Source: Cliona cf. orientalis (Eukaryota > Porifera > Demospongiae > Clionaida > Clionaidae). From it: a stretch of DNA of 64,000 nt. This document shows, piece after piece, positions 1-64,000 of the stretch (its first letter is position 1; each line of letters begins with the position of its first letter). Below the pieces are notes generated by a model. That model was not told the DNA's origin, did not search any database, and was given only the letters and a program-made list of their open reading frames with translations. The stretch covers positions 8,562,501 to 8,626,500 of the forward strand of contig OZ005698.1 in NCBI GenBank assembly GCA_963930775.1. The letters are read 5' to 3'. The translations under genes were made by a program, and so were the position numbers.

Positions 1-1
1 A

Positions 2-2764
2 GCAGGCTCCATCCAAGAGGAAGACCAGGAAGTCGACAACATGGCTGACGAACTCTCTGATACTGGCTGGGAGACCGACCTCGAAATTGAAGGTACCTGT
101 TGAATCTGAGCACTCGTATAGATTGAGAAATATTCCCCATGCATATGGGTTAAAGATAAAATTAATGGGGTCAATTATTCTTAAAAGTCAAGATTCAATG
201 GAGGTTCATGACTGATTGTTTCCGATAAATCAGTGCCCCATAATTTGATATCTCCTGTAAGTTCAATTTATGCCAGGTTGTGCCGATATTAATTTTTATT
301 TTTAAATATTTTCAGAGGAGAAGGAGGAGTATGATGCAACAGGTGGTAAGGCCTACACTAAGGCCTGCAAGGCACTGGGGATCATCCCGGCAAGATACTT
401 CCTTCGTACCGTCCAAGCCAAGGAGCCTAACATTAGCATGGCCCACCACGGCGTGGGACCAAAGGGAGCAAAGGCAATATCCATCGCTTTAGCCGTAAGA
501 ACACTCACCAATGAGAGAAAAGAAATAATTATTATAATTTACATCACCAGAATTGTGATAATATTAGCATGCTTTTCTCTGATTTGGAGCACAAAATAAT
601 TATTTTGCACCTTTACGTTGATTGATGTTAATTTTGCAGCCTAATACTAGTGTGACGCGTCTTGACCTCAGTGACAATGGTCTTGGGACAGAAGGAGCCA
701 TTGCCATATCCACCATGATGAAGGAAAACTGCTACATCTCTCATCTTGTATGTTCCTCTCTCTAGATCTCCCTTCGTCTCTCTCTCTCTCTCTCTCTCCC
801 TCTCTTTCTCCGTCCTTCCCTCCCTCTCTCTCTCTTTCTCTCTTCCTCCCTCCCTCTCCCTCTCCAATCTCCAATATTTTTTCTCTCATTTCCTCATACA
901 TGCAGGATCTCTCAGACAATGTTATGGGTCCCCCTGCTGCATATGCCATTGGCCTTATGGTGGGCAGCAACAGCACACTAGTCTCCCTAGGGCTAAGAGG
1001 TATTATATATATTATATAGACAAAAGTACATGAAATTTGTCACCACATCATTAAAAGTTGATGTTTTCGTTTTATAGGAAATAAGTTTGATGATAGAGCA
1101 GTTGAACCAATAGCAGAACTAATCAAGGTATACATAACAATATAGACTAGACATTATGATGTATATACAATAATAGAGCCTGCTTGCTTACTGTAGTGTC
1201 ATTGCATGTGCAAGACCAAATAATTTTAATATCAAGGGGTGAATGTAGTTGCTTCAGTACAAATGCATAATTTATGTATTATTCTAATTTTTCTTCCATT
1301 CAGTCCAGTTTCCACATCAAACACCTTGACCTGAGCTACAATGAATTTGGAGAGCAATCAGGAGAGATCCTGGGACCTGCTATAGGTAAAAAAAACAAAA
1401 AACAATTTGTTCGATGCAAACTATTAGACATTATGCATGATATTGTGCATTTTCAGCTGAAAGTGAGGCTCTTCAAACACTAGACCTAAGCTGGAATCAG
1501 ATCCGAAGAAAAGGTGCTAAGGCCGTCGCAATTGGACTTGCAGTAAGAGACTAGACTGCACACAGATACGGTCATGTAATTGAGCTGGATGATTTCTCTT
1601 TCTCTCTCTTCCATCTTTCTTTTAGAATAATCAGTCTCTGAAGGTGATGAACTTGGCGTACAATGGTTTTGCCAATGAGGGTGCTATAGAGGTAGCTAAT
1701 GCTCTGAAATTAAATTCCACTCTCAAGGAGCTAGATATTACGTAAGCTGATTTGAGCCAGCCCCCCCCCCCCTTCCTAGGTCAATAGTACAAGTGTTAGA
1801 CCAGCTTGATAGATTAATAATACAATCAGTTTCTTGATTTTCTGTCCTTTTTTTTCCCCAATACAGGAGTAATCGTATCACCACTGATGGAGCTATAGTG
1901 ATAGCAAAAGCTCTTCCTGCCAACGAGAGCCTTACTGTCCTCAAAGTAACTATATACAATATCAATAAAAATAACAATAATATTGACTATGGTTGCTTTG
2001 AAACTTTGCAGATAGGAAAGAATGCTCTCCAAATGCCTGGCATCTATGCTATTCTGGATGCAGTACGCACAGGTTCTGGCAGTAGTTCACTAGAGCACCT
2101 AGGCTTCGATGGAATGACCATCACCCTCGATGTGGAAAAAACTCTTAAAGAGATGGAAGAGACCCACCCTAACTTGGAGATTGTCCACGGAGGCACGGGC
2201 GGATATCAGGTTCCCAAGCCACTCCCAACGCCCATCGAGAAACTGATGAAGTATTGCATTGATAATGGTGTCAGAATGGTAGACCTGTTTCGGTCCTATG
2301 ACAAGGAAGAGAACAACTCTCTGTCTGAGATAGGGTTTAGGGATGCACTGAGAGTGAGTTATTTCAATGAAGAAAAGTCGTTACCGTAAATCGCAAATAT
2401 TTCGTGCAAAAATAATTTTCAGACAAACAACCCTGTGCCGCAATATCGTTAATATTGCGTATGTATTTTCGCACAAGCCTGGCTGTCCGAAAATATTTTA
2501 ACAACAAAAAATTTAATATTTGCGATTTACAGTATGTGATTATTAAAAGTGGTTAATTAATTTCCCATGTACATGTAGCATATCAGTGCTCCGCTGATGG
2601 GATTTGAGCGTCTGAAGCTGATGAAAGAGTTCAAGGCAGACCCTCCCCTTCCCAAGCCGGTTGCCGGGGAGGGGGAGGGGGCGGAGGCAGGGGAACAGAC
2701 CACACCCCCTGAGCCACTGCTGAATGAAGATGGAACACCCATGGCATACATTGACTATTTGTGA
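2..2764 (+). CDS. LRRC74-like leucine-rich repeat protein (5' possibly partial)
   Basis: Eleven exons splice into one frame: 2-92 (ATG at 41), 316-494, 640-747, 906-999, 1078-1127, 1304-1385, 1457-1542, 1626-1741, 1867-1945, 2012-2353, 2579-2764. From the ATG at 41 this gives 457 aa with all phases consistent. The frame stays open to the window edge, so more N-terminus is possible. Exon 2 reads like the LRRC74 N-terminal block (tyrosine, ACKALGI, SYFL-like PARYFLR, then HHGVGPKGAKAI). Exons 3-10 each carry one ribonuclease-inhibitor-type LRR (LDLSDN, LDLSYNEFG, LDLSWNQI). Exon 10 ends in an EF-hand-like segment (LFRSYDKEENNSLSEIGF), and the last exon has a Pro/Glu-rich tail. The family has no firm biochemical role; protein-protein binding is expected. 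The TGA at 2762 overlaps a good donor (TTT/GTGAGT), so a further 3' exon cannot be excluded. Confidence 0.8.
775..870. repeat. TC-rich microsatellite in an LRR-gene intron
   Basis: TC/TCCC-rich low-complexity sequence between the donor at 748 and the acceptor at 905. It creates spurious Ser/Leu-rich ORFs on one strand and Glu/Arg-rich ORFs on the other. Confidence 0.9.
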
Positions 2765-3197
2765 GTCAACACTGCACCTATTCGGTAAAAGTATTGATTG
2801 CTTTTTTCTGCTTGTCTTTAGAAAATTGGCTGAATCTGCAGATTTGCTCTCAGTAGATAAAAGAACAGCTACTGTCAGCAGTTAGCTAACTAGAAAAAAT
2901 TTGCATATAATTCTGTATCTTCTGTGTCAAGTGTCTTAAATTTTCCTTAAAAATTAATATCCATGATCTTGCACTTGAGCGCATTATGGGTAAAATGGTA
3001 AAGGTCGTCGAGCTTACAAGTAGCGCAATGGGGGAAATCCCTACTTATGCCCTGCCCTCGATGTTGATGAGGCGTCGAGGGTAAGACCCTACCGTTTCCT
3101 CTTTATTACTACTCGAGCTCCATTTAGGAGTAACAAACATACGGAAAAGGATTGGTAGAAGGAGATAGAGCAGTGAACGGGTGCTAGGATAGCCGCC
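2765..3197. other. Intergenic region upstream of the RasGAP gene
   Basis: This stretch holds the 3' flank of the LRR gene and the presumed promoter and 5' UTR of the RasGAP gene. A short hairpin-capable segment lies at about 3053-3081 (arms CCCTCGA/TCGAGGG) and another around 3018-3050. No ORF or known RNA was recognised. The RasGAP start codon sits in a strong Kozak context (GCCGCCATGG) at its right edge. Confidence 0.4.
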
Positions 3198-14134
<10,937 letters not shown>

Positions 14135-14592
14135 TGTCATGTGACAGTCACGTGACTTTGATCACAATGTGGCTAGCGGGGTTAGAGCATTTAAAAACCG
14201 TCTTTTTTTATGTCCAACAATTATATTATCAACGCAACAACCAGAACATTTCCCCCCTTTATGTGTAGTGTGTGTGAAATATTATTATGATGGATGATTG
14301 GTTTATAATTTTTTTCATCATGATGTAATTAGGCCTCTCATTTTACAATCTTTGGTTATTAATTTGATGATGATAAATGTTTATACGTTAACCTTTGTAT
14401 ACTGGAAAGACTATTGTTCTGGCGTGCATGCGATAGCGCGTGGACAGTAGTACGCATGCGCATTTAGCAAGCGCATGTAACGTGGGTGTACGCACGCAAA
14501 GATGGATATAAAATCAATAGCACTCTGCCGCAGTCTAAATACCCCTCAACTTGCATTTGAATCAAAGATCAGGCACGATCAATATTATTGAC
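14135..14592. promoter_or_regulatory. Intergenic region with NRF1-like site upstream of Reeler gene 1
   Basis: This holds the 3' flank of the RasGAP gene and the presumed promoter of the first Reeler gene. TACGCATGCGCA at 14451-14462 is close to the NRF1 consensus (YGCGCAYGCGCR); a related palindrome precedes Reeler gene 2. The regulatory role is inferred from the motif only. Confidence 0.45.
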
Positions 14593-15443
14593 ATGAAAAT
14601 CTTCATCGCAGCGTTGGCGCTTCTAACTTTAGTCCTCGCTCGAGGAGTATCATCCTACTCGATCGGAGCTCCGAGTTTTGCGTGCGATCCACTCTCCCCT
14701 GTACCCATAGCGCATGGTGGAAACCCTCAGACCACTGCCGTGCCCTACACGATCGACATCTCCGGCTTCAACAGCAACGGAGTCTTGCAGTACACTCCCG
14801 AACAAACCTACACCCGTAAGGATCGGCATGCAACTGAATTATTATCGTAAACTGTATGTAAAAATTAATAGTATAATTATGATGTCGATATTAATTGATA
14901 ATTGATAATTGAGTCACGGGCGGCCACTGTACAGGTACTTGTAAATTATTGCGATTACATTATACCACAGTATCCCTGGCTGGAAATAGTGGGGAACTAT
15001 TTCGTGGATTCCTCATTCAAGCAAGGATTGTTGCTGATGACACCACCTATGCTGGAGTCTTTGGTGTAGTGGATAGCGATGACTCACAGCTCAGTGCTTG
15101 CTCTCGAAACACTGTAAGTCACTTCATATCAATCAGTTAGTAATAATAATTATTATTGATCATGCCTGATTAATTTTGATAGTCAGTACTATTAATTTTT
15201 TTATTGTAGTCTGGTATCACTCACACAAATGCGATGAATAAAACTTCTATCATGTTTTCTTGGACTGCACCTCCAGCAGGGACTGGGGCTTTAAGATTTA
15301 GGTATGGAATAATCATGATAATAAAATTACTAACTGCATGCATGTTGGCTAGATTATCTTTTGATGAATAGTGCATGAGACATTATCCTGTAGCTAATTA
15401 TTATTTTGCTATTATTGTTGCAATCATTATTTTATATAGGTGA
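14593..15443 (+). CDS. Reeler-domain secreted protein 1 (truncated)
   Basis: Exons 14593-14815, 14971-15113 and 15210-15301 encode a signal peptide (MKIFIAALALLTLVLARG) and a Reeler domain (GAPSFACDPL, GNPQTT, FRGFLIQARIV, GVFGVVD, ISFRW-like IMFSWTAPP). It is a tandem paralogue of the gene at 16342. The exon holding the last domain strands in that gene has no counterpart here. The next plausible acceptor (15439) gives an immediate TGA at 15441-15443, so the product stops at about 153 aa. An exon matching the paralogue's hydrophobic tail survives at 16027-16094 but cannot be joined in phase. It may be a decaying gene or a soluble variant. Reeler proteins in invertebrates are extracellular and often linked to immunity or reductase modules. 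Confidence 0.65.
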
Positions 15444-16026
15444 CTCTGGAGCTCTGAAGCTTGCTGGTGAGTTACGTGCATGGAATTTTAATTGGTTATT
15501 ATAGTGTCTATACCCACGGCATGCTAATTATTGGTAGGTTTTCAGCTGATGCATATACACTCTGCAAAAATTCTCTGTGGATCTAGCTATAATAGTTAGC
15601 TATTATTGTACACATGCACATCACATGTTGATCTAGATCAGTTCTAAGCATAGATCTAACTAACGCACATGTGCACAGAAGTATACACCACAAATATATT
15701 CATCTTAAAATTAATAATATATTATCCCAGGCTCAACTCATAGCAACTTAACTATCCCATAAAATTTGCCAGTATGCCTTATACCACAAGGGCTATAATA
15801 GAGTCTTCTATACTAATCTATTCTTGCTCTAATCTGAGATCTACAGAGCTGCTTGCAATAGATATTAATTTTTTTGTCAATGATAATAATTAAGGTGCAT
15901 GCACACAATTCTTATCCAGGCATGATGTTGACTGTATGATGAGGCAAAATTCTAGCAAGTAACACTACTGCATAGTGCGACTGTTTATGCGCATTAATTA
16001 TTTATTATACTTTTCTTGTACTGCAG

Positions 16027-16094
16027 ATATTGGGTTCTGGACAGTTCTACTGGTTGCAGCAGGTGTGATGCATGTCGTCAAGGAAATTATTTAG
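16027..16094 (+). pseudogene. Orphan hydrophobic-tail exon of Reeler gene 1
   Basis: After the acceptor CTGCAG the sequence reads IGFWTVLLVAAGVMHVVKEII then TAG. This is clearly homologous to the final exon of Reeler gene 2 (TGFWTTLMVALAVVLKATT). The upstream exons of gene 1 do not connect to it in frame, so it is either unused or part of a splice form I cannot see. Confidence 0.6.
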
Positions 16095-16217
16095 AGATGG
16101 TGTTCTCTGCAAGACATTTAAACGATTAGCTGGAACATTGTATTAGCCCATAGATTATATATTTAATAGCCTCTGGTATAGCGCCGTATGGCTAGCTAGA
16201 AATTTCACCACCCGATA

Positions 16218-16229
16218 TGCGCATGCGCA
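16218..16229. promoter_or_regulatory. NRF1-type palindrome upstream of Reeler gene 2
   Basis: TGCGCATGCGCA matches the NRF1 consensus exactly and lies 113 bases before the start codon. Use as a promoter element is inferred. Confidence 0.5.
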
Positions 16230-16341
16230 CTGTTATACACGCGCAAATGGTTATTCATTCAACGCGCGCGGTAGGCGGTAGTCTAGCCCATTCAATCCTG
16301 TACATAACGATTTCGATTTTCTTGTACTCTGCGAACTAAAG

Positions 16342-17538
16342 ATGAAGAGTCTGGTATCAGTTGTGGTTGCATTGGTCGTGCTCTACGCTCGAGGAATCGA
16401 GTCACGTCCAGAGGGAGCTCCTGCAGCAGCTTGCGATACTCTCGCTCCGTTTCAAAACCCAGCGGGACACGCCGACCCTCCTCAAACAACAATCGTGCCT
16501 TACATGATCAATCTTATTCCATTCAATAACAGTGGAACGTGGGAGTATAATCCTGGAAATACATATACCTGTAAGCTGATTTCATTTGAATGTGAAATTT
16601 AGCTAAATCCATCATAGAAAATTCTTAGTATCTCAAAAAAGGGGCGTGTACCCGCGATGTATAGCTCAGTCTAGCACAGTAGAATATTCATGATGCTAAC
16701 ACCACATGAATCTTAATCTTTTGCTGTGTACAGTGACCTTAACCGGTGTGAGTGGTCAGGAATTCAAGGGGTTCTTTGTTCAAGCAAGGATTGTGGCAGA
16801 TGACTCAACTCGTGTTGGGTCATTCGGAGTGGTGGATGCAGACAACTCTAAGCTACGCCCCTGCACCACTGACACTGTATGTCTTGCAACTTGCAATAAA
16901 ATAGGCATAGATCTACAACTTTAATCAAGAATACTGGTAAATTTTTTTGTGTAGGATGGGATTACTCATTCTAACAATGACACCAAGACCGCCATCTCCT
17001 TTAGATGGACTGCGCCACCTCAAGGAACAGGGACACTCAGATTTGGGTAGGGCATAATCATCACAGATATTGCAGTGGTACTTTAATTATCCCACAGCTA
17101 TGGGGAATAATAAATCTTGAAAATTCTCGCATTTATAGTTAGACATACTAATTCATAGATCCACCACCATGACTTAATTATTAATGGGGGGGGGGGGGGA
17201 TCTTGTAACACAGCTACAAATTGAATGACATTGTGTAGGTCACCATACCATAAACCACTCAGGCATGCAGCAGACTGAGCATGAATTTCAATCCCTTCTG
17301 CAGGTTTGCTGTGGTGAGGGAGAGGAACACCTACTGGGCTAATCAGCGTACAAGGATGATAGTTGAATCTGCAGCTGCACGCCTCACCAGTAATTAAGGC
17401 GCTACTATAATAATTATGCTACACTGACACTCACAGCAGAGCAGGTAAAATTAAATTTTGATTTTTTTTAATACAGATACTGGGTTCTGGACCACTCTGA
17501 TGGTTGCATTGGCCGTGGTGCTCAAAGCAACTACATAA
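16342..17538 (+). CDS. Reeler-domain protein 2 (signal peptide, hydrophobic C-terminal tail)
   Basis: Five exons give 203 aa with consistent phases: 16342-16570, 16734-16876, 16955-17046, 17304-17389, 17477-17538. The N-terminus is a signal peptide (MKSLVSVVVALVVLYARG). The Reeler domain follows (GAPAAACDTL, PPQTTIVPY, EFKGFFVQARIV, GSFGVVDAD, ISFRWTAPPQGTGTLRFGFAVV). The last exon encodes a short hydrophobic tail (GFWTTLMVALAVVL), consistent with a GPI signal or a single membrane anchor. If the last intron is retained, translation ends 3 codons later at TAA 17394-17396, which would give a soluble form. The function is unknown; extracellular placement is well supported. Confidence 0.85.
17170..17220. 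repeat. Poly-G run in Reeler 2 intron 3
   Basis: A run of about 13 G (about 17186-17199) lies in the intron between exons 3 and 4. Such runs are prone to length error in assemblies. Confidence 0.6.
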
Positions 17539-17842
17539 AGCGATGATAGATATTATTACATGCCACCTGCGTGCATGGTGGATTCTTGAAAACTGGAGTT
17601 ACGTATAGTCTAGCATTACAAATACATAGAACAGTAGCTGCTATAAATAAGACACTGTTATTGCTATTGGCTGATATTACGTTATTAGTACTGTGTATGG
17701 TATTATGTTTTTGCCTTCAAGTTAGTAGCTAGTCCAAGTTATGTCGACCTTACATAATACTAATGATCTCAAAAATTAATAGTATAGAACGGTTACCCTG
17801 TATGTGCACTTATAGCTATAGCTGGCCCCGGGATGCCATCAA

Positions 17843-18300
17843 TTAGTCACAAAGGTTTGTGCTTGAATTATTGTAATCCACTGTGTCCAGTACTGTTCCT
17901 TTCTTAAGGCAGTCCTCCAACCAGTTCACTGAGACCATCACGATATCGCTACTGATGGAGATATCGGGAAGCTTCTGTATAATATGAGAAATTTAGTTTG
18001 TTATCGAATCTGAGTCAGTGAGGCTGACAAATAGCTAACTTAAGTGTGATTTTTTTTACCTGTGCTGTAATTTTTTCACCATAAAGAATGTGTGTAGTCT
18101 TCTCATCAATAGTTGTAGAAATATCACCATCGTACGCCACTATGTACCGAGAGAGCTGCTTGCATTTCTCCTGGGAGCCCACCTCATGGAGATAGAAACT
18201 CATCCCCGAGAAGAGATTTGCTAGAGGTTTACAGTCAGAGGGAAGGAGAGGAGAGGCTAAGCTTGAGAAAGAAAAGCTGGAGCTTGGCTTAGAATGCAAG
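17843..18300 (-). other. C-terminal BRCT-like domain encoded by the last two CHD1L exons
   Basis: The sequence [16 protein letters not shown]...[13 protein letters not shown]...THILYGE, then [13 protein letters not shown], has the BRCT pattern: start strand, Gly-containing turn, TH-I strand, and the W of the third helix. It resembles XRCC1 BRCT2 in style. It is joined in phase to the macro part through a Ser-rich linker. BRCT domains bind phosphopeptides, DNA ends or PAR in repair proteins, which suits ALC1's role. Confidence 0.75.
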
Positions 18301-21300
18301 GATTGAGCCTGTGGCTTTGCTGAGTGTAATTGGTGGTACTTAGCACCTTTACGAGAAAAATAGTATCTTTACGTAATCCCAGTTAAAGATCATCTGAAAA
18401 TAAACTTGAGAATACAAGCCATAGCTAAATTTGAATCAGGATACATGTATGTCGGTATTCCTTTGGACGCCAGGTACTTCCTTATCAGTCGCTCTGTCCC
18501 ATACCAGTTGAAGTTGGGGGTGGAGTGTCCTATCCTTGGCAGATGAACACTAGCTGCAAGACAAACACAAATAAGAGATAAGTGACTAGCAACTAGCTAA
18601 TCTTTGATTCCATGACTATAGCTATACACGGACGGACCTTTTCTTCTTTTTGCCTCTCTAGCTACACGTTGAAGTCCTGCACTGAGAGCCGACAGTTTGA
18701 TGGCTGAAAGTCGACCACTGGAGTCTCTAGTCTGAGCCACGATAAGGCCAAGCTATTAAAAAAAATTTCATTGTCATTGAAGTACGTACCTATGTGAGCA
18801 GAATTTTTTTTATTACCAGATCTTTTCCTGATGATCTACTCATGAGGTCATCAATGGGAAAGATGTGCGCATCGCCCAAACTAAGATCCTTCATCTTGCC
18901 AGCCAACTCATACTTAGCCTGAGGCTCCGCAGAACGAGCAGAGAGGGCGGAGAAAACCCCACCCACTCCCCACCGACCAGAATCATCTACAAAATAAAAT
19001 TAAGAGTACTATAAAATATAGTTACAAAATTAAAATGATACATCACACACACTGAGATGATAATATTATTATGACTACTGGTACACATACAAAATTAGTC
19101 AGTACAATCATGTATTAAATTAATAAGATAATATTATTAGTTCTTAGCAGTAGCTAGCTATTGGGTTGTTGCTATTTCGACAGCGTCAGTGCTATCCCCA
19201 GTGTCTGTGATGCCCCCCACCACCATCAGCTGGTTGTCTGGGAGAACAGCTGCAAAGCACTGGCGTCGAGCGACCAACGTCTGGCTAACTACTTCCCAAG
19301 CATTAGCCGAAGGATTATACACGTGAATGTTTGTAATGGGTTTGTTGTCAGAATCCAATCCTCCAATGACCAACAGTTGATTGTTGAATGATACACAAGC
19401 GAACCATGTGACTGGTACATTAGCCGTCCTCTTCCAAACACTGCCAGCATCGTCCTTTCGGCTGTGTTGTGCTTTGAATCGACGTTTAGTCAACGTTGAC
19501 GATTTAGACTTGCAAGAGTGAAGGAGAGCACTCAACGAACACACGAAAGTCGAACGGTTCTTGTCCCATCCTCCTAGTATGTAGACACGATCACCGCACA
19601 TAGCAGTTGAAGCAGCCCACATGGGCTCTGGCAGGTGAGCAGCTGTAGACCACTGGTTTGTCCAAGTATTCATCACTTCGACCGTAGCCATCACAGGCGC
19701 TCCCTTTCCCTGCCCTCCCGCCACTATCAGGGAGGTACCAGTGCAGATAGCGGCAGTGTTGCTTCGTTTAGTAGGCATAGGTGGGAACTCTTCCGTCCAT
19801 CGTTTACGAGCTATCGAAGATCCTTCTCCGGTGAGGCTCAAAAGCTTATTGCTGTATATATCCTGTTGGCTACCCCCGACTAACGTAAGAAGCTTGTTCA
19901 CCACGACAAGAGGGCAATGGGAAAAGGGACAGTCGGGAAGTTGAGACCAATCCTTACTGGCTCGACATTCATAAACCTCTCTGCCACCCGGCTTGAAGTA
20001 GACAGAATTACCGTCCACCGCAACACCATAGAAGCTGCTCATTCTGTATGGTGCCTTGGGTCCTTCTCTCCAGTTTAGCTTGATATCGATCACTTCAGCT
20101 TCTTGTAAGCTCCCCGTTTCATTTTGTTGATCACTATCAGCTTGAGCCTGTCCTTGAGGCCTGGCCCGAGGTCGTTGATAGTCCTGTAAACTCTTAAGTT
20201 GATGCTCAAGTTCGTGCACTCTTTCCTCAAATTGCGATATCACCTGTTCGCTGGTCTCCATCTGCTCTTTGAGCTGTCTTTCTCGCTCTTTGATCATTTC
20301 GTCCTTTCCAATGATGTACGTATCCAATCTCTGTAGCTCCAGCTGGTTAGAACCAATCTCTTCCTGATACTGAACAGCTCTGAACTGCAATTCTTGGCAC
20401 TGTTGTCTCAGCTGCTCAATTTCATCTTCAGCAGTGCCAATGATCGTGTCTTTCCGTTGAATAGTCAGCTCTCTGTCTTCTAGCTGAGTGGTCTGCATGT
20501 GAATAACACGCTCCAGCCCCTCCACTTCTGCAACATGACGTTGTCTAAGCAAATCCAATTCTTTCTTATTTCCCTTTTCTCTGGTAGCAGCTGTTTCTGG
20601 TCCTTGAAGCTCTGGTGCCGCTTTTGCCTGGCAAGTCTGGCTTTTACTCTCTTCGTATTTGGGATTCTGTTTCAATGAAGCCATTCTTTCGCACAGCTGC
20701 TGTGCTAGAGGGCGCTCAGTGTCCTTATCCTTCAGGCAGTCAAGAGCTATCGATAGAAGAGGATGATTGGGATCGATTTTACCAATGTGATTCTGTCTTC
20801 GCTCGATTTCCGAGACTCTAACTTCGAACGTACCACTGGGTAAACCTGGATGACTGATGTCAACTTCTTTTCGTCTACTCCCAGGCTTGGGAAACTCTCG
20901 TGTCAAGATTTGCAAAACAATAACTCCAAACGAGAAGCAGTCTATCTTCTCGGAGTAGTCTGGCTCCTCCTTAACAGCCTCTGGTGGCATGTAGGCATCC
21001 GTCCCAGGACACATGGTGAAGGTAAGTTGGCTTATCTGAGGACTGTAATCACCTAGCCTTGCCATTCCAAAGTCAGTCACCTTGGCCCTCACATGACTGA
21101 TCAACAAGACATTGTTACCCGAAAGATCTCTGTGGATGATACTGTTGGAGTGGAGAAAGGAGAGAGCCAGAGTGATATCGTGACAAAGGTTGACCTGGAC
21201 GTAGTAAGGGAGAGGCTGTGAAGCGATCTCCAGAAAGTGGGTAAGGTTGGTGTCCATTAGTTCCATTAGCAGCGCTGGCAGGCCAGTGTCTGGATCAATG

Positions 21301-24300
21301 TATACCATCAGATACTGGATGATATTCGGATGCCTCAGTGTGCTGAGAAATTCGCACTCTCGCTCGAACCTCTTGATGGGAAGTCTGTGCTCTCTTTTGA
21401 GACCTTGTACAAGTTTGCTTGTGGCAGGATCGAAGAGTGTTTCGTGCATGATTTTGGCAGCACAGATGAGATCGTCACATTTTGCCTTGCAGACCTTTCC
21501 ATACGATCCTATGCCAAGGGTCTGGTCTTTGTATAGATGTACGGCCTTGAAAGCGATGGCATCTTGAGGCGTACTCTTCTGCGATTGTAGATAATGCGCC
21601 ATTTTCCACACACCCTCAACTGTTGTTTACGCGTACTAAATGGCCTGTTTTCACTATGCATGATTAATATTATAACTGTAGGAGTACAACGTATAATATT
21701 ATTATAATACTGTTCTTGTACCCAAATGGGAATAGATTTGTCAAACGTATAAAGTTTTTCCTATGTATAATCACAACAATCACATCACAAAGTAAATAGT
21801 ACGTCTTGTTGATAGATCACCATGCATAAACAACGTCATCATGGACGTGCATTTTGGACAACAAGCTACATGTACATGAAGTTATTAAACAGCTTCTATG
21901 ATGTATACACAGCAGTAAACTCAGACCAACATTCCATACCAAGAATATGTTAGGATAATTCTCCTGTCAATAACTACCTCATGTATGCATGTTCTTAGTC
22001 AGTAGCCATGCTCATGCACACAATAATAATTATTACTAGGAAGATGATATCATCAGGCAGAGCGAGCCTTTGCTCATGGCATCTCCAGGGTTTTTATTTG
22101 TAATTCGTGAAGTGTTGTAATATTGCCTCAGTCACTATTAAAGTCTACTCCAATACAAAAATTACAAGGCTATCAAACTTCCTCTGGGTTGCCACAACCT
22201 ACAGTAGCTACTAAAGATTGCTTCCGGTTTCTTGTGTATTTGGGGCTCGCCCCGAATTTAATTTAGGGGAATATTCACATACCCACACAGTGTACCACGA
22301 CAGCATCACTGTTGCACGTATTCTGCGGCTGTGCTACGTCCCCCATCACATAGTGGATCTCTCGCTCCAAAGAATCCTCCCCCTCCTCATCATCTTCTTC
22401 CTCTTCCTCCTCCTCACTGGAGCTCTCCAGGGACACATTCAGGGAGGTGTAGCCATGACGCTGCCAACGCTCTTGTCTGGAATATGTGAATTATTAGAGG
22501 AAATACGAGTAAAGGGTACCGGTACGGTTCAGAATGTGAACTAATAGACTATACCATATTATTATGCAGAGTACTGTGTTTACGCTAATAGAACGAAAGC
22601 TAAAAAAATAAAATTATGATGTGTGATTTTCTGGTAAAGGTTGTCACACGCTCCATTAAGATATACACTATAAAAAATCCTAGAATGTGAATTTTCTTGT
22701 TTTAATTAGATCATGTGTTTTATTAGCATAAACATGGTAGCTTACTTCTTTCTTAACTTTTCTTCCTGCCTTTGTCTCTCCTTTTCTTCCAGCAGTCTGA
22801 TCTTTTTCAACTTGGCTTCTTCACGCTGTATTCACAATCAAACTTCATTGAGCAATCGTTATCATCGGTAGATCATAATTTTGGTAGACACCAATGTCCA
22901 TGCAGCCCCAAATCTTAGCGCCAAAACGTGAACTCACTCACCTTCTTTCTCCTGTCTTCCAGCTGCTCTGGTGTGAGAGGTTTTCTCTTTCTTGTTGCAG
23001 CTGCTGCTAGCTCGAGTCCAGCTGTGGCCGGCAGTCGATGTTCACTGCGTAGCACTCGCTCACCCAGTTCAGTCTCGGACAACTTCAACTGCTCTGCAAG
23101 ATGGTATCAATCACTGAAGCACCAATTCTCCACACTTCCCCTCCATCCACCCCAAAATAAATGAGAATATGGTATTTGAAACTATCGGTACCTGCTAGAA
23201 GCTGGTCAAAGCTTTTCTTGTCTTCATCACTACTCTTGGAGTAATCTTCTCCTTCATACACATACATGTTATCTGGACCTGTACACATTAAAATTAATGT
23301 ATATGAAAAATAGTCGTTTTAGCAGAGATGTACCTTTGTTATCTTCTGAGGTATCCTCCATCTTGAAGTCAGCCTGAGCAGCTGTGGCCTTCTCCTTTTC
23401 CACCAACCACTGGCCATTCTCACTGCCTCCAAGAATGCTAACACACAACGTGATTGTGACAATTATAATCATTAATTGTTCAATGAATCATATACGGTAT
23501 GTTTATTACCTCTCAAAATCTTCATCTACGATGGTACTGCAAAAGATTCACAAACATACATGAAATATTCACATTATTAGACTAGCCACTGCCATTGGCT
23601 GTATATGTGTACATGTACCTCTCTTCGCTCTGTAGGAGATGGTCCAGCCCAAACTTGAGTATATCGGCCAATTGTGTGGTGTTCTCACCAACAGCAGTTG
23701 CTCCGGACGACGATGATGATGCCGTGCCATGAGAAAACTATGACATGACAGGAAGGAATTTAGGAATAAATTAATGAAGATCAGGTGTGCTATGAATCAG
23801 GCTCAAGTCTGTCCATGTAGCTACATGTACAAGTTTCCTTAGTCATGTGGTGAAAGTTTTCATAATCAGCAAGCCATGGCAACTAGGTCTGACTATACCT
23901 GTCCTCCCTCGATGACTGTGTTGGTTAACTCCAGTTTCCTGTGAGCCCTCTTCAGCACTATCTCTTCAACGGAGTGACGACCAACCAATCGAATCACCTT
24001 CACTGGCCTGAATACACAAGGTACACATAATTATTATTATTATGAAATAGTCACTGGCACTTTTGGACCTAGTTTGTCCAATGCGGTGGGCTCTAGCTGC
24101 AGCCTGGAGGTCGTTTTGGGGATTGAAATCCGAGTCGATGAAAACGACTGTGTCAGCTCCGGCTAGGTTGAGGCCCTGCCCACCGGCTCTAGTGCTCAGC
24201 AGAAATATGAACGTTTCTTGGTCCTCGGAGAAATTCTTGACCGCCAGAAAACGCTCCTCCCCTCGAACAGAACCATCAAGGCGTTCATATGAGTACCCTG

Positions 24301-27117
24301 TGCATAAGTACATGTAAGTTCATCAAACAAAGCTAATGGTACTATGATGGTGCTAAAAATGTAAAATTGTATTATCAGCATAAATGAGCCATTTTAGAGA
24401 TTTTGAACCATTTTTGAGTCATTAGGACAAATGAGATTTACGCACTATATAAACATCTACTGGCACGTTAGGTATTGTATATAATACCAGTGTCCTCCCA
24501 TCACAACTGTTATTACACACCTCTGTATCCAAGGTAGTCCTGAATGATGTCGAGCATTCTTGTCATCTGTGAGAACATGAGTACTCTATGGCCACGAGGC
24601 TGTAGGTAGCCTAGGAGACGGTCTATCACAAAAAGCTTACCTACTCCAATAAAAAAAATATATATATGACAGTAAACTGGTTGGCTCAACATTAGCAAAA
24701 GAACACCCCTCTATAATAACACTCTTAAGCTGTCCCTAGCTAAGGGTGTCTGAAATAGAGGGAATTATTTTTTGACTGACCACTGGCATCGACTAGATGT
24801 TCTCCCAGCTCAAAGGGCTCCGGCTCGATCCCATCAAAGAGGTAGGGATGGTTGACACACTTTCGCAGCTGGATCAAGATGTTCATTAGCCTTGTCTTGC
24901 TACCAGCATCACCAAAAGCAGCTATAACATGATGGAAATATAGCTGCTTCAATGTATGGGAATACCATGGGAAAAATCCATGCATTAAGCCTTACCAATG
25001 TCTTTTGTGAGTATTGCCTTGTAGCACTTCTTCTGCAGTGCGGAGAGGCCGGTGTAGAGGATCACTTCACTCTTCGCTGGGAGGTCTAGCAGCACCTACA
25101 TGCAAGTTAGAAGGAATGGCCATGGCATACTAAGAAGTTGAGGATCTTGAACGTGTAGTCTTTTTACCTCTGATTTGACTCGTCGTAAGAGGAATGGCTC
25201 AAGAATAGTGTGAAGAGACGATGTCACTTCATCGTCTAAACAAAAGTAAAAAATATATAGCTACCAGTAGCTATAATAACATGTCAGTGGATTTATAAGA
25301 GCACCTTTCACATCAGAGAACGCTTCCACAAACCTCTCCTGTCTTCCAAGTGGAAATAGTTTTGGTGCAACGAAGGAGAGGAGAGAATACAGCTACATAT
25401 TACATTTTTGGGGAGGGGAGATGAAAATAATCATTTAGTGCCAGAGTACTCTATGATTACGAGTTTCAGCATGTACCTCACTCAGGTTGTTTTGCACAGG
25501 AGTTCCAGTCAGCAGGAGAGAGAAAGGAGTATTGAACTACGAGCAAGAATATAAAGTAGCTAAAATACTGAACGAGTATAAATATAATAGGCACATGGAG
25601 TCATATGTACTTGCTTCAACTGTGAGTAGAGAATAGATGAAGAATTCTTTAGCCTATGACCCTCGTCCACGATGAGACATTGCCATGGAAACCTACATGT
25701 ATAAGTAATGCAGTGGACAGTTCTATGAGGTGACAATGGAACTCACTTTTGAAGAAAGCTGGCATCTTTTATCACTATCTGCAAACACAGTATCAAATAA
25801 GTACGCTATACAGGTACAATATATTTCATACATGCATACATATTATGCTATCCTTGTCCTTGGGTTCCACACAGATGAGACTATACAAATACATGTACAT
25901 GTTGAGTCTATCTTTTAAAGTACCAGTGACCTCATAGTGGCAGAGCAAGACGTGGAATGGGAACGAGGCTTTGGTCCACCCGCCAGGCTGCCGTGCAACG
26001 ATGGAGGTGATCTCCTCTCTCTGACCCTCTCTCGCCTCCTTCCCTCCTGATCCATAGGTCATCACCTTAAGGTGAGGAGCAAATCTGGATATAATAATTA
26101 CACAGTGTAGTGAAAGTGCTCCCAGTGGCCGACTGAAGTTACCTAGAGAATTCCAATTCCCAGTTCTTGATGACTGACAGAGGAGCCAATACCAGAAATG
26201 GACCAGAGATGTTCTTTGCTCCGTGCAAGTACACCAGGAGCGAAATGGACTGTCAAGAAATCAACATACCGGTACTAAATTTTAAGGTAATCTCATGGTA
26301 CAGATTAGTCTCGTGACCCAGCCCCCTAAACGTACGCGAAAAGGGGTCTGGTAACATTGTGTACAACGAGTTGTCGCAGCGGAATGCAATAATTGCGTAC
26401 TTGCGGTTTCGCATTTTAAATTCGAAAACTATTCTACTTTTTGCTGGCCAAAACGACCTGTTTTACGATCGCTATCGTTTCTACGATAGTTTTGTTGCCT
26501 CTATCACTCACCATTTCGAAGTAAATCTTCAGAGTTCGAACAGTCTCTCGTTTGAATTTGAAACTACAGTCAGCTTTTTGCGTCCAGGACTGTTCTATTT
26601 TTGCTTGCCATCAGTCCTTCGGATCGTTTTGTCGTCTTTGCCGCACACACTAAGTGACTTCTCGAGTAGATCAGTAGATCTTTGGTGCTGGTGGAGCACG
26701 AGCTCAAGAGAAAAAAGACGCATATGTTTATAATACGCGAATATATAATTTTAGCGATTTGATTGCAAATGGAGCGATCTGATTGGTCGCGCCACATTCC
26801 AGAGTTTGGGACAACTCGTTGTGCACAATGTTGCCAGACCCCTTTTTCGCGTGCGTTTAAGGGGGCTGGGCTACGAGACTAGGTACAGATGTCCTGACAC
26901 AGCAAACCTGCAAAGTCTTTCCTAGTCCCATTTCATCACCAAGTATGCAGCCATGGCCATTCGAGTGTCTCTGGACTAGCCAGGAGAGGCCATCCAGCTG
27001 GTAGGAACGGAGCTTCACGCTGCAAAGACCCCATCCATCCAGATCAGACTGACTCAGATTCTTCACTGGTCCTCTGAAACTCGAGGAAGCCTTGTTGACT
27101 GCTCGAACAAACTCCAT
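17843..27117 (-). CDS. CHD1L: CHD1L/ALC1 chromatin remodeller with macro and BRCT-like domains
   Basis: Twenty-five exons, 1031 aa, all phases consistent. Exons (high to low): 26908-27117, 26143-26249, 25931-26084, 25747-25778, 25611-25692, 25477-25536, 25305-25392, 25168-25235, 24996-25095, 24781-24921, 24521-24640, 24069-24297, 23899-24007, 23619-23737, 23510-23536, 23334-23437, 23192-23278, 22942-23093, 22746-22825, 22283-22476, 18817-18986, 18638-18752, 18445-18553, 18060-18366, 17843-17974. It tracks human CHD1L closely: GDEMGLGKT (Walker A), VDEGH (residues 176-180, human DEAH), [38 protein letters not shown], the linker, then a macro domain ([45 protein letters not shown]). Unlike human CHD1L (897 aa) it continues into an XRCC1-type BRCT-like domain. 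ALC1 binds PAR through the macro domain and slides nucleosomes at DNA damage. Confidence 0.95.
19158..21602 (-). CDS. Intronless protein kinase with coiled coil and kelch repeats, nested in CHD1L intron
   Basis: A single exon of 814 aa, starting at the ATG at 21602 (the codons further upstream are not ATG). The kinase domain (about 25-300) has the glycine loop GIGSYGKV, lysine K50 (CAAKI), [16 protein letters not shown] and [11 protein letters not shown], so all catalytic residues are present; the style is tyrosine-kinase-like. A long heptad-rich coiled coil follows (about 345-490). The C-terminal third has about five kelch repeats ([44 protein letters not shown]). The gene lies wholly inside the CHD1L intron 18987-22282 on the same strand. 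Lack of introns suggests retroposition or intron loss. Substrates are unknown. Confidence 0.93.
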   Translation of the reverse strand: MAHYLQSQKSTPQDAIAFKAVHLYKDQTLGIGSYGKVCKAKCDDLICAAKIMHETLFDPATSKLVQGLKREHRLPIKRFERECEFLSTLRHPNIIQYLMVYIDPDTGLPALLMELMDTNLTHFLEIASQPLPYYVQVNLCHDITLALSFLHSNSIIHRDLSGNNVLLISHVRAKVTDFGMARLGDYSPQISQLTFTMCPGTDAYMPPEAVKEEPDYSEKIDCFSFGVIVLQILTREFPKPGSRRKEVDISHPGLPSGTFEVRVSEIERRQNHIGKIDPNHPLLSIALDCLKDKDTERPLAQQLCERMASLKQNPKYEESKSQTCQAKAAPELQGPETAATREKGNKKELDLLRQRHVAEVEGLERVIHMQTTQLEDRELTIQRKDTIIGTAEDEIEQLRQQCQELQFRAVQYQEEIGSNQLELQRLDTYIIGKDEMIKERERQLKEQMETSEQVISQFEERVHELEHQLKSLQDYQRPRARPQGQAQADSDQQNETGSLQEAEVIDIKLNWREGPKAPYRMSSFYGVAVDGNSVYFKPGGREVYECRASKDWSQLPDCPFSHCPLVVVNKLLTLVGGSQQDIYSNKLLSLTGEGSSIARKRWTEEFPPMPTKRSNTAAICTGTSLIVAGGQGKGAPVMATVEVMNTWTNQWSTAAHLPEPMWAASTAMCGDRVYILGGWDKNRSTFVCSLSALLHSCKSKSSTLTKRRFKAQHSRKDDAGSVWKRTANVPVTWFACVSFNNQLLVIGGLDSDNKPITNIHVYNPSANAWEVVSQTLVARRQCFAAVLPDNQLMVVGGITDTGDSTDAVEIATTQ
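21603..22282. other. Gap between kinase start and CHD1L exon 20
   Basis: AT-rich sequence inside the CHD1L intron, presumably holding the kinase promoter. No ORF, RNA or repeat beyond short AT tracts was recognised. Confidence 0.4.
26306..26881. mobile_element. 576-bp MITE with about 70-bp terminal inverted repeats
   Basis: The left end (TAGTCTCGTGACCCAGCCCC..., to about 26375) is inverted at the right end (about 26810-26881, ending GGCTGGGCTACGAGACTA). It is flanked by a perfect 9-bp direct repeat, GGTACAGAT (26297-26305 and 26882-26890). It lies in CHD1L intron 1, 26 bases downstream of exon 1 in transcript sense. Internal ORFs have no recognisable transposase, so it is non-autonomous. Long TIRs with a 9-bp duplication suggest a Mutator-like origin, not proven. 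Confidence 0.9.
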
Positions 27118-27471
27118 AGCCTCCAATTAGCGCACAGGAACACGCCCCAGTTCCGTAATTACTGTTGCAGACGTCAACCAGCCCCACCCCTAGCGTGGAT
27201 GCAGATTGATCGCGCATGCGTACTACGTCCCAATGCCAAGCGGTATAGCTAATTATAGAACGGAGATCGGATTACACAACTGATGAACGAGCACTTTTTA
27301 ATACAGGGGGGTTTTTCATTTTTGCCGAGTCACTTGTTTACAAAAATTCTGCTATATAATCTGCATTCCTGGCCAGCTCAGATAGTAAGTTATATCATAT
27401 CAGTTCAAGTGAAGTCGTCTGCTCTTAGTCCGATTTTTAATATCATTTGTTTACACGCTACAGCTGTACCA
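27118..27471. promoter_or_regulatory. Bidirectional promoter between CHD1L (-) and ZNFX1-A (+)
   Basis: The two start codons are 354 bases apart and face away from each other. An NRF1-like core, CGCGCATGCGTA, lies at 27211-27222. A GTAAGT donor near 27386 and an acceptor ending ACGCTACAG near 27463 suggest a 5' UTR intron for ZNFX1-A. The block from about 27180 is copied upstream of ZNFX1-D (about 54605-54900). Confidence 0.6.
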
Positions 27472-30400
27472 ATGAATCAGGGTCGCCGCGCTCGCGGTGG
27501 GCACGCCCCAGGTCTGCTCGTGGATATTGGTGAACAATTTCAGAGATTAGAAGTGGCTGATCCGGCTCCCAGAGGTCGAGATCATCGAAGGAGAAACGGT
27601 GGTGAAGGAAACCCGAGAAGAAGAGGCGGAGGACGAGGAGCTGGTGGTCGTCGTGCGTCCAGAGATCGAGACGGTTCCGCAAATTTGGGGGATGCCCCCA
27701 TAGCTCGCGCAGCTGCAGACGCCCGCGGAGGCTTCCGTGGTGGGCGGGGGCGCGGAGCCCGCGGGGGTCGCGGGGGAAGGGGACGTGGAAGAAGATCAGA
27801 GGGAGCACAAACTAGTGCTGTGAAGTTCTTGACAAGGGATGACATTGACAAACTTGCTTGCTCTGGTCCCAGCGAAATCGTTGCTTGTATCGCAGAGAAT
27901 GATGGAGGGTTTTTGAATGCATTCAGCCAACCATTTAATTCTGAAAATCCGAAAACACTCAAATGTTTGATCAAGCTCCTCTACCTACTGGTAAAAAGTG
28001 ACGACAATCAACTTGCATCCCGTATTATTGCTGAGATATTCAACGATGCAAGTGGAACTTCGGTCTTTCTGAGAAATTTGGAAGTGACAATAAGGAAAAT
28101 GCCCACGGAGGATCGTGAGTTTATCCGACGAGAGAATATACAATGCCTGCATTACATTGTTGAAATAGGAAGTTTTGCACTATTGAGTGTACCTCAGTCG
28201 GTTATGTACACATTTCCTTATATGTCACTGCATGGCACCGCACAAAAGTTGTCACGAGGAGGAGAGAGTGTTGGCTCACTGCTTCAAAAGTCGCAGAAGT
28301 TGGTCGATGATTTTTCCAATGCCGTGGACCAGTCATGCCCCCAGCAGCCAGCAGCAATGGATGAAGACGTTCCAGATTACCCGCCGCCACCCGAGAACTT
28401 CACTACTATCCCAGTCTTGCCAACAATTAAAGCATTACAGCCAAGCAGAGATCCACCCTATCTAAGGCCAAACATCATCAAAGGAGCATATACAGATTGG
28501 GAGCACTACCTCGATGTGCAATTCAGATTGATGCGTGAAGATTTTGTGGCTCCACTAAGGGATGGAATTTCTCAGTGCACAGAAGATGTAGAGAGAAAGC
28601 ATCTCTCAGAGGTACGAGTTTATGATGGGGTCAGTTTTTGTAGTCCAGTGTGCACGTATTCAGGTATTGGATTTCAGATTCGTTTTGACGTTTCTAGGCT
28701 CCAGAGAGTGAACTGGGAGCACTCAAAGCGACTTATTTTTGGCTCACTCTTATGCCTGTCCAGTGATGATTTTCAGACAATACTGTTTGCCACCGTAGCA
28801 AAACGTGATGCGAAGCTCTTAGCAGAAGGCTTAGTGTCTATACAGTTCGAAGCAGATGTGCTTGAAGAGGTCTTCCAGATAGACCCTGATCAGCGTTTTG
28901 TAATGGTAGAGTCCACTGCTTACTTTGAGGCCTACCGTCACATCCTTGAAGGTCTCAAACGAGCCTCCCTTTATCACCTCACAGACAGACTTCCAATTTT
29001 TAAGCGGTATTTAGTTGACAGTGAGCTCAGTCCCCCAATTGCAGTGCCCAGATATCTACGTTTCTCTGAAAATCCAGTGTTACGGCTTAAAGAGGTCCTA
29101 TGCATTGAGAATAGTAGTCCAGATGTTGTCGTAACTGACCCAAAGAGCTGGCCTGCATGTGAAAACACTTGCTTAGACCCTTCCCAGCTCTCTGCTTTTC
29201 GTGCTGCACTTACACAAGAAGTATCCATTATTCAGGGACCTCCAGGAACAGGGAAAACGTACATTGGTCTGAAAATTGTTGAAGCTTTAATGGCCAACAG
29301 ACAAAAATTGAACAATTTTCCCATCTTAGTACTCTGCTACACCAATCATGCCCTGGATCAGTTTCTCGAGGGCATCCAGAAAATCAAACAAGAGCAGAAG
29401 CTTTATAAGCTGAATATAGTGAGAATTGGTGGACGATGTAAAACAAAGAGCTTGGAAAGTTGTGTTTTAAAAACAAAAATTGATGAACTCCGATCTATGA
29501 AGCTCATACCCACTAATTTGCATAAGCCGGCTGCCAATTGTCGAAGAGAAATCAGAATGTATAATGAGAGAATTGAAAGAGCTATAAAGAGTGTTGAGAT
29601 TACCCAAAATGGTGACAAAGTCTTCAGACTTCCCATCATTCAACAGTATATTCGTAGTGATCACCTTTTCCAGCTGACTGAGGAGAGGCCAACCGAAAAA
29701 GGCAGAGAAGTTGACGTGTGGCTGAATCTGTGGTATGTCTTTGAAGGAGAAGAAGAAAAAGGGGAACAGGCCATTGCAAAAGAACCTCAGGCTGTTGAAG
29801 ATGAGATGGAAAAGGATGATGCTGAACCAAATTCTGATGATGAATACATTCAAGTTGATGCAGAAGCGTATCGGCTTGAGGAAGACAGGATGATTGAAGG
29901 AGAAGAATTTGAATTACCTAAATCTGACAATGTGCATGATGATTTATATTCATCCAATGCATCTCAACAACACCGAAAAGATGACACACAATGGCAAGTC
30001 ATACAAATTAACGAAGATAAACGGAAGAAAAGAATCAGATATGGCCATTCACATCAGCCGATGACACAGGCTGAAGTTGATACAGTAACTAACATTTGGA
30101 AACTGAGCTTGAAGAACCGTTGGCGTCTCTACCTATATTGGGTGAATCAGTTGATAAGGAACCAGAAGCAACTCATTGCAAGAACAGCAAGGCTGTACAA
30201 TGAAGCATGCAGGCGGCACACTCAATGCCGCCACGAAATTGATGCCTATGTAATCCAGGGAGCAGACATTGTTGGAATGACAACAACTGGAGCTGCAAAG
30301 TACAACCATATCCTGTCAAGGATTTATCCAAAAGTTGTAATCATAGAGGAAGCAGCTGAAGTATTCGAAGCTCACGTGTTCACCTCTCTCACTCCAAGTG

Positions 30401-33267
30401 TTCAGCAACTCATAATGATTGGTGACCATAAACAACTCAGACCAAAGGCGAACTGCTACAATCTGGAAAAGAACTATGAATTTTGTGTCTCTCTATTTGA
30501 AAAACTTGCCAGAAATGATTTCCCAGTTTTCACATTGGAGGTACAGCACCGAATGAGACCTGAAATTGCTACACTTATCTGTCCAAGTATCTATGAGAAA
30601 TTGTTGAATCATGAAGATGTTCAGAACTATGAACATATTAAAGGTGTTGGAAAAGATCTTTTCTTTATTGACCATTGTGTTCGAGAGAAGGCAGTCCAAG
30701 ACAAAGATAGAAGTCACTCCAATGATCATGAAGCCGATTTTATGGTTGCTTTATGTAAGTACCTGCTAAAGCAAGGATATAGTCCAAGTCAGATCACCTT
30801 GCTGACAATGTACCGAGGACAGCTTTTGGAACTTAGGAAAAGAATGAAAAGGCGTGACTATGAAGGAGTTCGAGTTGCAGCTGTTGATGATTTCCAAGGT
30901 GAAGAAAATGACATAATTTTGCTTTCACTGGTTCGCAGTAACTCTGATGGAAACATTGGATTCCTCAAGATTGCAAATCGTGTATGTGTTTCCCTCTCCC
31001 GAGCAAGGATGGGATTTTATGTCATTGGCAACCTCTCAATGCTACGAGACAAATTTGAGACAGTTTGGCCTCAGATTATGGATGATATGTCCAGGAAAGG
31101 CTGCATAGGGAAAGCACTCTCTCTTTACTGCCAGAATCATCCAAAGACCGTTGTCAATGCAAGTAATTATAAAGATTTTCTTAAATGCCCCGAAGGTGGA
31201 TGCCAGGAAAAGTGTGGTATTCGACTTGACTGTGGCCATAGCTGTCCCAGGCTCTGTCATCCAGTTGACATTGAACACAAGAAAACTAAATGTATGGAAA
31301 AGTGCCTGAAACGTCTTGAATGTGGTCATGTTTGTAAGCGAACCTGTTGGAAGTGCAAGGAAGGTTGTCTTCCATGTGTGGAAAAAGTTGTTAAGAGAAT
31401 TGATCGCTGTGGACATGAAATAAAAATGCCTTGTCATAGGGATCCCTCAAGTTATCCCTGCTCAATAACATGTAGTACGAGGCTTGCTTGTGGCCACTTG
31501 TGTCAAGAACTATGCTCAAGACCATGTACTATAAACTGTCATGTCTATGTGATGAAGACACTACCATGTGGCCATATCAGAGAGATTCCTTGCTACCTAG
31601 ATGAAAACAAGGCCACATGCAATGAGCCTTGTAATAAACTGCTAGATTGTGACCATAAATGTTCTGGAAGTTGTTCAAAGTGTCATAGGGGGCGTCTTCA
31701 TGTACGCTGTCAGTCGAAATGTGGGCGCACTCTACCCTGTGGGCATGAATGCGATTTTCCGTGTACTCCTACTTGTCCTCCCTGTATGAAAGAATGCAAC
31801 AATTATTGCGTCCACAGTCGGTGCAATCGAAGATGCTATGAACCTTGTGTGCCCTGCAAGGAGCCCTGTGCATGGCAGTGTGAGCATCAAAGATGCACTC
31901 GTTTGTGTGGTGAAAGATGTAACCGTCCACCATGTAATGAGCCTTGCAAAAAGCAATTAAAATGTGGACATCCCTGCATTGGACTTTGTGGGGAAGAGTG
32001 CCCAGATAAGTGTCGAATTTGCGATCGAGATGAGGTATGTGAAATTTTTTTTGGCACTGAAGATGAAGAAGATGCCCGCTTTATTCAACTTGAAGAGTGC
32101 AAGCATCTGCTTGAAGTTGAAGGCTGTGATACATGGATGCATCAAGCTGATGATACTGATGAAGGCAAGCCAGTTGAAATTCAGTTCAAGGCCTGCCCTA
32201 AGTGTAAAACTCAGATTCGCAGAAGTCTTCGATATGGAAATATTGTCAAACAAACCCTTGAGGATCATGAGAGGATTAAGGAAACACAGCAAGTGAGTCT
32301 TAGCAGTGACATTATTACAAAATTAAGAAGAATTCAGGATGAAGTGCATGTGGCATGTCCTCCACGTTTATCACTTCGGGAAGAAAGAATAAGAGAGGCC
32401 ATAGAGCTTGTAGTACCCGGATTCAGAGCAAATGAAGTTTCCAAACGGCATGATCCCTCTCCTCATGAAGTTCTCTTTGAAGATATCAAAGAGAAATTGC
32501 AAGTTATGGGTGACAGGCTAGAACAGCGGTCATCTAAAGCTGAAAAAGGCCTTCCGCCACATGTTGTGAACAACGTTAATGCTCAGCTGGCCTATTTAGA
32601 AAACTTGGTCAAGATAGTGAAGCACTTAAAGCCAATACAATCGAAAATTACCACTTCTGATGCTTTAGCAGATGCTACCGGTGTTAATATTAAGGACATT
32701 CAGGATGATATACTTGTATTAGTCCGCTTTCTCATGCAAGATTTACTCTCTAAGCAACAAAAAGCTGACATCCAGTGTGAAATCTACCGCTTGATGAGTC
32801 TAATTAAATTAATGGATTTGTGGTACAAATTAAGAGGTCATGGAAAGCTACCAACACTTTCACAACATGACAAGTCAGAGCTTACTGCAATGGTGAAGCA
32901 ATTGAATGGCAATACCTGGAAGGTTAATGAAGAAGAACATTCTGAAATACTAGAATTTATTACCAAAATTAGCAAAGAGTACAAAGTTGAAGGTCTCACT
33001 GAAGCTGAACGAATTGAGATTGTGAAAGTGATGGATCTCCCACGAGGGCACTGGTTCAAGTGTCCAAACGGTCACATCTACTGTATTGGTGACTGCGGTG
33101 GTGCTATGGAGGAAGCTAAATGCCCTGAATGTGGTGCTAGGATTGGCGGGCAGCGTCATACACTGATAGCTGATAACCAGCTGGCTTCAGAGATGGATGG
33201 AGCTCGCCATGCCGCATGGTCTGAGTTTACAAATATTGCCAACTTTGATCCTAATCAGTTTAGATAA
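27472..33267 (+). CDS. ZNFX1: ZNFX1-like RNA helicase, copy A (intact)
   Basis: One uninterrupted exon, 1931 aa from the ATG at 27472. I chose this start because the upstream in-frame stretch looks like 5' UTR and the RG-rich segment begins here. Domains: RG/RGG-rich N-terminus (1-115); helical ARM-like region (about 115-330); conserved WEHYLDVQFRLMREDF block; SF1 UPF1-like helicase with GPPGTGKT (about 589), IIEEAAEVFEAHV (about 955), MIGDHKQLRP (about 980), AVDDFQGEEND (about 1137) and SLSRARMGFYVIGN; about eight NF-X1 zinc-finger units (about 1240-1520); C-terminal RZ finger GHWFKCPNGHIYCIGDCGG...CPECGARIGG (about 1856-1893). EEAA for motif II agrees with my recollection of the family. Human ZNFX1 senses dsRNA at mitochondria; worm ZNFX-1 supports small-RNA inheritance. 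The RZ finger is a ubiquitin-ligase element in RNF213. Confidence 0.93.
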   Translation: MNQGRRARGGHAPGLLVDIGEQFQRLEVADPAPRGRDHRRRNGGEGNPRRRGGGRGAGGRRASRDRDGSANLGDAPIARAAADARGGFRGGRGRGARGGRGGRGRGRRSEGAQTSAVKFLTRDDIDKLACSGPSEIVACIAENDGGFLNAFSQPFNSENPKTLKCLIKLLYLLVKSDDNQLASRIIAEIFNDASGTSVFLRNLEVTIRKMPTEDREFIRRENIQCLHYIVEIGSFALLSVPQSVMYTFPYMSLHGTAQKLSRGGESVGSLLQKSQKLVDDFSNAVDQSCPQQPAAMDEDVPDYPPPPENFTTIPVLPTIKALQPSRDPPYLRPNIIKGAYTDWEHYLDVQFRLMREDFVAPLRDGISQCTEDVERKHLSEVRVYDGVSFCSPVCTYSGIGFQIRFDVSRLQRVNWEHSKRLIFGSLLCLSSDDFQTILFATVAKRDAKLLAEGLVSIQFEADVLEEVFQIDPDQRFVMVESTAYFEAYRHILEGLKRASLYHLTDRLPIFKRYLVDSELSPPIAVPRYLRFSENPVLRLKEVLCIENSSPDVVVTDPKSWPACENTCLDPSQLSAFRAALTQEVSIIQGPPGTGKTYIGLKIVEALMANRQKLNNFPILVLCYTNHALDQFLEGIQKIKQEQKLYKLNIVRIGGRCKTKSLESCVLKTKIDELRSMKLIPTNLHKPAANCRREIRMYNERIERAIKSVEITQNGDKVFRLPIIQQYIRSDHLFQLTEERPTEKGREVDVWLNLWYVFEGEEEKGEQAIAKEPQAVEDEMEKDDAEPNSDDEYIQVDAEAYRLEEDRMIEGEEFELPKSDNVHDDLYSSNASQQHRKDDTQWQVIQINEDKRKKRIRYGHSHQPMTQAEVDTVTNIWKLSLKNRWRLYLYWVNQLIRNQKQLIARTARLYNEACRRHTQCRHEIDAYVIQGADIVGMTTTGAAKYNHILSRIYPKVVIIEEAAEVFEAHVFTSLTPSVQQLIMIGDHKQLRPKANCYNLEKNYEFCVSLFEKLARNDFPVFTLEVQHRMRPEIATLICPSIYEKLLNHEDVQNYEHIKGVGKDLFFIDHCVREKAVQDKDRSHSNDHEADFMVALCKYLLKQGYSPSQITLLTMYRGQLLELRKRMKRRDYEGVRVAAVDDFQGEENDIILLSLVRSNSDGNIGFLKIANRVCVSLSRARMGFYVIGNLSMLRDKFETVWPQIMDDMSRKGCIGKALSLYCQNHPKTVVNASNYKDFLKCPEGGCQEKCGIRLDCGHSCPRLCHPVDIEHKKTKCMEKCLKRLECGHVCKRTCWKCKEGCLPCVEKVVKRIDRCGHEIKMPCHRDPSSYPCSITCSTRLACGHLCQELCSRPCTINCHVYVMKTLPCGHIREIPCYLDENKATCNEPCNKLLDCDHKCSGSCSKCHRGRLHVRCQSKCGRTLPCGHECDFPCTPTCPPCMKECNNYCVHSRCNRRCYEPCVPCKEPCAWQCEHQRCTRLCGERCNRPPCNEPCKKQLKCGHPCIGLCGEECPDKCRICDRDEVCEIFFGTEDEEDARFIQLEECKHLLEVEGCDTWMHQADDTDEGKPVEIQFKACPKCKTQIRRSLRYGNIVKQTLEDHERIKETQQVSLSSDIITKLRRIQDEVHVACPPRLSLREERIREAIELVVPGFRANEVSKRHDPSPHEVLFEDIKEKLQVMGDRLEQRSSKAEKGLPPHVVNNVNAQLAYLENLVKIVKHLKPIQSKITTSDALADATGVNIKDIQDDILVLVRFLMQDLLSKQQKADIQCEIYRLMSLIKLMDLWYKLRGHGKLPTLSQHDKSELTAMVKQLNGNTWKVNEEEHSEILEFITKISKEYKVEGLTEAERIEIVKVMDLPRGHWFKCPNGHIYCIGDCGGAMEEAKCPECGARIGGQRHTLIADNQLASEMDGARHAAWSEFTNIANFDPNQFR

Positions 33268-33660
33268 ACGTTTATACGTAGTCACATTAGGATTTTGTTT
33301 CTCGATCACATTCTAACATTAGGCATATTATATAGGTGCCTATTATTGCTATTGTGTAGTCAGCTAACTATTTACTTTAGTTCATCTTATGCTGTTAATG
33401 TCGTTTGAGAAGGTAGTTGAATTAGTCAGTATAAATTGTGTGCTATTATTATGAGTTATTATGTGTAATCACTGTTTAATATTCTTATTGCTGTAGCCCA
33501 TCTCGAGCATGCGCGTGCGCACGTCCATATTATACCACATGCGCATATAAAAGCAGATCTGAGTAATCAGTTTAATTTTAGAACTGGACGGTTACGTAAT
33601 TAGTATAGGCATATTTTTATCTTAGTACCGTACAAAATAATATTATCCATACCCCATGAC
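33268..33660. promoter_or_regulatory. 3' flank of ZNFX1-A with duplicated promoter-like block
   Basis: After the stop codon the sequence runs into a block containing TGCGCGTGCGCA (33510-33521) and the segment from ACATGCGCATATAAAAGCAG to TCTTAGTACCG. The same block precedes ZNFX1-C (about 42540-42690), where it directly feeds an intact gene. Here it leads into a MACPF-like pseudogene, so it looks like a promoter left behind by recombination. Confidence 0.55.
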
Positions 33661-33663
33661 CAC

Positions 33664-34260
33664 CGCAAATCCATGAGGTTCACTATGGTGACATAATTAT
33701 TGGTACTGAAGAGGGCAACTTGTACGAGGGTTTTGTGAACGAGGTGGAGAGCACCCAGCACTTTCAAACCAACCTGAGTGCTTTGATTCCAGTTAATCAG
33801 CTTGTGAATTGACTCGGAACTTTCGAGAAGCTACAATGTGAGCCAGAAATCGGTGGGAAGGAAGATCACTACCCGCACCATCTCATTTCAAGCTCCTTTT
33901 GACACTTGAAGTTGCGAAACACCTCAAGGAAGAGCCAATTCACAAAATGGAAAAGAAATCATGGAGGGAATCAAACCAATGAACCATTTAAAGATCGCCT
34001 AAAGGAATGTATTGGGCAACAAAGAGAAGAGGTAGTGGAGAAGAAGCTATTGGAAGGCCAACAGGAGGGGGAAGAGCAAAATGGAGAGCTCTGGCAGCAA
34101 GGAAAACAAGGGAAGCAATATGGAAAAGATGAAGAGATCCAGCAACAAGGAGCTAAAGTATAGTACAGATGTCCTGACACAGTTGTATGAGCATCTATTG
34201 CTTGATAAAATTAATGTTGCCTGGTGCATATCTTCCTTGGCAACTAACAACCAAAATTAA
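33664..34260 (+). pseudogene. MACPF-like pseudogene fragment 1
   Basis: It matches the intact gene at 61331-62704 from the segment reading REVRYTDIIGTEEGN through the charged DRLKEWIGQQ region. It has premature stops (for example after NQLVN), several indels, no 5' exon and no 3' half. Its tail, including AGTACAGATGTCCTGACACAG, is shared with the copy at 51338. It is 5' and 3' truncated and cannot make the full protein. Confidence 0.8.
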
Positions 34261-34341
34261 TAAAGTATGTCCTGCTCACTAACTAAAGTACTATGTATAA
34301 GCTTATGCTATATCAAGCTAGGATCTTTTGTGATGGCAAAC

Positions 34342-34555
34342 CTGCAAAGTCTTTCCTAGTCCCATTTCATCACTGAGTATGCAGCCCGGCATGGCCATTC
34401 GAGTGTCTCTGGACTAGCCAGGAGAGGCCATCCAGCTGGTAGGAACGGAGCTTCACGCTGCAAAGACCCCATCCATCCAGATCAGACTGGCTCAGCTTCT
34501 TCACTGGCCCTCTGGAGCTCGAAGACACCTTATTGACAGCTCGTACAAACTCCAT
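34342..34555 (-). pseudogene. Duplicated CHD1L exon 1, copy 1 (antisense, frameshifted)
   Basis: Close copy of CHD1L exon 1 (26908-27117): same start context, [37 protein letters not shown] 4-base insertion (CCGG) before the Walker A coding segment breaks the frame. Both the ATG and the donor-side CTGCAAAG are kept. No downstream CHD1L exons exist here. Confidence 0.9.
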
Positions 34556-36443
34556 GTTCATAAGCTTATGTGAGCTCACTCCTTCACTTCCCAACTAACG
34601 CACACCACCAGGACTGATACCAGCCCCACCCACCTACGACTAGGCCTAATGTACACTATTGGGTCGAGTCCTCGGCGTTTGCAACGGACCTTGCACTTCA
34701 GATTTAATAACGGAAATTTTCACGATCTTCAGACAAGAAAGGTGATCGGGTTAGGATGTCCCAAGGGGATATCCTCCAATCCTGGAGCATGGCCTTGGAG
34801 GTTGCATGCAGAAACCCCTTGCGTGCACGTACTATTTCTTGAGAATTTGATATCCAGCAGAGCATGTGGGTCTAAATGAAAATCAATACTGAGAATACTA
34901 CACCCAGTAGAGCAAACTTTCACCGGAATTATGAATCTATTCTTGGTGCCCGCCCCCATATTATCGAAAAGCGCGACCGCACGCGCGCGAACAGAGCATG
35001 CGCAATGGCCATACATAGACGCTCTATCAATAATTTTATTAATAGTAATAGCTATTTTGTCTGGTTGTGATTGTGACCGTGGGCACTGCTTTTTATACTT
35101 TGATCTACTACGCCGTATAATAAATTGACGGATAATCGCCGCGGCGTGTATATTTATGGTCTATGCGTATAGTCAATGATTTTCGGAAGGATGATAACGA
35201 TACGCTAAGCGCGACAGTGCGGCACCAGTGCGTCGGTATGCGATCGCGATATCACAATCGTCTACTTCCGTTTTGATATTTATAGCTTCGCGAACGATGC
35301 AGGTGCACTCGGGCACCACGACACAATTCAGTTCAGATTTGCAGGTTTTTTAGAGAAAAAAAGGAGAGAGAGAGAAAGAAGAAAATACTAGCATTTTCGT
35401 CGTGGAATATAACGGTAAACATGATGTAACTGCTAATCTATGTACGTGCGCTGTTCATGATCAATAGCTGATATTACGTGTAGCTATAAGCTATCGGGCT
35501 GATTTGCCGCTAGCTAATTCATATTAAATATTATTTTTAAACTGTGAGCACGTTGCCGGTGGATCTGGATAGTAAACAGTTCTGAGAGTGACACTGAGCG
35601 GCATGAAATTTAATATGGCTCTCAGGGCCAGAGTACTAAAAATCAAGGCTAGGCGCTAGGCTGATGTAGCCTCGTCCCTAGGCCACTCCCATGTTTTCAA
35701 TATTGCACGCAGCATATTTATTGTTTGGCCCGATTAAAGAGTGCATGTGGTGTTATTGAAACAGTGTTACATTGCTTTATATTCCACTTTGGATGAAACT
35801 TCAATGTTGTTGATGTGGTAATAGCCTCGTCCCCAGGCCCTTTGATTCTTAGGGTAACGGAGCATGCGCAAACAGTGTGTACAAGGCCCTTTCTCCTCCT
35901 CCTCCTCAAAGGGCCTGGGTATGAGGCTAGGTGTGGTATCAGGAGTACATTACTAGGAATGTGCAACCCACATAGTAGTAGTACAATGATCTCTTTCGAG
36001 ATTTGACATCACAGAATATCATTAATATGCAACTACTAAACTTAAACCGTGAAGCCATGAAGGTTGTGTCTGCACTGTCCTGTCAGTGTTTTGATAGTAA
36101 TTAACTAGCTGCAGCTGCATCTATACAGAATGTAACTCAGTGGTTGCAACCTCAGTACCTTCTAATGATATTCAGGCCCATGTACGTACGTACAAGGGTG
36201 GTTATGATGTCACATCTGGAAAGAGATGTTTGCACTACTATTGTGTACGTTGCACACTCCTTAAATGTACTCCTGGTGGTATATAATAGCTATTTGGTAT
36301 CTTAGGCAAATAGTAAACTAATTAACAGATTGTAGCTACAGTTGCTTGGCTAAAAAAAAACTCAACACTGAGGCTATGAATATCATGACATTGTTGCACC
36401 ATTGGCATGAATCATTCATGATTCTTATTTTATGTAGAACCAA
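34556..36443. other. Region upstream of ZNFX1-B with probable promoter and 5' UTR
   Basis: A GC-rich CpG-containing stretch (about 34970-35010, with GAGCATGCGCAA) is the likeliest promoter. A purine-rich segment at 35355-35390 ending AATATAACG/GTAAAC (about 35412) may be a noncoding first exon, since a good acceptor (TTTTATGTAG, 36437) sits just before the ZNFX1-B start. A MITE lies at 35822-35929 and a lone MITE end at about 35667. No other coding sequence was recognised. Confidence 0.45.
35822..35929. mobile_element. Fold-back MITE (TAGCCTCG...GAGGCTA)
   Basis: TAGCCTCGTCCCCAGGCCCT at the left is inverted at the right (AGGGCCTGGGTATGAGGCTA... in plus sense). The flanks GATGTGGTA (35812-35820) and GGTGTGGTA (35930-35938) look like a 9-bp target duplication with one change. 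An A between left flank and element leaves the exact edge uncertain by one base. Confidence 0.8.
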
Positions 36444-39400
36444 ATGAGTCAAGTCCGAGGCCGGCAAGAAGTGTATCCCACAGCTCATTATGAGCCACAA
36501 AATGGTTCCAATTCAAGGTCACTAGGCCGAGGTGGAAGAGGCTACAGAGGAGGACCAGGAGGGCGTGGGCGTGGGCGTGGGCGTGGGCGTGGGCGTGGTC
36601 GAGGACATCCAGATCATCAGTCACATTATGATGGAGGTCAGTTCAGTGAGCTCGAGCAGGGGGGTGCTGTGGATTTTAGCGGTGGCATTGGTGGAGGATA
36701 TAGGGATCATAGTGGTGGTGGTAATGGGGATGGAAATTATCGCCGTGATCGTGGAAATCGGCAACATGGTCGTGGATATGATCGTGAAGATGGTCAACGG
36801 AGACCAGAGCATGATAATTGGAGTGAAAACCGTGGAGGTGGCCGTGGACCTAGACCTCCTGATCAGCAAAGTATTAGACATGATCGTGATTATAGTGATC
36901 ATGAGCACAAACGCAGACAACAGAGATCACGTGGACACATAAACATTTCAAGTGGAGCTAAATTTCTATCTACGGAACAAATCAAACAGCTTGCTTGTGG
37001 TGATTCTGATGATTTGATTACCTTTATTACTGAGAATGAGAGCATGTTTTTGACGACATACAGTCAGCAACGTTGCTGCAATCACCCCCTTACACTGAAG
37101 TATTTGATTAAATTTCTCCACCTGCTGGTGAAAAATGAAGATGCATATGATCTTGCTGCCCGTATTGTAGCACATGTCTTTAATGATACCGATTCTGGTA
37201 ACCAGGGAACCGTAGCATTCCGTAATAGTTTGGAAATGCTAATTAGAAAGATGCCGGCAGAAGCACGACCTCATGTTAAGCGTGAAAACCCACAGTACCT
37301 GAGATATATTGTTGAGATTGGTGAATATGCCATTGACACGGCACCTTTGTCCGTTCGGTTCACATTTCCCTCTCTATCGCTGAATCATACAGTGCAAAGC
37401 TTAAGCTTAATGCAAGGTGGTGGAGATAATCTCTACTTACTAGCTCAGGAAACGCAGGCTTTAGCTGATAAGTTTACCAGAGCACAGACACCTCAACCAA
37501 GGTTGACTAATGCTTCTTATGGAGCCCAAGCTCGTTCTCAAGATCAACCACCTGAGCATTTTACTGAATTACCAGTTTTACCCTCTACAGATGAGGTGCA
37601 CCCACATGCTCGTAAACCTTTCGTCAGGCCAAACATTACGAAGGGAGCATACACAGGTTGGGAGCATTACCTTGATGTCCAATTTAGGCTTATGCGTGAG
37701 GATTTCATTGCTCCGCTCAGAGATGGTATCAGGCACTATGAACGTCATGGTGCCAGAAATAAAGAAGTGATGGTATATGAGGGTGTCAGTGTGGGCGACA
37801 CCGTTTGCCTCCATTCTGGTGTTGGTTTCCAAATTCGTTTTGATGTGACTAGATTCCAAAGAATGAACTGGGAGCACTCAAAACGATTGATATTTGGGTC
37901 ACTCTTATGCCTATCGGATGATGGTTTTTACACTATTTTTTTGGCAACTGTTGTCAAACGTGACCCTAAACTCCTAAAAGATGGTCTTGTAACGGTACAG
38001 TTTGAAACTGATGCACTTGAACAGGTCTTTCAGATAGATCCTAGTCGACGGTTCACCATGGTGGAGTCTACAGCTTATTTCGAAGCTTATCGCCACATTC
38101 TTGAAGGTCTGCAACGAGCTTCAGCAGAAAATCTTACTGATCAGCTCCCAACTTTCAAAAGATATCTGGTTGATTGTAAGCTAAATCCTCCAGTACCTGC
38201 ACCAAGGTACATATATTTCTCACAAAATCCAGAATTCCAACTTAAAAATGTTTTGGATATTGTACATGGAATAAATCCAAATATTGTTCTTACCAATGAT
38301 TTGAGCTGGCCTGCCCATAAATACACATGCTTGGATTCTTCTCAACTCTCTGCTTTCCGCGCCGCACTTACCCAAGAGGTATCTGTCATTCAAGGACCTC
38401 CAGGAACTGGAAAAACGTTCATTGGTCTGAAAATTGTTGAAGCTCTTGTGGTTAATCAGCACAAATCCAGTCACTTTCCCTTATTAGTGCTCTGCTATAC
38501 TAATCATGCTTTGGATCAATTCCTTGAAGGAATATTGAAGATTAAGGAAAAATTTAGCTGGGATCTCAATATCTTGAGAATTGGTGGTAGGTGTAAAACT
38601 AAAGCCTTGGAAGAATTCATCCTTAACAAAAAGATTGAGGAGGTAAAATCTCAGCGAGCACTACCTAAAGATTTGTACAAAGAATCGTCAAGACTCAACA
38701 AAGAGATTCGGTCATGTCAGGAGCAGATTCAACGTGCTCAGAAAAGTGTTGCTGCTACAGAGAGTAAAGATAAAATATTTAAATTATCTGCTCTCAAAGA
38801 TGCCATTCACCCAAATCATTTCTCTCAGGATTCATCCAACACAGCGAGGAAGAGAGATCGATGTGTGGCTTAAACTGTGGTTCACCCATCAAGATGTGGA
38901 TCAAAATGAACCATTTGCTGATGAATTTGAGAATGAACACCATGAGGTGGATGACAGAGACAGTGGTGACGATCAGTCCGATTCTGATACCAATGATGAG
39001 TACATTGACGTTGATGCCGAGGCTTTCATGCTTGAAGACGAAAGAATGATGGAAGGAGAAGAATTTGAACTGCCAATGAATCTTCACGTACAAAGTGACC
39101 TCTACACAACCAATACATACGACAAGTGGCAAAAGGATGATGCTCAGTGGAATGTTGCACAAATTAGCGAAAGAGAACGACGGCATCGAATAAGGAAAGG
39201 ATATTCATATCAGCCAATGAGCAAGCAAGAAGCATATTCGGTTAATGATATCTGGAAATTGAGCTTACAAAAGAGATGGTCATTATACCTTCACTGGGTT
39301 AATGAATTAATTGCAACCAAGAAAGATCTTATTGCAGATATAGTAAGGATGTACGATGAAGTATGTAAACAGCACACCATATGCCGTCAGGAAATTGATG

Positions 39401-42306
39401 CCTTTGTTATTCGAGACTCTCACATCATCGGAATGACTACAACAGGAGCTGCAAAGTATAATCACATTCTATCCAATATTCATCCAAAGATTATTATCAT
39501 CGAAGAAGCTGCTGAAGTATTCGAAGCTCACGTGTTCACCTCCCTCACACCAAGTGTTCAGCAGCTTATCATGATTGGTGATCACAAACAGCTCAGACCA
39601 AAGGCAAATAACTATAATCTGGAAAAGGACTATGACTTCTGTGTCTCACTATTTGAAAAATTAGCTATGAACGGCTTCCCAGTTCATTCATTGCAAGTAC
39701 AACATAGAATGCGACCTGAAATAGCATCCCTTATCTGTCCTACTATCTATAAATCATTACTAAATCATGAAAGTGTTAAAAATTATGAACACGTTAAAGG
39801 AGTGGGTTCTGATGTATTATTTATTGACCACAGCAAACCTGAGAAGGATAAGGAAACGAGTCATTCAAACGAGCATGAAGCCGATTTCTTAGTAGCACTG
39901 TGCAAGTATTTGTTAAAGCAAGGTTATGAGCCTGGACAAATCACAGTATTAACTATGTATCGTGGTCAATTGATGGAGTTGAAAAAGAGGATGAAGCGAC
40001 AAGATTATAATGGTGTCCGAGTTGCAGCTGTTGACGATTATCAAGGTGAAGAAAATGACATTATTTTACTTTCGCTTGTTCGTAGCAATCCTGATGGAAA
40101 AATTGGATTTCTTGAAATTGAAAACAGGATATGTGTTTCCTTGTCCAGAGCAAAAGTCGGACTTTTTGTGATTGGAAACTTGTCTATGCTACGTGATAAA
40201 GACCGTACAATTTGGCCACATATTATTGCAGATTTGTCTCAGAAAGGTTGTGTGAATAAAGCTCTCCCCCTCAAATGTCAAAATCATCCTGAATCTAAAG
40301 TCATGGCGAGCTCAGCAAGTGATTTTTCAAAGTGTCCAGAAGGAGGATGCCAGCAAAGGTGTGCAGCACGGCTCAAGTGTGGTCACAGCTGCCCCAGACT
40401 ATGCCACCCAATCGATAAGGAACATAAAAATATGAAATGCGAGCAAAAGTGTGCTAAGAATCTTACTTGTGGGCACATTTGCGAGCAGGAATGCTGCACA
40501 TGCAAAGGTGCATGTCCACCATGTACTAAAAAGGTTGTTAAGAGACTGAACACTTGCGGTCATGAAGTCAAGATACCCTGTAGTACTGATCTTTCAACCT
40601 TTCCCTGTCCAAAACAGTGTAGCAAACGACTACACTGTGGTCACAAATGTCAAGAAATATGCTCGAGGCCGTGTACTAGAGATTGCAGAGCAGATGTGGA
40701 AAAAGAATTGCCATGTGGTCATATCGGTATTGTACCTTGCTCTATTGATGTTAGCAGCATAACTATGTGTAACAAACCGTGTGAAGTTATGCTGGATTGT
40801 GGACATCAGTGTGCCGGTAACTGCAGACTATGTCAAAAAGGTCGTTTGCATGTTCGCTGCAAGTCAAAATGTGGACGTACGCTCGTATGTGGTCACCAAT
40901 GCAACTTCCCATGCACTCCAACCTGTCCACCATGCATGGAGAAATGCAACAACTACTGCGTGCATAGCAAATGCCAGCTAAAATGCTACGAACCCTGTGT
41001 GCCCTGTAGGCAAAGCTGCAAGTGGAAATGTGAGCATTTCAAATGTACTCGGCCATGTGGTGAAATGTGCAACCGCCCACCATGCAATGAATCCTGTAAG
41101 AAAATCTTGAAATGTGGGCATCCCTGTATAGGCCTATGTGGAGAAAAGTGTCCAAAAAAGTGTCGAATTTGCAACAAGGAGGAAGTGTGCGAGATATTTT
41201 TTGGCAATGAAGCAGACGAAGATGCACGGTTCATTCAACTTGAAGATTGCAAACACTTAATTGAAGTTACAGCTTGTGATACGTGGATGGCCCAAGCTGC
41301 TGATGAAAGCAAGCCGTCTGAAGTTCAGTTTAAGTGCTGCCCTAAATGCAACACTCAGATTCGTAGAAGTCTACGATATGGAAATATTATCAAGCAAACT
41401 CTTCAAGATTATGAAATCATTAAAGAACGACAGCTAATGAGTATCAGCAATGATTTGGTACAAAAGTTTGCCATAGTTGAAGGTGAAGTAACAGAAAGCA
41501 TACCTCCTATATTAACGGTCATCAGGGAAAAACTGGGGCAGATGAAGCAAACTTTACAGCCTTTTAGCCACAACCGAGAATCTCAGATTCTTCTACCACA
41601 TCAAGTTAATGATATTAATGCTCAGTTGACTTACTTAAGCACGATAATAAAGATAGCGAAGCATCTACTATCATTGCAGTCAACTGCCGGTGCATACAGA
41701 AATTCCAAAAATGTTATTGAAGGGGTTAAGGATATTCAAGATAGTGTAATGGCTCTAATTAACTTTCTCATGAAAAATTACCTTTCTGATCAACAGAAGA
41801 GTGACATTCAGAGTGAAATCTACAGACTAATGGGTTTAACAAAGCTCCTTGACTTGGGATGCAAGACAGAAAACGTGAATCTCTCAGGAAGTGATGGACA
41901 AACATTAAGTATGCTGTTTGTACGAGTGCATGAAAGTGGCTGGAAATTGGATAAGCTAACAGAGAAGGAGTATGATGATATCATTGAGTTCGTAACAAAA
42001 ATTAGTGCAAAGTATCGAGTTCGTGGTCTCACAGATTCTGAAAAGACAGAGATTGTTAAAGCCATAGGACTCGCTCGAGGTCACTGGTTCAAGTGTCCAA
42101 ACGGTCATTTCTACTGTATCGGTGAATGTGGTGGTGCTATGGAGGAAGCTAACTGCCCTGAATGTGGTGCTAGGATTGGTGGGCAGCGTCATACACTGAT
42201 AGCTGACAACCAGCTGGCTCCAGAGATGGATGGAGCTCGCCATGCCGCGTGGTCTGAGTTTACCAATGTTGCCAACTTTGATCCTAATCAGTTTAATAAC
42301 ATGTAG
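36444..42306 (+). CDS. ZNFX1: ZNFX1-like RNA helicase, copy B (one frameshift)
   Basis: The ATG at 36444 follows a good acceptor. Frame 1 runs to a stop at 38873; the body continues in another frame from about 38829 to the TAG at 42304. The break is at 38829-38836, where B lacks 8 bases relative to copy C between the cag and ccaaca anchors. All else is intact: RGG-rich N-terminus longer than in A or C (to about residue 165), Walker A GPPGTGKT, IIEEAAEVFEAHV, MIGDHKQLRP, SLSRAKVGLFVIGN, the NF-X1 string, and the RZ finger GHWFKCPNGHFYCIGECGG. A single lesion in about 1950 codons means a recent mutation or an assembly error. As read, it would make an N-terminal fragment with only helicase motif I. 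Confidence 0.85.
36563..36602 (+). repeat. GGGCGT minisatellite coding for Gly-Arg repeats
   Basis: Tandem GGGCGT units within the RG-rich N-terminus of copy B encode a run of GR dipeptides. Unit-number change would keep the frame. Confidence 0.85.
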
Positions 42307-42727
42307 ATAAACGTTTATACGTAGTCACATTAGGCTTTGGTTTTTCTAATATTAGGCATAGGTGCTTATTATTGCTATTGTGTAGTCAGCTAACTATAGT
42401 TTATTCATCTTATGCTGTTAGCTGATGTCGTTTGAGAAGGTAGTTGAATTAGTCAGGTTGTTGTCAGTAATTGTGTGCTATTATTATGAGTTAGTATAAT
42501 CACTGTTGTTCTCGACAATAATTATTAAACCTATTATTGCTGTAGCCCGGCGCCCATCAGATTCTCGAGCATGCGCGCGCACGTCATTACATGCGCATAA
42601 AGCAGATCCGAGTAATCAGTTTAATTTTAGAACCGGACGGTTACGTAATTAGTATAGGCATATTTTTATCTTAGTACCGAACAAAATTATCCATACCCCT
42701 ATAGCTAGCTTGGTGAACCTCTGATCC
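42307..42727. promoter_or_regulatory. Intergenic block between ZNFX1-B and ZNFX1-C
   Basis: Only 421 bases separate the genes. The first half matches the 3' flank of copy A (ACGTTTATACGTAGTCACATTAGG), and the second half, with GCATGCGCGCGCACG, matches the promoter-like block after A. It must hold B's 3' UTR and C's promoter. Confidence 0.55.
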
Positions 42728-45700
42728 ATGAATCAACAGGACAGGGATAATCTTTTCGGCTATCGCGCGGATTTCGGCGAGGAATTCAATCCGCGAGACC
42801 CTCCGCGCCGTGGAGGTCGAGGCCAAGGCCGTGGTCATGCCAGAGGAGGCATGAGAGGGAGAAGAGCGGGAAGAGGACGTGGAGATGAGCGTGGTGCGGT
42901 AGCGGGAGATGGACGCGCTCCAAACAGGCGAAGAGATCGAGAGAGGCCCGCGCAGGATGGTGCCGGGGCAGCAGCGATGGAGTTGCCGGGCGAAGCAGCT
43001 GTCGTTCGTGGACGCGGCGGAGATCGGCGGGGTCGTGGAGCCCAGAGAGCGCCACACCCAATTGAAAGGAGAGGCGGAATCAAGTTTTTGACTCAAGCCG
43101 AGATTGAAGATTTAGCCAGCAAGGCCGATCCCAGTAAGATTGTTCAATGTGTTATGGAGAATGAAGGTGGTTTTTTAGCTGCTTACAGTCACTTGCCAAA
43201 TTGCCGCAATCCCCTTGTACTCAAACGGTTGATTACGCTTTTACATTTGCTGGTAAACAGTGAGAATCAGCATCTTGCTTCGCGTATTGTAGCGCACATA
43301 TTTGGTGATAATACTGATACATCAGCGTTCCTCAGACACCTTGAGGACTTGATCAGAAAGATGCCGACAGAACATCGCGACTTTGTCCGACGTGAGAATC
43401 CGCACTACTTAAAGTGTATTATTGAGATAGGTGCGTTTGCCATTGTTACCGTTCCCCAGTCTGTCATGTATTCGTTTCCCTACCCATCTCTAAATGATAC
43501 GATTAAAAAGCTATCTTTGCTGCGGCGGGAAGATGTGGGCCTATTGCAGACTCAAGCCGAAAGTTTAGCCGATGAATTTTCCAGAGTGTTAATTGTATCC
43601 TGCTCCCCAAAGGTCTTAAGCAGTGCTGAGAAAGATTCCGCAGATGTCATGCCACCACCACCTCAGCATTTTACGGACTTGCCCGTTTTACCATCAACCG
43701 AAGAATTGCAACCTGATGCTGATGAACCGTATCTTAGGCCAAACATTACGACCGGAGGGTACGAAGATTGGGAGCACTACCTCGACGTTCAGTTTAGACT
43801 GTTGCGTGAAGATTTCGTAGCCCCTCTCAGAGATGGTATTCAACTCTATGAGCCCAGTGGTATTGGCAGAAAGCATCTATCAGAAGTACGAGTGTATGAG
43901 AAAGTAAACGTACGTAGCCCAGTGTGCTTGCCGTCAGGTACTGGGTTTCAGATTCATTTCGACATCAGTAAACTTCTTAGAGTGAACTGGGAGCATTCAA
44001 GGAGGCTCATTTTTGGATCACTCTTGTGCTTGTCACGTGATAATTTTCAGACGATGATGTTCGCGACTGTTGCAAAACGAGACCCGAAGCTTTTAGCGGA
44101 TGGACTAGTCATAGTCCGATTCGAACATGATGGACTTGAAAATGCATTCCAAATAAATCCTGACCAGCTCTTTGTGATGGTAGAATCTACGGCATATTTT
44201 GAAGCATATCGGCACATCCTTGTGGGCCTCCAGCGAGCTTCAACAGAGCATACTACAGACAAGCTTCCTATATTCAAACGATACCTAGTTGACTGTCAGT
44301 TTGAAAATTCAGTTCCTCCACCTGAATATTTGCTCTATTCGGGAAGGCCCACATTTCGACTAAAAGAAGTTCTAGACATCAAGGTTGGTAGTCCTGATGT
44401 TGTCCTTACCAATCCTGATAATTGGCCTCACTGTGAGCATACGTGCTTAGATGCTTCCCAGCTGCGTGCCTTCCGTGCTGCACTTACTCAAGAGGTCTCT
44501 GTCATCCAGGGTCCTCCAGGAACTGGAAAGACATTCATTGGTCTAAAGGTTGTTGAAGCTCTTGTTGCCAATCAGCGTAGATCAAGAACCAGTAATTTTC
44601 CGATTTTAGTCCTTTGCTATACCAACCATGCTTTAGATCAATTTCTTGAAGGTATTCTACAAATCAAGACTCCTGAAAACAAGGAACTCAGTATTGTCAG
44701 AATCGGAGGAAGGTGTAAAACCGAGAAACTAGAGCACTGTATTTTGAGAGCAAAAGTTGACAGAGTGCGATCCCAGAAATTATTGCCAGCTAATCTCCAC
44801 AAGAAATCAGGCAAACTCTACAGGGACGTTCAAATGCTTCGAGAGAGGATCGAGGCAGCTCAGAAAAGCATTGACGCAACAATTAATGGAGACAAGATAT
44901 TCAAATTGTCTGCTCTTGAGGAGTTTATACCAGAAAATCATCTATTTCAGCTCACCCAGGAGAAACCAACAGAGCGAGGACGAGAAATTGATGTGTGGCT
45001 TAAACTGTGGTACGTTTTTGAAGATGAAGAAGCAGAGCCACATTTACAAGACCCTCTAGTACAAGAAGAAGTGATTCCTATCATAGATGACAATGCCATC
45101 GGTATCCAATTGGAGCCAGAGGAGGAACTTATTGATGTCGATGCTGAGGCAAACAGAATTGAGGAGGAGCGAATTCTCGAAGGAGAACTATTTGATTTCC
45201 CAATGCCTAGGAGACGTGCTAATTCGCAAAACGAGCAGTTATTTGTATCCAATACGGCTCATATCCAAACGAAAAATGATGAACAGTGGAGCGTTGTGCA
45301 GATCAGTGATGAAGAACGACGAAGGAGAATTAGACGAGGCTACTTAAATCAACCAATGACCGACATTGAAGCCATTTCAGTCAGAAATATTTGGAACATA
45401 AGCTTGAAGAATCGCTGGCGTCTGTACCAATACTGGGTGAACCAGCTGATTGTGACACGGAAGCAGCTTGTTGCAAGAACGGCAAGGATGTACAATGAAT
45501 TGTGCAAAGAATTTACTGTGTGCCAGCAAGATATTGATGCCCATGTCATCCGTGGAGCAGATATTATTGGAATGACAACAACTGGTGCTGCAAAATATAA
45601 CCACATCCTATCCAATATCTATCCCAAAATAGTCATCATAGAAGAAGCTGCTGAAGTGTTTGAAGCACATGTGTTCACATCCCTTACACCCAGTGTTCAG

Positions 45701-48469
45701 CAGCTAATCATGATTGGTGATCACAAGCAACTCAAACCAAAGGCGAACTGCTACAAACTGGAAAAGAAGTTTGAATTTTGCGTTTCATTGTTCGAAAGAC
45801 TTGCCAGAAATAATTTTCCCGTATTCACCTTAGAAGTTCAGCATCGAATGCGGCCTGAAATAGCTTCTCTTATCTGTCCCAGTATATACCAGAATCTGTT
45901 GAATCACAAGGACGTTGAATGTTATGAACACGTGAAAGGTGTAGGCACTGATCTCTTCTTTATCGATCACCATGCTCCAGAGAAGGATATTGACGACAAA
46001 GACAGGAGCCATTCCAATGATCATGAAGCTGAATTTTTGGTTGCTTTGTGTAAGTACTTGCTGAAGCAAGGATATCGTCCTGACCAGATCACTTTGCTAA
46101 CCATGTACCGTGGACAACTTTTAGAGTTGAGAAAGAAAATGCGAAGACGAGATTATGATGGTGTGAGAGTTGCAGCTGTTGACGATTTTCAAGGTGAAGA
46201 AAACGATTTGATATTGCTTTCACTTGTACGTAGTAACAGTGAGAAGAAGATAGGATTCCTCAATATTCCAAACCGGATTTGTGTTTCTCTTTCGAGAGCA
46301 AAGGTCGGATTTTATGTCATTGGTAATCTTTCGATGCTGCGAGACAGACATGACACGGTGTGGCCAGAAATTCTCATGGATTTACTCCGAAAGCATTGTA
46401 CTGGCAAAGCATTGCCGCTATATTGTCAGAATCATCCACAAACTGTGGTAATGGCTAGTTGTGCAAAAGATTTCCTTAAATGTCCAGAAGGTGGTTGTCA
46501 GCAGAAATGCTCAGTGAGGTTAAACTGTGGTCACAGCTGTCCCAGACTTTGTCATCCAATAGACAAAGAACATGAACACGTTCACTGTCGACAAAAATGT
46601 TCGAAAATTCTCAAATGTGGTCACTATTGTAAAAACCAATGCTGGAGGTGCAAAGATGGATGTCTTCCTTGCAATGAGATTGTCACAAAAAGGATATACT
46701 CGTGTGGCCATGAAATACAAATGCAATGTCACGAAGATCCCTTTACCTACAGTTGTACAAAGCCATGTGAAAGAGTTTTAAGGTGTGGTCACCGCTGCCA
46801 GGAACTCTGCTCCACACCTTGCACAAGAAAGTGCTTTGCTGACGTTGCGAAGATGCTACCATGTGGTCACACGAGAATGGTCCCTTGCTTTCTTGATGCC
46901 GGTGCTGCTGAGTGCAGAGAAGTTTGCAACGAGAGGCTGGATTGTGGTCATGCTTGTTCTGGTGACTGCCAACAGTGTCGAAAAGGTCGACTTCATATCC
47001 GCTGCCAATCAAAGTGTGGACGTACTCTAGTATGTGGTCATGAATGCAAGTTTCCATGTACCCCGACCTGTCCTCCGTGTATGATGCAGTGTAACAATTA
47101 TTGTGTCCATAGTCGATGCAGTCGAAGATGCTACGAACGTTGTATTCCCTGTAAGGAGCCCTGTACGTGGCAGTGTGAGCATCACAAGTGCACTCGTCTG
47201 TGTGGTGAAATATGTAACCGCCCCCCATGTGATGAGCCGTGTAAGCTGCGTTTGAGATGTGGACACCAGTGCATTGGACTTTGTGGGGAAAAGTGTCCAA
47301 GTAAATGTCGTATCTGTGACAGAGATGAAGTTTGTGAAATTTTCTTTGGCACTGAAGAAGACGAAGATGCCCGCTTTATTGAACTTGAAGAATGCAAACA
47401 TTTAATCGAAGTTACAGCTTTAGATACGTGGATGGAACAAGTTGGCGATGAAAGCAAGCCATTTGAAGTTCAGTTTAAGACCTGCCCTAAGTGTAAAACT
47501 CAGATCCGAAAAAGTCTACGATATGGGAAGTATGTAAAGCAAACTCTCGAAGATTACGAGAACATAAAAGAAAAACAACTTGTAAATCTCAATAGTGATC
47601 TCCTAACAAAATTTGCACAAGTTCAAATTCAAGCTAAAAAAGTTGCTTCTGCTTCATTTGTATGTCTTGAAGAGAGCTTGAAGCTCATAGACGAAATACT
47701 GCAGCCATCTACTGGCACTCGAAAGTATAAAACTGCTCTTCCACCACATCAAATAAACAACATCAATGCTCAGTTGACCTATTTGACCTCTGTAGTAAGG
47801 ATGCTTAAATATCTGACATCACTGCAGTCACCCACATCTGCTAATGTCCATCGTATTATTTCCGCAATATCTACTGTCGGCATTAAGGATATTCAAGACG
47901 ACATAGTTGCTCTAGTCAACTTTCTAATGCAAGATTTTCTCTCTGATCAACAGAAAACGGATATTCAAAGTGAAATTTATAGACTGATGAGTTTGATCAA
48001 GTTATTAGATTTGTGGTGTAAAATTAAAACTCGTGGAATAATTCTCTCAGCAAGTGATGATCAATTGTTAGCTTCCAAGATCGAAAGAGCACAGAATGGT
48101 GGCTGGAAATCAGATACATTTAAGGAAGAAGAACACGATGAAACTATCAGCTTTGTGAAAAGGATTAGTGCGGAGTATTGTGTTGATGGCCTTACAGAGT
48201 CTGAAAGAATTGCAATTGTGAAAGCTGTAGGACTTGCTAAAGGTCACTGGTTCAAGTGTCCAAATGGTCACTACTACTGTATCGGTGAATGTGGTGGTGC
48301 TATGGAGGAAGGTAACTGTCCTGAATGTGGTGCAAAGATTGGAGGTCGAAGCCACGCTCTACGAGCTGATAATCAACTGGCACCAGAGATAGATGGAGCT
48401 CGCCATGCCGCATGGTCTGAGTTTACCAATATTGCCAACTTTGATCCAAATCAGTTTAATGATATATAG
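42728..48469 (+). CDS. ZNFX1: ZNFX1-like RNA helicase, copy C (intact)
   Basis: One exon, 1913 aa, start ATG at 42728 (MNQQDRDNLFGYRADFG). It has an RG/RGG-rich N-terminus (about 25-115), the ARM-like region with FLTQAEIEDLAS, WEHYLDVQFRLLREDF, Walker A GPPGTGKT (about 590-600), IIEEAAEVFEAHV, MIGDHKQLKP, VDDFQGEENDLILLSLVRSN, SLSRAKVGFYVIGN, the NF-X1 finger string, and the RZ finger GHWFKCPNGHYYCIGECGG with CPECGAKIGG. Motif III has KQLKP where A and B have KQLRP. The body is nearly identical to copy D, so one is a very recent duplicate of the other. The likely role is RNA binding and unwinding in antiviral or small-RNA pathways, as for family members. Confidence 0.93.
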   Translation: MNQQDRDNLFGYRADFGEEFNPRDPPRRGGRGQGRGHARGGMRGRRAGRGRGDERGAVAGDGRAPNRRRDRERPAQDGAGAAAMELPGEAAVVRGRGGDRRGRGAQRAPHPIERRGGIKFLTQAEIEDLASKADPSKIVQCVMENEGGFLAAYSHLPNCRNPLVLKRLITLLHLLVNSENQHLASRIVAHIFGDNTDTSAFLRHLEDLIRKMPTEHRDFVRRENPHYLKCIIEIGAFAIVTVPQSVMYSFPYPSLNDTIKKLSLLRREDVGLLQTQAESLADEFSRVLIVSCSPKVLSSAEKDSADVMPPPPQHFTDLPVLPSTEELQPDADEPYLRPNITTGGYEDWEHYLDVQFRLLREDFVAPLRDGIQLYEPSGIGRKHLSEVRVYEKVNVRSPVCLPSGTGFQIHFDISKLLRVNWEHSRRLIFGSLLCLSRDNFQTMMFATVAKRDPKLLADGLVIVRFEHDGLENAFQINPDQLFVMVESTAYFEAYRHILVGLQRASTEHTTDKLPIFKRYLVDCQFENSVPPPEYLLYSGRPTFRLKEVLDIKVGSPDVVLTNPDNWPHCEHTCLDASQLRAFRAALTQEVSVIQGPPGTGKTFIGLKVVEALVANQRRSRTSNFPILVLCYTNHALDQFLEGILQIKTPENKELSIVRIGGRCKTEKLEHCILRAKVDRVRSQKLLPANLHKKSGKLYRDVQMLRERIEAAQKSIDATINGDKIFKLSALEEFIPENHLFQLTQEKPTERGREIDVWLKLWYVFEDEEAEPHLQDPLVQEEVIPIIDDNAIGIQLEPEEELIDVDAEANRIEEERILEGELFDFPMPRRRANSQNEQLFVSNTAHIQTKNDEQWSVVQISDEERRRRIRRGYLNQPMTDIEAISVRNIWNISLKNRWRLYQYWVNQLIVTRKQLVARTARMYNELCKEFTVCQQDIDAHVIRGADIIGMTTTGAAKYNHILSNIYPKIVIIEEAAEVFEAHVFTSLTPSVQQLIMIGDHKQLKPKANCYKLEKKFEFCVSLFERLARNNFPVFTLEVQHRMRPEIASLICPSIYQNLLNHKDVECYEHVKGVGTDLFFIDHHAPEKDIDDKDRSHSNDHEAEFLVALCKYLLKQGYRPDQITLLTMYRGQLLELRKKMRRRDYDGVRVAAVDDFQGEENDLILLSLVRSNSEKKIGFLNIPNRICVSLSRAKVGFYVIGNLSMLRDRHDTVWPEILMDLLRKHCTGKALPLYCQNHPQTVVMASCAKDFLKCPEGGCQQKCSVRLNCGHSCPRLCHPIDKEHEHVHCRQKCSKILKCGHYCKNQCWRCKDGCLPCNEIVTKRIYSCGHEIQMQCHEDPFTYSCTKPCERVLRCGHRCQELCSTPCTRKCFADVAKMLPCGHTRMVPCFLDAGAAECREVCNERLDCGHACSGDCQQCRKGRLHIRCQSKCGRTLVCGHECKFPCTPTCPPCMMQCNNYCVHSRCSRRCYERCIPCKEPCTWQCEHHKCTRLCGEICNRPPCDEPCKLRLRCGHQCIGLCGEKCPSKCRICDRDEVCEIFFGTEEDEDARFIELEECKHLIEVTALDTWMEQVGDESKPFEVQFKTCPKCKTQIRKSLRYGKYVKQTLEDYENIKEKQLVNLNSDLLTKFAQVQIQAKKVASASFVCLEESLKLIDEILQPSTGTRKYKTALPPHQINNINAQLTYLTSVVRMLKYLTSLQSPTSANVHRIISAISTVGIKDIQDDIVALVNFLMQDFLSDQQKTDIQSEIYRLMSLIKLLDLWCKIKTRGIILSASDDQLLASKIERAQNGGWKSDTFKEEEHDETISFVKRISAEYCVDGLTESERIAIVKAVGLAKGHWFKCPNGHYYCIGECGGAMEEGNCPECGAKIGGRSHALRADNQLAPEIDGARHAAWSEFTNIANFDPNQFNDI

Positions 48470-49080
48470 ATGAACGTTTATTTAGTCACATTATTAGGCT
48501 TTTCACATTCTAATAAAATTCAAGTAATTATATTAGGCATAGGTATTAAATTTTATTATTGCTATTATGTAGTCAGCTAACTAGTTTATTCATCTTATGC
48601 TGCTAATGTCGTTTGAGAAGGTTAATGGTTGAACTGTCAGCTTTTTGTTAGTAATTGTGTGCTATTATTATGAGTTAGTGTAATCCTCGATCGACAATAA
48701 TATTATGCTGTAGCCCATCTCGAGCATGCGTGCGCACGTCCATATCACCGCCGTTGTGCATGCGCATGCGCATAAGGCAGATCCGACTAGCTGGCACCAG
48801 CGATGGATGGAGCTCGCCATGCTGCATGGTCTGAGGCGGCAAATATGGCAATTTTGACTCTAGTAGATCATCGTTCCATGGTAAAACTACCGTAGTATAT
48901 TATTATTTAAGCCAGATCTAGATTAGATTATAATAATATTAATTTTATTGACTGTGTACTTGGTATGTAATAGTTTTTGTGTGCGTAGTGCTTTATCTAT
49001 TATCCTAGTAATGTATAATTGCTTTAAGTTTTATGAAAGTGTTTGCCATTATTATATATATACAACGAAAAATATTTTTC
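48470..49080. other. 3' flank of ZNFX1-C, NRF1-type palindrome and ZNFX1 3'-end fragment
   Basis: The 3' flank again leads into the promoter-like block, here with an exact TGCGCATGCGCA at 48761-48772, which breaks off at GCAGATCCGA. At about 48790-48965 a fragment of a ZNFX1 3' end (ATGGATGGAGCTCGCCATGC...) plus its UTR follows, most like the end of copy D. It is the left arm of an inverted duplication with 49609-49774. Confidence 0.7.
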
Positions 49081-49526
49081 AGAGCGACAATTTTCTTATA
49101 TAGTCCGTGTCCTAACCTGGAGGGCATAAAAGATGCGCTCTCCTAAAAGTTCAGAAGACTTACGATTGGTCAGAATTGTTGTGCCGTGTGCACAAACGAG
49201 GTTGCCAGGGCCTAGGGGCCATAGAGATGCATTCTCGAGCTCGAGCGAGCGGCGCTAGCGCCGCGCGTTTCGACAGGCCTGTTCGGCAGGCCACCGAGCC
49301 TCGAGCGAAGCGAGAGGCGATGTCTGCTCTTTGTCATGGTCGGTGCCAGGTAGATTCGACGTTCGAGCGGAGTGAGAACGTGGGTGAGTTTGATCAGCTA
49401 CTCTTGGCCTGCAGTGAGGGGTGTGGTCTTCATCTGCGCATGCGCACTATACTAGCTGGCACTCTAGAGCCATGCTGTTAGTAGTGTTCAGGATTGTGAC
49501 ATCAAACATACTTGTTATTGCAACAA

Positions 49527-49560
49527 ATAAGAGGAGAGCTTGGCAAAGCTCTCCTCTTAT
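49527..49560. repeat. Perfect 15-bp palindrome with 4-base loop
   Basis: ATAAGAGGAGAGCTT, then GGCA, then its exact reverse complement. It lies between the arms of the inverted ZNFX1 fragments. A half copy recurs near 60124. It may be a small fold-back element. Confidence 0.75.
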
Positions 49561-49608
49561 AATATGTTGGAATAATAATAGGTAAGTACACATAAGTACA
49601 CATACATA

Positions 49609-49774
49609 GGTAAGTACACAGTCAATGAAATTATAATCTAATCTAGATCTGTTACAGTAGCTAGCTATATAATATTATAGTAGTTTTACCATGAAACGAT
49701 GATCTACTAGATCAAAGTTGCCATATTTGCCGCCTCAGACCATGTAGCATGGCGAGCTCCATCCATCGCTGGTG
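49609..49774 (-). pseudogene. Inverted ZNFX1 3'-end fragment
   Basis: Reverse-complement match to 48790-48965: the coding tail (MDGARHA) and the following UTR with the TAGATCTAGATTAG-type motif. It is a non-functional relic and, with the left arm, could form a stem more than 150 bases long. Confidence 0.8.
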
Positions 49775-49969
49775 CAATAATTCATGAATTTGCATAGATA
49801 CTATATGTAACCCATTGACAGTAATACAGGCTAATGTGTTGACTCGATCAGGGAAATAATTATAAATCACGCACTGCATGCCAGAGATATGCTATAGTGC
49901 AGTATACCTGCAGCTGGATCCATAGCAAAATTTAAATTAATGAAGTTTCCAAATGCATGGCATCCTTCT

Positions 49970-50351
49970 ATGCAAATCTTGCCAACTTTGATCTAGGCAA
50001 TCTTATGTAATTCAATAGTATAAATTATGCACTGTATAAAACTGTGTGGTGATTCTAGATTAGATTATTACACTGTCAGTACTGATGCCATACTTATTGT
50101 GTAGTTAGTCTAATAATAATATTATTATTAATTTTAGTGTTTTATCTATTATGCTATTAATAATAGTGATGCACATGTAGTTCCTTTGAAAAAGATGAGA
50201 ACCTCAAGCTTGAGCACTATACTCGTTGAAAATATGGGCTGTATAGGTTGAGGGATGTAATTATTATAATAGCTAGTAGTTTGCTTATTAAAGTTTGCGC
50301 ACTGGTACCAGTAATAACTGGATGTAAATTAAATTTTAACTGACGATAGAT

Positions 50352-50389
<38 letters not shown>

Positions 50390-51337
50390 TTTTATGTCAT
50401 GCATAAAAAATTCATCAAGCCAGACTATGGCCAATGTATGTGACAAAATCAAATCTAACTTATTAAATGCCTCACGGTAAATAAGCACAGGATGAGGAGT
50501 GTAATAATAATAATAAATTAATAATAATAATGATTGATAGACAATGTTTGAAGAGTTGAGAAGAGAGAAGGTAGATTAGAGAGGTTGGGGGTGATGTGAA
50601 ACTTGCCAAACAAGAAAATGGCCCAGGCCGGCCATGGGGTGTTTACCGTGTGCACTGTGTACGATGGATGCTATGGCATGTGAAATCTTAATTGCAGATC
50701 TTGGCTATACGTAAACGTGGATCATGCAAATTAGTTCTTTAAATCAGTTAACATCCATGGTATCAACTATGTCTGCACAAGGCTTCATTCTTAGAATCCA
50801 GTCCATTTATTATGAGAAAGCTACTAAAATCCAACTACGATTACATTGGAACCCATGGCATATTCTGCAACAAGAAAGAGGCAGGAAAAGGGCGGAAAAT
50901 ATAATGCACTATATATTATAATACAGTTTTCTCATGCACGTGCAAAATTAATATTATATTATTATGGTATATACCAGTGAACTTCAAAGAGGATCCATTC
51001 AAGAATCCGTATTAACCTAGACCATGCAAGGATTCTGTAATGAGTTTCCTTCATGTGTGAGAGATTATAGCACCCATAAAAGTAAAATTCCAATCAGATT
51101 GACGCAACAAGTCCAAAAAATTCCCTGTACCTAATATGGCTACCTTTTTATTATAAAATCAGGCCTGCAGAGTTGCCTGCAACTGAAAAATTCAAGCCTC
51201 AAGAATCAACCACCAGAAAGAGATACTAACGATCATTGGATATCACAAGAACATTATCCTGTGGCTAACGTGCAGTATTTTTGATATCATCGAAATCTAT
51301 TATTGCATTACCAGCTAACCCCACATTGTACTGCTGA
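49970..51337. other. Duplicated upstream segment of the MACPF-like gene
   Basis: From about 49970 to 51337 the sequence parallels 60215-61330, upstream of the intact MACPF-like gene: shared blocks CAGTACTGATGCCATACTTA, AATAGCTAGTAGTTTGCTTATTAAAG and GTATGTCTGCACAAGGCTTC. It differs by small indels and the GATA array at 50345-50390. It presumably holds the MACPF promoter. No long ORF. Confidence 0.65.
50345..50390. repeat. (GATA)n microsatellite
   Basis: About ten tandem GATA units, absent from the homologous segment near 60560. Confidence 0.9.
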
Positions 51338-52222
51338 ATGATGGCAAGCAAAAATGGAGGTGAGTTGCAGCAACTTGTACAACACTAGCTATATAGCTAG
51401 TACATACAATGTCATGTGTAAAATAAATGCTGCCGTGAGGTATATATTATATTATACTGCGGCTATCTAGCAACAATGTGTCTTTACATGTGCAGGTGAA
51501 GATACAACAAACACTGAAACAAATATCAGGAGGGTGATGAAGGAAGGAGAAGAAAAGTCGTTCCAGGACCTTGGGCTTGGCCATGGAGTGGATGCTACAA
51601 ACCCCACACCTTGGCTCAACAAAAGATCACTGCAAATCCGTGAGGTTCGCTATACTGACATAGCTAATTGGTACTGAAGAGGGCAACTTATACCAGGGTT
51701 TTGTGAACGAGGTGGAGAGCACCAAGCACTTTCAAACCAACCTGAGCGCTTCGGTTCCCGTTAATCAGCTTGTGAATTTGGGAATTGACGTGGAGCTCTC
51801 GAGAAGCTACAGTGTGAGCCAGAAGTCGGTGGGAAGGAAGATAGCTACCCGCACCATCTCATTTCGAGCTCCTTTTGACACTTGAAAGTTGCAAAACACC
51901 TCAAGGAAGAGCCAATTCATAAAATGGAAAAGAAATCAAGGAGGGAATCAAACCAATGAGTCATTTGAAGATCGCCTGAAGGAATGGATCAGGCAACAAA
52001 GAGAAGAGGTAGTGGAGAAGAAGTTATTGGAAGGCCAACAGGAGGGGAAAGAGCAAAATGGAGAGCTCTGGCAGCAAGGAAAACAAGGGAAGCAATTAGT
52101 CTCGTGCCCAGCCCCCTTTCATGCACGCGGAAAGAAGGGGGCTGGGCACGAGACTAGGGAAGCAATACTATGGGAGAAGATGAAGAGATCCAGCAACAAG
52201 GAGCTAAAGTATAGTACAGATG
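51338..52222 (+). pseudogene. MACPF-like pseudogene 2
   Basis: It keeps the first exon (51338-51359) and acceptor (exon 2 from 51496) of the intact gene at 61331, but a 4-base insertion near 51662 shifts the frame into TGA. A second indel follows after the RTISFRA segment, and the 3' half is missing. A 60-bp MITE is inserted at 52097-52156. The tail matches fragment 1 (33664-34260). Confidence 0.85.
52097..52156. mobile_element. 60-bp fold-back MITE with 10-bp target duplication
   Basis: Nearly a perfect palindrome beginning TAGTCTCGTGCCCAGCCCCC. Direct flanks GGGAAGCAAT occur at 52087-52096 and 52157-52166. It is inserted in a MACPF-like pseudogene; pseudogene 1 lacks it, so the insertion is younger than the duplication. 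Confidence 0.9.
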
Positions 52223-52364
52223 TCCTGACACAGTTGTATGAGCACATATTGTTTGATAAAATTAATGTTGCCTGGTGCATATTATCTTCCTTGGCAACTA
52301 ACTACCAAATTATCATGCATTACATCATTTCGGTACTCCCTACATGTGCCATCACATGCATCAG

Positions 52365-52515
52365 CCCTCTGGACTAGCCCGGAGAGGCCATCCAGCTGGT
52401 AGAAACGGAGCTTCATGCTGCAAAGATCCCATCCATCCAGATCAGACTTGTTCAGCTTCTTTATAGACCCTCTGGAGCTCGAGGATACCTTACTGACAGC
52501 GCGTACGAACTCCAT
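52365..52515 (-). pseudogene. Duplicated CHD1L exon 1, copy 2 (antisense, truncated)
   Basis: It matches CHD1L exon 1 from the start codon (FVRAV, SDLDGW) to the SGLVQR segment, then stops matching before Walker A. Several substitutions (for example WGLC to WDLC) mark it as relaxed. Confidence 0.88.
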
Positions 52516-52585
52516 ACCAACTTCCCAACTAACGCGCACCACCGTGATACCAGCCCCATGGCCCACTACACTACTACCTGCACTC

Positions 52586-52638
52586 GCCTCGTACGTCCCC
52601 AGGCCCCTCCCTTGGGAGGGGCCTGGGGGACGAGGCTA
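52586..52638. mobile_element. Short fold-back element of the TAGCCTCG family
   Basis: GCCTCGTACGTCCCCAGGCC is inverted at GGCCTGGGGGACGAGGCTA. No clear target duplication; the left end may be damaged. Confidence 0.7.
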
Positions 52639-52947
52639 GGCTACAGCCCCACCTACCTATGACCTCTGCGAACTTGTGTGGGTGTTTCCCTGTACCGAAC
52701 TGAAATTGGCTAGGAGCGCCGGGTGATATAACTTTATCATAGGAAGTAGGACGATTAAATTCCATTTTTGAGGTATGATTTCTGATTCCCTGTATAAACT
52801 CATATAATCTGTGATTAACTTGTGACACTCATGATCAGTTCCAACATATAATTAATTTTATGGTTCCAATTTTTAAAATAAGAGGTAGCTAGTATTAAAC
52901 TCTCAGATATTAATGAGAAATGCAGGCCAACCCTCTTAGGTACTCCC

Positions 52948-52983
52948 TAGTCTCGTGCCCAGCCTCTTTATCGCATGAGACTA
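52948..52983. mobile_element. 36-bp remnant MITE with 9-bp target duplication
   Basis: TAGTCTCGTGCCCAGCC...CGCATGAGACTA, flanked by GGTACTCCC (52939-52947) and GGTACCCCC (52984-52992). Only the outermost ends of the inverted repeats remain. Confidence 0.8.
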
Positions 52984-53089
52984 GGTACCCCCTAAAAGCC
53001 CCCCTCCCCCCCACAGACTAAGTCCTTGCCGCCCCCCTCAAGACACAATTTAATACAACTCCAGGAGTCTCAGAGTGTTTGCTGCCGAT

Positions 53090-54385
53090 ATGTCTGGCCC
53101 TCCTAGTGATCTCAAATTTGAGCTTCAACATATCATCATCGCTGTCCAGAATGTAAGTGAATGGTACAACCTTGGCCTTCAACTAGGTCTACCAGACTCC
53201 ACTCTAGCAGACATAGCCTCCCACCCGGATGTCAGTGGACACAAACGACGCATGCTCTCGGAGTGGCTCAAGCGTGATACGGAGGCGAGTTGGGATAAAC
53301 TTGCCAATGCTCTCAGTATCATCGGAGAGAATGTGGTTGCCACTAACATAAAGAGCCGATTTGTGAAAGCTGCTGCTGCTACTCCTGGACCTGTAGTTAA
53401 TGCTTCTAATGAAAATGATAAAACATGTAGGCCTCTATACATATAATTATGTACATGTAGCTACACCACTATCCATTGCCCATTAATCTCTAGCAGGTCA
53501 GCCCTACCCATCCACCTATTCTAATGTGCATAATTATGGGTAATTATGTATATAATTCTACTTCCAGGTCAAGAAATGGCTCAGACTGTCCTTCAAAAGA
53601 TCAAAGGTCAATTTGCATCACTTCAAGTCGAAGTTCGATCAGCCATGGAAGCTCGCCAAGTGAAAGTAAAGGATGTCCATCAGTTCTTGGTGTCCTTCTT
53701 CCAGACTGAATCCCGCATTCCTGAAGCTCCTGACCTCACTAAGCTTTTCAACATCATAACTGAGGCTATGCTTTGGAGTTATGATCACTACAGTCCTCTA
53801 AAGGAACTCACTGAAAAATTTTTACCGGACAATAACCCGGCGAGAAAGCTTGTGAGTGAATACAAAAACCAGCTCTCTGGTTTCTATACTACCACGAAGA
53901 TCATCGATTTCATTGATCTGTCTGAGCTTGATGATCCTGAAGATGACTCTGACAGTGATTCTGAGGATGGTGCTAAGCAGTCTCTCTCACCAAAGGAGTA
54001 CAAGAAGCTTTATCATGAGCTCAAAGTGACATTGAAACTGGACAGGAAGATTAAACTTTCGGACTTGACCATGAGCTATGTCGAAACCCTATGGAAGGCA
54101 TTGATTGAGGAGTTCAACCTGGAGTGGATTGCAAGTGATAGAGTTAATAGTGCACATGATGATGGAGGTCAGTCCAATGAGCAGGGGATGCTGTGGGTTT
54201 TAGTGGTGGCCCTGGTCAAGAATATAGGGGTGGTGGTGTTGGTAGTAATGGGGGTGGAAATTATCACTGTGGTCGTGGAAATTATCGGCAACATTGTTGT
54301 GGATATGATTGTGAAACTAAACGCTGCGGTGGGAGCGGTCTGGCTTACAAGACTAGGTAGGAACAGAGCTTCACGCTGCACATGA
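53090..54385 (+). CDS. Death-domain protein with fused out-of-frame ZNFX1 segment
   Basis: Two exons, 53090-53426 and 53568-54385, join in phase (384 aa). Residues 8-95 form a death domain (six-helix pattern; WYNLGLQLGLPDSTLADIA, MLSEWLKRD, SWDKLANALSIIGENVVA). A helical middle region (IPEAPDLTKLFNIITEAMLW, acidic DDPEDDSDSDSED) and a second helical unit (SPKEYKKLYHELKV...LWKALIEEFNLEW) follow; I know no function for them. From about 54150 the DNA matches the RGG segment of ZNFX1-B (36627-36790), first in frame, then shifted, so the C-terminal 70 or so residues are probably not native. The true 3' end may have been replaced by this fusion. Death domains act in apoptosis and immune signalling. 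Confidence 0.7.
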
Positions 54386-54474
54386 CCATACCCATCCTGA
54401 TCAGACTGGCTCAGCTTCTTCACAGGCCCTCTGGAACTTGAGGAAGCCTTGTTGACTGCTTGAATAAACTTCAT
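54355..54474 (-). pseudogene. Duplicated CHD1L exon 1, copy 3 (antisense, truncated)
   Basis: It matches the first half of CHD1L exon 1 ([24 protein letters not shown]) and then diverges. It lies head-to-head with ZNFX1-D, exactly as the real exon 1 lies against ZNFX1-A. Confidence 0.85.
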
Positions 54475-54510
54475 AGCCTCCAATTAGTGCACACAAACAC
54501 ACCCCAGTGC

Positions 54511-54573
54511 TAATCTCGTGAGCCAGCCCCTCCTACGCAAAGAAAGAGAGGGAGGGGCTGGCACACGAGATTA
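54511..54573. mobile_element. 63-bp fold-back MITE upstream of ZNFX1-D
   Basis: TAATCTCGTGAGCCAGCCCC...GGGGCTGGCACACGAGATTA, a near-palindrome flanked by CCCAGTG on both sides. It sits in the copied CHD1L/ZNFX1 promoter and is absent from the parent region (about 27140-27170). Confidence 0.85.
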
Positions 54574-54894
54574 CCCAGTGATGTAATTATTGTTATGACC
54601 AGCACCACCCCTAGCATGGATGCAGCAATACTTCACGCATGCGTACTATATCCCAATGCAAAGTACGTATCATTACACATAGTTAATTATAGAACAGAGA
54701 TCGGATTACACTACTGATGAATGAGCAATTTTAATACTGGGGTCTTTTTTATTTTTGCCAAGTCACTTGTTGACAAAAATTTTGCTGTATAATCCAGTCT
54801 GTATTCCTGGCATAGTAAATTGTATTATAGTTTAAGTAAAGTCGTCTGCTCTTATCCCGATCTTATCATTTGCTTACATGCTATAGCTGTTCCA

Positions 54895-57800
54895 ATAAAT
54901 CAGGGTCGCCGTGCTCGCAGTGGGCACGTCCCAGACCTGCTCATGGATATTGGTGAACGATTAGAAGTGGCTGATCTGGCTCAAGGTCATCGAAGGAGAA
55001 ACGGTGGTGAAGGAAACCTGAGAAGAAGAGGTGGCGGACGAGGAGCTGGTGGTCGTCGTGCATCCAGAGATCAAGACGGTGCCACAAATTTGGGGCCGCC
55101 ACCACCTCAGCATTTTACAGACTTGCCCGTTTTGCCATCAACCAAAGAATTGCAACCTGATGCTGATGAACCGTATCTTAGGCCAAACATTACGACCGGA
55201 GGGTACGAAGATTGGGAGCACTACCTCGACGTTCAATTTAGACTGTTGCGTGAAGATTTCGTAGCCCCTCTCAGAGATGGTATTCAACTCTATGAGCCCA
55301 GTGGTATTGGCAGAAAGCATCTATCAGAAGTACGAGTGTATGAGAAAGTAAACGTACGTAGCCCAGTGTGCTTGCCGTCAGGTACTGGGTTTCAGATTCA
55401 TTTCGACATCAGTAAACTTCTTAGAGTGAACTGGGAGCATTCAAGGAGGCTCATTTTTGGATCACTCTTGTGCTTGTCACATGATAATTTTCAGACGATG
55501 ATGTTCGCGACTGTTGCAAAACGAAACCCGAAGCTTTTAGCAGATGGACTAGTCATGGTCCGATTTGAACATGATGGACTTGAAAATGCATTCCAAATAA
55601 ATCCTGACCAGCTCTTTGTGATGGTAGAGTCTACGGCATATTTTGAAGCATATCGGCACATTCTTGTGGGCCTTCAGCGAGCTTCAACCGAGCATACTAC
55701 AGACAAGCTTCCTATATTCAAACGATACCTAATTGATTGTCAGTTTGAAAATTCAGTTCCTCCACCTGAATATTTGCTCTATTCGGGAAGGCCCACATTT
55801 CGACTAAAAGAAGTTCTAGACATCAAGGTTGGTAGTCCTGATGTTGTCCTTACCAATCCTGATAATTGGCCTCACTGTGAGCATACGTGCTTAGATGCTT
55901 CCCAGCTGCGTGCCTTCCGTGCTGCACTTACTCAAGAGGTCTCTGTCATCCAGGGTCCTCCAGGAACTGGAAAGACATTCATTGGTCTAAAGGTTGTCGA
56001 AGCTCTTGTTGCCAATCAGCGCAGATCAAGAACCAGTAATTTTCCAATTTTAGTCCTTTGCTATACCAACCATGCTTTAGATCAATTTCTTGAAGGTATT
56101 CTACAAATTAAGACTCCTGAAAACAAGGAACTCAATATTGTCAGAATCGGAGGAAGGTGTAAAACCGAGAAACTAGAGCACTGCATTTTGAGAGCAAAAG
56201 TTGACAGAGTGCGATCCCAGAAATTATTGCCAGCTAATCTCCACAAGAAATCAGGCAAACTCTACAGGGACGTTCAAATGCTTCGAGAGAGGATCGAGGC
56301 AGCTCAGAAAAGCATTGACGCAACAATTAATGGAGACAAAATATTCAAATTGTCTGCTCTTGAGGAGTTTATACCAGAGAATCATTTATTTCAGCTCACC
56401 CAGGAAAAACCAACAGAGCGAGGACGAGAAATTGATGTGTGGCTTAAACTGTGGTACGTTTTTGAAGATGAAGAAGCAGAGCCACTTTTACAAGACCCTC
56501 TAGTACAAGAAGAAGTGATTCCTGTCATAGATGACAATGCCGTCGGTATCCAATTGGAACCAGAGGATGAACTTATTGATGTCGATGCTGAGGCAAACAG
56601 AATTGAGGAGGAGCGAATTCTCGAAGGAGAACTATTTGATTTCCCAATGCCTAGGAGACGTACTAATTCGCAAAACGAGCAGTTATTTGTATCCAATACG
56701 GCTCATATCCAAACGAAAAATGATGAACAGTGGAGCGTTGTGCAGATCAGTGATGAAGAACGACGAAGGAGGATTAGACGAGGCTACTTAAATCAACCAA
56801 TGACGGACATTGAAGCCATTTCAGTCAGAAATATTTGGAACATAAGCTTAAAGAATCGCTGGCGTCTGTACCAGTACTGGGTGAACCAACTGATTGTGAC
56901 ACGAAAGCAGCTTGTTGCAAGAACGGCAAGGCTGTACAATGAATTGTGCAAAGAATTTACTGTGTGTCAGCAAGATATTGATGCCCATGTCATCCGTGGA
57001 GCAGATATTATTGGAATGACAACAACTGGTGCTGCAAAGTATAACCACATCTTGTCCAATATCTATCCCAAAATAGTCATCATAGAAGAAGCGGCCGAAG
57101 TGTTTGAAGCACATGTGTTCACATCCCTTACACCCAGTGTTCAGCAGCTTATCATGATTGGTGATCACAAGCAACTCAAACCAAAGGCGAACTGCTACAA
57201 ACTGGAAAAGAAGTTTGAATTTTGCGTTTCATTGTTTGAAAGACTTGCCAGAAATAATTTTCCCGTATTCACCTTAGAAGTTCAGCATCGAATGCGGCCT
57301 GAAATAGCTTCTCTTATCTGTCCCAGTATATACCAGAATCTGTTGAATCACAAGGACGTTGAATGTTATGAACACGTGAAAGGTGTAGGCACTGATCTCT
57401 TCTTTATCGATCACCATGCTCCAGAGAAGGATATCGACGACAAAGACAGGAGCCATTCCAATGATCATGAAGCTGAATTTTTGGTTGCTTTGTGTAAGTA
57501 CTTGCTGAAGCAAGGATATCGTCCTGACCAGATCACTTTGCTAACCATGTACCGTGGACAACTTTTAGAGTTGAGAAAGAAAATGCGAAGACGAGATTAT
57601 GATGGTGTGAGAGTTGCAGCTGTTGACGATTTTCAAGGTGAAGAAAACGATTTGATATTACTTTCCTTTGTACGTAGTAACAGCGAGAAGAAGATAGGAT
57701 TCCTCAATATTCCAAACCGGATTTGTGTTTCTCTTTCGAGAGCAAAGGTCGGATTTTATGTCATTGGTAATCTTTCGATGCTGCGAGACAGACATGACAC

Positions 57801-59909
57801 GGTGTGGCCAGAAATTCTCATGGATTTACTCCGAAAGCATTGCACTGGCAAAGCATTGCCGCTATATTGTCAGAATCACCCACAAACTGTGGTAATGGCT
57901 AGTTGTGCGAAAGATTTCCTTAAATGTCCAGAAGGTGGTTGTCAGCAGAAATGCTCAGTGAGGTTAAACTGTGGTCACAGCTGTCCCAGACTTTGTCATC
58001 CGATAGACAAAGAACATGAACACGTTCACTGTCGACAAAATGTTCGAAAATTCTCAAATGTGGTCACTATTGTAAAAACCAATGCTGGAGGTGCAAAGAT
58101 GGATGTCTTCCTTGCAATGAGATGGTCACAAAAAGGATATACTCGTGCGGCCATGAAATACAAATGCAATGTCACGAAGATCCCTTTATCTACAGTTGTA
58201 CAAAACCATGTGAAAGAGTTTTAAAGTGTGGTCACCGCTGCCAGGAACTCTGCTCCACACCTTGCACAAGAAAGTGCTTCGCCGACGTTGCGAAGATGCT
58301 ACCATGTGGTCACACGAGAATGGTCCCTTGCTTTCTTGATGCCGGTGCAGCTGAGTGCAGAGAAGTTTGCAACGAGAGGCTGGATTGTGGTCATGCTTGT
58401 TCTGGTGACTGCCAACAGTGTCGAAAAGGTCGTCTTCATATCCGCTGCCAATCAAAGTGTGGACGTACTCTAGTATGTGGTCATGAATGCAAATTTCCAT
58501 GCACTCCGACCTGTCCTCCGTGTATGATGCAGTGTAACAATTATTGTGTCCATAGTCGATGCAGTCGAAGATGCTACGAACGTTGTATTTCCTGCAAGGA
58601 GCCCTGTATGTGGCAGTGTGAACATCACAAGTGCACTCGTCTGTGTGGTGAAATATGTAACCGCCCCCCATGTGATGAGCCGTGTAAGCTGCGTTTGAGA
58701 TGTGGACACCAGTGCATTGGACTTTGTGGGGAAAAGTGTCCAAGTAAGTGTCGTATCTGTGACAGAGATGAAGTTTGTGAAATTCTCTTTGGCACTGAAG
58801 AAGACGAAGATGCCCGCTTTGTTGAACTTGAAGAATGCAAACATTTAATCGAAGTTACAGCCTTAGATACGTGGATGGAACAAGTTGGCAATGAAAGCAA
58901 GCCATCTGAAGTTCAATTCAAGACCTGCCCTAAGTGTAAAACTCAGATCCGAAAAAGTCTACGATATGGGAAGTATGTAAAGCAAACTCTCAAAGATTAC
59001 GAGAACATAAAAGAAAAACAACTTATAAATCTCAGTAGTGATCTCCTAACAAAATTTGCACAAGTTCAAATTCAAGCTAAAAAAGTTGCTTCTGCTTCAT
59101 TTGTATGTCTTGAAGAGAGCTTGAAGCTCATAGATGAAATACTGCAGCCATCTACTGGCACTCGAAAGTATAAAACTGCTCTTCCGCCACATCAAATAAA
59201 CAACATCAATGCTCAGTTGACCTATTTGACCTCTGTAGTGAGGATGCTTAAATATCTGACATCACTGCAGTCACCCACATCTGCTAATGTCCATCGTATT
59301 ATTTCTGCAATATCTACTGTCGGCATTAAGGATATTCAAGAGGACATAGTTGCTCTAGTCAACTTTCTAATGCAAGACTTTCTCTCTGATCAACACAAAA
59401 CCGATATTCAAAGTGAAATTTATAGACTGATGAGTTTGATCAAGTTATTGGATTTGTGGTGTAAAACTAAGACTCGTGGAATAATTCTCTCAGCAAGTGA
59501 TAATCAATTGTTAGCTTCCAAGGTCGAAAGAGCACAGAACGGTGGCTGGAAATCAGATACATTTAAGGAAGAGGAACACGATGAAACTATCAGCTTTGTG
59601 AAAAGGATTAGTGCACAGTATCATGTTGATGGCCTTACAGAGTCTGAAAGAATTGCAATTGTGAAAGCTATAGGACTCACTAAAGGTCACTGGTTCAAGT
59701 GTCCTAATGGTCACTACTACTGTATCGGTGAGTGTGGTGGTGCTACGGAGGAATCTACTTGTCCTGATTGTGGTAAAAGGATTGGAGGTCAAAGCCACGC
59801 TCTACGAGCTGATAATCGACTGGCACCAGAGATGGATGGAGCTCGCCATGCTGCATGGTCTGAGGCGGCAAATAATATGGACAACTTTGATCTAGATCAT
59901 CTTTGGTAA
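54895..59909 (+). pseudogene. ZNFX1: ZNFX1-like copy D (chimeric, start lost, frameshifted)
   Basis: The 5' part (to about 55096) matches copy A's RG-rich start; from about 55097 it matches copy C from PPPPQHFTDLPVLPS on, skipping about 200 codons of ARM-like region. The start codon equivalent to A is ATA (54895-54897); the next in-frame ATG is 54943. The frame runs intact through all helicase motifs to about 58040, where a run of five A in copy C is four A in D. The rest (NF-X1 fingers, RZ finger, ends at TAA 59907) continues in another frame from about 58041. The RZ finger ends CPDCGKRIGG and the tail (SEAANNMDNFDLDHLW) differs from A-C. It could be a pseudogene, or the A-run could be a sequencing error. 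Confidence 0.85.
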
Positions 59910-61330
59910 AACTGATTCTCATTATTATAGCTAGCTATTGTAACAGATCTAGATTAGCCGCTAGAAAACATTGATTATTCAAATTTGATTTTACTGACTG
60001 TATACTTATGGTGCATAATAATTTTTTGTGCGCATAGTGTCTTATCTATTATCCTACATGTAGTGATATAATATTATTATTATTGCTTTAAATTTTATGA
60101 AAAGTGTTTACACAACAAGTAGCTAAGAGGAGAGCTTCAAATTTGCATGCGTTTTAGGGGGCTGGGTCACGAGACTAAGATGGATGGAGCTCGCCATGCT
60201 GCATGATCGGAGGATGCTAATCTTGCCAGTTTTGATCTAAGTGATTCTAATTATAAAAATTGCGTGATGAATTACACCATCTGTACTGATGTCATACTTA
60301 TATTAATTTTTGTGTGTGCCTAGTATTTTAGCTATTATGCTAGGGATGCAATGTAGTTCCTTTGAAATTTATGACAAGACTTAGTGTGTTAACAAAAGAT
60401 GAGAACCTCGAGCTCGCACACTATACTCATTGAAAATAATATGGGCTGCATGGGTTGAGGGATGCAATATTAATATAATAGCTAGTAGTTTGCTTATTAA
60501 AGTTTGCGCACTGGTACCAGTAATAACTAATAGTGGATGTTAAATAAATTTTAACTGACAATAATAATATAATAATATGTGAAACTTGCCATACAAGAAA
60601 TGGCCCAGCTAGGCCATCATGGGGTGTTTACCATGTGCACTGTGTACGATGGATGCTATGGCATGTGAAATCTTAATTGCAGATCTTGGCTATACGTAAA
60701 CGTGGATCATGCAAATTAGTTCTTAAAATCAGTTAACATCCATGGTATGTCTGCACAAGGCTTCATTCTTAGAATCCAGTCCATTTATTATGGAAAAGCT
60801 ACTAAAATCCAACTACAATTACATTGGAACCCATATTCTGCAACAGGAAACAGGCAGGAAAAGGGCGGAAAAGATAATTCTTTAATTAAAATACCTGTAG
60901 GTGCACTATATATCAGTTTTCTCATGCGCGTGCAAAATTAATATTATATTATTATGGTATACCAGTGAACTTCAAAGAAGATCCATTCAAGAATCTATAT
61001 GAACCTAGACCATGCAAGGATTCTGTAATGAGTTTCCTTCATATCTGAGAGATTACAGCACCCATAAAAGTAGAATTCCAATCAGATTGACGCAACAAGT
61101 CCAAAAAATTCCCGATACCGTAATATGGCTACCTTTTTGTTATAAAATCAGGCCTGCAGAGTTGCCTGCAACTGAAAAATTCAAGCCTCAAGAATCAATC
61201 ACCAGAAAGAGATACTAACGATCATTGGATATCACAAGAACATTATCCTGTGGCTAACGTGCAGTACGTATTTTTGATATCATCGAAATCTATTATTGCA
61301 TTACCAGCTAACCCCACATTGTACTGCTGA
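59910..61330. other. 3' flank of ZNFX1-D and upstream region of the MACPF-like gene
   Basis: This contains a lone MITE end (GGGGGCTGGGTCACGAGACTA, ending about 60178), another ZNFX1 3'-end fragment (ATGGATGGAGCTCGCCATGC, about 60179-60245), and the segment homologous to 49970-51337. No long ORF. The MACPF-like promoter should lie in its right half. Confidence 0.6.
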
Positions 61331-62704
61331 ATGATGGCAAGCAAAAATGGAGGTGAGTTTGATTCTTGTCAGCAATTAACTTATGCAACACTAGCTACAG
61401 TACATACAATTTCATGTGTAAATAAATTTAATGCTGCTGTGAGGTATTATACTGTGGCTATCTAGCAATAATGCATCTTTTTGTGTGCAGGAAGCGAACC
61501 CATACCCGAACCAAACCCGAACCCGAACCCAAACCAAACCCGAACCCTATCCAAATCCGATACAACAGACACTATCAGGAGGGTGATGAAGGAAGGAGAA
61601 GAAAGGTCGTTCCAGGACCTTGGGCTTGGCCGTGGAGTGGATGCTACAAATCCCACACCTTGGCTCAACAAAAGACCACTGCAAATCCGTGAGGTTCGCT
61701 ATACTGACATAATTGGTACTGAAGAGGGCAACTTGTACCAGGGTTTTGTGAACGAGGTGGAGAGCACCAAGCACTTTCAAACCAACCTGAGCGCTTCGGT
61801 TCCCGTTAATCAGCTTGTGAATTTGGGAATTGACGCGGAGCTTTCGAGAAGCTACAGTATGAGCCAGAAGTCGGTGGGAAGGAAGATCACTACCCGCACC
61901 ATCTCATTTCGAGCTTCTTTTGACAAAATTAGCGAAACTCCTCAAGGAAGAGCCGATTCACAAAGTGGAAAAGAAACCAAGGAAGGAATCAAACCAATGA
62001 AACCATTTGAAGATCGCCTGAAGGAATGGATTGGCCAACAAAAAGAAGAAGATGTTGAGAAGAAGCGATTGGAAGGCCAACAGGAGGGGGAAAAGCAACA
62101 AGGAGATGAGCACGACGGAAAAGAGAAAAAGGTAGTGATCAAGGTAGATGGTAAGACTGATCTGCCACTAACTCAAAAAGAATGCTTGGATTTATGCTAC
62201 AAGTTTGTCTCCACCTTTTCCGTTACCCACTACGTGCACTCTCTTGAGCTGGGTGCTTCTTACTACCGAGTGATGTCACAGGAGGAATACTCAACAAAAC
62301 TCAGCAGCAAGGCAAACTTGGGAGTTGGTAAGCTGGCAGATATTGCAATCGGTAATGAGAGATCAATCAATAGAAAGAAGTACAAAAGCCAGACTACGAA
62401 GGTTGGACGCATGAACTTGAAGGTGAGAAAAGATGAAGATGATTTGAAACATAAGAATGATAAAGAAAACAAAAGTAAGGCTGAAAAAGGAGATGACAGT
62501 ACCGAAAATGGAAAAGGTGGTGAAGAAGATGAGGTGACAAAGGTTGAAGAGGAAGTGGTGAGGAGCTCAATTGCAGAGGCTGTGGTGGGCGTAAAGCTAC
62601 AGCCGATAAGCTCTTTGGTGCTTGATAGTATTGGTCTGAGGATTGCGCTTCAAAAAGCTCTTCAGCTCTACATTCAAAACAAGCAGAAAGTCAAATGTAG
62701 CTAA
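61331..62704 (+). CDS. MACPF-like (perforin-superfamily candidate) protein
   Basis: Two exons, 61331-61352 and 61491-62704, give 411 aa in phase; the same first-exon layout is kept in the pseudogene at 51338. No signal peptide is visible. An N-terminal Pro/Asn repeat is followed by a beta-rich region with two parts separated by a charged linker (about 180-230). The segment YKFVSTFSVTHYVHSLELGA resembles the MACPF signature (Tyr, spacer, aromatic-Gly-Thr-His-aromatic), with Ser-Val in place of Gly. The end (VGVKLQPISSLV, then a helix) resembles the MACPF C-terminal strand. MACPF proteins oligomerise into membrane pores in immunity and attack. The assignment is tentative; I see no close named relative. 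Confidence 0.55.
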
Positions 62705-62769
62705 GTAACTACAACTAGTAAACCCATTCTAGATTGTAATTCTTGAATTAATAAATTAAGTGGCTCTGC

Positions 62770-63513
62770 ATGACGCATGCTAGAAAAGCTATAGAAATAC
62801 CTGATCAGCAGGTACTGCATGGAATGATACTCTCTCTCTCTCTCTCTAGAAGTGGGTTATTAATTTATGTATTTATCATTTCAGTTGGACCTTTCTATAT
62901 TGCCTGCAACTGGGACCAACTCTACCTCACCGTAGGCAAGAATCATGAAGTCAGAGCCACCTATGATATCGACAGAGCATCCGAGTTCTACATCGTGCGC
63001 TGTGACGAAGGAGACAACCACTTCAACATTGTCCACGAGAATCCAGGGGTATTCAAGGACAAAGACAAATTTGTGAAAAAATTTGGTGAAGTTGAGCACA
63101 AACCAGCGATTCCAATGTACCTCTGTGCCTCCGTCAATTGGCGTGGCAAAAGCAAACGAAATCAGCTGCTCAGAATGCGACTAGATGGAAAATCGACCAA
63201 CTCCCGAATGGCCATCCACTGCAGGAAGACCCAGCAATATCATGCAGCCGATCTCACCGAGTGGGTGAATGAGAAGGAAATCTTTTTCATCAATTGCCAA
63301 GAGCGCTCCATTGCGGCACCCACGAGTAGTTATCTTTGTGTGTATGAGTCTGGTCAGACGGGGTGCAAGCCTACCATTGGGTCTCACGATGATAAACGAA
63401 AATTTATGCTTTTTCGACTACTTAAGCCGAAGGAGGAAAGCAAAGGAATCAAAAGCAGCCAATCAGGAGCATCAGTGGATGAGTGTAAGAAGCCACACTT
63501 GCAATGTATATAG
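62770..63513 (+). CDS. Uncharacterised protein, beta-trefoil-like candidate 1
   Basis: ORF of 247 aa. The conserved part starts at GPFYIACNWDQLYLTV (62887); the upstream 35 residues include a TC-repeat-coded SLSLS stretch and may be UTR or intron (a TTTCAG acceptor precedes 62885 but no in-phase donor was found). Repeated short strand units (FYIVRCDEGDNHFNIV, YLCASVNWRG, SYLCVYESG) suggest a beta-trefoil or related fold; this is inference. It is paralogous to the next gene (both have GPF-I, FYI and a VNWRG motif). It lies 65 bases after the MACPF-like gene. Confidence 0.55.
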   Translation: MTHARKAIEIPDQQVLHGMILSLSLSRSGLLIYVFIISVGPFYIACNWDQLYLTVGKNHEVRATYDIDRASEFYIVRCDEGDNHFNIVHENPGVFKDKDKFVKKFGEVEHKPAIPMYLCASVNWRGKSKRNQLLRMRLDGKSTNSRMAIHCRKTQQYHAADLTEWVNEKEIFFINCQERSIAAPTSSYLCVYESGQTGCKPTIGSHDDKRKFMLFRLLKPKEESKGIKSSQSGASVDECKKPHLQCI

Positions 63514-63708
63514 TTGCTATCATTCATATGGCTTGTTATAGTATAATATAGTTACTGTATAGCTATGCCCTATAATAACTTTTATTAGCACGCATGCATA
63601 AGATAAGAAATGTAGCTAACCAGCTAGTAGCTATTATGTGCATGCATGATATAATATATGTATATCAGATTCTATGTGAATATCTACACACAATATTATT
63701 ATTCCACC

Positions 63709-64000
63709 ATGCATTCAGTGACCTCAGGCCCATTCCTGATCAAGCACACGGATAACCGTGATAAAGATTTATTTGTCACGGTCAGCGAGGAGAATGAAGT
63801 TCAACTTACTAGTAGAATGAAAGAGGCCCTTCCATTTTACATCAGACGTGTGAGTAAGTACAGCAACTATTTTGAAATAATCAAGAAAGATGAGAAAGAT
63901 AAGAAAGATTTGCGCTTCACTGCCACTGTGAATTGGAGGGGCCATGCGATCCATCCACCGATGTTACGAAGAACGGACACGAATGGTACCGGTAGATCAT
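63709..64000 (+). CDS. Uncharacterised protein, beta-trefoil-like candidate 2 (3' partial)
   Basis: The ATG at 63709 has a favourable CCACC context. The frame is open to the window end (97 codons). GPFLIKHTDN, LFVTVSEENEV, PFYIRRVSKYSNYFEII and ATVNWRGH align with the preceding gene, so the two are tandem paralogues. The start here, with no upstream extension, suggests the native start of gene 1 is also near its GPF motif. Confidence 0.55.
   Translation, partial: MHSVTSGPFLIKHTDNRDKDLFVTVSEENEVQLTSRMKEALPFYIRRVSKYSNYFEIIKKDEKDKKDLRFTATVNWRGHAIHPPMLRRTDTNGTGRS

Follow-up and report, generated by a model that had tools for sequence, protein, structure and literature searches.

The window analysed here, a stretch of 64,000 nucleotides of a sponge genome, carries an array of ZNFX1 helicase genes. 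It is very probably an ancient tandem expansion that purifying selection has maintained and that gene conversion or unequal crossover within the locus has in part reshuffled. Three old copies (A, B, and C) stand beside one young copy (D), three tracts common to pairs of copies have their edges inside genes, and copied parts of the neighbouring CHD1L first exon and of a MACPF-like gene mark past duplication units. The working genes would be A and C, together with the copies found on contigs C2, C16, and C18. The locus is thus corrected to an old array with local exchange, rather than a fast arms-race island.

Four ZNFX1 genes in tandem and their relatives

Positions 27472-59909 of the window contained four ZNFX1 genes on the same strand, each single-exon-like (Table 1). 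The frames of the copies were taken as stop-to-stop open frames of the + strand; that of copy A (27259-33267) comprised 2002 aa, its first Met, at 27472, being taken as the start. The domains of A and of C were each encoded in one stop-free frame, and those of B and of D in two overlapping frames each. Chance was ruled out as the source of these open frames by a shuffle comparison: in 20 simple shuffles of the window, no stop-free run exceeded 261 codons, against 629 to 2002 for the six array frames. Four ZNFX1-like genes of one orientation had been described in this span by the initial annotation, with A and C as intact; the coordinates fitted, and both frames were open.

Table 1. Features of the ZNFX1 array and its surroundings (positions in the window).
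Feature	Position	Strand	Description
First exon of CHD1L gene	26860..27126	-	head-to-head with A
5′ tract of A common to D	A 27177..27690, D 54598-55095		80% identity (BLAST)
ZNFX1 copy A	27472..33267	+	RG-rich N-terminus, ARM domain, ZNFX1 domain, SF1 helicase, Cys-rich region, RZ finger; open frame
3′ tract of A (RZ finger and 3′ end) common to B	A 33107..33424, B 42140-42451		windowed identity
MACPF-like gene fragment	33660..34052	+	downstream of A
Decayed copy of CHD1L first exon	34336..34564	-	upstream of B; DNA match 92%
ZNFX1 copy B, first frame	36438..38873	+	N-terminus, ARM, ZNFX1 domain, first part of helicase
ZNFX1 copy B, second frame	38647..42306	+	remaining helicase through RZ finger
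ZNFX1 copy C	42725..48469	+	open frame, 1914 aa, all domains
Body tract of C common to D	C 43651..48453, D 55095-59899		97.2% identity
MACPF-like gene copy	51477..52029	+	downstream of C; DNA match 50594-52064 at 86%
Decayed copy of CHD1L first exon	52366..52518	-	recurring piece of the exon
Death-domain exon	53054..53443	+	between C and D; PF00531 30.6 bits (cutoff 22.6), E 3.8e-7
Decayed copy of CHD1L first exon	54385..54483	-	upstream of D
ZNFX1 copy D, first frame	54793..58224	+	A-type 5′ end joined near 55095 to C-type body; without ARM domain
ZNFX1 copy D, second frame	58020..59909	+	remaining Cys-rich region and RZ finger
MACPF-like open frame	61472..62704	+	downstream of D; Pfam match below cutoff

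In Pfam searches, the ZNFX1 domain (PF25396) matched all four copies above its cutoff (E 3.9e-36 to 1.9e-32), and AAA_11 and AAA_12, the two halves of the SF1 helicase, matched in all nine ZNFX1 copies detected in the genome. Seven helicase stretches, which we take to be motifs I, Ia, II, III, IV, V, and VI, were present in 9 of 9 copies with small variations, B being read from its two frames. The RZ finger (PF20173) matched A, C, and the second frames of B and D; its core was absent from three of the nine genome copies (C2a, C2c, and C16), that is, from three of the five outside the window. The zf-NF-X1 family gave no match in the array copies at E up to 0.01 (Pfam), beside the five to six CG[HA]xC motifs in the Cys-rich regions of A, of the second frame of B, and of C. 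At E up to 1e-5, matches to 28 distinct PDB sequences were obtained; besides ZNFX1, these included UPF1/NAM7, aquarius, SMUBP2, SEN1, DNA2, RNF213, and similar proteins.

The fold predicted for the ARM region of copy A (27814-28425), with B and C as the alignment, had a pLDDT of 83 and a pTM of 0.77. Its top Foldseek match was 9eve, the crystal structure of the ARM domain of human ZNFX1 (E 1.0e-3, TM 0.70/0.81), in a search that gave 723 matches at E up to 10 and 0 counted at E up to 0.001. The ARM domain was present in A, B, and C and cleanly absent from D, whose frame passes from the A-type N-terminus directly into the C-type part 3′ of that domain. RG occurred 12-16 times within the first 260 residues of the frame in A, B, and C, and 0-6 times in the other six copies (twice in D). 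Judged from their composition, the RG-rich N-termini of A, B, and C suggest RNA binding or granules.

The genome assembly searched (217 Mb, 149 contigs) held at least nine copies with the PF25396 domain, nine candidates having been scored: four in the window, three on C2, one on C16, and one on C18. Those on C2 formed a second same-strand array (14.247-14.275 Mb), and the five copies outside the window each occupied a single frame, 1728-2267 codons long. Trees were built from three segments (377, 531, and 533 columns), in the middle one of which the row of D ends in an out-of-frame tail. All three trees split the array copies from the others with a support of 100, and the branching order within the array received supports of 57-90. 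The phylogeny proposed by the initial annotation, as run for the copies of the sponge's own genome, thus sets the array apart firmly and orders its members weakly. The genome also encodes an RdRP-helicase protein, a possible setting for small-RNA amplification.

Contig C149 (19.6 kb, of which the first 10 kb were read) was mitochondrial: cox1 and ATP synthase subunit C (atp9) were matched by Pfam, atp6, cox3, and cob were read by eye in code-4 frames, and 11 tRNAs were present. A mitochondrial atp9 in an animal is a hallmark of sponges, and code 4 fits; on these grounds the host is very probably a demosponge.

Age, selection, and probable exchange between copies

Nei-Gojobori dN/dS was calculated as whole-gene pairwise means, for A, B, and C over 1846-1876 codons. 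The comparisons gave a dS of 2.05, a dN of 0.31, and a ratio of 0.15 for A-B; 2.08, 0.28, and 0.13 for A-C; and 1.95, 0.31, and 0.16 for B-C. These ratios are rough, because a dS of about 2 is saturated and too high for exactness, and the means are compatible with positive selection at single sites. Saturation of dS makes the split of A, B, and C ancient yet not datable, and the three copies are conserved on average. Fast local birth and death, as the initial annotation had proposed, is therefore not the rule in this array. An early-branching animal retains several old, conserved ZNFX1 copies.

Of the four copies, D alone is young (dS 0.066-0.084 in the tract that it has in common with C). That tract was compared without gaps, C 43661 to 46583 and 46607 to 48289. 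Before the frame break of D, 974 codons showed 42 synonymous and 13 nonsynonymous changes (dS 0.066, ratio 0.087); after it, 561 codons showed 29 and 22 (dS 0.084, ratio 0.20), the two parts differing at a Fisher p of 0.04 in one uncorrected test. The tract ratios omit two parts, the 5′ end, which is unrelated between the two copies, and the final 177 coding bases of C, over which D diverges more; with all alignable codons, the ratio was 0.20 before the break, 0.37 after it, and 0.245 overall. A neutral D carrying half of the divergence would be expected to show about 81 and 59 nonsynonymous changes in the two parts, and 13 and 22 were seen (P 1e-20 before and 3e-8 after the break). Counts so far below the neutral expectation indicate that the frame of D was kept for most of its life. 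The dN/dS comparison among the copies, C-D included, thus points to purifying selection on average, which is one element of the outcome that the initial annotation had itself named as speaking against its reading.

Three tracts common to pairs of copies were delimited by windowed identity. Between A and D, 100-column windows from 27000 to 27700 were 85-92% identical in seven of eight cases and 70.5% in the remaining one, followed by 34%; this likeness covers the upstream region and the first coding part and ends sharply at 27700/55099. Between C and D, windows were 94-100% identical between about 43641/55085 and 48290/59733, the adjacent 5′ window reaching 41%, and at the 3′ edge identity fell through 95.3, 94.0, 86.4, and 58.5%, fading over a few hundred bases. 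Between A and B, identity was 93-95% over the RZ-finger end (33055-33432) and 48-68% in the four windows before it; the RZ-finger 3′ end common to A and B is young. A permutation test on the 2387 polymorphic columns present in all four copies (500 permutations) gave 0/500 for both A-B and C-D; the other four of the six pairs had weak or no segments (A-C, 14/500; A-D, 181/500; B-C, 6/500; B-D, 28/500), those of A-C and B-C falling near the same 3′ end. The 5′ tract of A and D was absent from the segments of this test and rests on BLAST and windowed identity.

Gene conversion or unequal crossover fits as the account of these common tracts. For C and D, one recent duplication could be the explanation instead of conversion, and the gradual fading of the 3′ edge speaks for it; the MACPF-like flanks of the two copies, however, are 86% alike, less than the gene bodies, and this speaks rather for an older duplication with conversion of the body afterwards. 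With local exchange as the preferred reading, the C-D, A-D, and A-B tracts clearly illustrate how old paralogues exchange sequence piece by piece. A bolder version, to which we give only a slim chance, would make the array a recombination workshop in which the promoter with the N-terminus, the helicase body, and the RZ finger each move between paralogues, D being a selected new ARM-less helicase under an A-type promoter; an animal with an RdRP-helicase fusion could then couple ZNFX1 to small-RNA amplification.

Frame breaks in copies B and D

The first frame of B ends after an 8-nt deletion near 38828, seen in the alignment relative to A, C, and D, in agreement with the frameshift reported for this copy by the initial annotation. 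That of D ends after an A run one base shorter than in C, near 58037. D had been called chimeric, which its A-type 5′ end and C-type body confirm; its broken frame and the loss of the ARM domain had been missed. Furthermore, the start Met of A is Ile in D, and the first Met of the D frame comes 16 codons later. Rescue of the B break by splicing was rejected, because the sequence there aligns, as coding DNA, with the other three copies. Splicing out any one of 30 GT-AG candidates 40-159 nt long would keep the frame open; the best donors among the 15 of them listed match four of six consensus bases, and no convincing intron accounting for the break was found among candidates of this length.

The breaks, one in each copy, are recent or assembly errors; for D, this follows from purifying selection over most of its life. 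That both are assembly or sequencing errors in intact genes is an unlikely reading, though one with some substance: the D break amounts to a single base within a homopolymer A run, B and D are constrained on both sides of their breaks, and, the break aside, two stop-free frames span each gene. The 8-nt deletion of B, however, is no homopolymer slip, D has also lost the start Met of A and the ARM domain, and D is slightly less constrained after its break (the uncorrected Fisher test given above). It is quite improbable that D is now a working, shortened helicase without ARM domain and RZ finger, encoded by a 1143-codon frame from an internal Met. Its first frame does hold complete ZNFX1 and helicase domains, and the tract ratio is lower before the break than after it; yet the part after the break also departs strongly from neutrality, in keeping with a D that was full-length until recently, the start Met of A is gone, and the divergence may be older than the present form of D. 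Broken frames in two of the four copies are in keeping with decay and were counted against the reading as an old array.

Neighbouring genes and comparison with known ZNFX1 systems

The CHD1L neighbour carries SNF2 and Helicase_C domains (Pfam), and its three best PDB matches were CHD1L (E 3.2e-15), with 73 SNF2-type sequences matched in all. The copied CHD1L first-exon and MACPF-like pieces suggest that the duplicated unit comprised the CHD1L first exon, a ZNFX1 gene, and the MACPF-like gene. The noncoding copied pieces are 80-92% alike and look younger than A, B, and C, indicating that the locus does rearrange. The decayed satellites of the initial annotation are accordingly in part pieces of the CHD1L first exon and in part pieces of the MACPF-like gene.

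Death-domain and MACPF-like genes were also said to be interleaved with the array, of which one clear death-domain exon was recovered. The MACPF assignment of the 61472-62704 frame stayed below the cutoff (PF01823, 20.0 bits against 21.5); this frame had no PDB sequence match at E up to 1, and its single-sequence fold (pLDDT 38) was uninformative. The open frame 3′ of the death-domain exon (53534-54385) had no family match. Further family-matched neighbours were a kelch-kinase and a SURP-domain frame just outside the window. When seven window pieces were searched by tblastn against 20 loci (L018-L037) and the window, only death-domain matches occurred outside the window, one beyond C2c (L024) and one near C3 (L033). 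Two death-domain matches are too few to link such genes, or the MACPF-like ones, with ZNFX1 loci elsewhere.

These data bear on the initial interpretation as a fast birth-and-death immune island, in which copies arise and decay quickly in host-parasite conflict. One young chimeric copy, two broken frames, the likeness of the copied flanking pieces, and a death-domain exon nearby agree with it. Nevertheless, dS among A, B, and C is saturated with a low mean dN/dS, C-D is constrained too, and the other family-matched neighbours (CHD1L, kelch-kinase, and SURP), within the part of the neighbourhood that was identified, which lies past the first 19 kb of the window, are nonimmune; we therefore consider such an island improbable. 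Its immune label came down to one death-domain gene and a sub-threshold MACPF match. What stands of the interpretation is the ZNFX1 identity, the tandem array, the recombination, and the broken copies; fast birth and death does not.

Vertebrate ZNFX1, according to the available text of one paper, binds dsRNA, modulates innate immunity, and is under purifying selection (PMC11959080), and the helicase core of the sponge proteins would likewise bind foreign or aberrant RNA. The same text reports that the RZ finger of RNF213 is required for ubiquitylation (PMC11959080), and by analogy the copies with an RZ finger may ubiquitylate too. An antiviral or RNA-surveillance role would be the likeliest function of the sponge ZNFX1 proteins, a view that we hold with moderate confidence.

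A survey by Blasi et al. in 2022 reportedly found that ZNFX1 in sponges, sea urchins, and molluscs is multicopy and has few exons. The accessible parts of two papers describe 11 ZNFX1 copies in the earthworm Eisenia andrei, nine of which alter expression in regeneration, a setting other than infection (PMC7253469), and three potential ZNFX1 genes in Aplysia (PMC9334734). Within the text available for these animals, they resemble the sponge in having more than one ZNFX1 in an invertebrate, whereas tandem layout, age, and common tracts are shown for the sponge array. Multicopy invertebrate ZNFX1 is thus already in print, and the worked-out history of the array is the addition. We found no published account of tandem layout or gene conversion of sponge ZNFX1, which is weak evidence of absence, as the search left subscription journals mostly uncovered.

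ZNFX-1 of Caenorhabditis elegans acts in small-RNA inheritance, as stated in the available text of PMC11959080. It is likewise a ZNFX1 helicase, a kinship taken from the family name, and the sponge genome also has its RdRP-helicase protein; the inheritance role is stated for the nematode protein. Human ZNFX1 (PDB 9q9z and 9eve) has the same layout of ARM domain (as in A, B, and C), ZNFX1 domain, and SF1 helicase, judged against the solved structures; in the sponge, a Cys-rich region and an RZ finger come next. It differs in that the sponge has at least nine copies, the intact ones with their domains in one open frame, and in that the RZ core is missing in C2a, C2c, and C16 and the ARM domain in D. 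The sponge copies, some of which lack the RZ finger, therefore offer naturally occurring variants for working out the role of each part of ZNFX1.

ZNFX1 copies and RZ fingers outside the window

Another ZNFX1 tandem array, made up of three old copies, was observed on contig C2 of the same assembly. Pairwise amino acid identities among these copies were 43-49%, and the RZ finger, the C-terminal zinc finger (PF20173), was kept in the middle copy only (1/3). The copy on contig C16 was the most isolated among the ZNFX1 copies; it lacked the RZ finger core and sat on a long branch in the C-terminal tree. RZ-finger matches beyond the ZNFX1 copies occurred on contigs C5 and C7, and we would guess that these are RNF213-like.

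Features in the window and elsewhere in the genome (L numbers, loci outside the window)
Feature	Position	Strand	Remark
Protein kinase with C-terminal kelch repeats	window 19158-21626	-	single frame, 822 aa
Two open pieces, 3′ of MACPF-like frame	window 62755-63999	+	
Second ZNFX1 array	L019, L021, L023; C2 14.247-14.275 Mb		3 copies
RZ-finger match	C5:4551674-4551775		
RZ-finger match	C7:831196-831282		
ZNFX1 copy	L026:2590-9390; C16		2267-codon frame
RdRP-helicase open frame	L031:8662-9999 + L032:1-5349; C3 ~2.938-2.943 Mb		domain matches

Other open frames in the window

Past the 3′ end of the MACPF-like frame, the two open pieces contained a diverged repeat (30% across 110 aa, E 0.001), and searching them against Pfam returned no family above cut-off.

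An RdRP-helicase gene on contig C3

On contig C3, an RNA-dependent RNA polymerase of the eukaryotic type (PF05183, E 3e-105) and an SF1 helicase (AAA_11/AAA_12) were fused within a single 1896-codon open frame. This gene is worth separate study, because an amphioxus RdRP with an extra AAA_12 domain has already been published (PMC6396948) and the sponge Amphimedon is reported to be without RdRP (PMC6211395).
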